From: Phorcus lineatus | Taxonomy: Eukaryota > Mollusca > Gastropoda > Trochida > Trochidae | Direction: 5' to 3' | Assembly: GCA_921293015.1 (NCBI GenBank) | Contig: OV121083.1 | Span: 33,348,908-33,412,907, forward strand | Length of the DNA stretch: 64,000 bases | In this document: positions 1-64,000 of the stretch, in pieces | How positions within the stretch are numbered: the stretch's first letter is position 1 | How the letters are laid out: every line of letters begins with the position of its first letter | Position numbers and translations under genes: made by a program | Notes under the pieces: generated by a model | Database searches by the model: none | The model's input: the letters and a program-made list of their open reading frames with translations, nothing else | What the model was told of the DNA's origin: nothing

Positions 1-126
1 TAAGACTCTGGTCAAAAACCAACACAAGTAATTCTTTATATACAAATCACAAGAAATTCAACTCTCAAACAATCCTGATATATCTGGTTCGAACCACTTT
101 ATTGATAATGGCTCTGCAAACTCCAG

Positions 127-290
127 ATCACACCAGTGCATTGTGCGGCCTGTAACCCAGACACCCAATACCTGGAGCGACTTCTCAAAGTGGAGCCCGA
201 TGTCCACATATCCGACAAGATCAACAGACGCCCCATACACTTTGCTGCTGGCTGCAGCTCTTCTGCCCCCCTGGAGCTCCTCATCAAACG
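127..290 (+). CDS. PARP gene, visible exon 1 (ankyrin repeats)
   Basis: Residues 1-55. The acceptor ...CTCCAG precedes ATC ACA CCA GTG CAT, and the donor is at 291 (GTTGGT). It encodes an ankyrin helix pair (TPVHCAA... RRPIHFAAG). The total codon count is consistent with a phase-0 start here. There is no Met start, so upstream exons must exist. Confidence 0.8.
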
Positions 291-3200
291 GTTGGTACTC
301 TCAGCTCCTTTCTCAATCAGGACTCAAAGTGTGTCTTTCTAGTGAAATATCATTTTAAAGGACCACAGAATCATGATGTCATTTATTTTGTTATCACCTT
401 GGAATAATTTTAATGAAGGATAACTTTATGTCTAAATATTATTTAAAAAAAAGAAAACTTGAATTTTCACAAGGACCATATTCACTCTAAAGTATATTTG
501 CATGAAAGGAAACTGCAATTCGGTCATTTCATAAGAGGCTGTCAATCATTTTTCACTTAAAGTTTTGCAACCAGCTACATCAGCATATTTTATCTACAAA
601 GCTTCTACAATACCCTGATATCAAACAAGACAAACTCCTGGTATTGCTATTTGTTTAGCCAGAGAATAAGTAATGACTTCCAAAATAGTGGCACTACCCA
701 AATGCCATATTTAAACAGCACAGGCTATTGATATGTAAAAGCAAATTCGGTCATGAAATGCACCTCAAATTGTATGATAAAAATGGATTGTTTTGACATT
801 GTCTTGACTAGTGGTGCAAACATCTATGACTGTGACCGGAATGGACGGACCCCACTGATGTTTGCAGTTCAGGCAAACAGGCTAAAGAACATTCATGTTC
901 TCATGGACGCTGCGACAAAAAGTAAGTAATCTTCAAAATATTATGTATTCCTGTTTTTGATTTAGTTGTGATTAAATCTATTTCAGATTTTTGTACATAA
1001 ACATCAATTGTTGTTTCGATATAACCTTAAAGGTAGATTAATCAAATTAACAAATTAAATAACTTTATTTCATTAAGATATATTGTTATATTGGGTATAG
1101 CGTAAAGGTAAAGAAAACTGCCTCGTCTGAGGCATGTCAATTCCAAAAATATTATTCAACTTTATTGTTGATCTCTTCTGTATCTACTGTATCTTTAGGG
1201 AAGGCAGGTGACGAGGACCCGATGGTTGCACGGTATGGACTGGCGGGAATCAATAGGCCAAAAAAGGACTCTTCAACACCCCTGCACATTGCTACAGAGA
1301 ACAACAACTTGGTAATGTGCTTCACATTGATCTTGAAAGAGTTATTATCTTATGTTCATGTTCTAGCCCCCACTAGCAGGTTTGCTGTTTGGCATACATG
1401 CATTTGTATCTGAGAAGCTCCCACAATACGCTGATACTTTTTCACTAAATGCCTCATATCACGGACAGCTGGATATGCATGGTTATCTACAGCATGGAAA
1501 GTTTTCAACCAAATGCATGTTATTTATCTGGTAGATGGCATGGTGTTGTAGGAGCTTGGCGCCAGGATGACTTGCAATGGTTTGCATGCAGTAATTCTCC
1601 TACAGTGATACATGTGAAAGCCATGCTGTAGAGAAAAACTCTTTATACATTATACTTGTATTTCAAGTAGATCAATTTCAGGTGCAATTACTTTTTCAGG
1701 AAATAGTAAAATACTTGCTGAAGAACGGAGCCTTGATAGACGCAAAGCTGAACACGTCAAGATTCAAAATCACTCCACTGATGACAGCAGCTCAACATGG
1801 CTTCTTTGATGTGCTTGTGTTTCTCATTGACAATGGAGCTGTGGTGCAGCAGAAAGGTATACAGTATAAACATGGATGTCTGCAGTAACTTGTTTAGAAA
1901 AAGAGATGGTTAGGTTTGTGGTTTTAGTTGACAAAGCAGTTGATTTGGTTGGTTTTGCTCTTTTGGTTCATGTTAGAATGGCAGACAATAAGATCTCCTC
2001 AGATGCCCAAAGTGCTAAATGCTGATTTGCACTGCCTATTTCAAGGAATAGTGCTTATCTATATACATCTTTATTTAGAATTACAACATAAATCTGTTTT
2101 GCAGTTTGATTGATTCAGATCTTAGAGTTTTATATGCATCCTGGCATGACTCATGCTACCAACTCTTATAAATGTTGGTATTTTCTGAAACTGTTGTACC
2201 TAATTTCTATTCTTCAACCTTCAGACAGACTAGGACGAACAGCATTGATCCATGCGGCCATGAATGGGAACACTAATGTGTTGTCCTATCTGCTGAACAT
2301 TGGCGCCAACCCCAATCTGTGTGATAACTCAGGCAACTCTCCTCTCCACTACGCGGCGGCATACGGCTGGTACTTCTGTGTCAAAACCCTCCTCGAGGCC
2401 GGGGCAAATGTCAATGTTGGAAATGACTGGAAGGTAGGTTTACTCCAATGTCAAAAAAAATTTATCCATTTCCAATTCACTATTGTGCAAAATTATTTCA
2501 AAATATTCTTTTTAGAAATACCATAAGAAAATATGAATTCTTTACATTACAGACATTACTTAGACCAATCTCTTACTGTTATCCTTCCTGTCACCCCTCC
2601 GTTTTTATTGTATGAGACCAGGGTTGCAAATTCAAAATTTTGCCATTCAGACATTTCATATTTTAGTCAAGCGGAAGTGAACTTTGATAAAGATTTAATT
2701 ATGATAAGGACATGAAAAGCATATATAAATGGACATGAAAAGCATATGTAAATGACAATAAAAGATATAAAAATTGCTTTTGAAATGGGCCAGAGTTAAA
2801 ATGTTCAACTACGACAGTAATTTTCATCGCTAACATTAAAAATTTAAAATGTTGAATGACCGACTGAACTTTGTCATTTTCGGGTTCGTCTTCATCTCAT
2901 CTTGTTTTGTCTGTTGTGATGTATTGCAACATTGTGAGATGATTAGGAATCCATCTCGGCAGGTATTTATCATAGCCTAATGAATGTGACACATTTCACT
3001 CTATACATCAGAATATCTCTTATTAACTCTTACGTTGCTGAATATTATTTTGACCAGTTTTGCCCCCGTGGCTGAATTTTCCAGCACTCGCCTCGCTACC
3101 GTTATAGCGCAATTAGCCCCTGTGGCCGAATTTTCCAGCGCCGCCAGATGCGACCGTTTTTACAACATATGGCGTTTTTACATGGCGAAATACGGACATT

Positions 3201-6200
3201 ATCGTCGTTTTATACAAAGCTAGTCGGCGAATCCCGTGTTACAAATGGATGATACTTACTTGACACTTTGAATGAAATTTCTATCACCCCTGGAACGGTT
3301 TCTACAACTGAAGTAAACTTGTTTTCAATTCGGGCGCCATAACTCAATAAATTCCAAGAGCGCATGCGCGAAATCAAAATGAAACTAAAGATGAATAGTT
3401 CCTCTTCACATCGATATAAAAATTATTTTTATAATATGTCTAGAACGAATTTTACAAAATTTTAAAAATTGTCTTCATTTCAAACATTATAAAATCATTT
3501 AATCACTGAGTGCACACATGCAAATTATATACGGAATTGAAGCTAATTTCTTGCTCTATATTTCACGATAAATTTTATTACGATACGCCATCCTAAACGA
3601 AAGATATAAATTACGAAAACAGGGTAGTGATAAATCCCGATAACGTTCTGACCCCCACAGTAATATTACTAAGCTAATAGCCCCGGGCAAACGCACGCGC
3701 TCAGCGCGTGCAGGCGGGGTATCCCCGTTGAAACATACACTCACACACAATATAAATTGTCTTTATTTCCAACTTTATAAATCATGTTATTCGCTTTGTA
3801 TACATGCAAATTATATATGGAATTGAAGGCAATTTATTCTTCTTTACGAAGAAATAAATCATAACAATCTTTTGCACTGTAATTAGAAGTTATTACCAAC
3901 GAAACGTGGGTATAGCTAGTAATAAAGTCTTTGATAATCGCCTTACCGCAACATATGTCGCATCGTTTCCACACGTTTTATTTTGATGCAAATATGGGCA
4001 AATTACACATGAAAATGAAGGTATTTCTTTCTGCTTTACGATGATATGAAAATAATAAATATGTACCACTTGGTTTGGAATATATAAAGTTTGCAAAGAT
4101 GGTACCCTCGGGTATTTTAGAACAGATTTTGATAATTTTGACATCACTAACCGCTCCTTTATTGTCTAATTGTAATTTGCAAATTTTATATAGAATTGAA
4201 GACGATCCTTTCCTCTTTATTGTGATATAAAAAAGATGATAATGCGCTCTGCCGTTAAAGGGATAGGAAGTGTAAAAAGCAGTTGAAAAAAAATCGCTTC
4301 TCGGTAAACAAAATATGAATAGAGAAATTGCCTGTTTGTGCGATGCGCGCCGGGTCCTTTCTGATTTTCTTGTACATACCAATTTTATATGGCAATAAAG
4401 ATCATCCTTTTCTCTATATTTTGATATATGAAATTGCAAAATTTACCGAGAAGTTTATGTGATATAAAGTGCGAGAAAATGGTAAAAACGTAAAGAATAA
4501 ACAAAAGTCACAATTTTGCGGAACTTGCTGTATCTTTATTCTATATAGTGTATATAATTTTTTTATATCAAATCGAAGACAATTATTCCTTCTTTATCAC
4601 GATAATCAATTTCAAAATACGCCTAGCTGTTGAGAAGATATGAGCGAAAGAAAGGCACATGTCAAAATCGCCGTTCAGTTTACATGATTTGAATCGAAAA
4701 TTAGCTTTTTGTGCGGAGCTTGCTGTGTCTTTATTTATTTTCGCGCATGTACACATTTTACATGGAAAGAAAGACAATCTTTCTCTCTGTCTTATGATAT
4801 AAAAATTGTCAAAATACGTTGAGCACATCATGTAAAAATTGGTGTGACAAAATGGGGTAAAACTAAAATATGTAAAAATCACCTTTTTTGCGTCACATGC
4901 TGTATCTTCAATTCAGGTAGCGTAGTTATGTATTTTATATTGAATTGAAGACAATTTTCTGCTCTTTCAAATGATCCAACCGGTATTGAAATCCGCCCAA
5001 GGGTTCAGAGCATAGGGCGTGCGATATAAGGTTGTACGTTTGGTGTGAGTGCAGGCTTGTAAGCAAACGATAGCACGCGAGGGACGGTAAGCTCGTGCGA
5101 GCGGGGAGAAAGTGCCCACAGGCTATTAGCACGTGCGGCGGGGAGTGGGGGAAAATTGAGTGATTTTAACGCTTATTTTCGGTACGATAAACGGTATCAA
5201 TGTTTGCATAATTTTCGGGACATGTACACGCATTATTTAGAACACCAACGAAACAAAATTCGGTAGCTTAGCGACAGACGGACGGAAAGTACTAGCGTTG
5301 AACTGACACTACTGCCGTGCAACAATTGCCCGTCCTTCGCTACTGTGAACCTTGGCGTTAATGAGCTAGCGTGAGAAAAATAGAGTTTGGATGTCGCATC
5401 TCGCCCAGAGGACATGCGGTCAAAGCAAATTTCAACCCGGACAGGCCCGGGACCCGCATCTTAAGGGTTAAAGATCAAAAGTTAGGTACGAACACTTGTA
5501 ATTATTCATTGACAAGTAAATAGTGTCTTGTGAAAACTAGAGTTGTGATTTCTTTGTTGACCGGATTGTGTTAACCATTTATGACCGATGCAAGCAGGCC
5601 AGTTGCCTTTATTCATTGCATGTTAGATAACTAAGTAAGTTTGAGTATTTTTCCTTTGATTTTTCCTCAATCGGTCATCTGACTTTTCAAATGTCCGATG
5701 GGTCAATTTTCAAATCGGTCAAACTGGAATCCCAAATAGGACATGTCCGGTAAATAGACCGATTTCTGCAACCCTGTATAAACATGTCTTGATACGAGAT
5801 AAAGAAGTTGCCTATTTCTTTTTGTTGTAGACAACGCCGCTGTCAATCACGTACATGAAGGCTCACACAGGGATCGTCCATCAGCTACTGCAGGACTCAG
5901 AGGTCGATGTGGACTTCCAGGATGACGAAGGTATGGATTGACTTACGATGAGGCGTATCGCATCAAATCGAATGAAATCCATGCATGTCGTCATCCCAGT
6001 CCACTAATATTAAAAATCTCCAGTTTATTCTTTAAATAGCAGAAAATAACTTCTGAAAAGCCAAGGGGTTAACTCGATAAAGGAACTTGGAGGGGACAAG
6101 GATCTCAGCTTTTCCTGTAATTCCCTTCTCACTCATCATGAAGGAACAATGAAATATTTATTCATGTTGTGACTAAATTAGCATGAACTATATCATTACA

Positions 6201-9200
6201 GAAAGGTTAAGTCATTTTGCTCTTGTACTTAATTGAAAATAAAACATTCTAATTACTCCAAAAAGATTTCATATATAATATCGTATAATGTGAAATAAGT
6301 GAATATGACAAAAACATGTTTTATTCTTCAAACTTTTGGGTACTTAAAAATTTCAATGCAGATATTCTCTTCCAAGATTTGAAAATCTGAGTGTCTGTGA
6401 AAGACACAGAATTCATGTCAAACTTTTGAAAGTCAAGTAGTAGCTCATTTTCTCTCTGTTTTTCTCTTTACAGGTTTGACACTTGTTTCTACGGCTGCTT
6501 CGAGCGCCCTCTATGCCGAGCTGTATGATCAGATTCACTACCTGGTGAAGGACAGGGGAGCCTCATGTACTTACAAGGATGTTGAGGATGCAACCCCGGT
6601 GAGGTTTACTCCTATCTTTGTAATTCCTTCTTGTTTGAATGTGTTCAATGTTGATAGAAATATCCTAATTATAAGCATATCCCGCTAAACATGTTCTGAT
6701 TATGTATATGTTTATCGTTTTCAGCTCCATCACCTTGCAGCCAATGATATCCTGTTGGAAGGGTCAACAAACGTATGTTAACTTAGTTAAAACAGTCATT
6801 GTGTCTGTCTGACCACCACACTTTTTGTTCTTCTCATAACTTGGACACTGATCATTTGAATCTAACAAGTCTTGACACAAGTGTTTCAGTCCACTATTTG
6901 CAAAATGGTATAAATTATTCCATTACTTAAGATCTTACCACTGACTTTATTTGCCAATACATATCTCCCAAACAATACATGCTAGCTTCAATATCCTTAA
7001 TAAAAATTTCAACCATGATCTCTAGATGTGCCTCTAGTTGGTTTAACCTCTAAATTTTCTGGTACATTTTTACCTAATGCAATATGAAGCTTGACAACTA
7101 TGGAAAGCAGGGGTACGTGAGACAGCTCATGTTTGTAAATATGCAATTTCTCCATGATTTGGAAAAGAAAGCTAATGATTGTCAGTATGTTCATACATAC
7201 ATACATACATACATACATCCATACATACATACATACATACATACATACGTACGTACGTACGTACGTACATACACATACATACATACATACATACATACAT
7301 ACATACATACCTACGTACGTACGTACGTACATACATACATACATACATACGTACGTACGTACGTACGTACGTACGTACGTACGTACGTACATACATACAT
7401 ACACACATACGTACATACATACATACATACATACATACATACATACATACATACGTACGTACGTACATACATACATACACACATACGTACATACATACAT
7501 ACACACATACACACACACTTTGGAACCATGACATATTGTGACAATGCTGAAATAGTGTGGTCAATGTTGTGTATCTAGACGCCGCTACCCAGCGAGGAAG
7601 CCATGGACACAAGTGTGAAGATTGCACGGCTCCTTGTGGAGGGTGGCTGTGATGTGAAGGCCATTAACAAGAAAGGGTCCACTGCTGCCATGGTTGCCAT
7701 GAGATCTGTGAGTGGCATCGTTTTATTTTGTCTCATAAAGGCCAATCCTACACTTGAGATATTATCAAATATTGAAAACAAGATTGCTTCAGTATTTATG
7801 ATATGACAGTTGTTCTTAAATTCCAGTGGATGCAGGTTTTACATTAATTCCCTTAATAGAATAACCCTCCCAATTTGACTTTGTATCCTTGTGTGGGCAG
7901 GGACCTACAACTCCCCAAATCTCTCTGTGCTGATCATATGCCAGGGACGTGTAACTTCCCACAAACCTTAATGTTTGACTCTATGATGGTCTATGTCCTG
8001 GGTTGGAATGTAATGGAAGCGTCTTCATTCAAATAATCAACAAATTTGGTATGATATCTTTCTTTATTATGTAGTAGTGCCTGTTGGTGGTTTAAGCTTT
8101 TTTTAGTTCTATTTTTTTCTTTTTCCAAGGCAACAATTTAGCCTTTGTCTTTTTGTAGGTAAGTGTATATTCATATCTTAAGCATTTTCCTGAAACAACT
8201 TGTCGTATCAACACCAAATTTCGAAAACTGCTTCTCCATTTAATGTAAAGGTGTTTTATAACTCTCAACATCCCTCCCAAATTGAGTCTGTGCTGGGCAT
8301 ATACCCAATAATCTATAACTCTCAACATCCCTCCCAAATTGACTCTGTGCTGGTCATATACCCAATAATCTATAACTCTCAACATCCCTCCCAAATTGAC
8401 TCTGTGCTGGTCATATACCCAAGAATCTATAACTCTTAACATCCCTCCCAAATTGACCTTGTGCTGGTCATATACCCAAGAATCTATAACTCTCAACATC
8501 CCTCCCAAATTGACTCTGTGCTGGTCATATACCCAATAATCTATAACTTTTCACGTCCCTCATAAATTGTCATCTTGTGCTTGCTATATGTGCAGGGAAA
8601 CCTGAAGCTTTTCAAGTTCCTGGTAGAAAGTGGGTGTCCAGTGCTGACCGAGCTGGACAAGCCAGATGGTGACAACATCCTCCACCATCTCTGCTATGAC
8701 CACATGGACTCAATGAAGGACTACCTCGCCATTCTCAAATACGCAGCCAAGGTGGTAAGTACACATTACCTTCATAATAGTGGTATAAGTGATGTTCATG
8801 AACAAATGAATGTGCATGAAGAAAATGTTATGAGGTAAACTGTTTACTTTGCACAAAACAAATAAAGTACTGAGAAGGATTTTGTCAGTAAGAATTTTAA
8901 TAGATATCATGTTATACTCCAATTACTCCAATTATGGATCATGACATACGAGTAGTGAGATAAACACCTTGTCTCTTGAAGCATGTAATGCCAAATTGTT
9001 TTAAGTGCAATTAAGATGTGCTACAACTAATACTGGCCATGATCTATCATAGCATATTCTTTAGCCTAAAAGTAGAGATTAGTATTTACAAGTTTTTTCT
9101 TCCTAAGGATGGAAAGTCTGGAACCCAGAACCTAAAGAAAGCATTCCGAGACATGGCTAAAGTTTACTGCCATGATGGGAGCACCCCTCTGCTGGCAGCC

Positions 9201-12200
9201 TGTCAGCAGTACAGTGTCTGCAAGGTGACTATAACCAACTTGGATTTATCACAAAGATATAAACCTCAGGTGTCATGTTTGAGTAATTTAGGGGGTTATT
9301 CTTTTCTTAGGTAAATCTCCTTTCAGAGCCTTTTATAATATCCCTAGGACATTTTATAGATTATCCCTGGTTCATTTTGTACATTTTCACATTGAATCCA
9401 ACAGTCTTACCACTGTACCACAGCAGGTGAGCTGAATGAGATGAGCCTCGAAAATCCTCCTAAACCTATGACTTAAATTATTAAGTGAGATTTTAAAGAC
9501 CCCTCTTATGTCTTTTGAAGATGGCAAGGCAATCCATCTCTGAAAATGAATATATATGGTTATGGTGAGTATGTATGACAGATATGGCCTGAGGGTATTC
9601 TGTAGAAAGGAAGCCTCTTTCATGGAATCAACCGCAGGGTTGGGCTAAAGGCCTCCCCTTAGGCCAGTCTCTTAGGTGTGTCTGTAGGAACTTGAATACA
9701 CTTCTTACATGTTAGATGTAGGCAAGGGCGTATAAGTTGGGTGGATGGTGAGGTGGATGGTGAGGTGGATGGTGAGGTGGATGGTGAATGGTGGATTGTG
9801 AGGTTGATGGTGAGGTAGATAGTGGATGGTGTATAAGCCTTGCTCACTTTGTAAAGGTACTTCTCAAGAGCTATCTTGTTTAATAAAATATTTCATTATC
9901 AGTCCTAAACATATTTATTTTGAATAGTGTACCCATGGGCACTTTTCAAATAAGGAATGATTTTTAGCCTATATCTAAATGCATTGTTTATGTTTGTCAG
10001 AAAGCTTATCAAAAGAACCAGAATGATGACCGAGATGCATGTCGCCTGTTGTGGAAGCGTGGACGGGAGTTCATCAAATTCTTGATTGATGAGTTTGGCT
10101 CTGATGTTAATGCTGTTATCAGAGAGAAGTACTATGAGAAGGAGGAAGACAAGCCCAAGAAGGAGGAGGATCGCTACCAGGCAGACTGGGGTAAGAAGGT
10201 GGAGGGAGAGGGGGGAGGGAAATTGTGGTGAGTAATGAGAAGGAGATTGGCCGAGAGATGGGTAGATGGATCGCTACCAGGCAGACTGGGGTAAGAAGGT
10301 GGAGGGAGAGGGGGTAGGGAAATTGTGGTGAGTAATGAGAAGGAGATTGGCCGAGAGATGGGTAGGTGGATCGCTACCAGGCAGATTGGGGTGAGAAGGT
10401 GGAGGGAGAGGGGAGAGGGAGATTGGGTGAGTAATGAGAAGGAGATTGGCCGAGTAATGGGTAGGTGGATCGCTACCAGGCAGATTGGGGTGAGAAGGTG
10501 GAGGGAGAGGGGAGGGAGATTGTGGTGAGTAATGAGTAGGAGGATGGCTACCAGGCAGACTGGGGTAAGAAGGTGGAGGGAGAGGGGGGAGGGAGATTGT
10601 GGTGAGTAATGAGAAGGAGATTGGCCGAGAGATGGGTAGGTGGATCGCTACCAGGCAGACTGGGGTAAGAAGGTGGATGGAGAGGGGGAGGGAGATTGTT
10701 GTGAGTATTGAGTAGGTGGATCGCTACCAGGCAGACTGGGGTAAGAAGGTGGAGGGAGAGGGGGAGGGAGATTGTGGTGAGTATTGAGTAGGAGGATGGC
10801 TACCAGGCAGACTGGGGTAAGAAGGTGGAGGGAGAGGGGGGAGGGAGATTGTGGTGAGTAATGAGAAGGAGATTGGCCAAGAGATGGGTAGGTGGATCGC
10901 TACCAGGCAGACTGGGGTAAGAAGGTGGATGGAGAGGGGAGGGAGATTGTGGTGACTAATGAGAAGGAGGATGGCTACCAGGCAGACTGGGGTAAGAAGG
11001 TGGAGGGAGAGGGGGGAGGGAGATTGTGGTGAGTAATGAGAAGGAGGATGGCTACCAGGCAGACTGGGGTAAGAAGGTGGAGGGAGAGGGGGGAGGGAGA
11101 TTGTGGTGAGTAATTAGAAGGAGAGTGGCTGAGTGATGGGTAGGTGGATGGCTAACAGGCAGACTGGGGTAAGAAGGTGGATGGAGAGGGGGAGGGAGAT
11201 TGTTGTGAGTATTGAGTAGGAGATGGCTGAGTGATGGGTAGGTGGATCGCTACCAGGCAGACTGGGGTAAGAAGGTGGAGGGAGAGGGGAGAGGGAGATC
11301 GGGTGAGTAATGAGTAGGAGATGGCTGAGTGATGGGTAGATGGATCGCTACCAGGCAGACTGGGGTAAGAAGGTGGAGGGAGAGGGGAGAGGGAGATTGG
11401 GTGAGTAATGAGAAGGAGATGGCTGAGTGATGGGTAGGTGGATCGCTACCAGGCAGACTGGGGTAAGAAGGTGGAGGGAGAGGGGAGAGGGAGATTGTGG
11501 TGAGTATTGAGTAGGAGGATGGCTACCAGGCAGACTGGGGTAAGGGAGATTGTGGTGAATAATGAGAAGGAGATTGGCTGAGTGATGGGTAGGTGGATCG
11601 CTACCAGGCAGACTGGGGTAAGAAGGTGGAGGGAGAGGGGGGAGGGAGATTGTGGTGACTAATGAGAAGGAGGATGGCTACCAGGCAGACTGGGGTAAGA
11701 AGGTGGAGGGAGAGGGGGGAGGGAGATTGTGGTGAGTAATGAGAAGGAGGATGGCTACCAGGCAGACTGGGGTAAGAAGGTGGAGGGAGAGGGGAGGGAG
11801 ATTGTGGTGAGTAATTAGAAGGAGAGTGGCTGAGTGATGGGTAGGTGGATGGCTAACAGGCAGACTGTGGTGAGAGGGGGATGGAGATGGGCTGAGGGAA
11901 AAGTAGGAGAATTGTCACCAGGCAGACTGGGGCTAGAAGAGGAAGAGGGGTAAGGAGGAAGATTGGTTATGGCAGGGTTGGATGAGGGGACAGGAGGGAG
12001 ATAGTATGGGTTATAGGTAGGAGGTAGTCTATCATGCTTGACTGGGGTGAGAGGTGGGGCTGGAAGAGTGAGGTTTCAGTTAGAGAGAGGTGGTGTGTGA
12101 TATTGAAATGATTGTCTCTACCATGCAGACTTGGAGGGAGGGAGATTGTTTGAGTAATGGGTAGTAGGGTCTCTGCGATGCAGACATGGGTGAGAGCAGG

Positions 12201-15200
12201 CGTGGGGAGATGGGTGGGGAGATGGGTGGGGAGATGGGTTAAGAGGAGGGAAAATTGTGTGAGGGAAGGGGAGGATGGAGGATGATTGCTACCAGGGAGA
12301 TGAAAGGTAGAGGAGAGTAATGAGGGGTCAAAACCAGAAGAAAAGGATCTAAGATGACATTTTTTATTTAATGAATCCAGTACTTAAACTTTGGACTTAC
12401 AAATATTACAGGGAAGTGGTCGGTGGCTGAGATGCTGGCAGACACTGAGCAGTGTGAGTATGCTGGGGAACGTGAGGATGATGAGCCTGAATGGCCAGCT
12501 CTTCGGATGATCCTGAAATACAAGCCTGACATGAATACACGAGACAACGAAGGACACACTGCCCTCACAGGCGCAGTGGATTACAGCAAGATAGTTCCTG
12601 CAACCCTTCTTGTATGTTGACTTCTATTTCGCTTAAGTGGAACTCAGATATGATGATGATATTGAGAATTTCATACAACTTTTGTGGTCATATCAAACTT
12701 GGTATTTCAAAGGGGGCATTGACTAATTTGTTATCATCAAAAACATGCAAAAAAGCATTGAATACCCACTTTTGTATATAATAATTTTTTGATCATCATT
12801 AAAGTTCAAATTTCCATGAACAGTAATCGATTATAGTTAACACACAGGAAAGGAGAGGCAACCAAGCTGCCCTTCTGATGGAAGGCTAGCCATGAATAAC
12901 AAATGAACAATTTACATACACAGCAGCTGCTGTTGGACCATCATTTTTTATGAAGCAGTCAATGAATGTTGTATAGGGAAAACTACAGTCAAGGAGTCAA
13001 AAGATTGGTAGTGAATCAAGGCTGGAGAATTCAGTTTTAAATGATTATGTTGATTGCATTTACATGATGCTGCTACCAATAGATAATGCTGTCACTCAGT
13101 TCTTCCTCTGTGTCACAGGTGAAGGAGAGCAATGCTGATGTGAACGCGTATTACATTAAGGAGGAAAATGGGAAGAAACACAAGATTTGGACAGTTGTGA
13201 TAGCAGCATTGTAAGTATAACATATTGACCTTTACTCCTTTGTTTCATTGGCAGCACTAAGGGACTGACTCCTTGCTAATGGTTTCTGGACAAGCATCTG
13301 TAAACTGACGCTTTTTCGTACACCTTATGACAAAAATGTATTGTGCTTTTTTGCAAATGTAATTTGCTATATATCTCTTAAAACAAGTTTGATATGAGAA
13401 TAAAGATATTGCTACTAAATCAAGACTATTACTTTATCTATTCCTGTAGTATCATTTTAAAGAAATTTACCATTACCAAGATCTAATTAGGATGAAGGAT
13501 TAAAGAGTGAACCCTGTTCTAATGCTGGTGTTACCTGTCTAGAACTGCCAACCAGACGTTGCTAGAACTCATTGTGGGGGCAGGCGCTGACCTCAACGTG
13601 GTAGATGAAAGGGATGGGGCCAAGCCACTTCATGCCGCCATCATCAAGGGGGACAAGGCAGATGGTGAGGCAACATTTCTGGAAATTAGTTACACTGGGA
13701 TCTTTTATCCTCTTTTTGTTTGGGTCTGTCTGTATAACGTATTGTCTGGCAAATAACTTTGTAACCGTGCTGTCGATTCTGATATAATTGAGCCTGTACA
13801 TGTATAAATATGTGATGATGTGTCATGATTAACAATTTTGGAAATATTTTTGTTTAAGTCTTTTTTAGGCAAAACGTGATAAAATTAGGCTTGTTTTCCT
13901 AATGTTAATTTAGCCTTGATACTAGTGAAACCATGTTGCAGGTACGCTGAAGATGATGAGGACGCTGCTGGATCATGGAGCTGATGTGGACGTGCTCAAC
14001 AAGAAACAGCGAACACCCCTCCACCTGGCTGTCGACTACAATGCTGGTAACATGAATGACAACTTTGACCTGGTGCTTGCTCTCATCAACAAGGGAGCCA
14101 AACTGAACATACAGGACATTCGTGGCAGGACGCCCCTACACTACGTCTTTGTCAAGACTGGCAAGTAAGTGCATGAATCAACAATTGTTTGCATAAGTAC
14201 CCAAATAATATTTGAGATATTTTAGGAATCATTGCATTACTGGATTAGTAAATGAGATTTCTAAATGTATTGTGAGATCCAATTTCTTGGTGTTTCTTTG
14301 TGAAGTTGTGTTTCTGTCAAAAAGGTCCTGGTCCTTTGTCTCCCAATCTCACATGTGATAACCTCTGTTACAGTCACAAAGAAACCAGTCAACGGGATCC
14401 AGTGGAGCTGATGAGGATCCTTGCCTCCAGAATGACTCCAGCTGAACTGAACATCCAGGACAAGTTTGGGATGACAGCTCTGCACCGAGCAGCCTACAGA
14501 GGGGCAAACATCTGCTGCATGTACCTTCTTCAGGTGTGTTCTTGTTTAGTTGGCAGACTTTTTCAAAAACTTTTGCAAAAGGTTCAATGTACTTGCGCTA
14601 AAAGATAATGGTTGCACCTTGACCCTTAATGTTCATAGGATATATTCAAGAAAACAGTATCTATATGTAACAACCCCCCTCCCCCCCAATTACAGAAGTC
14701 AGGACGTATTTGCTGTACTAAAAGGAAGTTACAAGCAAACATGCAATTCTACAAGTGCAGTAACTGTTTAAACACTTCAGTCAGTGTGTAATTAAGCTTT
14801 GGTTTCCATTCACTTTCTTGTTTGTCTTCCAGAAAGGAGCCAATGTCAATGTAAAAGACAAGGATGGCAACACCCCACTGACAATGGCAATGAAGGGAAA
14901 ACATGATGGGTTAGTATAGCTTTGTAATAGTCAGTAAAGACCATGAAAAAGCATATATTATTATGTTCTCCATTCACTTTGGATGCTTTACTGCAGTAAA
15001 GTAACTTCATAAGACCATCATGTTTATCTTCGTAAGTGATTCCTAGGGTGTTACTGCAAATGGCGCAAATATTGCCAAAGTGGTGCTAAACAAGTGTGTT
15101 GTGTTGATTTTCTGGTCTAGGAGGGATAGTGTAGTGGTTGATGTTTCCCACTATGGGGTGGTTCAGAGTTTGAATCCAGCATAGGGCTTGGGTAATGAGC

Positions 15201-18200
15201 TGTAGAGAAGCCATTGTTTGCACATCACATCCAACTGAGCATATTGCCCCTTACTATTGTATGCACAGTTCCTTCCGTGAAGGATTTTCACACTGTTGTA
15301 TATGACTACATTCAGCTTCAGTCCATTGGTTGAGGCTCAGGCCTCACATAGGCTAGTTTGGTCTCCTATTTGATGACTACTGCTACAGGTGTGCGACTGT
15401 GCTGATCCAGAACGGTGCATGTCTGAAGGATGTGTTGGTTGTGGAAGTGAAGGAAGACTCCACGGCGACATCCAGCGACTCTTCAGATGAGGAGGAAGAA
15501 GAGGAGGAGAAAAAGAAGAAGTTGAAGAAAAAGCAGAGGCCTGTGTGGAAGTGGGCACCACTCTGTAAGGAGGAAAAAGTGGAAAATGTCACAAAGACAC
15601 CACTCTTTGAGGTGAGGATTGGCAGGGAGGGCTAGAGAGGTGGGGTTTGGGTGACAATGGAAGGGAATTTTTACCTTGGAGAAAACATTAAAGGCCTACA
15701 GAGGGTGGAGAGAAGGGAAATGAATGGTTTTATGATGAGAGTTAATGTAAAATTTAGATATAAAAGACAAAGAAGTGAAAATTTGGTGAAAAGTGAGGTT
15801 GCAGCTGGAAAGGTTGAGGAGGTTAAGTATAAGTGATTCAAACCTAAGGAGTCATTCCACAAAACATGACATTGATTGCAACTAGAACAAATGAGGTATG
15901 ATTAATTTGTGCAATAGAAAATATTTTGTAATGGTTAAATTATGAGTTATGTAATGCATAAAGATAACAGATTCAGATTTATCAGTTATAGCTATTTTCT
16001 GTTTCAGTATGCTATTGACAATGAGTTCCAAGGAGTCTGCTTCATGGTGATGGACAAGCCGGTCAAGGAATCTGGCATCACCTTTTCAGATGCAATCGAG
16101 GTGACATACTTCATCTCACATTGATATACCTCTTGATAGAAACTCTGTTACTCTTAGCTTGATGTCATGAAAGCATTGACCCTCTAGCATGCTTCTGTGT
16201 TTTTATTTGTTTAATTATCCCCCTTTTTGGAAAACTTAATGGAAAATGTTCTTATGTGTATAATGTCGGCCTTTCTATCAGTAAAGTAGACAGAATTGTC
16301 ACCGGCTAAGGGGAAACTTAACCCTCCAAACATTAAGTAAACTTTGCACTTTCGTGTTTCTTATTGATTAAAAAGAGATCATTTTGTTATTGGTAGCCTG
16401 TTTTTCTTTTCATGAGATTTCATGAGAAGTCTGAAGAGCTCATTTAGCTTCCCTCTCAAGTGGTCTAGTGGATGAATATTTGGCCTTTATGTAAAGAAGC
16501 GGGCAGGATACTGCTTTGAGAGAACCTTTTTACAATATGATGAAATTGAAGTCAAGTGTTTATTTTCTATCATTTTAGTTAAGACTCTAACTGTCATCTA
16601 ATATCAACATGTTTACATGTTAACATTGCAGGCGCTTTGTTATTGCTTATTTGTAACTCTTTATATGTAAAAGTAAAATTACAATTTCAATATGAATAAC
16701 ATTTCTTTTTTGTAATACAGATCGGTCTAAAGCTGAAGAAGTACAACATCGTCCTGAGGCTACTGAGCACCACCTCTGATGTGTCCTCGCTGAAGAAGGA
16801 TCGAGAACATGGACAGAATCTGCTGCACAAACTCAGTCTGACTGCTACAACCCACAACTCACTTATTGAGAAGGTGAGCACATGGATAATTTACATGTAT
16901 TACATGTCTTCCGCTAGGGCCCACCCCATCACCCCCTCTATTGACACCATTAATTCTTGAATTAAGGGGCAAATGAAGGGCCTCATGGAGGAGCTGTTGT
17001 TCGAGCTCCGCAAAGAGTTCCGAACTCCAGTTCCTTAGTCGGGTCCGGATGCCACACTGACCAGTTCCGACTCTGAGGTCAGTAATAGCATCGGTCGAGG
17101 CGGGGGATTGGCTGTCATCAATCGACCTCAAAGATGCGTATCTCCATGTTCCCATGTACCCCCAGTTCAAGCAATAGCAGTTTCGACCACATAGCAGTTC
17201 TTGTAGTCACCAGCTCATTTCGCTGGGACTTGGCTCCGTTTGCTGGAGAATATGGCGGAGACGGTGGATGTTGTTTGGAGGGTTCGTTTGAGGATGAGAC
17301 CAGTCCAACAGACTTTGGCAGGGCTATGGTCTCATTCCAAGATTCTGGAGAAATTGGTGGCCATTCCGGAGTGGCTTACCACTCATTTGGAATTGTGGCT
17401 GGTGGAAGCCAACCTGTCAAGGGGTCTACCTCTGGTAACTCTGCCGATTGTCACAGTTTAGACGGACGCTTCCCTGCCAGGTTGGGGGAGGGTCCTGGGG
17501 GGCCACTCAGCTGGAAGTCCAGGAAGCACATCAATGTGCTGGAACTACGGGCAGTGAGGAATGTCTTCGACTGCTTCCTTTAACTGGTACGGGGTCAGGT
17601 AGTATGTCTAGAGATGGACAATCAAACTGCCATGACGTACATTGTGAAACAGTATCCTATACTGAACTGATAAACATAGGGATGCTGATATTCATAAACC
17701 ACTATTACTTCTTGATAAAATAACACCATTTATAAAGTTTGACATATTTGACTCCAACTACATACTCTGTGCCCCTTTAACTTAAGTGTTGAAACTCTTT
17801 CCCCCACCGCGGATGAATATGATAATTATTTTAGGAAATTTTATGAAGGTTGCAACCAATAGTACTGAACTCAAATGGCAGATTTTGGAGCTGGGACTGC
17901 AGACTGCTTGTGTTGCAGGTTGTGAACCAGCTGGTGGAGAAGGGCGTGTCTCTGACCAAGCAGGATCACTACAAGTGTACCCCACTCCTGTACGCGGCTC
18001 TCAAGAAGAACTACGAACTCTGCAAATTCTACATGAGTAAGATTTCACAGACACATTTATCACACCATAGTTCCCAATTTTGATTTGTCCACAGTAATCA
18101 CTGATATACATGATTAATATGACTGATATACATGATTAACATGCCACGGGAATAATGCAGTGACTGAGGTAATGAGGAGACAATAAGGCCTCTTCTAGAG

Positions 18201-21200
18201 TGAGATGGTTTTTAAAGCTCTGGGGTGAAACTCATGGTCCTAAGGTGCTTTTCAAAGCAGGGTGCCATTCATCTAGCCAATCTCTAACCAAAGATTAATT
18301 TGACAAATAGTAGACTCTAATTTATGAATTAATCATACTCAAAGAAAATGTACAGAAACCACATTTTCTTTACAAAAAGAATACTCCTGGATTTGAGCAC
18401 TGACTTGCTGACCCAGAATTTTCAGGTCTACATGTAAATTGTTGAGTAATGGCATAACAAGTATCTTAGAAAGTCAACAACGTCAAGTTTGGGCCCTTGT
18501 GACATCCCTCATATTTGTTTTTCTTGCGGTAAACCTATTGAGAGACTGTTAATGAAGGGAGAGAGGTATTAAATGTGAAATTGCTATGAAAAGTATCTCT
18601 TGGTTTTAGTTTCCCTTTGTGCTGTGAGCTTTGTGAATTTTTGCAGAGACCGCCGGAGTGTATAACCCAAAGTATACTGATAGTTTCAACCGCAGTGTCC
18701 TTGGAGCATCTTTCTGGAATACTTCAAAGGCTTTTGATAAAGATTTTAGGTAACAAACCCATATATTATTTCAATTATAACCATTTATTGTTAACCTTAA
18801 AGAGTTAGCAACTTTGAAGAGCTGTTTTTTAATATTTTTGACATCTTTTCACATAAACTTATATTCATCATGCAGCAAATCGTGCTTGAGAACCTTGTGT
18901 TGTGCTTTTCAATCTTGTTTCAACGGTATTGGACTCAAGTGCATTCATGTCTATGGATTGAGCATCATCTCACCTTGTTTCAGCCTGTGGCTCCAGGAGC
19001 TTTTAGAAAGGAGGGGGAACCTCAATGAGCTCATCGACCGGCCGTTCCCCGAGTGTCTGTTTGGTGCCACAAACAAGATTGATGACCCAGACTACTGGCA
19101 GTCCTACTCGTGTGTCAAGGTGTCCCCCCTCATCATCTCTATCCTTTTCCACAACCACTTCCTTGCACAGTGGATCCTCCAGCATGAGGCTAACCCAAAC
19201 CAGCCAGACATGGTTGGCAAGACCCCCATGATGCATGCTGTAATTGCGGTATGTCACATTCAAGGTTCTTCCAATTATGACATATCAGTGATAAGCTAGT
19301 GGTCAATTCTGCATGAGTTTCACCATAGTTTTTCCTGTTAATTGATATTTCAGAATTGCTAAATTTTTACGTTTTTAATGTTATAAAGTGAATGATTATA
19401 GGTTGATTATACTCAGCTGCATCTTTCCCGTATAACAAATATAAGTCCACTGATGAATTCATAATATGTGATTTGCAAGAGATAAATTTTTGTCTTCACT
19501 AGCAACAAGGTTTGTGGTTTGAAACAGGGCCTTTCTCAGAATTTGATGAGCCCTTTTGTGAAGAAACATTAAATTTATCAACACATCATCAACCCAGGCA
19601 GGGTTTTAATTATCAAAAGCATTTGCTGGCAGCAGACAGTCCATTCCATGTTCAGAGTATTTGCCTGTTTCATCTTGGGTGCAGTGGTGCAGTGGTCAGT
19701 GCAATCAGCTACAGATAAAGTGTGGGTGGTGGTTCTGTAGGCCTGGCAATTTTGTAAGCTGATCTACTGGCTCTTTGTCTTGGTGCAATCTTTCATTGAA
19801 TTCATTGGAGTACCCACATGCATTTTACATGGCTACAAGGACTGCATCTTTACAAAGCTGTCATTGCTTAATGAAATAACTTGCTTCCTTCATATATAAA
19901 ACACTATTCCAGAACAACCTATGGCTGGTGAAGACCCTGATGAACTACAACTTTGATCCCTTTGCCAAGGATGAGGAGGAGGAGAAGAAAGCTGAACAGG
20001 AGCAGAAGAAGAAGATGCAGAGCAGAATCTTCCGTCTGAAGCGAAGTGCATCCAAACTCTCACAGCTGTCGAAGGAGGATGATTCCTCGGAAGAATCAGA
20101 GGATGAGGAGGCGGCTGAGAAGAAGAAAGAGAAGGAAAAGGAGAAGGAGCAGGAGGAAGAGAAAAAAGGTTTGATTTCTCAAAGTGTCTGTGGAGAGTTT
20201 TGTTTTTACGTATCGGATGATTCTGTCACTGTATAAAATAAATACAGAGGGTGGGCCCCTTTTGGATTTCTTTCATTTAAGATATTTAAAAAAGAAATAT
20301 TATCCTCTGCAGATATTTTATTTTAAATCAACCATTTCATTGAATAGGTCTATATTTTCAGAATTGAAGCCTTACAAAAAGATAAGTAAGGTTGACCTGA
20401 ATGCTGTTGACAAAAATGGCTGGACAGTGATTCACTATGCAGTCTGTCCTCTCTCTTTTGGGACCTACGATAACGATGAGATCGTCTTCATCCTGGCCAA
20501 GGCTGGAGCTAGACTTAATGTGAAGAACAAGAAAGGAGATACACCTCTGGATCTGGCTCTCAGGAATGGGGCCTTCAAGATTGCTAAGATGATTCAGGAA
20601 CTGGAGGGTCTCCCAGACAAGAACATGGTAAGAACATCATATCGAACAAGATATAGCTCTTGGTTGATATGTTGTTGATGCTGTTGTTGATACTGTTGCA
20701 TAAAGGAAAAATATTAAGGGACTTTAGAGACATCATTGAAAGATAATTGTTGTGAAGAAATCTGCCTGTTACAATGTTGATTTTCCAAACTTATCAATAA
20801 TGAAAATTGACAATGTTTTCAGAAGGAACCCAAGTATAGCCCAATCAAGGTGGAAGACGGCATAAAGTGGAAGACTCCACAACCGTCCTTCCACGAGGAT
20901 GCGGAGAGGTTGGTTGAGAAACTGGGCAAACCAATGGAGGTGGAGGAGGAGTATGAGGCTAAGATCGACCCACAGTGTGACGTCAAGAATGGGTGAGAAT
21001 TTGTCAACATTCATGGTCTGAATCTTTGAACTGTCCGATAGACTTTATCTAATTTTGATGTTTTATGTCCTCTTATAATAAAGGCATGCTTTTCAGGTGA
21101 CATGAGTAACAATAAATTTCCTACATACTTCTGCCTATCCTTTTACATTCAAACACTAGTTATTTTATCTGGAGCTGTCTTATTACATAGGATTGAACCC

Positions 21201-24200
21201 ACTTTGTAAGAAGCATGAAGCAACAGAAGGGTAACTAGGAAGGGTTTATGAGTTCTAAGGCTTAGAATACTGCTGTATGATTAGAAGGCTCTATTTGTAA
21301 GAGCCATTATAACATGTTTTGTAAACTGATACATTGAGTTGCCTGTACATGGCTACTGTGTCTAACCTCTTGTCTGTCTTTGTGTCCCCCTGCAGGACGC
21401 TGGTGAAGGACGTGGAGCAGGGCCTGCTGTACGATGTGCTGCTCACCAAGGTGGATGTCAACTGTGGGGAGTGGGGACTCTACAACTTCTACCAGATACA
21501 GGTACTCATCTCTCAAAAATGGTGGTCCTCAATAGGAATGTAGCTGATCAAACACATTGTCAAACTTCTTCCAGAAATTTTTCCAGTCACTGCAAGTCGT
21601 GGCAATCAGATAATATCAGACTTTCTTCTTGCTGCAGTCCTAGTGCAATTTTGTTTACAAAGCAAATTCACCTCAACAATTTGCCACAACTTTTTTCACA
21701 GCATCTCGTATGTTCTTGTATCCTATTATGATGTAACAATATTGAAACATTGAAAAATCCTCTTTGCATTTGAAATATCCTCCTCGCACTTGAAATATGT
21801 TTAATTATACCTCGCCTTACAGCGTCAGCGGGGGGACATCAAACAAATTTTATTTTTGCGGTTTCCATTGAAACATGACTAAAACAGTTGCTCTACATCA
21901 AAGTCATTAGTGCGGAGCATATCACTTACTATTAGCTTCACCAAACTTCATACACATATCAACCAATATTCGTAGATGTGCTTTTTGAGGGTAAGAACTA
22001 CTAATGGATTGTATTTTATTTAGGTTTCCTTGGAAACATGACTGAAAAAGTGACTCTATGACGGAGTCATTTGTCAGGGAATATGTCGTAAACCATACAC
22101 GTCTCCACTAATCTTAACACACATATCAACCCAGATCTCTGGACGCGCATTTTAAGGTTATGGTTTAATTTTATTCTTTGCTGTTTCCATGGAAACAGTG
22201 ACTCTATGGAAGTCGTTTAATCTGGAGCATATATCATTTACTGTCTGTGCATTAGAGCTAAACCAAAGTTAGTCAACCATAATCCCTATATGTGTCTTTT
22301 AAGGGTAAGACTTACATTTGAGTTTTATCTCTTGGATTTCATGGAAACATGACTAAAACGGTGACTTCAAGACAAAGACATTTTGCCTGGAGCATATCTC
22401 CAAAACTTTACAATATATCTACACCAGACTTGATACAGATCAGAAATCATCCCTTTGTGTGACTTGAGGGTGAAACCAATTTTGGATTTCTTTAATTATT
22501 TTTAATGACAACTTGACTAAGACAGTGAGTTCAAGGAAGATAAGGAAGCCAGGGTATGTGAGCTCTGCATGTTTTACACTTGTTACAAGACAGGACTTTA
22601 CCTCATAAATATTGTCCCTTCAGCTTGTGCACCAGCGTGGCAAGGATCTGTTTGTGCTGTTCACACGGTGGGGGCGTATCGGAGACAACGGTCAGTTCCA
22701 GCACACACCCTACCAGGTGAAAGAAGAGGGTATTAAGGAGTTCTGTAAGATCTTTCGTGCCAAAACAGGCAACAAGTGGACAGAGGTCAAGAGGTATGGT
22801 CATTTTCTGTATTGGTGTTATCGTGGTTCAATTAAGATTAATGGTCTCGCTTTTGTTTTCACAGGTGTCTTAACCAGTAAAACTCAAAGAACTGTTTGAA
22901 ATATGGATCCCTATAAACACTTCAAAAGCAGTCATCTTCCTTCAGAGTAGTTTCAATAGACATCTTATTCATATGTTACAACGTTTTCTTAAATCATTTT
23001 GAAATACGGATGAACATTTCATTATGTTTAAGAAAATAAAGTTTAATTCTTTTTAAGCAGTTAATTATGTAATTGTCTGAGATATGTAAGGTATAAAATG
23101 AGAGTATTTGTTGCCAGCTTTGAGAACAAGCCGCGGAAGTACCGCTTAGTGCAGGACAAGGAGAGACGCCAGGGGCACACTCAGACCGACATAGAGTTTG
23201 AGAGCAAGTCCACCATCAAGACCAAGCTCCCGGAGTACCTGCAACATGTCATGGAGGAGATGGTGAGAATGTTATACTACCTTGATCTCGTAACTTGCAG
23301 GAATTTATTACATCACCTTGATTCAAGTCTGTTTGCTTTTTATTTCAGTTAGTAAGATATATTTTTATCTTACCATTGCATTTCTGTATCCATTTCTCTT
23401 GTCTTATCAATTCTATGAATAAACATTCTGTTGTATTGATTTTGTGCTACACAATGTGTTTTAGACAAATATGAAATCTCTGAAAGCTGCTCTGAAGCAA
23501 GAGAAGATGGATTCTGACATCATGCCATTTGGTCGGATGCAGAGAGACCGGCTGCTCAAGGCCAGAGTTATACTGCAGAAGATAAGGTAGGATATCCGGT
23601 CAGCTTCGTTTGTTATCTGTGAACACTTCACACTTAAGTGAAAGTATGACAAAAAAAGGAAGATATTCACAAATAAGTTAAAGCTGTTTAACCTTAACCT
23701 GCCATTATTCAAGGCAGATAATTACTCCAAGATTACTGGTACATAAATGTGGCTGTGTGTGTATCAGTGGGAAGGTGAGCGAGGTGGAGGAGTACCGCCA
23801 GAGGAAGAAGGGGACAGAGGCCGAGGAGCTGGAGCTCAAGGAGAAGTACCAGAAGAACTGTGAGCAGGTGGGTTGTGTATTCATCTAGTATTGCTGCCAA
23901 CCTGTGGATCATTCAGGGAAAGCTTATATTTAGCACGGAACGATCCCATGTTTACCCTTATACAGATGTAGACAGTTCCACGTATATACTTAGTTTTGGT
24001 AACATGTTGTCATTAGCCCCTTAAATTGCTTCTTGAAGAGGCATTCTTTAAGTGACACTGAGGTTAGTTTGACAGTAAATAGTTTGACATTATTTATTTA
24101 TATGTGAGTCAGTTTTTCCGTATTAATTGGTCATATTTTATTTCATAACAAGGAACAATCTCTTTTCACATTTAGTCAAAAGATATCATTTGTGTTGCAG

Positions 24201-27200
24201 ATAGCTGCCCTCAGCAGTGAGTACTTCCAAGTGATCCCCCAGAAAGGCTTCTCCTTCGAGAAGATCCGCCCCCTGGACTCCATGTCCCTGCTGAAGAAGG
24301 AGATCAGTTTGGTGTCGAATCTATTGGACTATGAAGTGGCAAGTCGCATGCTGCTTGGGGCGAAGTACAGAGAAAAAGGTTACAAGTTCTGCCATTATGA
24401 AGACAGTTTAATGTGGCTTAAGAATTATTTATTTGTAAGAAATATTTCACTGTGATTATTCCAAAAGGAAAGATAATCTGTTTGAATAAATTTGTGTATA
24501 TATTATTATCAGGACTGTAAGATCTGAATTTTGCTTTTTTGTGAATGCCTCGCCGCTAATGGCTGAAATATTGCCCAAGCGGCGTTAAACAATAACTCAC
24601 TCACTTTGTGTGAATGTAGATTTAGCTTAGATGGCCAGTTTTTAAAGACTTCTTATCCTATCCATTTAAACACATGGATCTTCAATAGTTGTCAAGGCAC
24701 AATTAGACTGAGAAAGACGTAAGTGGTTGTGATGAACATGGTGGAGACTTTTAAAGAGAAAGATGTATGATGTATTATGTATACAGAGGTGAACATGCTG
24801 GACTACGCGTACCACTCCTTGGGGTGTAAGATCCAGAAGCTGGCTGAGGGAGACGTGGAGTCACAGTACATCCTCCGCTACATTGTCAGCTCCTGTGAGT
24901 GTCATTCATACTCTATACTCTACGTGGGGCAGGGGGCAGTTGGGTAGGGGGGCAGTTGGGCTCTTAAGTCATGTCAAGTCAAGAATAGGAGTTTGCAATG
25001 CAAACCACATTTTGTTTTCTTGCACATTTTCAAAAAGGGTATAACACAAAGATATAAGGAATCTATAGGAATATTTTATGCATACATTCATACTTAACAC
25101 TCCAGTCATACTCTCTGGCAACTAGCATATAAATAATCTTTGCAGCTTTGTGTCAAGATATCAAGAGAAGAAATGTCAAGAGTGTTAACACTCTGTTCTC
25201 ATTTGTCTTTTGAGTAGAAAATAATTTTTACACTTCTATAGATCCCATCTTCTGGGAACACAATTTGTTACGCTTTTTTAATGCAATTCTATATACATGA
25301 TATCTGCATTGTGTCCTTCTAACAGCCCCCAAAACAAAGGTGGAAGCAATCTATAGGCTAGAAGTTAAGGGGGAACAAGCTCGTATGGACAAGAAGAGTT
25401 TAGGAAACCATCGCTTGCTCTTCCATGGGAGTGGTGTGGCCAACTTCCTCAGTATTCTGAACAGAGGCCTCGTCATTGCGCCGCCTGACGTTGCAGCGAG
25501 TGGAGCTCTCTTCGGCAAGGTAAGCTTAAGCTAGTTCTTTCCGCCATGACTTTGTATTCTTGCGTTGTTTGTTATAATAAATGTCTCATCACAAATATCC
25601 TTATGTCAAAGTTTCAGTATCCCAATTAATACATTCCACAAATTAAGCACACCATCAGAAACTGAATAATGCTCAAGTGAAGATATACAGATACCGTATA
25701 TTACCGTGTATAAGTCGAGTTTTTTATACCAGAAATTGAGGGGTCAAGGAGGGGGGTCGACTTATATATGAGGTATATGTTTCAGACCTTAAAATTCGGA
25801 GGTCGAGTGACGATTCAAACCGGAAGCAACGATGTCAAAACATTGTCAAAATAATGAAATGAAATTACTTTAACAATCATTACATACTTTACTGTTTGTT
25901 ATATATTGCTATTAATAGTTAAAAAATATCATAATCTACTGAAATACATTTTTAATCGACAATTTTATAGACATAGCGTAACGATTCAAACCGGAAGCAA
26001 CGATGTCAAAACGTTGTCAAAATAATGAAATAAAATTACTTTAACAATCATTACATACTTTACTGTTTGTTATATATTGCTATTAATAGTTAAAAAATAT
26101 CATAATCTACTGAAATACATTTTTAATCGACAATTTTATAGACATAGCGTAACGATTCAAACCGGAAGCAACGATGTCAACACGTTGTCAAAATAATGAA
26201 ATGAAATTACTTTAACAATCATTACATACTTTACTGTTTGTTAGTAGTATTAATAGTTAGAAAATATTATAATATAATACATTTCTAATCGACAATTTTA
26301 TGGACATACCGTAACGATTCCTACTACGACATGCTTATCGATCCATATGGCGAGTGTTTCATATCAAGTCATATGACGTGGACCAATGATATTCTACGAT
26401 CATTCCCGCGCACAGGAACCGGTGAAACATGAGAATGAGCCTCCTGATATATGAGGTTTTAACGTTTTGCAAAAACAAAAGCGTAATATTCAAATCTTTT
26501 TGATCTTGGTAAACTTGTGTTATCTTTACAATTTTAAATAACAATCAGTACATATATTGACGAACGTATCCGGTAATTAACCAGCTTTGAGCTGCACTGT
26601 AATTAACAGCACTGGTAATTGATGTGGAAATAGCATTACCATTAAGTTAAACGTTAAATAATCGTTTGTCTTTATTTACTAGGTATCAATTTAACAATTC
26701 ACCGGTCACATACCACACTCAGACTATCAATTTCCAAGAAAAGCAGAGCGCGAGTTTTTGACAGAATTATCCAATGAAATGTATCCATACTTTCAAATCA
26801 CATATGGGCATTCTGAATTCTTGGAAATGAGCTATAAATAGTTACGGGAATTTCCAATTTTCGTTTTGAAAACCGTAACATTTAAATTGAATTAAAATCC
26901 GAATGCTACGCACGATATGCATATAAATGTGTAATGTGTATGTTTATTGCGTATGGTGGGGCCCAGTAGTTATTATTAATAGATATATATTTATTGTAAG
27001 ATTTGTTATTTACGAATTACACAAATACGCACTGTGCATGTACGGAGACGTAAATGACATAAGATTCTTTTTAAAAAAGGACAAACTCCAGCACACACGT
27101 ATGTATTTTTTATTATTAATATTTATATCATATATAATATATTTATTACAACAATTTCTTGTTAAACAAATGCTTGCTGTATTACAAAACACTGACGTAT

Positions 27201-30200
27201 TACAACTCACTTTTACACTCACAACTCATGTCGACCTGCCTCATAGACGGGGGTCGACTTATAGATGAGGTATATGATTTTGACAGCAATTTGGGGGCCT
27301 GAGAAAGGGGGTCGACTTATACACAGGGTCGACTTATACACGGTAATATACGGTACTCACTTAACAATTTACAGGAAAATGTATGACATGATTTTGAAAA
27401 AATTTCGCTAGAATAAATTTGTTAACAAAAAATTGGCAAACTTTTAAGATTTTTTGTTGTAAGTTATTTTGGTCTTATATACAATTCATCGACACAGATT
27501 AGTTTTTTGTTTCTTACAGGGTATTTATTTCTCGGACTCATTCACAAAGAGCCACAACTACTGCAGCAACCTGGACAGTGACAGCAACACTTTCTTCATG
27601 CTGCTGTGTGAGGTAGGGATGATATCATATTCATACAGTGCACATCTTCTTGCTGCAGTAATACGTTAAGTGACACAGAGTATGTTTCAAAAATTTTCAT
27701 GTGGCTTAAATAAGAGTAAAAAAACCATTTATCCTGTGTTAAGTTCAAATATCCTTTCTAAACTTGTATCTTTATCTCTAAAATGACTAAATTTTCTTGT
27801 TTTCAATTACATGACTTACTAAACATTACAAACCAATATTTGTCTTTGTATCTGCTGGCAATAAAATTCGAAAAATTACCTTTGAGTCATTTGCGCGCCA
27901 TTATCCATTTTTTATCATAAAGTACAACTTAAACGTGTCTATTATCTCTATGCTGAACCGATAAGCATTAAGATGTTGATTTTCATGGACTGCCAATACT
28001 TCTTGATCAAAGAACACAATTTACAAATTTTGACATATTAGACCCCAACAACATACTCTGTGGCCCTTTAAGCAGCTCAAGGAGAAAACTGTTTTTTGAT
28101 CACTATCAGCCATTTATATTAGATTTGGCAGGTATGGGGGGGTGTTGGAAGCAGCAGCATGGCATGTAGAATGTTTTGAACTCTGTCAGAGATACACTGC
28201 TTTTGGACCGACCTGGTTACGTCCAATGTGGCTTGGTTGTGGTCTGCTTAGTATTAGTGCAATCTCTCTATGACCATCCTTCAATGATGATTCAAATATA
28301 TTGCACTAGTTATATTTAGAGAAATTATATTGTTGTTATTAAGAAAGGGAGTGAGATAGCATCATCTTGTGTCAGCTTGGTGAAATTAGAATGGCAAATT
28401 TTGAGTGTTACAATCACTATGATTTTCAATTAGTTACATAGTCATCAGAAGTAACTGATTTGTTTCAACAGCCATGTGAGAATGATTCATCATAGTCGAC
28501 TGAAAGAGAGAAATTGTACAATTCATTACAATACAGTGATGTGCATACATGGTATGAGAGAGCATGTAATATCAGCATTGTCATGTATTCACCTTGCAGG
28601 TTTCGTTGGGGAAGACTAAACAGATAATCAGTGGGTACGTTGACAGACCGGAGAAGGGCTACGACAGTTTATGGGTTATCGGCAAAAATCGACCTAAAGA
28701 GGACCACAACGTCGTTCTTCCTACAGGTTAGTCTGGCTGTGCTGTGATTGTAGCAGTTATTGGTGGCAGTTTCTCTGCTTTTTATTAGCTCTTTTGTAAT
28801 GTTATTTCAATGAAAACCTTTAACAATAATGATAATCATGATAAAAAAAACCAGGATTGACGCGTCAATAGTTAAGTCTATAAGAATTCCATTTTGACTA
28901 TAACACTAAATTTTACCATCAGGCTCCTCTTTCTCATAGAGATAAAACATTGCTGAATAGTACGTCATCAAAGTGAAAAAATAACACGTCATATTTGATC
29001 TAAATTTGTAGAAAATCTTTCATAATGGCAAATGTTAGCTTCTTTAGATAATTTATGTTGCCTACATGAAGAGAAGAATTGGGTGAAATCGTCATAATTG
29101 ATGTATGAAGTTGGTCATGTAGAATGGCTGTTTCTGTGATATTATTAAACCTTACACTTTAACTATTAACATTTGGAAAATAAAGTATTACACAAATCAC
29201 TTCCCTTGATCATATGCATACATAGATGTTAATAAAACTTTTATCACTTCATGGTGAAGTTCTGATGCTTCTTTGGACTGTAATAAAAAGGTTCAAAATA
29301 AGCTATTTTAAGACCCCTACTTGATGTTTTCCTTTCTAACTTATTAACTAATAACTAATATACTAATAACTATTATATACTGTAACTGTAATATTTTAGA
29401 AAATAAAACATGTTGTGCTGAAATTGGCGCATATAAACATATTTATATAAAATTAGTTTACTTCATAAGTAAAGGAGTTATCTTTCTTTGAAATTCATTG
29501 ACATTTGAGGAATTTTCAAAGAAGATGATATTGAATACAATATACAATATATAATATTTTGTTTCAACCCGTTACCATCTTTTGTTGCTTATTTGATACA
29601 TCTGCTTTAAAAAAAACTAACAAAAAAGTTTGTTTGTGTCTTTCCAAGTTGAAGAACCAAAATTCTCAAGGAAAATTTTCTTTGAAAAATCAAGAAATAA
29701 CAAAAAAATTTAACTTTTTTTGTGTGTGTCCATTATTGCCTCATCTAACAACTTTTTAATGATAATAATGATGGAATTAACGGGATAAAAATTTTAAATT
29801 TGGAGACATGATGTTAAGATGCAATGACTCGGCTTTATGATGAGCTATGGTACTTAGTTTCACAGTTTGGCATTAGTAAGGAGAAGATCTTTAAAGACGC
29901 ACACTGTCATAACAGCAGAATTTCAAAAACATTTCCTCTAAGGGCTTAATCACTGGTGAATATTGTTGCCCGAAAGTTTTGTCAAAGTTTAATGAAATTA
30001 TCTTTCCTAGTTCTTTGAGATATTGAGGTTCAAAGTTTCAATTTTCAAGGGGAGATAACTCACAAACAAAAAGAAATAAAAAAATCGGGCTCTACATAAA
30101 TCTTAGCTTCGTGAAGCTCCAGAAGCCCTGAAAGTTATGTGAAAATCAATTGAGCGTTTGAATCACAAATGGAAGACACAATATTCGGTACAAATAATAA

Positions 30201-30980
30201 TAATAATCCATCTAAGAACAATTGTTTGTATTTTCTAAGTACAAATATTCTTGATTTTCTCTTTGACTTTAGCATTTATTTTCTTTGATGACATACAATT
30301 ATACCTCTTTAAACTTTATGTCTCCAAAACATTTTTATCCGACTATTAATGCACAGAATGTATCAACTGGATAACTTTTGAAGCAATTGATCATCTTTAG
30401 ATTAGGTGCAATTGAGATAAGCACAGTAATGTAGTGGTAAGCATGCACAGTAGAGCCCAGGTTCAAATCCTGTTGGAGACACCAAACATAATGACCTTGG
30501 TCTCATACTGTGTTCTGTCCCTGGACAAGGCAAGGCAAATTGAACTCAGTCCACCAAGTTGTTTAAATGGGTACCTGAAAAAAGGATGATCAGACCTTGT
30601 ATTCAATGCAAAATACAAAACACAACTTTTTAAGGGTAATGATGTACCCATAGCACTTTGAGATATTATATTATATTATATTATATTATATTATATTATA
30701 TTATATTATATTATATTATATTATATTATATTATATTATATTATATTATATTATATTATAAGGCTATTGTGGTATGTGTAGGCTACATGAAATCTTATTA
30801 GAATTGTGTACTGTGATTCTCATGATGACATGCGTTTCCTCAGGCTGCATGGTTCCGCTGGGCGAGAACGAGTATGAATACAAGTACAAGAACGAGTACC
30901 TCCTCCACTGGCACAACGAGTACATCGTGTATGACGAGGGCCAGGTGTGCCTCCGCTACCTCATCCAGTACACAAACTGA
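127..30980 (+). CDS. Ankyrin-repeat/WGR/PARP ADP-ribosyltransferase, PME-5-like; 38 exons visible, 5' end missing
   Basis: This gene encodes a poly(ADP-ribose) polymerase that should transfer ADP-ribose from NAD+ to protein or nucleic-acid targets. The 38 exons listed separately join without a frame break into 1,873 residues. In numbering from the first visible codon, ankyrin repeats occupy about 1-830 and, more loosely, 940-1310. Acidic/lysine-rich linkers lie near 850-890 and 1160-1235. The WGR domain is about 1395-1495 (WGR at 1432-1434), the helical regulatory domain about 1505-1670, and the catalytic domain about 1670-1873. The triad is H1724 (FHGSG), Y1758 (GIYFSD) and E1854 (NEYIVYD), with the NAD-stacking Tyr at 1769 (HNYC). 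H-Y-E is the signature of poly- rather than mono-ADP-ribosylating members. The order ankyrin-WGR-PARP is that of nematode PME-5; vertebrate tankyrases have SAM and no WGR. The start codon and first exons are outside the window. Targets and localisation are unknown. Confidence 0.93.
812..921 (+). CDS. PARP gene, visible exon 2 (ankyrin repeat)
   Basis: Residues 55-92. The acceptor is GACTAG and the donor GTAAGT. The classical ankyrin start GANIYDCDRNGRTPLMFAV is readable. The first base completes the Arg codon split by the preceding intron. Confidence 0.88.
1199..1311 (+). CDS. PARP gene, visible exon 3 (ankyrin repeat)
   Basis: Residues 92-129. The acceptor is CTTTAG and the donor GTAATG. 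A short linker (KAGDEDPMVARYG) leads into STPLHIATENNN, the turn and first helix of an ankyrin repeat. It ends in phase 0. Confidence 0.85.
1700..1856 (+). CDS. PARP gene, visible exon 4 (ankyrin repeats)
   Basis: Residues 130-182. The acceptor is TTTTTCAG and the donor GTATAC. It encodes EIVKYLLKNGALIDAK followed by TPLMTAAQHGFFDVLVFLI, a well-conserved ankyrin pair. Confidence 0.9.
2225..2433 (+). CDS. PARP gene, visible exon 5 (two near-consensus ankyrin repeats)
   Basis: Residues 182-251. The acceptor is ACCTTCAG and the donor GTAGGT. This is the clearest ankyrin segment: RTALIHAAMNG...LLNIGANPN, then SPLHYAAAYG...LLEAGANVN. The following intron holds a ~3.2 kb insertion. Confidence 0.95.
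3054..3145. repeat. Imperfect direct repeat
   Basis: GCCCCYGTGGCYGAATTTTCCAGC occurs at about 3062-3085 and again at about 3116-3139, inside the hAT-like element. Confidence 0.6.
3500..4990. repeat. Degenerate ~190-bp tandem repeats inside the hAT-like element
   Basis: A block resembling CATGCAAATTATATATGGAA then TTGAAGrCAATTT.TTCTTT, with a following GATAT/GATAA motif, recurs near 3518, 3803, 3985, 4177, 4377, 4555, 4747 and 4935. There are about eight diverged copies, mostly spaced 180-200 bp. Small minus-strand open frames here are by-products of the AT-rich repeat. Confidence 0.55.
5831..5930 (+). CDS. PARP gene, visible exon 6 (ankyrin repeat)
   Basis: Residues 252-285. The acceptor is TTGTAG and the donor GTATGG. 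TTPLSITYMKAHTGIVHQLL completes the repeat opened in the previous exon across a 3.4 kb intron, and VDVDFQDDEG starts the next. Confidence 0.92.
6474..6598 (+). CDS. PARP gene, visible exon 7
   Basis: Residues 285-326. The acceptor is TTTACAG and the donor GTGAGG. GLTLVSTAASS...LYDQIHYLVKDRGA continues the ankyrin solenoid in a less canonical form. It ends ...DATP, which joins LHHLAAN in the next exon as a TPLHHLAA ankyrin motif. Confidence 0.9.
6725..6772 (+). CDS. PARP gene, visible exon 8 (48-nt small exon)
   Basis: Residues 327-342 (LHHLAANDILLEG...). The acceptor is TTTCAG and the donor GTATGT. It is flanked by phase-0 introns, so skipping it would keep the frame but remove the first helix of one ankyrin repeat. 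That makes it a candidate cassette exon. Confidence 0.85.
7186..7520. repeat. CATA/CGTA tetranucleotide microsatellite
   Basis: About 330 bp of alternating CATA and CGTA blocks with a few CACA units, 60 bp upstream of exon 9. All six-frame His-Thr-Tyr-type open frames here are artefacts. The CGTA blocks contain the self-complementary GTAC. Confidence 0.97.
7579..7707 (+). CDS. PARP gene, visible exon 9 (ankyrin repeat)
   Basis: Residues 343-385. The acceptor is ATCTAG and the donor GTGAGT. VKIARLLVEGGCDVKAINKKGSTAAMVAMRS is an ankyrin second helix, hairpin and first helix. It starts about 60 bp after a long CATA/CGTA microsatellite. Confidence 0.92.
7855..8594. repeat. ~58-bp minisatellite leading into the exon 10 splice acceptor
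   Basis: The unit TCTATAACTCTCAACATCCC...TGACTCTGTGCTGGTCATATACCCAA is repeated about five times from 8255 to 8545 with high identity; looser relatives start near 7855. The final diverged copy (8540-8595) has TTGTGCTTGCTATATGTGCAG in place of CTGTGCTGGTCATATACCCAA and supplies the exon 10 acceptor. Confidence 0.85.
8596..8754 (+). CDS. PARP gene, visible exon 10 (ankyrin repeat)
   Basis: Residues 386-438. The donor is GTAAGT. GNLKLFKFLVESGCPV and DNILHHLCYDHMD are ankyrin helices. Its acceptor (TATATGTGCAG) lies inside the last, degenerate copy of the upstream ~58-bp minisatellite. Confidence 0.92.
9108..9224 (+). CDS. PARP gene, visible exon 11 (ankyrin repeat)
   Basis: Residues 439-477. 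The acceptor is TTCCTAAG and the donor GTGACT. After a basic linker, GSTPLLAACQQYSVCK starts a repeat. The acceptor has A rather than C before AG but a good pyrimidine tract, and the frame requires it. Confidence 0.85.
9738..9832. repeat. 12-bp minisatellite (GTGGATGGTGAG)
   Basis: Four near-perfect copies followed by three degenerate ones, in the intron between exons 11 and 12. Confidence 0.85.
10001..10190 (+). CDS. PARP gene, visible exon 12
   Basis: Residues 478-541. The acceptor is TTTGTCAG and the donor GTAAGA. It encodes RLLWKRGREFIKFLIDEFGSDVN, then a charged stretch (EKEEDKPKKEED) ending in RYQADW. The last ~19 bases and the donor form the first unit of a minisatellite that repeats the splice site about 16 more times downstream. 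Confidence 0.92.
10170..11935 (+). repeat. Minisatellite duplicating the exon 12 end and its 5' splice site
   Basis: About 20 units of alternating ~76 and ~98 bp, each with GATSGCTACCAGGCAGACTGG followed by GGTAAGAAGG. The first unit is the real exon 12 end (10170-10190) and donor. Sixteen further copies keep GG-GTAAG, two have GTGAG, and the last ones decay. Looser fragments reach about 12300. None has an acceptor before it, so these are decoy donors rather than exons. Confidence 0.93.
12412..12611 (+). CDS. PARP gene, visible exon 13 (ankyrin repeat)
   Basis: Residues 541-607. The acceptor is ATTACAG and the donor GTATGT. GKWSVAEMLADTEQC is followed by an acidic loop, then LKYKPDMNTRDNEGHTALTGAVD, a recognisable ankyrin hairpin. 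Confidence 0.92.
13119..13210 (+). CDS. PARP gene, visible exon 14
   Basis: Residues 608-638. The acceptor is TGTCACAG and the donor GTAAGT. VKESNADVNAYYIKEENGKK is the C-terminal part of one ankyrin repeat with an extended loop; TVVIAAL opens the next. Confidence 0.88.
13543..13664 (+). CDS. PARP gene, visible exon 15 (ankyrin repeat)
   Basis: Residues 638-679. The acceptor is CTGTCTAG and the donor GTGAGG. LLELIVGAGADLNVVDERDGAKPLHAAIIKG is a strong ankyrin match. Confidence 0.93.
13942..14164 (+). CDS. PARP gene, visible exon 16 (two ankyrin repeats)
   Basis: Residues 679-753. The acceptor is GTTGCAG and the donor GTAAGT. LLDHGADVDVLNKKQRTPLH and LINKGAKLNIQDIRGRTPLH are two near-consensus repeats. 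Confidence 0.95.
14374..14533 (+). CDS. PARP gene, visible exon 17 (ankyrin repeat)
   Basis: Residues 753-806. The acceptor is TGTTACAG and the donor GTGTGT. ELNIQDKFGMTALHRAAYRG is an ankyrin repeat; the second helix ends in MYLLQ at the donor. Confidence 0.93.
14833..14909 (+). CDS. PARP gene, visible exon 18 (ankyrin repeat)
   Basis: Residues 807-832. The acceptor is CTTCCAG and the donor GTTAGT. KGANVNVKDKDGNTPLTMAM is close to the ankyrin consensus. Confidence 0.92.
15046..15230 (+). mobile_element. Decayed SINE fragments
   Basis: At 15046-15093 a stretch resembles the abalone-type SINE tail (ATATTGCCAAAGTGGTGCTAAAC). At 15121-15177 a tRNA-like head has box A-like ATAGTGTAGTGGTTG and box B-like GAGTTTGAATCC. 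The order tail-then-head suggests two adjacent old copies. Confidence 0.5.
15389..15611 (+). CDS. PARP gene, visible exon 19 (ankyrin end plus acidic/lysine linker)
   Basis: Residues 832-906. The acceptor is GCTACAG and the donor GTGAGG. It ends the first ankyrin block (VLIQNGACLKD), then has a Ser cluster, seven Glu and a Lys-rich run (SDSSDEEEEEEEKKKK) before PVWKWAPLC. The charged run is probably a flexible linker; Ser-Asp/Glu patches suit casein-kinase-2-type phosphorylation (inference). Confidence 0.92.
16008..16100 (+). CDS. PARP gene, visible exon 20
   Basis: Residues 907-937. The acceptor is TGTTTCAG and the donor GTGACA. YAIDNEFQGVCFMVMDKPV...SDAIE does not match the ankyrin consensus well. 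It keeps the frame between clear exons and has a coding-like composition. Confidence 0.85.
16721..16873 (+). CDS. PARP gene, visible exon 21
   Basis: Residues 938-988. The acceptor is AATACAG and the donor GTGAGC. GQNLLHKLSLTATTHNSLIEK resembles a degenerate ankyrin repeat opening the second block. A DIRS-type retroelement remnant sits in the next intron. Confidence 0.9.
16905..17660 (+). mobile_element. Decayed DIRS-type retrotransposon fragment (RT and RNase H)
   Basis: At 17106-17174 one frame reads DWLSSIDLKDAYLHVPM, the reverse-transcriptase motif with catalytic Asp of DIRS/tyrosine-recombinase retroelements, and then hits TAG. Around 17500-17580 another frame gives INVLELRAV and at about 17613 a third gives DNQTAMTYI, both RNase H motifs of the same group. 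Three frames and several stops show it is dead. No ends or recombinase were seen. Confidence 0.72.
17655..17785 (+). repeat. Interspersed repeat, copy 1
   Basis: Shares a block (TACTTCTTGATAAAATAACACC...TTTGACATATTTGACTCCAAC) with 27945-28078, and in reverse orientation with the sequence starting near 38160. The family is unknown to me. Confidence 0.65.
17919..18036 (+). CDS. PARP gene, visible exon 22 (ankyrin repeat)
   Basis: Residues 989-1028. The acceptor is TGTTGCAG and the donor GTAAGA. VVNQLVEKGVSLTKQDHYKCTPLLYAALKKN is a clear ankyrin repeat. Confidence 0.92.
18647..18749 (+). CDS. PARP gene, visible exon 23
   Basis: Residues 1028-1062. The acceptor is TTTTGCAG and the donor GTAACA. 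TAGVYNPKYTDSFNRSVLG is not ankyrin-like and probably forms an insertion loop. Phase and composition support it as coding. Confidence 0.82.
18984..19248 (+). CDS. PARP gene, visible exon 24 (ankyrin repeats)
   Basis: Residues 1062-1150. The acceptor is TTGTTTCAG and the donor GTATGT. It contains QWILQHEANPNQPDMVGKTP. A second AG thirteen bases inside the exon would bring an in-frame stop, so 18984 was chosen. Confidence 0.9.
19913..20168 (+). CDS. PARP gene, visible exon 25 (charged linker)
   Basis: Residues 1151-1236. The acceptor is TATTCCAG and the donor GTTTGA. An ankyrin second helix (LWLVKTLMNYNFDPFAKDEE) runs into a long Glu/Lys-rich low-complexity segment with a basic-Ser patch (RLKRSASKLSQLSKEDDSSE). 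It is probably a flexible or coiled-coil linker within the second ankyrin block. Confidence 0.92.
20362..20627 (+). CDS. PARP gene, visible exon 26 (ankyrin repeats)
   Basis: Residues 1236-1324. The acceptor is ATTTTCAG and the donor GTAAGA. DLNAVDKNGWTVIHYAV and LAKAGARLNVKNKKGDTPLD are the last clear ankyrin repeats before the WGR domain. Confidence 0.94.
20823..20992 (+). CDS. PARP gene, visible exon 27 (inter-domain linker)
   Basis: Residues 1325-1381. The acceptor is TTTTCAG and the donor GTGAGA. It is a charged linker with Pro/Trp residues (WKTPQPSFHEDAERLVEKLG) joining the ankyrin block to the WGR domain. Confidence 0.9.
21396..21501 (+). CDS. PARP gene, visible exon 28 (WGR domain, first part)
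   Basis: Residues 1381-1416. The acceptor is CCCTGCAG and the donor GTACTC. YDVLLTKVDVNCGEWGLYNFYQIQ is the first strand region of a WGR domain, a fold that in PARP1-3 contacts DNA ends and the catalytic region. Confidence 0.94.
21820..22545 (+). repeat. ~160-bp degenerate tandem repeats in the WGR intron
   Basis: The motif TTTCCATGGAAACATGACTAAAA begins near 21863, 22024, 22184, 22336 and (weak) 22500, each followed by a GAGCATATCNC motif and a TTNNAGGGTAAGAC motif. This gives about five diverged units in the intron between exons 28 and 29. Confidence 0.75.
22624..22793 (+). CDS. PARP gene, visible exon 29 (WGR core)
   Basis: Residues 1417-1473. The acceptor is CCTTCAG and the donor GTATGG. 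LFVLFTRWGRIGDNGQ contains the defining Trp-Gly-Arg (1432-1434), followed by FCKIFRAKTGNKW, typical of WGR domains in PARPs. Confidence 0.96.
23118..23262 (+). CDS. PARP gene, visible exon 30 (WGR end, start of regulatory domain)
   Basis: Residues 1473-1521. The acceptor is TTGCCAG and the donor GTGAGA. FENKPRKYRLVQ closes the WGR domain; KLPEYLQHVMEEM begins the helical autoinhibitory domain. Confidence 0.94.
23465..23586 (+). CDS. PARP gene, visible exon 31 (PARP regulatory domain)
   Basis: Residues 1522-1562. The acceptor is TGTTTTAG and the donor GTAGGA. DIMPFGRMQRDRLLKARVIL corresponds to the PARP1 motif with PLGKLS near the second helix of the helical domain. Confidence 0.93.
23768..23867 (+). 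CDS. PARP gene, visible exon 32 (PARP regulatory domain)
   Basis: Residues 1562-1595. The acceptor is TGTATCAG and the donor GTGGGT. It is a strongly helical, Glu/Lys-rich stretch (TEAEELELKEKYQKN) between helices of the regulatory domain. It is longer and more charged here than in PARP1. Confidence 0.92.
24201..24378 (+). CDS. PARP gene, visible exon 33 (PARP regulatory domain)
   Basis: Residues 1596-1655. The acceptor is GTGTTGCAG and the donor GTTACA. SSEYFQVIPQKGF matches the SNRFYTLIPHDFG-type motif of PARP1; LLKKEISLVSNLLDYEVA is the long helix before the catalytic fold. Confidence 0.94.
24547..24605 (+). mobile_element. SINE 3' tail, abalone type
   Basis: CCGCTAATGGCTGAAATATTGCCCAAGCGGCGTTAAACAATAACTCACTCACT-type tail, without a head. 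It is the main clue to a gastropod host. Confidence 0.65.
24787..24894 (+). CDS. PARP gene, visible exon 34 (start of catalytic domain)
   Basis: Residues 1655-1691. The acceptor is TATACAG and the donor GTGAGT. LDYAYHSLGCKIQKL corresponds to the DxxYxxLxxxIxxL entry of the PARP catalytic fold, and QYILRYIVSS to the first strands. Confidence 0.94.
25326..25519 (+). CDS. PARP gene, visible exon 35 (NAD-binding His)
   Basis: Residues 1691-1755. The acceptor is CTAACAG and the donor GTAAGC. HRLLFHGSG carries the triad His (1724) and Ser (1726) that hold the nicotinamide ribose; LNRGLVIAPPDVAASGALFGK follows as in PARP1. A ~1.66 kb MITE lies in the next intron. Confidence 0.96.
25694..27353. mobile_element. 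TA-flanked pogo/Tc1-like non-autonomous element
   Basis: Terminal inverted repeats of about 25 bp (CCGTATATTACCGTGTATAA then GTCGA) are flanked on both sides by TA, the target duplication of Tc1/mariner/pogo elements. GTCGACTTATA motifs recur inside both ends. About 1.66 kb, AT-rich, no transposase. It sits between the exons carrying the catalytic His and Tyr. Confidence 0.85.
25809..26320. repeat. 171-bp tandem triplication inside the pogo-like element
   Basis: CGATTCAAACCGGAAGCAAC starts at 25811, 25982 and 26153, and a truncated CGATTC appears at 26315. The first two units are nearly identical; the third has a short internal loss. This indicates recent internal amplification. Confidence 0.92.
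27520..27612 (+). CDS. PARP gene, visible exon 36 (catalytic Tyr)
   Basis: Residues 1756-1786. The acceptor is CTTACAG and the donor GTAGGG. GIYFSDSFTKSHNYC holds the triad Tyr (1758) and the nicotinamide-stacking Tyr (1769). Confidence 0.96.
27945..28078 (+). repeat. Interspersed repeat, copy 2
   Basis: Same block as 17655-17785, in the same orientation, ending with TACTCTGTGGCCCTTTAA. It lies in the intron between exons 36 and 37. Confidence 0.65.
28600..28726 (+). CDS. PARP gene, visible exon 37 (catalytic domain)
   Basis: Residues 1787-1829. The acceptor is CCTTGCAG and the donor GTTAGT. VSLGKTKQI is the post-Tyr strand; KGYDSLWVIGKNRPKED and VVLPTG match the region before the D-loop/acceptor loop of PARP1. 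Confidence 0.95.
30421..30665 (+). mobile_element. tRNA-derived SINE
   Basis: A box A-like GTAATGTAGTGGTAAGCAT (30426-30444) and a box B GGTTCAAATCC (30460-30470) are followed by a body with TTTAAATGGGTACCTG and a 3' end GCACTTTGAGATATTAT that runs into a pentanucleotide tail. This layout matches tRNA-headed SINEs with an (ATT)-rich tail. Confidence 0.75.
30664..30760. repeat. TTATA pentanucleotide microsatellite
   Basis: About 19 uninterrupted TTATA units forming the expanded tail of the preceding SINE, 84 bp before the terminal exon. Confidence 0.95.
30844..30980 (+). CDS. PARP gene, visible exon 38 (catalytic Glu, terminal exon)
   Basis: Residues 1829-1873 and TGA at 30978-30980. The acceptor is TTCCTCAG. 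HNEYIVYDEGQVCLRYLIQ carries the catalytic Glu (1854) needed for chain elongation and closes the domain as in PARP1. The acceptor is 84 bp after a long TTATA microsatellite. Confidence 0.97.
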
Positions 30981-32424
30981 TCCTTCTCCTCCTTCAAACA
31001 CACCATGACAACCCAGCATGAGGATTCATGAGTTTTGGAAATCAAGCTTTGAATGAGTGTCACCCATCTTGGATGCTCCAACCAGCTGACCTGTCTGTAT
31101 AGGAAATACTCTAGCATGGAGAGTCATGGCTGTGAATTACCTTTGTTGATTTATTTCTAATCTCTGCCAACCAGGATGAGGAACAATGAATTTCCCTTAG
31201 GATTGTCCCCAAACCATTCTTCAGTGATTGAATTATTTTTGATATTTCATCTACTTAAAAGTTTTGACATTAACTTTTTCAGAAGTCAAGGTGTTAATCT
31301 TTTATATTCAAAGAGAATGATTCTGGTATCCCTGTATAATGTTCTTGGATAGGTAACTTTCAAAATAAGGAATGTTGCTGTAAGTTAGCCATTCAGGAAT
31401 AGTAAGTTAACCAGTTATTTCAACAAGCCAAAGGTTAATCTGCAGGATTGCCATGTGAAATGCAAATGTGTGATAGAATTAAAAGCAAAGAATTTGTTAA
31501 TCATATTTGTTCATGATTTGTTTGTTGTATACATAATTATGTTTATCCATGTCCTCTGTTATGCTCTGTATGACATCCTGATGAGGGTCATCATAGCGAG
31601 CTCAGTCAACCCCAGTTTTGAGAACTGGTTTCTCATTTCTGGGTACAAGCGATGATCAATCATAGCCAATGTTGTAACTATGGCATATAGTTAACTGAAG
31701 GGCTTAGTCCTGTTGATTGAATAGTTGTGAAGCTTTTTTACCCAATGTGTCAGTGCCATATAGTTTTGGCTTATATCTCAACCTTCAGAGCCAGTTTTTT
31801 GACACGCTCCAAACATGATGCCCATTTTAAACAAGGGATCACAAGTTGACTTAAAGATAATAATAATTTTTGCTGTTGTAGATGTTTCAGCCTTTTACGC
31901 ATTCTCATTTGGTTATGATCATTTGCTGCAATTTCTTACATAATCACTTACCAATCATGAGATATAAACCAACGATAATCAAATGTTATATGTGTTTTAA
32001 CTTTCAATCAAAGGAATTGCTTACTAGTTCTTGAAATGATATATTAGATGAGCAATTGATCCACACCAAGTTTAGGAATATTGCCCGAGGATTTGGTTTT
32101 ACATTGTTGATGTATTCTGCTTTATTCCAACTTGTTATCAAGCCTTATGGCAATGACTCTGAGAGCTTAAACAGGCAGGGTCTTGCCTCATGGTGTGCTC
32201 AAATTTCTTCATATTTGTTAAAAAAAGCTTTCAGTGTTTGTGATTATAGTTATTGTGATTGTCTTTTTATATTATTATCATTATCACGTTAATCTTGGTA
32301 ACTTTTCAGAATGATTTGCCAATTTTTTCCTGATTCATTGATTTTTGGCTCTGTCTGCATTCCAGCTACCTTTTGTGCTGATATCATTTAATATCTATCC
32401 ATTAATTGATAACTCATCAGACCT

Positions 32425-32530
32425 GGGGCCTGTTCAACAAAGCAGTTGTAGTGTTACAATCAATTGTAGCCCATTCCTTTAACATTGGTTACAATTGATT
32501 GTAGTATTACAATCAATTGTAAATGTTTTG
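32425..32530. repeat. GGGGCCTGTTCAACAAAGC-type palindromic repeat
   Basis: A stretch with GGGGCCTGTTCAACAAAGC followed by alternating TTACAATCAATTGTA and TTACAATTGATTGTA, which can fold on themselves. Such sequences are common scattered repeats in invertebrate genomes; the family is not identified. Confidence 0.4.
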
Positions 32531-34239
32531 TTTATGGACCGTCCATCTGTAAAGTTTTCACGCTTTCAATTTATTCTCCAGAACCACTGCCTACTGAATT
32601 GAAATCTTAGTGCAGATTTCTTGGCAATTGGGGATTATTAATTGTAGATTTGATGACTTCATGGAAAGTAAGAACCTAAAAAGGCTATTTTCATCCTCTT
32701 TGGCACAAAGGCCTGACTGAAATCTTTGTTATCTACTCCTTAGTCAATGGGATAATGAATTGAAATGTTGGTGATTTGTTTTCCCTAAGATTCAATCAGA
32801 CAATTCTGACTCTGAGGCCCTTGAAACTTGTTTCTGTCTTCTTCTTCTCAAGCTTGGAGACTCAAATCTTTTGTACTCACTCTTTGGCATTTAGGGATTA
32901 TAAATTGTAGACATGGCAGCCTCAGGCGGACAGGGGACACATCCTATAAAAAAACTAATTTTCTTTTCCTGCTCCAGAACATAAAGGCTTACGGTGCTTA
33001 CTTCTATCATGCGAACTCCTTTGCCAATGTGGATAAACAAATTTATAATAGTTTCATAATTGCATGTGACAAGTTTCATCGTTGTATTTTTCACATATTT
33101 GTTTTGGCCCTTGATAAGATATCATACAGCCTGATGAGCAACAGAGGCAATGGCTTCATTTTTGTTTAAAAGATAGTACTGAAAATGAATTAAATTCATG
33201 TATTTGGGTATATGTCCAGATTTTTCAAATATTACTGTCTGTGATAGTATGTAAAATTGTAATTTGAAATTTGTTAAGCAAGATGTTTGTCTTTTACTAT
33301 TTCATGTCATAAAAGTGATAGAACATTTGGATTGTGAACATTTCCCTAAAAATTGTAGTTGTTTGTGGCTATTTTTATGTTGTCAGAGATGTAACTCTAT
33401 GCTGACAAAATGATTCTGTATGAATCTATTTAATCTGAATTTAAAGCATCTACTGGAAGAACTTGTCTGGTAGACAGATTTGGAATCAAGAGCTTATATA
33501 TGCAGTTTCCAGAATTATGTAGAGTTTAGAAAATTCAGATATGGCTAAGGAGTTTACAGGAACCTGAACATGTGACTGTGAAGAGGACCATAGTAAAGGT
33601 TTACCCAGTGTTGATACTGGCACCTGGGTACACTGAAGAGTGGTATAGTGAGGTTCAGATGAATTTCATCTTCTTTTGTTCAAACAATGAATTTGTTTTT
33701 TAGCATTTTTGTATTTTATATGAACCTGCCTGGACTCTATTGCACTATTATAGACCAACCCACTCTACATAAGCCTAATTTTTATCTCACTGCAATTAGA
33801 TTTTAACTTTGTACCTCCTAACAATAAATCTTAACTTTAATCCTACCCCTATAGGATTGTATATTGATCCTCTGTAATGGGATTTAACTTGCATCTCATT
33901 TTGATCCAAAGAGATGAGTAAATTTTTCCCCTTATCAGTACATTCAGTCAACTATGAACGATGAAATATCACAGATGCTTACTAGTATATGACTAACTGC
34001 TGGTTGCTTGGTTATTCCTCGCTGTATGGTTAGTGAGAATGAATGATATAGTTTTGGCAGCCTCCGTCCATTTGTACACCCATACGTATGTACAAAATGG
34101 AATACCGGTAACTTAAAAACTGTTGCCTGGTTTCTTTTTCTATATTGCATGATGGTTCATCACAATCTATGAAAGGTCTCTATAGACGTTTGTGACCTTG
34201 ACCTTCCATTCAAGGTCAGAACGAGACTTTGACATTTTG

Positions 34240-34790
34240 CCCTTGTCAGCGCAATATCTCAAACTATTTGCAGGATTCTCTTCATAACTTTATATAACTT
34301 CTTGTTAGGAATATGCGGGGCCCATTTGATTACGGCAACCATCACATTATTTTCAAGGTGACAATATGGCTTTGAAATTTTCAGTATTAAAACCTGCATG
34401 TCGGCATGATATCTCAAGAACCATTCACCATATTCACTTCATATTTGGCATCAAGCATCTTTTTCAGAAGACGTTGATTCAGGTGACAGTTTTGAAAGGT
34501 AACAGTGAGGCCTTAAAATTTTCAGTATTCAAAGCTGCATGCAAAGTTTGTCAGCACCATATTTAAAGAACTGTTATCTAGATTCTCTTCATATTTTGTA
34601 CAAACCTTCTTATTGACAAGATGCACTTAATTTTGGTGACCTTTGCATTATTTAAATGTCTCAGTATAGCTCAGTTAGTCACTATGAAAACCTGCATGTG
34701 TAGCTTTTCAATGGAATATCTCAAACATTTGGTGGATAGAGAAGACACAATATGATGATGGTTTTTTTTGGCAATCTTGACATTGTTGAA
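34240..34790 (+). repeat. ~155-bp degenerate tandem repeats
   Basis: ATATCTCAAAC/ATATCTCAAGA-type starts occur near 34252, 34409, 34558 and 34713. Each is followed by TTCTCTTCATA-like and GGTGACAATATGG-like segments and a TTTTCAGTATTNAAANCTGCATG block. About four diverged units. Confidence 0.6.
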
Positions 34791-37700
34791 TATTTTCAGC
34801 ATGCGAACCTAAACCCTGTTTGACCTGACTCCGTTTTCATGATGTTCACATTAAATTTTGAAAGCATCTTCGAGTTTCAACCAGCACGATTTAAAGAAAC
34901 CTAATCTTGCTTGTTTGTTGACATGGAAATTTTTGTCTACTGTCTTTCCAATATTCAAATGATAATTTGCGGCAATCATGTCGCCCTAGTGACAATTCCT
35001 TGTTTTCTATTTTCTGATTCAACCAAATAGAGATAGATAAGATGTTAAATCTTCTGAGCAATGTATGAATACCTTTATCTTGAATTTATCTGGTAATATC
35101 TATAATAAAATATGTATATGTAAATTATATGTTTGCATATTTACCATGACAAACTGGTGTCATAAGACAGGTGTTTTCATACTTTGTAGCGCATGCTTAT
35201 GAAAGGGTAATGTTGACGCATCCAGTTGACGAGAGAAAAATTGTTACCTTAAACCTGTCTCACTTTTAATGTCTCACTTTTAATGAGACCAGTGATGAAA
35301 AATACCTGCTTTATTACACAAGGGTCAGAACTCGGTTTATATTATTACTTATTTGTTTCAACAATTAAGGAATTGTAGCCTTCAAATCCGTAAATTCATT
35401 TCATTGTTATGCAACTACTCCCGTTCAAGGTGAATTATTCAAGTTGTTAAAATTTACTAGCCACTAACCATGAATAGTTAAGAGGGGGTGCAGGTTAAAT
35501 AACTTTATTGTCTTCAGCAATGAATGCGAAGGAAATAAAAATGGGCTTTATAGGTGTCCAACAAGGTGTGAAAAGAAGTGTCTAGCCAATGTGGTATTGA
35601 GGATATATTGTATTATAATGTATTCACAACTGATGAAGGAGGTTTATGTGTTAAAGAGCGTTTGTGAAAATTATTAAAGCTATATTGTGATAATGTAAAA
35701 CTTTGTAATTATGATACATCAAAAGTTGTTGTTATTATCTGAGTGAATGATTTTGACTTCTGTGCTATGATGTTGGTATGTTGGGAGGAATGTTGTCCTC
35801 TTGAATCCAAATGTTATACCATCATTTCTAGCTTCATTTAGTTTTGTTTAAGCCATTTTCTGGCAAGTAATTAGCAGTTGAAATGTCGAATTTTTTTGTG
35901 GTTAAAAGAGTTAAGTGAAACCTAATCGATTTAGGTTCTTAGTAAAGTTTTAGTTTTTCCTTTTGATGATAGTATTGCTTTGTCATACTCTGTCGCTGGG
36001 TATGATTCTAACACATGTTCAGAATCATTGTTGTTGAGTTGTTCTTTTAAAAGGATTTTAAGTGGCTGAAAATAAGACATCTGGACATGTGAATTCTCAA
36101 TAAATGATATAATAAGCATTTTCAGTATTTTGTATTTCCATGTTCTACTTCTGTCAATTTGAAGGTTTGGAACTCATCTTTGCCATCTAATACATGCAAT
36201 ATCAACAATATGTATCTTGAGATTGGGACTTTATAATTCATGCAAGCAAGCCTTTATCAGTATACATTTGATACTTGCAAAGCTTTAATGAGCTCATTTT
36301 TTATTTATCTATTGTGTGTGTGCATTACTTATTCATAGACCTAGTGTGTTAAAGGCCCTGTGCTTCATCATACTTACGGCTAACACTGTCACAACTACCA
36401 TAGATTTACTTTAGTTTAACTGCTTTGTGCTGGGAGAAAGACAAAAGCTGAAGCCAGAATATTAGTATTTTAAGATCATATCTTATATAGGTGAAAGGAT
36501 TCAAGGTAGAAATAAAAGTATAGGAATTATTCATAGATGTGTTTAACTTAAGTTGTTCTTAAAGTGTTTACTATGAGAAATCCTGACAATCATCTAATAA
36601 ACTTCTCTATCACTTCTATTCTATGTTTCTTCCAATTTTCAATTAACAATTAAGGAGGAATACAAATGCTCAGAGCAAACCAACTTTAGGACAACATGCT
36701 CCACTCTTCCTCAAACCTAAGGAAACCACCATAATCAACCACCGGAGGAGAGCCAGTTTATGAAGTCAATTAGAAGGATGATGACAACTGTCCACTTCTT
36801 AAGCTACCTTTCTGGTCGTCTTTCACAAGTAAGAGAAAACATTTCAAGGAGAACTCTTTAAGAAAATAGTGGCAAGCTAGAAAGTTTTGGTAAATCTAGT
36901 TGCCTAGCTCATTTTCTGAACTTTAGTATTCATTGACCCGCTAAGTTACCTAGCAAAGCAAGCAAGATATGCTCGGCGAGCGAATGAAACAGGCTGCCTG
37001 TGACCATTTACGAGTATTAACTATGCTAGCAAGGAAAGAAAAACGTTAAATGACCTCTTTAATCATCTCATTAACTGTAGCCGAATACTACATTCGAAAT
37101 TCATGACTTTGAAAACAAAATCCCAAAGCATGAATACTGATTTAATGTTGTATTGACCACATTTTGACAAGGGAGGGCTGACTCTAACTGGGAGAGAAAC
37201 GTATCTCCGTCATCTACCCCCTCATTCCTGTGTCATTCGCAAGCGTTTAAAGAGCACATTTGTTGCCATTTTACTGAAAACACTGTAACCTAAATGATGT
37301 TAAAAAGGACATGCGTGAAACTGATCGTGTGTCTGGCAAATCCGGAAACGAGTGATTAAATATGGACTCAAGCAGGAATGAAAGTGGTTATAACCTTGAT
37401 TGTGTATGAATCAAAGAGAAGAAGAGTGTTTGGTTGGAAGATGATGTTTTTCAAACACAAAAATAAGTTTCTTTATTTCGGAATTACAGTTAAAAGAAAA
37501 TAGAACTGAGATTAGACGATGTAGAGTCTAGATGATACTGTTGGTATTGGTCTCATCACAGAGAAAAAGGACATAAGGTATAACTCAAGGTATAACTCAT
37601 GGAATAACTCGGTCACTAACTAATTTTTTTACAATGTCCATTCATTATAAACCAATGAAAGTGCCTCCTCCCCTTAAATACGAGACAGGAAATGAACCTT

Positions 37701-38159
37701 TGAAACACCGTTTTAGCCCTTACTCTAACTTAACATTCCTTGGTATAAAATACTCAGACACAACCGGCCTAAAACCAATCCCGGTTGCTCCTGTATTAAT
37801 ATGCCAACGAAGGTCTGGTAAGTAACACCTAAACTTTTTCTTATTCCCAATAAATACTCCAAACAAGGAGGCACAAGCCATAAACTGAATGTCTTATAAC
37901 ATAGTAATAACGTACTAAAGTAACCATATTTAACATTTATCATGGGTAACTATTGAGTAAAAATTCAAAGAGAGGACTTCTAATTCCTACAAAGGTTAAC
38001 CCCCAATTGCTAAATATTTTGGCATGAAATTATTTTCCAACCACCCCAGCTGGGGCAGAAAAGATAATCCCGATACCAGCAGCTAATTATTAGCTGACTG
38101 GATCGTAGATATCCTTCCCTTCAGTTGTCTTGTGTAACATCCAACACTTCAACATTAAA

Positions 38160-38290
38160 GAGTATATTGTTGGAGTCAAATATATCACTTCTTAAATATT
38201 CTTATTTTATCTAGAAGAAGTGGTTGTGTCTGAAAATCAGTATCTGAGTGCTTATTAGATCACTATAGTGACAATTAACAGGTTAAAATC
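38160..38290 (-). repeat. Interspersed repeat, copy 3 (reverse orientation)
   Basis: AGAGTATATTGTTGGAGTCAAATATATC and the following ~80 bp match the reverse complement of 17655-17785. It forms the left part of the insertion that splits the relic array unit. Confidence 0.55.
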
Positions 38291-38600
38291 GTGATTTGTG
38301 ATCGAAAACCGGACAATGGAGCGCGACAAATATTAATTGGTAGTGTTTAGTAGGTCACTTAACTTATATACATGTATATTGGACGTGACATTTTGACCTA
38401 ACATTTATATAGCTGTTTATAATTATAACTATAATAATTTTGACATTTTATGGAAATAAATATGCACGTTAAAAAGGGTGATTTGAACTAAGCTCAGGAC
38501 ATAGTATTTTGGCTTTCATTTAAGCCACTTAAAAAATCATAAAACATAGTCTGTGTCACTTGCAGGATCGAACAAATAGTGTTTGAGTCAACCTAAACTT

Positions 38601-38759
38601 CGATGGTTCGCTAGTTCCAGCCGATGCTTGCAGGTTTCACCGCAATGCATAGACACAATGATGTTGCAGGCTTTCTCCCTGCAGTAATACTAGCAGCCGC
38701 GATATATCAGCTGAAATATCTTGAAAGCGGCGTTAAAAACCAACTCACCTCAACTCACC
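38601..38759 (+). mobile_element. SINE inserted in the relic array unit, with target duplication
   Basis: It is flanked by 13-bp direct repeats TCAACCTAAACTT (38588-38600 and 38760-38772). It ends in the abalone-type tail AAAGCGGCGTTAAAAACCAA then CTCACCTCAACTCACC. It is short and lacks a convincing box A/B head, so it is 5'-truncated. Confidence 0.8.
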
Positions 38760-38914
38760 TCAACCTAAACTTGTACCCCACGACCATCTACCAGCTATAT
38801 TGCTTAACGCCTGGCTGAACATCAACTTCCTTAACCCTTAAGCCTTCCCTACAAAACTTATTTATTTTCTCTTTACTGATTACTACATCAACGCCTTCCA
38901 TTTCCTAAACATTC

Positions 38915-38931
38915 GACAGTTGTAGACTGTC
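38915..38931. other. Short perfect hairpin in the array spacer (first unit)
   Basis: GACAGT-TGTAG-ACTGTC forms a 6-bp stem with a 5-base loop. It is kept in nearly every unit, once altered to GATTGTC before unit 15. Function unknown; it could be incidental. Confidence 0.5.
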
Positions 38932-39142
38932 ATTTTTCCTTGAAGGGCAGTTTCCTTCCCTTTCAATTGTGTTGCCAGTGTAACATCCAACACTTCAACA
39001 TTAAAGATTGAAACAAACAGTGTTTGAGTCGACCTCAACCTGTACCCCACGACCATCTCAATCAAACACAGACATACATCTGAGAAAACAGTGCTGCTTT
39101 GGCGGAGGGCTCATGCTTCTGCGTGTGCTTCTGTGTGTCGGT

Positions 39143-39149
39143 TATATAA
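39143..39149 (+). promoter_or_regulatory. TATA-like motif upstream of tRNA-Leu (first unit)
   Basis: TATATAA lies about 100 bp upstream of the Leu gene and is repeated in every unit. A second AT-rich motif, TATTTAA, lies 18-24 bp upstream (39223-39229). Pol III tRNA genes can use upstream TATA-like sequences, but promoters here should be mainly the internal A and B boxes, so both are weak calls. Confidence 0.3.
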
Positions 39150-39246
39150 TCAAATGACATGTGTCCCAGAGCAATTGAAACGCAAGGAAAGAAAACTTTT
39201 ATCTTGCCGATTGTGACATCAGTATTTAAACCCTTTTGTTTCACAA

Positions 39247-39368
39247 GTCAGGATGGCCGAGCGGTCTAAGGCGCCAGACTCAAGGATTGAGCTATTCCTT
39301 CTCACAAATCGAGATATGGGTGTTCTGGTCCACGTATGTGGGCGTGGGTTCAAATCCCACTCCTGACA
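39247..39368 (+). tRNA. tRNA-Leu(CAA), unit 1
   Basis: Mature tRNA is 39247-39284 plus 39323-39368 (84 nt); the intron is 39285-39322 (38 nt) after position 37. Acceptor GTCAGGA/TCCTGAC is fully paired with discriminator A. The anticodon stem is CCAGA/TCTGG around CTCAAG, giving anticodon CAA, and there is a long variable arm as in class II tRNAs. Box B is GGTTCAAATCC. Position 32 C can pair with intron base -3 G, the pairing used by the splicing endonuclease. Reference sequence for the other copies. Confidence 0.96.
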
Positions 39369-39370
39369 CA

Positions 39371-39387
39371 TTTTGCATTTCCTTTTT
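39371..39387 (+). terminator. Pol III terminator of tRNA-Leu (first unit)
   Basis: TTTT at 39371-39374, 2 bases after the mature 3' end, and a backup TTTTT at 39383-39387. Both are conserved in the other units. Confidence 0.8.
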
Positions 39388-39485
39388 ATCGCCACCGGAT
39401 TACATGAAACTTAAAGCTTAAGGACTTCCAGTTTTCTAGGCAGCACTGAAGCAAAGAGCTGGGCTTCTTTTTTGTTCTTTTCATT

Positions 39486-39504
39486 TGTCAAAAGAGTTGC
39501 AAAA
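39486..39504 (-). terminator. Pol III terminator of tRNA-Tyr (first unit)
   Basis: On the minus strand TTTT runs occur at 39501-39504, 3 bases after the tRNA, and at 39490-39493. Unit 14 has lost 9 bp here but keeps the proximal TTTT. Confidence 0.75.
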
Positions 39505-39507
39505 TGT

Positions 39508-39600
39508 TCCCGCGAGCCGGATTCGAACCAGCGACCTAAGGATGGCCAATTGTGGTTATTCCACTACAGTCCTCCGCTCTACCAACTGAGCTATCACGGG
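39508..39600 (-). tRNA. tRNA-Tyr(GUA), unit 1
   Basis: Read on the minus strand: exon 1 39600-39564 (37 nt), intron 39563-39544 (20 nt), exon 2 39543-39508 (36 nt), giving a 73-nt tRNA. Acceptor CCCGTGA/TCGCGGG has one T-G pair; discriminator A. D arm GCTC/GAGC, anticodon GTA followed by G37, box B GGTTCGAATCC. C32 can pair with intron base -3 G. The intron has an ACC variant instead of ATC. Confidence 0.96.
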
Positions 39601-40105
39601 TCTCGACTACTCCCGTTCATCTTTTGTAAATCGATACAGGACGACACTTACAGCTATATTGCTTAACGCCTGGCTGAACATCAACTTCCTTAACCCTTAA
39701 GCCTTCCCTACAAAACTTATTTATTTTCTCTTTACTGATTACTACATCAACGCCTTCCATTTCCTAAACATTCGACAGTTGTAGACTGTCATTTTTCCTT
39801 GAAGGGCAGTTTCCTTCCCTTTCAATTGTGTTGCCAGTGTAACATCCAACACTTCAACATTAAAGATTGAAACAAACAGTGTTTGAGTCGACCTCAACCT
39901 GTACCCCACGACCATCTCAATCAAACACAGACATACATCTGAGAAAACAGTGCTGCTTTGGCGGAGGGCTCATGCTTCTGCGTGTGCTTCTGTGTGTCGG
40001 TTATATAATCAAATGACATGTGTCCCAGAGCAATTGAAACGCAAGGAAAGAAAACTTTTATCTTGCCGATTGTGACATCAGTATTTAAACCCTTTTGTTT
40101 CACAA

Positions 40106-40227
40106 GTCAGGATGGCCGAGCGGTCTAAGGCGCCAGACTCAAGGATTGAGCTATTCCTTCTCACAAATCGAGATATGGGTGTTCTGGTCCACGTATGTGG
40201 GCGTGGGTTCAAATCCCACTCCTGACA
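40106..40227 (+). tRNA. tRNA-Leu(CAA), unit 2
   Basis: Mature sequence and intron identical to unit 1. Confidence 0.95.
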
Positions 40228-40366
40228 CATTTTGCATTTCCTTTTTATCGCCACCGGATTACATGAAACTTAAAGCTTAAGGACTTCCAGTTTTCTAGGC
40301 AGCACTGAAGCAAAGAGCTGGGCTTCTTTTTTGTTCTTTTCATTTGTCAAAAGAGTTGCAAAATGT

Positions 40367-40458
40367 TCCCGCGAGCCGGATTCGAACCAGCGACCTAAGG
40401 ATGGCCATTGTGATTATTCCACTACAGTCCTCCCCTCTACCAACTGAGCTATCACGGG
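40367..40458 (-). tRNA. tRNA-Tyr(GUA), unit 2, D-stem variant
   Basis: C25 is changed to G (CCCCTC for CCGCTC on the plus strand), breaking pair 10-25. Intron 19 nt. Possibly impaired. Confidence 0.85.
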
Positions 40459-40962
40459 TCTCGACTACTCCCGTTCATCTTTTGTAAATCGATACAGGAC
40501 GACACTTACAGCTATATTGCTTAACGCCTGGCTGAACATCAACTTCCTTAACCCTTAAGCCTTCCCTACAAAACCTATTTATTTTCTCTTTACTGATTAC
40601 TACATCAACGTCTTCCATTTCCTAAACATTCGACAGTTGTAGACTGTCATTTTTCCTTGAAGGGCAGTTTCCTTCCCTTTCAATTGTGTTGCCAGTGTAA
40701 CATCCAACACTTCAACATTAAAGATTGAAACAAACAGTGTTTGAGTCGACCTCAACCTGTACCCCACGACCATCTCAATCAAACACAGACATACATCTGA
40801 GAAAACAGTGCTGCTTTGGCGGAGGGCTCATGCTTCTGCGTGTGCTTCTGTGTGTCGGTTATATAATCAAATGACATGTGTCCCAGAGCAATTGAAACGC
40901 AAGGAAAGAAAACTTTTATCTTGCCGATTGTGACATCAGTATTTAACCTTATTGTTTCACAA

Positions 40963-41084
40963 GTCAGGATGGCCGAGCGGTCTAAGGCGCCAGACTCAAG
41001 GATTGAGCTATTCCTTCTCACAAATCGAGATACGGGTGTTCTGGTCCACGTATGTGGGCGTAGGTTCAAATCCCACTCCTGACA
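40963..41084 (+). tRNA. tRNA-Leu(CAA), unit 3, A51 variant
   Basis: The T stem reads GTAGG instead of GTGGG, an A-C mismatch next to box B. The intron has TACGGG for TATGGG. Confidence 0.88.
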
Positions 41085-41223
41085 CATTTTGCATTTCCTT
41101 TTTATCGCCACCGGATAACATGAAACTTAAAGCTTAAGGACTTCCAGTTTTCTAGGCAGCACTGAAGCAAAGAGCTGGGCTTCTTTTTTGTTCTTTTTAT
41201 TTGTCAAAAGAGTTGCAAAAGGT

Positions 41224-41316
41224 TCCCGCGAGCCGGATTCGAACCAGCGACCTAAGGATGGCCAATTATGATTATTCCACTACAGTCCTCCGCTCTACCA
41301 ACTGAGCTATCACGGG
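41224..41316 (-). tRNA. tRNA-Tyr(GUA), unit 3
   Basis: Intact mature sequence; 20-nt intron with one private change (ATTATG on the plus strand). Confidence 0.94.
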
Positions 41317-41820
41317 TCTCGACTACTCCCGTTCATCTTTTGTAAATCGATACAGGACGACACTTACAGCTATATTGCTTAACGCCTGGCTGAACATCAA
41401 CTTCCTTAACCCTTAAGCCTTCCCTACAAAACCTATTTATTTTCTCTTTACTGATTACTACATCAACGTCTTCCATTTCCTAAACATTCGACAGTTGTAG
41501 ACTGTCATTTTTCCTTGAAGGGCAGTTTCCTTCCCTTTCAATTGTGTTGCCAGTGTAACATCCAACACTTCAACATTAAAGATTGAAACAAACAGTGTTT
41601 GAGTCGACCTCAACCTGTACCCCACGACCATCTCAATCAAACACAGACATACATCTGAGAAAACAGTGCTCCTTTGGCGGAGGGCTCATGCTTCTGCGTG
41701 TGCTTCTGTGTGTCGGTTATATAATCAAATGACATGTGTCCCAGAGCAATTGAAACGCAAGGAAAGAAAACTTTTATCTTGCCGATTGTGACATCAGTAT
41801 TTAACCTTTTTGTTTCACAA

Positions 41821-41942
41821 GTCAGGATGGCCGAGCGGTCTAAGGCGCCAGACTCAAGGATTGAGCTATTCCTTCTCACAAATCGAGATATGGGTGTTCT
41901 GGTCCACGTATGTGGGCGTGGGTTCAAATCCCACTCCTGACA
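41821..41942 (+). tRNA. tRNA-Leu(CAA), unit 4
   Basis: Intact, as unit 1. Confidence 0.95.
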
Positions 41943-42081
41943 CATTTTGCATTTCCTTTTTATCGCCACCGGATTACATGAAACTTAAAGCTTAAGGACT
42001 TCCAGTTTTCTAGGCAGCACTGAAGCAAAGAGCTGGGCTTCTTTTTTGTTCTTTTCATTTGTCAAAAGAGTTGCAAAAGGT

Positions 42082-42173
42082 TCCCGCGAGCCGGATTCGA
42101 ACCAGCGACCTAAGGATGGCCATTGTGATTATTCCACTACAGTCCTCCGCTCTACCAACTGAGCTATCACGGG
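42082..42173 (-). tRNA. tRNA-Tyr(GUA), unit 4
   Basis: Intact; 19-nt intron (CCATTG form). Confidence 0.94.
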
Positions 42174-42677
42174 TCTCGTCTACTCCCGTTCATCTTTTGT
42201 AAATCGATACAGGACGACACTTACAGCTATATTGCTTAACGCCTGGCTGAACATCAACTTCCTTAACCCTTAAGCCTTCCCTACAAAACTTATTTATTTT
42301 CTCTTTACTGATTACTACATCAACGCCTTCCATTTCCTAAACATTCGACAGTTGTAGACTGTCATTTTTCCTTGAAGGACAGTTTCCTTCCCTTTCAATT
42401 GTGTTGCCAGTGTAACATCCAACACTTCAACATTAAAGATTGAAACAAACAGTGTTTGAGTCGACCTCAACCTGTACCCCACGACCATCTCAATCAAACA
42501 CAGACATACATCTGAGAAAACAGTGCTGCTTTGGCGGAGGGCTCATGCTTCTGCGTGTGCTTCTGTGTGTCGGTTATATAATCAAATGACATGTGTCCCA
42601 GAGCAATTGAAACGCAAGGAAAGAAAACTTTTATCTTGCCGATTGTGACATCAGTATTTAACCCTTTTGTTTCACAA

Positions 42678-42799
42678 GTCAGGATGGCCGAGCGGTCTAA
42701 GGCGCCAGACTCAAGGATTGAGCTATTCCTTCTCACAAATCGAGATATGGGTGTTCTGGTCCACGTATGTGGGCGTGGGTTCAAATCCCACTCCTGACA
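42678..42799 (+). tRNA. tRNA-Leu(CAA), unit 5
   Basis: Intact, as unit 1. Confidence 0.95.
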
Positions 42800-42938
42800 C
42801 ATTTTGCATTTCCTTTTTATCGCCACCGGATTACATGAAACTTAAAGCTTAAGGACTTCCAGTTTTCTAGGCAGCACTGAAGCAAAGAGCTGGGCTTCTT
42901 TTTTGTTCTTTTCATTTGTCAAAAGAGTTGCAAAATGT

Positions 42939-43030
42939 TCCCTCGAGCCGGATTCGAACCAGCGACCTAAGGATGGCCATTGTGATTATTCCACTACAGT
43001 CCTCCGCTCTACCAACTGAGCTATCACGGG
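42939..43030 (-). tRNA. tRNA-Tyr(GUA), unit 5, A69 variant
   Basis: CCCTCGAG replaces CCCGCGAG on the plus strand, giving a G4-A69 mismatch in the acceptor stem. 19-nt intron. Confidence 0.87.
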
Positions 43031-43534
43031 TCTCGACTACTCCCGTTCATCTTTTGTAAATCGATACAGGACGACACTTACAGCTATATTGCTTAACGCC
43101 TGGCTGAACATCAACTTCCTTAACCCTTAAGCCTTCCCTACAAAACTTATTTATTTTCTCTTTACTGATTACTACATCAACGTCTTCCATTTCCTAAACA
43201 TTCGACAGTTGTAGACTGTCATTTTTCCTTGAAGGGCAGTTTCCTTCCCTTTCAATTGTGTTGCCAGTGTAACATCCAACACTTCAACATTAAAGATTGA
43301 AACAAACAGTGTTTGAGTCGACCTCAACCTGTACCCCACGACCATCTCAATCAAACACAGACATACATCTGAGAAAACAGTGCTGCTTTGGCGGAGGGCT
43401 CATGCTTCTGCGTGTGCTTCTGTGTGTCGGTTATATAATCAAATGACATGTGTCCCAGAGCAATTGAAACGCAAGGAAAGAAAACTTTTATCTTGCCGAT
43501 TGTGACATCAGTATTTAACCCTTTTGTTTCACAA

Positions 43535-43656
43535 GTCAGGATGGCCGAGCGGTCTAAGGCGCCAGACTCAAGGATTGAGCTATTCCTTCTCACAAATCGA
43601 GAAATGGCTGTTCTGGTCCACGTATGTGGGCGTGGGTTCAAATCCCACTCCTGACA
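43535..43656 (+). tRNA. tRNA-Leu(CAA), unit 6, intron variant
   Basis: The mature part is intact, but the intron ends ...AAATGGCTG instead of ...ATATGGGTG, changing intron base -3 from G to C. This removes the expected pair with C32 and might hinder 3' splice-site cutting. Confidence 0.9.
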
Positions 43657-43795
43657 CATTTTGCATTTCCTTTTTATCGCCACCGGATTACATGAAACTT
43701 AAAGCTTAAGGACTTCCAGTTTTCTAGGCAGCACTGAAGCAAAGAGCTGGGCTTCTTTTTTGTTCTTTTCATTTGTCAAAAGAGTTGCAAAATGT

Positions 43796-43887
43796 TCCCG
43801 CGAGCCGGATTCGAACCAGCGACCTAAGGATGGCCATTGTGATTATTCCACTACAGTCCTCCGCTCTACCAACTGAGCTATCACGGG
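43796..43887 (-). tRNA. tRNA-Tyr(GUA), unit 6
   Basis: Intact; 19-nt intron. Confidence 0.94.
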
Positions 43888-44391
43888 TCTCGACTACTCC
43901 CGTTCATCTTTTGTAAATCGATACAGGACGACACTTACAGCTATATTGCTTAACGCCTGGCTGAACATCAACTTCCTTAACCCTTAAGCCTTCCCTACAA
44001 AACTTATTTATTTTCTCTTTACTGATTACTACATCAACGCCTTCCATTTCCTAAACATTCGACAGTTGTAGACTGTCATTTTTCCTTGAAGGGCAGTTTC
44101 CTTCCCTTTCAATTGTGTTGCCAGTGTAACATCCAACACTTCAACATTAAAGATTGAAACAAACAGTGTTTGAGTCGACCTCAACCTGTACCCCACGACC
44201 ATCTCAATCAAACACAGACATACATCTGAGAAAACAGTGCTGCTTTGGCGGAGGGCTCATGCTTCTGCGTGTGCTTCTGTGTGTCGGTTATATAATCAAA
44301 TGACATGTGTCCCAGAGCAATTGAAACGCAAGGAAAGAAAACTTTTATCTTGCCGATTGTGACATCAGTATTTAACCCTTTTGTTTCACAA

Positions 44392-44513
44392 GTCAGGATG
44401 GCCGAGCGGTCTAAGGCGCCAGACTCAAGGATTGAGCTATTCCTTCTCACAAATCGAGATATGGGTGTTCTGGTCCACGTATGTGGGCGTGGGTTGAAAT
44501 CCCACTCCTGACA
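44392..44513 (+). tRNA. tRNA-Leu(CAA), unit 7, G56 variant
   Basis: GGTTGAAATCC replaces GGTTCAAATCC. C56 is almost invariant: it pairs with G19 and is a key base of box B. Probably non-functional. Confidence 0.82.
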
Positions 44514-44652
44514 CATTTTGCATTTCCTTTTTATCGCCACCGGATTACATGAAACTTAAAGCTTAAGGACTTCCAGTTTTCTAGGCAGCACTGAAGCAAA
44601 GAGCTTGGCTTCTTTTTTGTTCTTTTCATTTGTCAAAAGAGTTGCAAAATGT

Positions 44653-44745
44653 TCCCGCGAGCCGGATTCGAAACAGCGACCTAAGGATGGCCAATTGTGA
44701 TTATTCCACTACAGTCCTCCGCTCTACCAACTGAGCTATCACGGG
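44653..44745 (-). tRNA. tRNA-Tyr(GUA), unit 7, T53 variant
   Basis: G53 is changed to T (GAAACAGCG for GAACCAGCG on the plus strand), breaking the near-invariant 53-61 pair in box B. 20-nt intron. Probably impaired, as is the Leu in the same unit. Confidence 0.82.
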
Positions 44746-45249
44746 TCTCGACTACTCCCGTTCATCTTTTGTAAATCGATACAGGACGACACTTACAGCT
44801 ATATTACTTAACGCCTGGCTGAACATCAACTTCCTTAACCCTTAAGCCTTCCCTACAAAACTTATTTATTTTCTCTTTACTGATTACTACATCAACGTCT
44901 TCCATTTCCTAAACATTCGACAGTTGTAGACTGTCATTTTTCCTTGAAGGGCAGTTTCCTTCCCTTTCAATTGTGTTGCCAGTGTAACATCCAACACTTC
45001 AACATTAAAGATTGAAACAAACAGTGTTTGAGTCGACCTCAACCTGTACCCCACGACCATCTCAATCAAACACAGACATACATCTGAGAAAACAGTGCTG
45101 CTTTGGCGGAGGGCTCATGCTTCTGCGTGTGCTTCTGTGTGTCGGTTATATAATCAAATGACATGTGTCCCAGAGCAATTGAAACGCAAGGAAAGAAAAC
45201 TTTTATCTTGCCGATTGTGACATCAGTATTTAACCCTTTTGTTTCACAA

Positions 45250-45371
45250 GTCAGGATGGCCGAGCGGTCTAAGGCGCCAGACTCAAGGATTGAGCTATTC
45301 CTTCTCACAAATCGAGATATGGGTGTTCTGGTCCACGTATGTGGGCGTGGGTTCAAATCCCACTCCTGACA
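45250..45371 (+). tRNA. tRNA-Leu(CAA), unit 8
   Basis: Intact; the flank has GGATAACATG rather than GGATTACATG. Confidence 0.95.
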
Positions 45372-45510
45372 CATTTTGCATTTCCTTTTTATCGCCACCG
45401 GATAACATGAAACTTAAAGCTTAAGGACTTCCAGTTTTCTAGGCAGCACTGAAGCAAAGAGCTTGGCTTCTTTTTTGTTCTTTTCATTTGTCAAAAGAGT
45501 TGCAAAAGGT

Positions 45511-45603
45511 TCCCTCGAGCCGGATTCGAACCAGCGACCTAAGGATGGCCAATTGTGGTTATTCCACTACAGTCCTCCGCTCTACCAACTGAGCTATCAC
45601 GGG
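45511..45603 (-). tRNA. tRNA-Tyr(GUA), unit 8, A69 variant
   Basis: G4-A69 mismatch; 20-nt intron with the ACC form seen in unit 1. Confidence 0.87.
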
Positions 45604-46107
45604 TCTCGTCTACTCCCTTTCATCTTTTGTAAATCGATACAGGACGACACTTACAGCTATATTGCTTAACGCCTGGCTGAACATCAACTTCCTTAACCCT
45701 TAAGCCTTCCCTACAAAACCTATTTATTTTCTCTTTACTGATTACTACATCAACGTCTTCCATTTCCTAAACATTCGACAGTTGTAGACTGTCATTTTTC
45801 CTTGAAGGGCAGTTTCCTTCCCTTTCAATTGTGTTGCCAGTGTAACATCCAACACTTCAACATTAAAGATTGAAACAAACAGTGTTTGAGTCGACCTCAA
45901 CCTGTACCCCACGACCATCTCAATCAAACACAGACATACATCTGAGAAAACAGTGCTGCTTTGGCGGAGGGCTCATGCTTCTGCGTGTGCTTCTGTGTGT
46001 CGGTTATATAATCAAATGACATGTGTCCCAGAGCAATTGAAACGCAAGGAAAGAAAACTTTTATCTTGCCGATTGTGACATCAGTATTTAACCCTTTTGT
46101 TTCACAA

Positions 46108-46229
46108 GTCAGGATGGCCGAGCGGTCTAAGGCGCCAGACTCAAGGATTGAGCTATTCCTTCTCACAAATCGAGATATGGGTGTTCTGGTCCACGTATGT
46201 GGGCGTGGGTTGAAATCCCACTCCTGACA
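46108..46229 (+). tRNA. tRNA-Leu(CAA), unit 9, G56 variant
   Basis: Same C56-to-G change as unit 7. Confidence 0.82.
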
Positions 46230-46368
46230 CATTTTGCATTTCCTTTTTATCGCCACCGGATTACATGAAACTTAAAGCTTAAGGACTTCCAGTTTTCTAG
46301 GCAGCACTGAAGCAAAGAGCTTGGCTTCTTTTTTGTTCTTTTCATTTGTCAAAAGAGTTGCAAAATGT

Positions 46369-46461
46369 TCCCGCGAGCCGGATTCGAAACAGCGACCTAA
46401 GGATGGCCAATTGTGATTATTCCACTACAGTCCTCCGCTCTACCAACTGAGCTATCACGGG
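46369..46461 (-). tRNA. tRNA-Tyr(GUA), unit 9, T53 variant
   Basis: Same G53-to-T change as unit 7, followed by the same TATATTACTTAACG spacer variant, so units 7 and 9 are recent copies of each other. Confidence 0.82.
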
Positions 46462-46965
46462 TCTCGACTACTCCCGTTCATCTTTTGTAAATCGATACAG
46501 GACGACACTTACAGCTATATTACTTAACGCCTGGCTGAACATCAACTTCCTTAACCCTTAAGCCTTCCCTACAAAACTTATTTATTTTCTCTTTACTGAT
46601 TACTACATCAACGTCTTCCATTTCCTAAACATTCGACAGTTGTAGACTGTCATTTTTCCTTGAAGGGCAGTTTCCTTCCCTTTCAATTGTGTTGCCAGTG
46701 TAACATCCAACACTTCAACATTAAAGATTGAAACAAACAGTGTTTGAGTCGACCTCAACCTGTACCCCACGACCATCTCAATCAAACACAGACATACATC
46801 TGAGAAAACAGTGCTGCTTTGGCGGAGGGCTCATGCTTCTGCGTGTGCTTCTGTGTGTCGGTTATATAATCAAATGACATGTGTCCCAGAGCAATTGAAA
46901 CGCAAGGAAAGAAAACTTTTATCTTGCCGATTGTGACATCAGTATTTAACCCTTTTGTTTCACAA

Positions 46966-47087
46966 GTCAGGATGGCCGAGCGGTCTAAGGCGCCAGACTC
47001 AAGGATTGAGCTATTCCTTCTCACAAATCGAGATATGGGTGTTCTGGTCCACGTATGTGGGCGTAGGTTCAAATCCCACTCCTGACA
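46966..47087 (+). tRNA. tRNA-Leu(CAA), unit 10, A51 variant
   Basis: T-stem GTAGG; unchanged intron. Confidence 0.88.
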
Positions 47088-47226
47088 CATTTTGCATTTC
47101 CTTTTTATCGCCACCGGATTACATGAAACTTAAAGCTTAAGGACTTCCAGTTTTCTAGGCAGCACTGAAGCAAAGAGCTGGGCTTCTTTTTTGTTCTTTT
47201 CATTTGTCAAAAGAGTTGCAAAATGT

Positions 47227-47318
47227 TCCCGCGAGCCGGATTCGAACCAGCGACCTAAGGATGGCCATTGTGATTATTCCACTACAGTCCTCCGCTCTAC
47301 CAACTGAGCTATCACGGG
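47227..47318 (-). tRNA. tRNA-Tyr(GUA), unit 10
   Basis: Intact; 19-nt intron. Confidence 0.94.
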
Positions 47319-47822
47319 TCTCGACTACTCCCGTTCATCTTTTGTAAATCGATACAGGACGACACTTACAGCTATATTGCTTAACGCCTGGCTGAACATC
47401 AACTTCCTTAACCCTTAAGCCTTCCCTACAAAACTTATTTATTTTCTCTTTACCGATTACTACATCAACGCCTTCCATTTCCTAAACATTCGACAGTTGT
47501 AGACTGTCATTTTTCCTTGAAGGGCAGTTTCCTTCCCTTTCAATTGTGTTGCCAGTGTAACATCCAACACTTCAACATTAAAGATTGAAACAAACAGTGT
47601 TTGAGTCGACCTCAACCTGTACCCCACGACCATCTCAATCAAACACAGACATACATCTGAGAAAACAGTGCTGCTTTGGCGGAGGGCTCATGCTTCTGCG
47701 TGTGCTTCTGTGTGTCGGTTATATAATCAAATGACATGTGTCCCAGAGCAATTGAAACGCAAGGAAAGAAAACTTTTATCTTGCCGATTGTGACATCAGT
47801 ATTTAACCCTTTTGTTTCACAA

Positions 47823-47944
47823 GTCAGGATGGCCGAGCGGTCTAAGGCGCCAGACTCAAGGATTGAGCTATTCCTTCTCACAAATCGAGATATGGGTGTT
47901 CTGGTCCACGTATGTGGGCGTGGGTTCAAATCCCACTCCTGACA
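47823..47944 (+). tRNA. tRNA-Leu(CAA), unit 11
   Basis: Intact; GGATAACATG flank. Confidence 0.95.
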
Positions 47945-48083
47945 CATTTTGCATTTCCTTTTTATCGCCACCGGATAACATGAAACTTAAAGCTTAAGGA
48001 CTTCCAGTTTTCTAGGCAGCACTGAAGCAAAGAGCTTGGCTTCTTTTTTGTTCTTTTCATTTGTCAAAAGAGTTGCAAAAGGT

Positions 48084-48176
48084 TCCCGCGAGCCGGATTC
48101 GAACCAGCGACCTAAGGATGGCCAATTGTGATTATTCCACTACAGTCCTCCGCTCTACCAACTGAGCTATCACGGG
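48084..48176 (-). tRNA. tRNA-Tyr(GUA), unit 11
   Basis: Intact; 20-nt intron. Confidence 0.94.
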
Positions 48177-48680
48177 TCTCGACTACTCCCGTTCATCTTT
48201 TGTAAATCGATACAGGACGACACTTACAGCTATATTGCTTAACGCCTGGCTGAACATCAACTTCCTTAACCCTTAAGCCTTCCCTACAAAACTTATTTAT
48301 TTTCTCTTTACTGATTACTACATCAACGCCTTCCATTTCCTAAACATTCGACAGTTGTAGACTGTCATTTTTCTTTGAAGGGCAGTTTCCTTCCCTTTCA
48401 ATTGTGTTGCCAGTGTAACATCCAACACTTCAACATTAAAGATTGAAACAAACAGTGTTTGAGTCGACCTCAACCTGTACCCCACGACCATCTCAATCAA
48501 ACACAGACATACATCTGAGAAAACAGTGCTGCTTTGGCGGAGGGCTCATGCTTCTGCGTGTGCTTCTGTGTGTCGGTTATATAATCAAATGACATGTGTC
48601 CCAGAGCAATTGAAACGCAAGGAAAGAAAACTTTTATCTTGCCGATTGTGACATCAGTATTTAACCCTTTTGTTTCACAA

Positions 48681-48802
48681 GTCAGGATGGCCGAGCGGTC
48701 TAAGGCGCCAGACTCAAGGATTGAGCTATTCCTTCTCACAAATCGAGATATGGGTGTTCTGGTCCACGTATGTGGGCGTAGGTTCAAATCCCACTCCTGA
48801 CA
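48681..48802 (+). tRNA. tRNA-Leu(CAA), unit 12, A51 variant
   Basis: T-stem GTAGG; together with unit 13 it repeats the variant pattern of units 10-11. Confidence 0.88.
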
Positions 48803-48941
48803 CATTTTGCATTTCCTTTTTATCGCCACCGGATTACATGAAACTTAAAGCTTAAGGACTTCCAGTTTTCTAGGCAGCACTGAAGCAAAGAGCTGGGCTT
48901 CTTTTTTGTTCTTTTCATTTGTCAAAAGAGTTGCAAAATGT

Positions 48942-49033
48942 TCCCGCGAGCCGGATTCGAACCAGCGACCTAAGGATGGCCATTGTGATTATTCCACTAC
49001 AGTCCTCCGCTCTACCAACTGAGCTATCACGGG
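48942..49033 (-). tRNA. tRNA-Tyr(GUA), unit 12
   Basis: Intact; 19-nt intron. Confidence 0.94.
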
Positions 49034-49537
49034 TCTCGACTACTCCCGTTCATCTTTTGTAAATCGATACAGGACGACACTTACAGCTATATTGCTTAAC
49101 GCCTGGCTGAACATCAACTTCCTTAACCCTTAAGCCTTCCCTACAAAACTTATTTATTTTCTCTTTACCGATTACTACATCAACGTCTTCCATTTCCTAA
49201 ACATTCGACAGTTGTAGACTGTCATTTTTCCTTGAAGGGCAGTTTCCTTCCCTTTCAATTGTGTTGCCAGTGTAACATCCAACACTTCAACATTAAAGAT
49301 TGAAACAAACAGTGTTTGAGTCGACCTCAACCTGTACCCCACGACCATCTCAATCAAACACAGACATACATCTGAGAAAACAGTGCTGCTTTGGCGGAGG
49401 GCTCATGCTTCTGCGTGTGCTTCTGTGTGTCGGTTATATAATCAAATGACATGTGTCCCAGAGCAATTGAAACGCAAGGAAAGAAAACTTTTATCTTGCC
49501 GATTGTGACATCAGTATTTAACCCTTTTGTTTCACAA

Positions 49538-49659
49538 GTCAGGATGGCCGAGCGGTCTAAGGCGCCAGACTCAAGGATTGAGCTATTCCTTCTCACAAAT
49601 CGAGATATGGGTGTTCTGGTCCACGTATGTGGGCGTGGGTTCAAATCCCACTCCTGACA
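49538..49659 (+). tRNA. tRNA-Leu(CAA), unit 13
   Basis: Intact; GGATAACATG flank as unit 11. Confidence 0.95.
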
Positions 49660-49798
49660 CATTTTGCATTTCCTTTTTATCGCCACCGGATAACATGAAA
49701 CTTAAAGCTTAAGGACTTCCAGTTTTCTAGGCAGCACTGAAGCAAAGAGCTTGGCTTCTTTTTTGTTCTTTTCATTTGTCAAAAGAGTTGCAAAAGGT

Positions 49799-49891
49799 TC
49801 CCGCGAGCCGGATTCGAACCAGCGACCTAAGGATGGCCAATTGTGATTATTCCACTACAGTCCTCCGCTCTACCAACTGAGCTATCACGGG
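49799..49891 (-). tRNA. tRNA-Tyr(GUA), unit 13
   Basis: Intact; 20-nt intron. Confidence 0.94.
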
Positions 49892-50395
49892 TCTCGACTA
49901 CTCCCGTTCATCTTTTGTAAATCGATACAGGACGACACTTACAGCTATATTGCTTAACGCCTGGCTGAACATCAACTTCCTTAACCCTTAAGCCTTCCCT
50001 ACAAAACTTATTTATTTTCTCTTTACTGATTACTACATCAACGCCTTCCATTTCCTAAACATTCGACAGTTGTAGACTGTCATTTTTCTTTGAAGGGCAG
50101 TTTCCTTCCCTTTCAATTGTGTTGCCAGTGTAACATCCAACACTTCAACATTAAAGATTGAAACAAACAGTGTTTGAGTCGACCTCAACCTGTACCCCAC
50201 GACCATCTCAATCAAACACAGACATACATCTGAGAAAACAGTGCTGCTTTGGCGGAGGGCTCTTGCTTCTGCGTGTGCTTCTGTGTGTCGGTTATATAAT
50301 CAAATGACATGTGTCCCAGAGCAATTGAAACGCAAGGAAAGAAAACTTTTATCTTGCCGATTGTGACATCAGTATTTAACCCTTTTGTTTCACAA

Positions 50396-50517
50396 GTCAG
50401 GATGGCCGAGCGGTCTAAGGCGCCAGACTCAAGGATTGAGCTATTCCTTCTCACAAATCGAGATATGGGTGTTCTGGTCCACGTATGTGGGCGTGGGTTG
50501 AAATCCCACTCCTGACA
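50396..50517 (+). tRNA. tRNA-Leu(CAA), unit 14, G56 variant
   Basis: C56 changed to G. Confidence 0.82.
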
Positions 50518-50647
50518 CATTTTGCATTTCCTTTTTATCGCCACCGGATTACATGAAACTTAAAGCTTAAGGACTTCCAGTTTTCTAGGCAGCACTGAAG
50601 CAAAGAGCTGGGCTTCTTTTTTGTTCTTTTCATTTGTTGCAAAAGGT

Positions 50648-50740
50648 TCCCGCGAGCCGGATTCGAACCAGCGACCTAAGGATGGCCAATTGTGATTATT
50701 CCACTACAGTCCTCCGCTCTACCAACTGAGCTATCACGGG
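50648..50740 (-). tRNA. tRNA-Tyr(GUA), unit 14
   Basis: Intact; 20-nt intron. The 3' flank lacks 9 bp found in all other units, but a T4 remains. Confidence 0.94.
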
Positions 50741-51244
50741 TCTCGACTACTCCCGTTCATCTTTTGTAAATCGATACAGGACGACACTTACAGCTATATT
50801 GCTTAACGCCTGGCTGAACATCGACTTCCTTAACCCTTAAGCCTTCCCTACAAAACTTATTTATTTTCTCTTTACTGATTACTACATCAACGCCTTCCAT
50901 TTCCTAAACATTCGACAGTTGTAGATTGTCATTTTTCCTTGAAGGGCAGTTTCCTTCCCTTTCAATTGTGTTGCCAGTGTAACATCCAACACTTCAACAT
51001 TAAAGATTGAAACAAACAGTGTTTGAGTCGACCTCAACCTGTACCCCACGACCATCTCAATCAAACACAGACATACATCTGAGAAAACAGTGCTGCTTTG
51101 GCGGAGGGCTCATGCTTCTGCGTGTGCTTCTGTGTGTCGGTTATATAATCAAATGACATGTGTCCCAGAGCAATTGAAACGCAAGGAAAGAAAACTTTTA
51201 TCTTGCCGATTGTGACATCAGTATTTAACCCTTTTGTTTCACAA

Positions 51245-51366
51245 GTCAGGATGGCCGAGCGGTCTAAGGCGCCAGACTCAAGGATTGAGCTATTCCTTCT
51301 CACAAATCGAGATATGGGTGTTCTGGTCCACGTATGTGGGCGTGGGTTCAAATCCCACTCCTGACA
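51245..51366 (+). tRNA. tRNA-Leu(CAA), unit 15
   Basis: Intact. First unit of the block that reappears as units 26-29. Confidence 0.95.
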
Positions 51367-51505
51367 CATTTTGCATTTCCTTTTTATCGCCACCGGATTA
51401 CATGAAACTTAAAGCTTAAGGACTTCCAGTTTTCTAGGCAGCACTGAAGCAAAGAGCTGGGCTTCTTTTTTGTTCTTTTCATTTGTCAAAAGAGTTGCAA
51501 AATGT

Positions 51506-51597
51506 TCCCTCGAGCCGGATTCGAACCAGCGACCTAAGGATGGCCATTGTGATTATTCCACTACAGTCCTCCGCTCTACCAACTGAGCTATCACGGG
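51506..51597 (-). tRNA. tRNA-Tyr(GUA), unit 15, A69 variant
   Basis: G4-A69 mismatch; 19-nt intron; same as units 5 and 26. Confidence 0.87.
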
Positions 51598-52101
51598 TCT
51601 CGTCTACTCCCGTTCATCTTTTGTAAATCGATACAGGACGACACTTACAGCTATATTGCTTAACGCCTGGCTGAACATCAACTTCCTTAACCCTTAAGCC
51701 TTCCCTACAAAACTTATTTATTTTCTCTTTACTGATTACTACATCAACGTCTTCCATTTCCTAAACATTCGACAGTTGTAGACTGTCATTTTTCCTTGAA
51801 GGGCAGTTTCCTTCCCTTTCAATTGTGTTGCCAGTGTAACATCCAACACTTCAACATTAAAGATTGAAACAAACAGTGTTTGAGTCGACCTCAACCTGTA
51901 CCCCACGACCATCTCAATCAAACACAGACATACATCTGAGAAAACAGTGCTGCTTTGGCGGAGGGCTCATGCTTCTGCGTGTGCTTCTGTGTGTCGGTTA
52001 TATAATCAAATGACATGTGTCCCAGAGCAATTGAAACGCAAGGAAAGAAAACTTTTATCTTGCCGATTGTGACATCAGTATTTAACCCTTTTGTTTCACA
52101 A

Positions 52102-52223
52102 GTCAGGATGGCCGAGCGGTCTAAGGCGCCAGACTCAAGGATTGAGCTATTCCTTCTCACAAATCGAGATATGGGTGTTCTGGTCCACGTATGTGGGCGT
52201 AGGTTCAAATCCCACTCCTGACA
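52102..52223 (+). tRNA. tRNA-Leu(CAA), unit 16, A51 variant
   Basis: T-stem GTAGG; counterpart of unit 27. Confidence 0.88.
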
Positions 52224-52362
52224 CATTTTGCATTTCCTTTTTATCGCCACCGGATTACATGAAACTTAAAGCTTAAGGACTTCCAGTTTTCTAGGCAGCA
52301 CTGAAGCAAAGAGCTGGGCTTCTTTTTTGTTCTTTTCATTTGTCAAAAGAGTTGCAAAATGT

Positions 52363-52454
52363 TCCCGCGAGCCGGATTCGAACCAGCGACCTAAGGATGG
52401 CCATTGTGATTATTCCACTACAGTCCTCCGCTCTACCAACTGAGCTATCACGGG
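52363..52454 (-). tRNA. tRNA-Tyr(GUA), unit 16
   Basis: Intact; 19-nt intron; followed by the TACCGATTAC spacer variant. Confidence 0.94.
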
Positions 52455-52958
52455 TCTCGACTACTCCCGTTCATCTTTTGTAAATCGATACAGGACGACA
52501 CTTACAGCTATATTGCTTAACGCCTGGCTGAACATCAACTTCCTTAACCCTTAAGCCTTCCCTACAAAACTTATTTATTTTCTCTTTACCGATTACTACA
52601 TCAACGTCTTCCATTTCCTAAACATTCGACAGTTGTAGACTGTCATTTTTCCTTGAAGGGCAGTTTCCTTCCCTTTCAATTGTGTTGCCAGTGTAACATC
52701 CAACACTTCAACATTAAAGATTGAAACAAACAGTGTTTGAGTCGACCTCAACCTGTACCCCACGACCATCTCAATCAAACACAGACATACATCTGAGAAA
52801 ACAGTGCTGCTTTGGCGGAGGGCTCATGCTTCTGCGTGTGCTTCTGTGTGTCGGTTATATAATCAAATGACATGTGTCCCAGAGCAATTGAAACGCAAGG
52901 AAAGAAAACTTTTATCTTGCCGATTGTGACATCAGTATTTAACCCTTTTGTTTCACAA

Positions 52959-53080
52959 GTCAGGATGGCCGAGCGGTCTAAGGCGCCAGACTCAAGGATT
53001 GAGCTATTCCTTCTCACAAATCGAGATATGGGTGTTCTGGTCCACGTATGTGGGCGTGGGTTCAAATCCCACTCCTGACA
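52959..53080 (+). tRNA. tRNA-Leu(CAA), unit 17
   Basis: Intact; counterpart of unit 28. Confidence 0.95.
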
Positions 53081-53219
53081 CATTTTGCATTTCCTTTTTA
53101 TCGCCACCGGATTACATGAAACTTAAAGCTTAAGGACTTCCAGTTTTCTAGGCAGCACTGAAGCAAAGAGCTGGGCTTCTTTTTTGTTCTTTTCATTTGT
53201 CAAAAGAGTTGCAAAATGT

Positions 53220-53312
53220 TCCCGCGAGCCGGATTCGAAACAGCGACCTAAGGATGGCCAATTGTGATTATTCCACTACAGTCCTCCGCTCTACCAACTG
53301 AGCTATCACGGG
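53220..53312 (-). tRNA. tRNA-Tyr(GUA), unit 17, T53 variant
   Basis: G53 changed to T; 20-nt intron; shared with unit 28. Here the Leu partner is intact. Confidence 0.82.
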
Positions 53313-53816
53313 TCTCGTCTACTCCCGTTCATCTTTTGTAAATCGATACAGGACGACACTTACAGCTATATTGCTTAACGCCTGGCTGAACATCAACTTC
53401 CTTAACCCTTAAGCCTTCCCTACAAAACTTATTTATTTTCTCTTTACTGATTACTACATCAACGTCTTCCATTTCCTAAACATTCGACAGTTGTAGACTG
53501 TCATTTTTCCTTGAAGGGCAGTTTCCTTCCCTTTCAATTGTGTTGCCAGTGTAACATCCAACACTTCAACATTAAAGATTGAAACAAACAGTGTTTGAGT
53601 CGACCTCAACCTGTACCCCACGACCATCTCAATCAAACACAGACATACATCTGAGAAAACAGTGCTGCTTTGGCGGAGGGCTCATGCTTCTGCGTGTGCT
53701 TCTGTGTGTCGGTTATATAATCAAATGACATGTGTCCCAGAGCAATTGAAACGCAAGGAAAGAAAACTTTTATCTTGCCGATTGTGACATCAGTATTTAA
53801 CCTTTTTGTTTCACAA

Positions 53817-53938
53817 GTCAGGATGGCCGAGCGGTCTAAGGCGCCAGACTCAAGGATTGAGCTATTCCTTCTCACAAATCGAGATATGGGTGTTCTGGTC
53901 CACGTATGTGGGCGTGGGTTCAAATCCCACTCCTGACA
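53817..53938 (+). tRNA. tRNA-Leu(CAA), unit 18
   Basis: Intact. Six bases of the 3' flank are missing (GAAACTTAAGGACTTCC), shared only with unit 29. Confidence 0.95.
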
Positions 53939-54070
53939 CATTTTGCATTTCCTTTTTATCGCCACCGGATAACATGAAACTTAAGGACTTCCAGTTTTCT
54001 AGGCAGCACTGAAGCAAAGAGCTGGGCTTCTTTTTTGTTCTTTTCATTTGTCAAAAGAGTTGCAAAAGGT

Positions 54071-54163
54071 TCCCGCGAGCCGGATTCGAACCAGCGACCT
54101 AAGGATGGCCAATTGTGATTATTCCACTACAGTCCTCCGCTCTACCAACTGAGCTATCACGGG
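54071..54163 (-). tRNA. tRNA-Tyr(GUA), unit 18
   Basis: Intact; 20-nt intron. Confidence 0.94.
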
Positions 54164-54667
54164 TCTCGACTACTCCCGTTCATCTTTTGTAAATCGATAC
54201 AGGACGACACTTACAGCTATATTGCTTAACGCCTGGCTGAACATCAACTTCCTTAACCCTTAAGCCTTCCCTACAAAACTTATTTATTTTCTCTTTACTG
54301 ATTACTACATCAACGTCTTCCATTTCCTAAACATTCGACAGTTGTAGACTGTCATTTTTCCTTGAAGGGCAGTTTCCTTCCCTTTCAGTTGTGTTGCCAG
54401 TGTAACATCCAACACTTCAACATTAAAGATTGAAACAAACAGTGTTTGAGTCGACCTCAACCTGTACCCCACGACCATCTCAATCAAACACAGACATACA
54501 TCTGAGAAAACAGTGCTGCTTTGGCGGAGGGCTCATGCTTCTGCGTGTGCTTCTGTGTGTCGGTTATATAATCAAATGACATGTGTCCCAGAGCAATTGA
54601 AACGCAAGGAAAGAAAACTTTTATCTTGCCGATTGTGACATCAGTATTTAACCCTTTTGTTTCACAA

Positions 54668-54789
54668 GTCAGGATGGCCGAGCGGTCTAAGGCGCCAGAC
54701 TCAAGGATTGAGCTATTCCTTCTCACAAATCGAGATATGGGTGTTCTGGTCCACGTATGTGGGCGTAGGTTGAAATCCCACTCCTGACA
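54668..54789 (+). tRNA. tRNA-Leu(CAA), unit 19, A51 and G56 double variant
   Basis: Carries both recurring T-arm changes (GTAGGTTGAAATCC), a combination seen in no other unit. Probably non-functional and a likely conversion product. Confidence 0.8.
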
Positions 54790-54928
54790 CATTTTGCATT
54801 TCCTTTTTATCGCCACCGGATTACATGAAACTTAAAGCTTAAGGACTTCCAGTTTTCTAGGCAGCACTGAAGCAAAGAGCTGGGCTTCTTTTTTGTTCTT
54901 TTCATTTGTCAAAAGAGTTGCAAAATGT

Positions 54929-55020
54929 TCCCGCGAGCCGGATTCGAACCAGCGACCTAAGGATGGCCATTGTGATTATTCCACTACAGTCCTCCGCTCT
55001 ACCAACTGAGCTATCACGGG
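54929..55020 (-). tRNA. tRNA-Tyr(GUA), unit 19
   Basis: Intact; 19-nt intron. Confidence 0.94.
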
Positions 55021-55524
55021 TCTCGACTACTCCCGTTCATCTTTTGTAAATCGATACAGGACGACACTTACAGCTATATTGCTTAACGCCTGGCTGAACA
55101 TCAACTTCCTTAACCCTTAAGCCTTCCCTACAAAACTTATTTATTTTCTCTTTACTGATTACTACATCAACGTCTTCCATTTCCTAAACATTCGACAGTT
55201 GTAGACTGTCATTTTTCCTTGAAGGGCAGTTTCCTTCCCTTTCAATTGTGTTGCCAGTGTAACATCCAACACTTCAACATTAAAGATTGAAACAAACAGT
55301 GTTTGAGTCGACCTCAACCTGTACCCCACGACCATCTCAATCAAACACAGACATACATCTGAGAAAACAGTGCTGCTTTGGCGGAGGGCTCATGCTTCTG
55401 CGTGTGCTTCTGTGTGTCGGTTATATAATCAAATGACATGTGTCCCAGAGCAATTGAAACGCAAGGAAAGAAAACTTTTATCTTGCCGATTGTGACATCA
55501 GTATTTAACCCTTTTGTTTCACAA

Positions 55525-55646
55525 GTCAGGATGGCCGAGCGGTCTAAGGCGCCAGACTCAAGGATTGAGCTATTCCTTCTCACAAATCGAGATATGGGTG
55601 TTCTGGTCCACGTATGTGGGCGTGGGTTGAAATCCCACTCCTGACA
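55525..55646 (+). tRNA. tRNA-Leu(CAA), unit 20, G56 variant
   Basis: C56 changed to G; same haplotype as units 7 and 9. Confidence 0.82.
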
Positions 55647-55785
55647 CATTTTGCATTTCCTTTTTATCGCCACCGGATTACATGAAACTTAAAGCTTAAG
55701 GACTTCCAGTTTTCTAGGCAGCACTGAAGCAAAGAGCTTGGCTTCTTTTTTGTTCTTTTCATTTGTCAAAAGAGTTGCAAAATGT

Positions 55786-55878
55786 TCCCGCGAGCCGGAT
55801 TCGAAACAGCGACCTAAGGATGGCCAATTGTGATTATTCCACTACAGTCCTCCGCTCTACCAACTGAGCTATCACGGG
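55786..55878 (-). tRNA. tRNA-Tyr(GUA), unit 20, T53 variant
   Basis: G53 changed to T; followed by TATATTACTTAACG as in units 7 and 9. Confidence 0.82.
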
Positions 55879-56382
55879 TCTCGACTACTCCCGTTCATCT
55901 TTTGTAAATCGATACAGGACGACACTTACAGCTATATTACTTAACGCCTGGCTGAACATCAACTTCCTTAACCCTTAAGCCTTCCCTACAAAACTTATTT
56001 ATTTTCTCTTTACTGATTACTACATCAACGTCTTCCATTTCCTAAACATTCGACAGTTGTAGACTGTCATTTTTCCTTGAAGGGCAGTTTCCTTCCCTTT
56101 CAATTGTGTTGCCAGTGTAACATCCAACACTTCAACATTAAAGATTGAAACAAACAGTGTTTGAGTCGACCTCAACCTGTACCCCACGACCATCTCAATC
56201 AAACACAGACATACATCTGAGAAAACAGTGCTGCTTTGGCGGAGGGCTCATGCTTCTGCGTGTGCTTCTGTGTGTCGGTTATATAATCAAATGACATGTG
56301 TCCCAGAGCAATTGAAACGCAAGGAAAGAAAACTTTTATCTTGCCGATTGTGACATCAGTATTTAACCCTTTTGTTTCACAA

Positions 56383-56504
56383 GTCAGGATGGCCGAGCGG
56401 TCTAAGGCGCCAGACTCAAGGATTGAGCTATTCCTTCTCACAAATCGAGATATGGGTGTTCTGGTCCACGTATGTGGGCGTGGGTTGAAATCCCACTCCT
56501 GACA
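56383..56504 (+). tRNA. tRNA-Leu(CAA), unit 21, G56 variant
   Basis: C56 changed to G. Confidence 0.82.
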
Positions 56505-56643
56505 CATTTTGCATTTCCTTTTTATCGCCACCGGATTACATGAAACTTAAAGCTTAAGGACTTCCAGTTTTCTAGGCAGCACTGAAGCAAAGAGCTGGGC
56601 TTCTTTTTTGTTCTTTTCATTTGTCAAAAGAGTTGCAAAAGGT

Positions 56644-56736
56644 TCCCTCGAGCCGGATTCGAACCAGCGACCTAAGGATGCCCAATTGTGATTATTCCAC
56701 TACAGTCCTCCGCTCTACCAACTGAGCTATCACGGG
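56644..56736 (-). tRNA. tRNA-Tyr(GUA), unit 21, A69 variant
   Basis: G4-A69 mismatch. Intron base -2 is changed (GCCC for GGCC on the plus strand); the -3 G is kept. Confidence 0.85.
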
Positions 56737-57240
56737 TCTCGTCTACTCCCTTTCATCTTTTGTAAATCGATACAGGACGACACTTACAGCTATATTGCTT
56801 AACGCCTGGCTGAACATCAACTTCCTTAACCCTTAAGCCTTCCCTACAAAACTTATTTATTTTCTCTTTAATGATTACTACATCAACGCCTTCCATTTCC
56901 TAAACATTCGACAGTTGTAGACTGTCATTTTTCCTTGAAGGGCAGTTTCCTTCCCTTTCAATTGTGTTGCCAGTGTAACATCCAACACTTCAACATTAAA
57001 GATTGAAACAAACAGTGTTTGAGTCGACCTCAACCTGTACCCCACGACCATCTCAATCAAACACAGACATACATCTGAGAAAACAGTGCTGCTTTGGCGG
57101 AGGGCTCATGCTTCTGCGTGTGCTTCTGTGTGTCGGTTATATAATCAAATGACATGTGTCCCAGAGCAATTGAAACGCAAGGAAAGAAAACTTTTATCTT
57201 GCCGATTGTGACATCAGTATTTAACCCTTTTGTTTCACAA

Positions 57241-57362
57241 GTCAGGATGGCCGAGCGGTCTAAGGCGCCAGACTCAAGGATTGAGCTATTCCTTCTCACA
57301 AATCGAGATATGGGTGTTCTGGTCCACGTATGTGGGCGTGGGTTCAAATCCCACTCCTGACA
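57241..57362 (+). tRNA. tRNA-Leu(CAA), unit 22
   Basis: Intact. Confidence 0.95.
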
Positions 57363-57501
57363 CATTTTGCATTTCCTTTTTATCGCCACCGGATAACATG
57401 AAACTTAAAGCTTAAGGACTTCCAGTTTTCTAGGCAGCACTGAAGCAAAGAGCTTGGCTTCTTTTTTGTTCTTTTCATTTGTCAAAAGAGTTGCAAAAGG
57501 T

Positions 57502-57594
57502 TCCCGCGAGCCGGATTCGAACCAGCGACCTAAGGATGGCCAATTGTGATTATTCCACTACAGTCCTCCGCTCTACCAACTGAGCTATCACGGG
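57502..57594 (-). tRNA. tRNA-Tyr(GUA), unit 22
   Basis: Intact; 20-nt intron. Confidence 0.94.
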
Positions 57595-58098
57595 TCTCGA
57601 CTACTCCCGTTCATCTTTTGTAAATCGATACAGGACGACACTTACAGCTATATTGCTTAACGCCTGGCTGAACATCAACTTCCTTAACCCTTAAGCCTTC
57701 CCTACAAAACTTATTTATTTTCTCTTTACTGATTACTACATCAACGTCTTCCATTTCCTAAACATTCGACAGTTGTAGACTGTCATTTTTCCTTGAAGGG
57801 CAGTTTCCTTCCCTTTCAATTGTGTTGCCAGTGTAACATCCAACACTTCAACATTAAAGATTGAAACAAACAGTGTTTGAGTCGACCTCAACCTGTACCC
57901 CACGACCATCTCAATCAAACACAGACATACATCTGAGAAAACAGTGCTGCTTTGGCGGAGGGCTCATGCTTCTGCGTGTGCTTCTGTGTGTCGGTTATAT
58001 AATCAAATGACATGTGTCCCAGAGCAATTGAAACGCAAGGAAAGAAAACTTTTATCTTGCCGATTGTGACATCAGTATTTAACCCTTTTGTTTCACAA

Positions 58099-58220
58099 GT
58101 CAGGATGGCCGAGCGGTCTAAGGCGCCAGACTCAAGGATTGAGCTATTCCTTCTCACAAATCGAGATATGGGTGTTCTGGTCCACGTATGTGGGCGTGGG
58201 TTGAAATCCCACTCCTGACA
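58099..58220 (+). tRNA. tRNA-Leu(CAA), unit 23, G56 variant
   Basis: C56 changed to G, here with the GGATAACATG flank that otherwise follows intact Leu copies. Confidence 0.82.
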
Positions 58221-58359
58221 CATTTTGCATTTCCTTTTTATCGCCACCGGATAACATGAAACTTAAAGCTTAAGGACTTCCAGTTTTCTAGGCAGCACTG
58301 AAGCAAAGAGCTTGGCTTCTTTTTTGTTCTTTTCATTTGTCAAAAGAGTTGCAAAATGT

Positions 58360-58452
58360 TCCCGCGAGCCGGATTCGAACCAGCGACCTAAGGATGGCCA
58401 ATTGTGATTATTCCACTACAGTCCTCCGCTCTACCAACTGAGCTATCACGGG
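58360..58452 (-). tRNA. tRNA-Tyr(GUA), unit 23
   Basis: Intact; 20-nt intron. Confidence 0.94.
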
Positions 58453-58957
58453 TCTCGACTACTCCCGTTCATCTTTTGTAAATCGATACAGGACGACACT
58501 TACAGCTATATTGCTTAACGCCTGGCTGAACATCAACTTCCTTAACCCTTAAGCCTTCCCTACAAAACTTATTTATTTTCTCTTTACTGATTACTACATC
58601 AACGTCTTCCATTTCCTAAACATTCGACAGTTGTAGACTGTCATTTTTCTTTGAAGGGCAGTTTTTCTTCCCTTTCAATTGTGTTGCCAGTGTAACATCC
58701 AACACTTCAACATTAAAGATTGAAACAAACAGTGTTTGAGTCGACCTCAACCTGTACCCCACGACCATCTCAATCAAACACAGACATACATCTGAGAAAA
58801 CAGTGCTGCTTTGGCGGAGGGCTCATGCTTCTGCGTGTGCTTCTGTGTGTCGGTTATATAATCAAATGACATGTGTCCCAGAGCAATTGAAACGCAAGGA
58901 AAGAAAACTTTTATCTTGCCGATTGTGACATCAGTATTTAACCCTTTTGTTTCACAA

Positions 58958-59079
58958 GTCAGGATGGCCGAGCGGTCTAAGGCGCCAGACTCAAGGATTG
59001 AGCTATTCCTTCTCACAAATCGAGATATGGGTGTTCTGGTCCACGTATGTGGGCGTGGGTTCAAATCCCACTCCTGACA
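58958..59079 (+). tRNA. tRNA-Leu(CAA), unit 24
   Basis: Intact; preceded by the GCAGTTTTTCTTCCC spacer variant shared only with unit 25. Confidence 0.95.
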
Positions 59080-59218
59080 CATTTTGCATTTCCTTTTTAT
59101 CGCCACCGGATAACATGAAACTTAAAGCTTAAGGACTTCCAGTTTTCTAGGCAGCACTGAAGCAAAGAGCTTGGCTTCTTTTTTGTTCTTTTCATTTGTC
59201 AAAAGAGTTGCAAAAGGT

Positions 59219-59311
59219 TCCCGCGAGCCGGATTCGAACCAGCGACCTAAGGATGGCCAATTGTGATTATTCCACTACAGTCCTCCGCTCTACCAACTGA
59301 GCTATCACGGG
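59219..59311 (-). tRNA. tRNA-Tyr(GUA), unit 24
   Basis: Intact; 20-nt intron. Confidence 0.94.
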
Positions 59312-59816
59312 TCTCGACTACTCCCGTTCATCTTTTGTAAATCGATACAGGACGACACTTACAGCTATATTGCTTAACGCCTGGCTGAACATCAACTTCC
59401 TTAACCCTTAAGCCTTCCCTACAAAACTTATTTATTTTCTCTTTACTGATTACTACATCAACGTCTTCCATTTCCTAAACATTCGACAGTTGTAGACTGT
59501 CATTTTTCTTTGAAGGGCAGTTTTTCTTCCCTTTCAATTGTGTTGCCAGTGTAACATCCAACACTTCAACATTAAAGATTGAAACAAACAGTGTTTGAGT
59601 CGACCTCAACCTGTACCCCACGACCATCTCAATCAAACACAGACATACATCTGAGAAAACAGTGCTGCTTTGGCGGAGGGCTCATGCTTCTGCGTGTGCT
59701 TCTGTGTGTCGGTTATATAATCAAATGACATGTGTCCCAGAGCAATTGAAACGCAAGGAAAGAAAACTTTTATCTTGCCGATTGTGACATCAGTATTTAA
59801 CCCTTTTGTATCACAA

Positions 59817-59938
59817 GTCAGGATGGCCGAGCGGTCTAAGGCGCCAGACTCAAGGATTGAGCTATTCCTTCTCACAAATCGAGATATGGGTGTTCTGGTC
59901 CACGTATGTGGGCGTGGGTTCAAATCCCACTCCTGACA
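59817..59938 (+). tRNA. tRNA-Leu(CAA), unit 25
   Basis: Intact; 5' flank TTGTATCACAA instead of TTGTTTCACAA. Confidence 0.95.
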
Positions 59939-60077
59939 CATTTTGCATTTCCTTTTTATCGCCACCGGATAACATGAAACTTAAAGCTTAAGGACTTCCA
60001 GTTTTCTAGGCAGCACTGAAGCAAAGAGCTGGGCTTCTTTTTTGTTCTTTTCATTTGTCAAAAGAGTTGCAAAAGGT

Positions 60078-60170
60078 TCCCGCGAGCCGGATTCGAACCA
60101 GCGACCTAAGGATGGCCAATTGTGATTATTCCACTACAGTCCTCCGCTCTACCAACTGAGCTATCACGGG
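60078..60170 (-). tRNA. tRNA-Tyr(GUA), unit 25
   Basis: Intact; 20-nt intron. Confidence 0.94.
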
Positions 60171-60674
60171 TCTCGTCTACTCCCGTTCATCTTTTGTAAA
60201 TCGATACAGGACGACACTTACAGCTATATTGCTTAACGCCTGGCTGAACATCAACTTCCTTAACCCTTAAGCCTTCCCTACAAAACTTATTTATTTTCTC
60301 TTTACTGATTACTACATCAACGCCTTCCATTTCCTAAACATTCGACAGTTGTAGACTGTCATTTTTCTTTGAAGGGCAGTTTCCTTCCCTTTCAATTGTG
60401 TTGCCAGTGTAACATCCAACACTTCAACATTAAAGATTGAAACAAACAGTGTTTGAGTCGACCTCAACCTGTACCCCACGACCATCTCAATCAAACACAG
60501 ACATACATCTGAGAAAACAGTGCTGCTTTGGCGGAGGGCTCATGCTTCTGCGTGTGCTTCTGTGTGTCGGTTATATAATCAAATGACATGTGTCCCAGAG
60601 CAATTGAAACGCAAGGAAAGAAAACTTTTATCTTGCCGATTGTGACATCAGTATTTAACCCTTTTGTTTCACAA

Positions 60675-60796
60675 GTCAGGATGGCCGAGCGGTCTAAGGC
60701 GCCAGACTCAAGGATTGAGCTATTCCTTCTCACAAATCGAGATATGGGTGTTCTGGTCCACGTATGTGGGCGTGGGTTCAAATCCCACTCCTGACA
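60675..60796 (+). tRNA. tRNA-Leu(CAA), unit 26
   Basis: Intact; counterpart of unit 15. Confidence 0.95.
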
Positions 60797-60935
60797 CATT
60801 TTGCATTTCCTTTTTATCGCCACCGGATTACATGAAACTTAGAGCTTAAGGACTTCCAGTTTTCTAGGCAGCACTGAAGCAAAGAGCTGGGCTTCTTTTT
60901 TGTTCTTTTCATTTGTCAAAAGAGTTGCAAAATGT

Positions 60936-61027
60936 TCCCTCGAGCCGGATTCGAACCAGCGACCTAAGGATGGCCATTGTGATTATTCCACTACAGTCCT
61001 CCGCTCTACCAACTGAGCTATCACGGG
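60936..61027 (-). tRNA. tRNA-Tyr(GUA), unit 26, A69 variant
   Basis: G4-A69 mismatch; 19-nt intron. Confidence 0.87.
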
Positions 61028-61531
61028 TCTCGTCTACTCCCGTTCATCTTTTGTAAATCGATACAGGACGACACTTACAGCTATATTGCTTAACGCCTGG
61101 CTGAACATCAACTTCCTTAACCCTTAAGCCTTCCCTACAAAACTTATTTATTTTCTCTTTACTGATTACTACATCAACGTCTTCCATTTCCTAAACATTC
61201 GACAGTTGTAGACTGTCATTTTTCCTTGAAGGGCAGTTTCCTTCCCTTTCAATTGTGTTGCCAGTGTAACATCCAACACTTCAACATTAAAGATTGAAAC
61301 AAACAGTGTTTGAGTCGACCTCAACCTGTACCCCACGACCATCTCAATCAAACACAGACATACATCTGAGAAAACAGTGCTGCTTTGGCGGAGGGCTCAT
61401 GCTTCTGCGTGTGCTTCTGTGTGTCGGTTATATAATCAAATGACATGTGTCCCAGAGCAATTGAAACGCAAGGAAAGAAAACTTTTATCTTGCCGATTGT
61501 GACATCAGTATTTAACCCTTTTGTTTCACAA

Positions 61532-61653
61532 GTCAGGATGGCCGAGCGGTCTAAGGCGCCAGACTCAAGGATTGAGCTATTCCTTCTCACAAATCGAGAT
61601 ATGGGTGTTCTGGTCCACGTATGTGGGCGTAGGTTCAAATCCCACTCCTGACA
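61532..61653 (+). tRNA. tRNA-Leu(CAA), unit 27, A51 variant
   Basis: T-stem GTAGG; counterpart of unit 16. Confidence 0.88.
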
Positions 61654-61792
61654 CATTTTGCATTTCCTTTTTATCGCCACCGGATTACATGAAACTTAAA
61701 GCTTAAGGACTTCCAGTTTTCTAGGCAGCACTGAAGCAAAGAGCTGGGCTTCTTTTTTGTTCTTTTCATTTGTCAAAAGAGTTGCAAAATGT

Positions 61793-61884
61793 TCCCGCGA
61801 GCCGGATTCGAACCAGCGACCTAAGGATGGCCATTGTGATTATTCCACTACAGTCCTCCGCTCTACCAACTGAGCTATCACGGG
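61793..61884 (-). tRNA. tRNA-Tyr(GUA), unit 27
   Basis: Intact; 19-nt intron. Confidence 0.94.
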
Positions 61885-62388
61885 TCTCGACTACTCCCGT
61901 TCATCTTTTGTAAATCGATACAGGACGACACTCACAGCTATATTGCTTAACGCCTGGCTGAACATCAACTTCCTTAACCCTTAAGCCTTCCCTACAAAAC
62001 TTATTTATTTTCTCTTTACCGATTACTACATCAACGTCTTCCATTTCCTAAACATTCGACAGTTGTAGACTGTCATTTTTCCTTGAAGGGCAGTTTCCTT
62101 CCCTTTCAATTGTGTTGCCAGTGTAACATCCAACACTTCAACATTAAAGATTGAAACAAACAGTGTTTGAGTCGACCTCAACCTGTACCCCACGACCATC
62201 TCAATCAAACACAGACATACATCTGAGAAAACAGTGCTGCTTTGGCGGAGGGCTCATGCTTCTGCGTGTGCTTCTGTGTGTCGGTTATATAATCAAATGA
62301 CATGTGTCCCAGAGCAATTGAAACGCAAGGAAAGAAAACTTTTATCTTGCCGATTGTGACATCAGTATTTAACCCTTTTGTTTCACAA

Positions 62389-62510
62389 GTCAGGATGGCC
62401 GAGCGGTCTAAGGCGCCAGACTCAAGGATTGAGCTATTCCTTCTCACAAATCGAGATATGGGTGTTCTGGTCCACGTATGTGGGCGTGGGTTCAAATCCC
62501 ACTCCTGACA
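62389..62510 (+). tRNA. tRNA-Leu(CAA), unit 28
   Basis: Intact; counterpart of unit 17. Confidence 0.95.
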
Positions 62511-62649
62511 CATTTTGCATTTCCTTTTTATCGCCACCGGATTACATGAAACTTAAAGCTTAAGGACTTCCAGTTTTCTAGGCAGCACTGAAGCAAAGAG
62601 CTGGGCTTCTTTTTTGTTCTTTTCATTTGTCAAAAGAGTTGCAAAATGT

Positions 62650-62742
62650 TCCCGCGAGCCGGATTCGAAACAGCGACCTAAGGATGGCCAATTGTGATTA
62701 TTCCACTACAGTCCTCCGCTCTACCAACTGAGCTATCACGGG
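62650..62742 (-). tRNA. tRNA-Tyr(GUA), unit 28, T53 variant
   Basis: G53 changed to T; 20-nt intron. Confidence 0.82.
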
Positions 62743-63253
62743 TCTCGTCTACTCCCGTTCATCTTTTGTAAATCGATACAGGACGACACTTACAGCTATA
62801 TTGCTTAACGCCTGGCTGAACATCAACTTCCTTAACCCTTAAGCCTTCCCTACAAAACTTATTTATTTTCTCTTTAAGCTTTACTGATTACTACATCAAC
62901 GTCTTCCATTTCCTAAACATTCGACAGTTGTAGACTGTCATTTTTCCTTGAAGGGCAGTTTCCTTCCCTTTCAATTGTGTTGCCAGTGTAACATCCAACA
63001 CTTCAACATTAAAGATTGAAACAAACAGTGTTTGAGTCGACCTCAACCTGTACCCCACGACCATCTCAATCAAACACAGACATACATCTGAGAAAACAGT
63101 GCTGCTTTGGCGGAGGGCTCATGCTTCTGCGTGTGCTTCTGTGTGTCGGTTATATAATCAAATGACATGTGTCCCAGAGCAATTGAAACGCAAGGAAAGA
63201 AAACTTTTATCTTGCCGATTGTGACATCAGTATTTAACCTTTTTGTTTCACAA

Positions 63254-63375
63254 GTCAGGATGGCCGAGCGGTCTAAGGCGCCAGACTCAAGGATTGAGCT
63301 ATTCCTTCTCACAAATCGAGATATGGGTGTTCTGGTCCACGTATGTGGGCGTGGGTTCAAATCCCACTCCTGACA
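63254..63375 (+). tRNA. tRNA-Leu(CAA), unit 29
   Basis: Intact; six-base flank deletion shared with unit 18. Preceded by a short private insertion (CTCTTTAAGCTTTACTG near 62872). Confidence 0.95.
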
Positions 63376-63507
63376 CATTTTGCATTTCCTTTTTATCGCC
63401 ACCGGATAACATGAAACTTAAGGACTTCCAGTTTTCTAGGCAGCACTGAAGCAAAGAGCTGGGCTTCTTTTTTGTTCTTTTCATTTGTCAAAAGAGTTGC
63501 AAAAGGT

Positions 63508-63600
63508 TCCCGCGAGCCGGATTCGAACCAGCGACCTAAGGATGGCCAATTGTGATTATTCCACTACAGTCCTCCGCTCTACCAACTGAGCTATCACGGG
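63508..63600 (-). tRNA. tRNA-Tyr(GUA), unit 29
   Basis: Intact; 20-nt intron. Last complete tRNA; the window ends in the next unit's spacer. Confidence 0.94.
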
Positions 63601-64000
63601 TCTCGTCTACTCCCGTTCATCTTTTGTAAATCGATACAGGACGACACTTACAGCTATATTGCTTAACGCCTGGCTGAACATCAACTTCCTTAACCCTTAA
63701 GCCTTCCCTACAAAACTTATTTATTTTCTCTTTACTGATTACTACATCAACGCCTTCCATTTCCTAAACATTCGACAGTTGTAGACTGTCATTTTTCCTT
63801 GAAGGGCAGTTTCCTTCCCTTTCAATTGTGTTGCCAGTGTAACATCCAACACTTCAACATTAAAGATTGAAACAAACAGTGTTTGAGTCGACCTCAACCT
63901 GTACCCCACGACCATCTCAATCAAACACAGACATACATCTGAGAAAACAGTGCTGCTTTGGCGGAGGGCTCATGCTTCTGCGTGTGCTTCTGTGTGTCGG

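Follow-up and report, generated by a model that had tools for sequence, protein, structure and literature searches.

A tandem array of intron-bearing tRNA-Leu(CAA) and tRNA-Tyr(GUA) genes among several large tRNA arrays in the genome of Phorcus lineatus

The Leu/Tyr array and its extent

The window analysed here, a 64,000-nucleotide stretch of the Phorcus lineatus genome (contig OV121083.1, positions 33,348,908 to 33,412,907), contains a head-to-tail repetition of units with complete tRNA genes, that is, a tandem nuclear tRNA gene array (Table 1). An Rfam RF00005 search found 58 tRNAs in the window, all within 39,247–63,600: 29 Leu(CAA) genes on the plus strand and 29 Tyr(GUA) genes on the minus strand, which alternate strictly and convergently with 0 exceptions, as the first-pass annotation had described. 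Its estimate of a unit of ~857 bp agrees with the measured lengths in the window (849–865 bp, mostly 857 or 858), and introns are present in every window copy of both genes, as it had also claimed; they comprise 38 nt in Leu and 20 (or 19) nt in Tyr, in each case after nt 37. ARAGORN in bacterial mode detected 0 of the window's Leu/Tyr tRNAs, which is expected because these are eukaryotic, intron-bearing tRNAs. A search for a further RNA gene inside the unit at E values up to 5 found none besides the tRNAs; two weak RNA-family matches in that range fell below the family cut-offs and both lay over the Leu gene.

Table 1. Features of the array and its left edge (positions in the window)
Feature	Position	Strand	Evidence
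Decayed unit piece (unit positions 162-216), left of array	38112..38161	+	blastn 87%, E 1e-12
Decayed unit piece (unit positions 221-248)	38571..38598	+	blastn E 2e-4
Short insertion splitting the decayed unit	38601..38759	.	13-bp direct repeat on both sides
Decayed unit piece (unit positions 238-267) at array edge	38760..38789	+	blastn E 2e-5
Leu(CAA)/Tyr(GUA) tandem array, ~858-bp units	38793..64000	.	29 full pairs and part of a 30th
265 bp preceding Leu in unit 1, where the spacer varies least	38982..39246	+	borderline, circular-shift p 0.10
29 tRNA-Leu(CAA) genes, 122 bp each, 38-nt intron	39247..63375	+	RF00005, 39.9-49.9 bits
Leu(CAA) gene starts	39247, 40106, 40963, 41821, 42678, 43535, 44392, 45250, 46108, 46966, 47823, 48681, 49538, 50396, 51245, 52102, 52959, 53817, 54668, 55525, 56383, 57241, 58099, 58958, 59817, 60675, 61532, 62389, 63254	+
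Spacer separating convergent 3' ends, unit 1	39369..39507	.	sequence
29 tRNA-Tyr(GUA) genes, 92/93 bp each, 20- or 19-nt intron	39508..63600	-	RF00005, 50.4-58.5 bits
First and last Tyr(GUA) genes in the window	39508-39600, 63508-63600	-

The genes carry the Pol III signals of A box, B box and T-run terminator, with exceptions for the B box. A TTTT terminator lies right behind the gene in 29 of 29 Leu and 29 of 29 Tyr copies, A boxes were identified visually in the first units, and 22 of the 29 Leu genes and 24 of the 29 Tyr genes show the B-box pattern, which is thus missing from some copies. Both kinds of gene encode full-length tRNAs interrupted by an intron; the B box is intact in most copies and the T-run terminator is there in all. 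In addition, a TATTTAA motif is found upstream of Leu in all 29 window units, beginning ~24 bp before the gene in unit 1.

The left boundary of the array lies at 38,793, leftward of which periodic identity ceases and decayed pieces of the unit are found. The decayed unit is split by a short insertion that is bounded by a 13-bp repeat in direct orientation, whose copies begin at 38588 and 38760. To the right, the array runs past the window end, as the first reading had proposed: we traced it for another 165 kb (120 kb as full sequence, then 38 kb through pattern matches alone, and a last 8 kb as sequence) and did not reach its right end. The Leu/Tyr array is a genuine nuclear array of at least 190 kb in this genome, with up to ~181 Leu and up to ~184 Tyr genes, a dosage that bears out the earlier suggestion of gene numbers far above the ordinary.

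Variation among units and a LINE inside tRNA genes

Across the 29 window units there are 35 substitution sites, and no two units are identical once indels are counted, some pairs being free of any substitution difference. All four gametes occur in 74 of 153 informative site pairs; the units are mosaics of variants found in more than one unit. In a wider set of 126 units, which leaves aside 5 units carrying large inserts, mean identity is 99.1% (2000 sampled pairs), as in concerted evolution. The consensus mature sequence is kept in the majority of copies (Leu, 98/132; Tyr, 93/135), and about a quarter to a third depart from it (34/132 and 42/135); some of the changes, at C56, at G53 and in acceptor pairs, recur in several units. 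Nucleotide diversity (pi) in the 29 window units is 0.0088 in the mature parts vs 0.0072 in the spacer. Over the 126 units it is 0.0071 in the mature parts, 0.0115 in the other spacer and 0.0167 in the introns; the mature tRNAs are thus less variable than the spacer, though not significantly so (circular-shift p 0.28), and the excess of introns over mature parts is a descriptive difference only. A 265-bp block upstream of Leu, picked post hoc, stood out from the other spacer in a Fisher test (p 0.007); as the choice was post hoc and circular shifts of the same data gave p 0.10 for diversity and p 0.08 for shared sites, we claim no special conservation for it. A query covering about this block returned only Leu/Tyr-array copies among the 40 of 187 candidates that were scored.

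Within the array's 184-kb stretch there are 4 copies of a 5.2-kb insert that share both junctions, and the other copies with their flanks (7 kb) are 99.5% like the first: one insertion was copied together with array units. The insert encodes a reverse transcriptase (RVT_1, E 5e-30) and an APE-like endonuclease (Exo_endo_phos, E 4e-8), as a LINE does. A second LINE is 71–82% like the first over the longer aligned pieces when the LINE parts alone are compared. We read the 3' junctions of 20 of 40 scored copies, drawn from 64 candidates. By eye, 20 of 20 run on into a tRNA gene; a script placed 18 of 20 in a tRNA gene, vs 15 of 400 shuffles, using a relaxed tRNA-caller (a stricter version gave 13/20 vs 6/400). 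The tRNA genes concerned have 15 different anticodons, and the 3' ends fall mostly at one tRNA position, identical in 17 of the 18 junctions called by the script, which amounts to a fixed target site.

Other tRNA arrays and dispersed genes

Large arrays of Thr(AGU), initiator Met, Trp and Gly(GCC) exist in the same genome, and the Leu/Tyr array is therefore one case of a wider layout. All six tRNA families examined have large arrays, and the arrays seen sit on contigs C5 (two), C9, C12 and C32. The first-pass annotation had singled out intron-bearing tRNAs; this emphasis does not hold, as intronless tRNAs are arrayed too, the arrayed Thr(AGU) genes having no intron.

Outside the array, Tyr genes were found at 4 places among the 100 of 188 matches listed, and all 4 are exact matches to an isodecoder other than the array type. 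From these sequences, the array and the 4 dispersed genes listed are predicted to yield different Tyr tRNAs. In two that we fetched, 4 of 73 sites differ from the array type; they make up two base pairs of the T-stem, 49-65 and 50-64, with the changes in each pair compensated. The array-type T-stem is GCTGG/CCGGC. As these changes keep pairing, the array type has evolved while retaining a tRNA structure. A separate array isodecoder was seen in Tyr only: dispersed Thr, initiator Met and Gly genes (two of each) show no difference from the array type in the part compared. A pattern search for dispersed Leu genes returned only array copies among the 100 of 168 matches listed, and a second pattern gave 0 matches.

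Known systems and explanations for the arrays

Tandem tRNA arrays are known in a few lineages, and in vertebrates they are tied to egg supply. The Xenopus unit of 3.18 kb holds eight tRNA genes, Tyr and Leu included, and so mixes many families, whereas the Phorcus Leu/Tyr unit has two. No nuclear tRNA array from a mollusc or gastropod, this pair array included, turned up in the paper listings we searched. Oocyte-type tRNA genes of Xenopus, tandem like those of the Leu/Tyr array, are 5fC-marked and switched on at zygotic genome activation (PMC11500080). In zebrafish, most tRNA genes belong to strongly repeated clusters and there are also solitary genes, a division that Phorcus shares; egg and early isodecoders come from the repeats, late ones from scattered genes and some from both (PMC11417395, PMC11075544), and the switching families include Leu-CAA and Thr-AGT (PMC11417395). 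The zebrafish clusters are largely on one arm (the long arm of chromosome 4), whereas the Phorcus arrays seen are on several contigs. The Arabidopsis SYY cluster, a tandem tRNA-Ser/Tyr/Tyr cluster on chromosome 1, is reported to be silenced in most tissues and expressed mainly in root cap cells, with 13 of 54 clustered Tyr genes yielding tRNA-like RNAs (pseudogenes) and with differences between clustered and dispersed Tyr genes (PMC12308677). Like the Leu/Tyr array it is tandem, carries intron-containing tRNA-Tyr and has clustered Tyr genes unlike the dispersed ones; unlike it, the cluster belongs to a plant, is smaller, partners Tyr with Ser and is expressed in the root cap.

Among mobile elements, LINEs of the NeSL group are tRNA-specific: NeSL-1_TV for tRNA-Pro, and planarian LIN15_SM and LIN25_SM for tRNA-Arg and tRNA-Glu (PMC4640811). 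The Phorcus LINE, by contrast, has an Exo_endo_phos (APE-like) domain, and its 3' ends fall in tRNA genes of 15 anticodons, for the most part at a single tRNA position. Dada elements, which are DNA transposons, likewise occupy tRNA genes, where they are found at the anticodon or the A box (PMC8869645); TRE elements of Dictyostelium adjoin such genes (PMC5911963).

We give roughly even chances to the reading that the Leu/Tyr array, one of several large Pol III tRNA arrays in this genome, is homogenised by exchange and conversion and provides bulk supply at extreme demand. Unequal exchange and conversion would spread array units and keep them alike, much as in 5S and 45S rDNA; the array would be a bulk tRNA source for the growing oocyte, the early embryo or another secretory tissue, and the few dispersed genes may serve other cells. 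Among these settings we favour an early or germline supply, which the first-pass annotation had already raised, because in zebrafish the tRNAs of the egg derive from repeated genes and the later isodecoders from solitary ones (PMC11417395); the idea would fit both this pattern and the separate array Tyr isodecoder. A more detailed version, in which separate egg or germline mega-arrays (one or two families each, on several chromosomes) have their own Tyr isodecoder and their own parasite, a LINE recognising a position common to most tRNA genes and not to one family, is tentative and on balance doubtful.

That the array is an assembly artefact is extremely improbable: near-identical long arrays are hard to assemble, but each of the 29 window units is distinct, and the array is therefore no assembly copy; moreover, variants are mosaic, unit lengths vary (844–865 bp across the wider array), LINEs are embedded and the whole lies within a 65-Mb contig. 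Alternatively, all cells might draw most of their Leu(CAA) and Tyr(GUA) tRNA from the array, much as 5S rRNA is drawn from 5S arrays. The gene counts, with 4 dispersed Tyr genes among the matches listed against up to ~184 in the array, speak for such a housekeeping dosage, as do the similar arrangement of several unrelated tRNA families and the identity of array and dispersed types for Thr, initiator Met and Gly where compared; we nevertheless think it unlikely, given the distinct array Tyr isodecoder and the tie between repeats and egg tRNA in zebrafish (PMC11417395). Unlikely to much the same degree is a mostly silent, satellite-like array, in which unequal exchange amplifies tRNA units to no benefit and the majority of them sit in silenced chromatin. 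The precedent would be the Arabidopsis Ser/Tyr cluster, silenced in most tissues (PMC12308677), and mature tRNA variation not significantly below that of the spacer, the sharing of C56, G53 and acceptor-pair variants by several units, and the amplification of LINE-broken units all point the same way. However, most copies retain the consensus mature sequence, introns show a higher pi than mature parts, and the T-stem differences that set dispersed Tyr apart from array Tyr preserve pairing.

Under the favoured bulk supply, giant tRNA arrays invaded by a LINE would resemble the stocking of frog and fish eggs with tRNA. The array Tyr isodecoder is unlike the dispersed ones listed, and the T-stem of Tyr tRNA could accordingly tell the source of the tRNA by tissue. 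The LINE, with its many anticodons and one tRNA position, offers a handle for finding further arrays, and that single position invites one to ask which target feature the endonuclease reads.

The Leu/Tyr array and its extent

All 58 tRNAs that Rfam recognized in the window (29 per strand) lie inside a single tandem array, which confirmed the 29 Leu(CAA) and 29 Tyr(GUA) genes, both intron-bearing, that the first-pass annotation had described as pairs. The two genes of a unit converge (139 bp apart in unit 1), and units in the window are 849–865 bp long. The left edge of the array falls at 38,793, within one base of where that annotation had placed it, and adjoins decayed unit pieces (unit positions 162–267). 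At window positions 38601–38759, a decayed unit at this edge is split by a short insertion that has a 13-bp direct repeat and terminates in CAACTCACCTCAACTCACC.

We searched the window's own genome (957.8 Mb, 74 contigs; the window is C5:33,348,908–33,412,907) with gene patterns, which yield copy counts bounded by the mismatches permitted. The Leu 5' exon pattern (≤3 mismatches) gave 181 forward and 6 reverse matches, and the Tyr pattern 187 reverse and 1 forward. The first 100 Leu matches listed were all within the array; among the first 100 listed for Tyr, four (3 reverse, 1 forward) fell outside it, so at most 184 of the Tyr matches lie in the array. The window and the pieces adjoining it (L017–L028), 184 kb in all, contain 132 Leu and 135 Tyr genes that alternate throughout, except at four spots where the Leu gene has lost its start to an insertion. 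From 33,532,908 to 33,570,499 the array was traced by pattern matches alone, and it is still present at 33,578,371, in piece L047. Its total span, inserts counted, is therefore at least 190 kb, in agreement with the earlier expectation that it ran past the window.

Copying of one unit by the assembler is very unlikely: each of the 29 window units is distinct when indels are counted, and all four gametes occur at 74 of 153 informative site pairs. Five unit pairs differ by one column. This is the pattern left by units that exchange with and convert one another. Four ~5.2-kb inserts have both junctions in common (left, unit position 407; right, inside Leu), and the other three, flanks included, are 99.5% like the first, indicating a single insertion multiplied along with the units.

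Features of the window and of its genome (C-numbers, contigs; L-numbers, sequence pieces taken from the genome)
Feature	Location	Strand	Description
tRNA-Leu(CAA)	29 in window	+	122 bp; 38-nt intron after nt 37
tRNA-Tyr(GUA)	29 in window	-	92/93 bp; 20- or 19-nt intron after nt 37
Dispersed Tyr genes	C1; C5:23.19 Mb; two on C15
LINE with reverse transcriptase and endonuclease	L018:660-4511; C5:33,422,384-33,427,582		3' ends within tRNA genes
4.9-kb insert in Leu/Tyr array	C5:33.5725-33.5774 Mb; L047:2044-6913		no match to either LINE
Thr(AGU) array	C32	single strand	219 copies in 80 kb; mostly alternating 273-/361-bp spacing
Initiator Met array	C12:36.635-36.685 Mb		91 of 100 matches listed (7 others loosely clustered at C12:44.79-44.81 Mb, 2 elsewhere); mostly 331-bp step; pattern matches alone
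Trp array	C5:20.93-21.03 Mb		all 33 matches; many at 526-bp step; pattern matches alone
Gly(GCC) array	C9:5.395-5.482 Mb		98 of 100 matches listed; mostly 822-bp step; pattern matches alone
Ankyrin-repeat protein stretches	window 2110-20675	+	Pfam Ank in 3 of 6 window stretches tried
G-rich minisatellite; separate tandem repeat	window 10164-11831 and 25810-26320		minisatellite of 75-100-bp units, strong GC skew; separate repeat of 171 bp, 3 copies

Arrays of other tRNA families and dispersed genes

The first-pass annotation had singled out the pair array. An array of this pair alone does exist, but Thr, initiator Met, Trp and Gly(GCC) genes also lie in tandem arrays, of which those of Met, Trp and Gly may contain other genes as well. 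A genome-wide Rfam search for tRNAs, in which 63 of 82,836 candidates were scored, returned 54 hits, all on C32 and 52 of them within 44.64–44.76 Mb. Sequence taken from that region is the Thr(AGU) array, one 10-kb piece of which carries 31 tRNAs and matched no other Rfam family. Patterns gave 3 forward and 234 reverse matches genome-wide for initiator Met, and 156 forward and 2 reverse for Gly(GCC); the Trp query was a LINE-cut copy, from which 29 of the 33 matches deviate. Arrays were thus found in six of six families, a non-random choice: Leu and Tyr were the starting finding, Thr was the top-scoring family, Met and Trp were our pick, and Gly was taken since a LINE copy sat in such a gene.

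Searching for the 3' half of the dispersed Tyr gene (≤2 mismatches) identified four genes genome-wide, all exact, which are the four places outside the array among the Tyr matches listed. The array type is a separate Tyr isodecoder: compared with it, two of these genes (L013 and L014) carry changes at 4 of 73 mature positions. Pair 49-65 is A-U in these and G-C in the array, and pair 50-64 is G-C versus C-G; both changes swap paired bases, so that pairing is kept. No likeness of L013 or L014 to the array unit was seen beyond the gene and a few adjoining bases. Two dispersed Thr genes examined are identical to the array type, and those dispersed matches seen for initiator Met and Gly agree fully with array copies across the compared stretch.

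A LINE with 3' ends inside tRNA genes

The 5.2-kb insert codes for a reverse transcriptase as well as an endonuclease-phosphatase domain. A search with its last 350 bases yielded 64 candidate places genome-wide; among 40 scored, 28 matched at 96–100% and 12 at 74–75%. A related 8.6-kb element in the Leu/Tyr array, 71–82% like this LINE in the longer aligned pieces, shares its 3' junction (after Leu nt 21) and shows an apparent 13-bp target-site duplication in which an A-run leaves 1–2 bases ambiguous. The LINE itself recurs, ~99% identical, in the Thr(AGU) array (C32:44.71–44.74 Mb; L034–L036), where five of the 40 scored 3' ends lie; two copies read there have a common left junction, and the sole 3' junction read falls after about nt 21.

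A further 20 junctions were taken out of the 40 scored, most of them outside arrays already known (3 of 20 lie in or at such arrays). By eye, all 20 run on into a tRNA gene; a script called such a gene at 18 of 20, as against 15 of 400 shuffles. The tRNA resumes 4–5 nt ahead of the anticodon stem in 17 of the 18 called junctions, a His gene (L065) being the exception to the common position. The 3' ends lie mostly at tRNA nt 21/22, and As at the junction may be read as tail or gene. The script read anticodons ACG, AGC, CTC, TAT (with intron), TCG, TAC, AGG, CAT (initiator Met), TTG, GCC, CGC, GTG and CAA, as well as a TAT-type variant with TAA (L063); by eye, L061 is a Trp gene (CCA) and L050 a decayed copy resembling Gln. 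The LINE-hit anticodons total 15, including Thr AGT and excluding the TAA variant. Some NeSL-group LINEs are known to be tRNA-gene-specific, and Dada transposons are known inside tRNA genes; in the literature searched we did not find one LINE at a common position across many kinds of tRNA gene.

LINE loci that recur within 17–115 kb (C37:13.35–13.46, C5:17.46–17.54 and C9:34.68–34.70 Mb) suggest further arrays. The C37 locus holds 8 of the 40 scored ends. The three read there (L053, L054 and L063) are all in intron-bearing Ile(UAU)-type genes, and this locus is probably another array.

Constraint on single copies and likely role

The consensus mature sequence is retained by 17 of 29 Leu and 18 of 29 Tyr genes in the window, and by 98 of 132 and 93 of 135 over 184 kb, where the non-consensus Leu genes include one cut by a LINE and one with an indel. 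By standard tRNA positions as we assigned them, frequent Leu variants (n=132) are C56G (15, with 7 of 29 in the window), which we take to be a classical B-box-down change, U38C (8), presumably mild, and G51A (6); frequent Tyr variants (n=135) are G22A (9), C69A (8), G70A (7) and G53U (6). Across 126 units (five with large inserts excluded), diversity is 0.0071 in mature sequence, 0.0167 in introns, 0.0047 in the 265 bp upstream of Leu and 0.0115 in other spacer, with circular-shift p values of 0.28 for mature sequence and 0.10 for the 265-bp block. Constraint per single copy is weak or absent, as might be foreseen if one task is spread over many copies, and the diversity pattern is no demonstration of array function.

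A mostly silent satellite is a live though unlikely rival reading. A Ser/Tyr array in Arabidopsis is described as silenced in most tissues and active chiefly in root cap cells, and 13 of 54 clustered Tyr genes as yielding tRNA-like RNAs (PMC12308677). Housekeeping dosage, likewise a live rival, seems rather unlikely. Zebrafish are reported to draw their early tRNA isodecoders from repeats and the later ones from isolated genes, with some present in both settings (PMC11417395), and the oocyte-specific tandem tRNA genes of Xenopus are described as switched on at zygotic genome activation (PMC11500080). By analogy with such systems, the Leu/Tyr array would most likely give bulk tRNA supply in one stage or tissue, a role to which we assign about an even chance.
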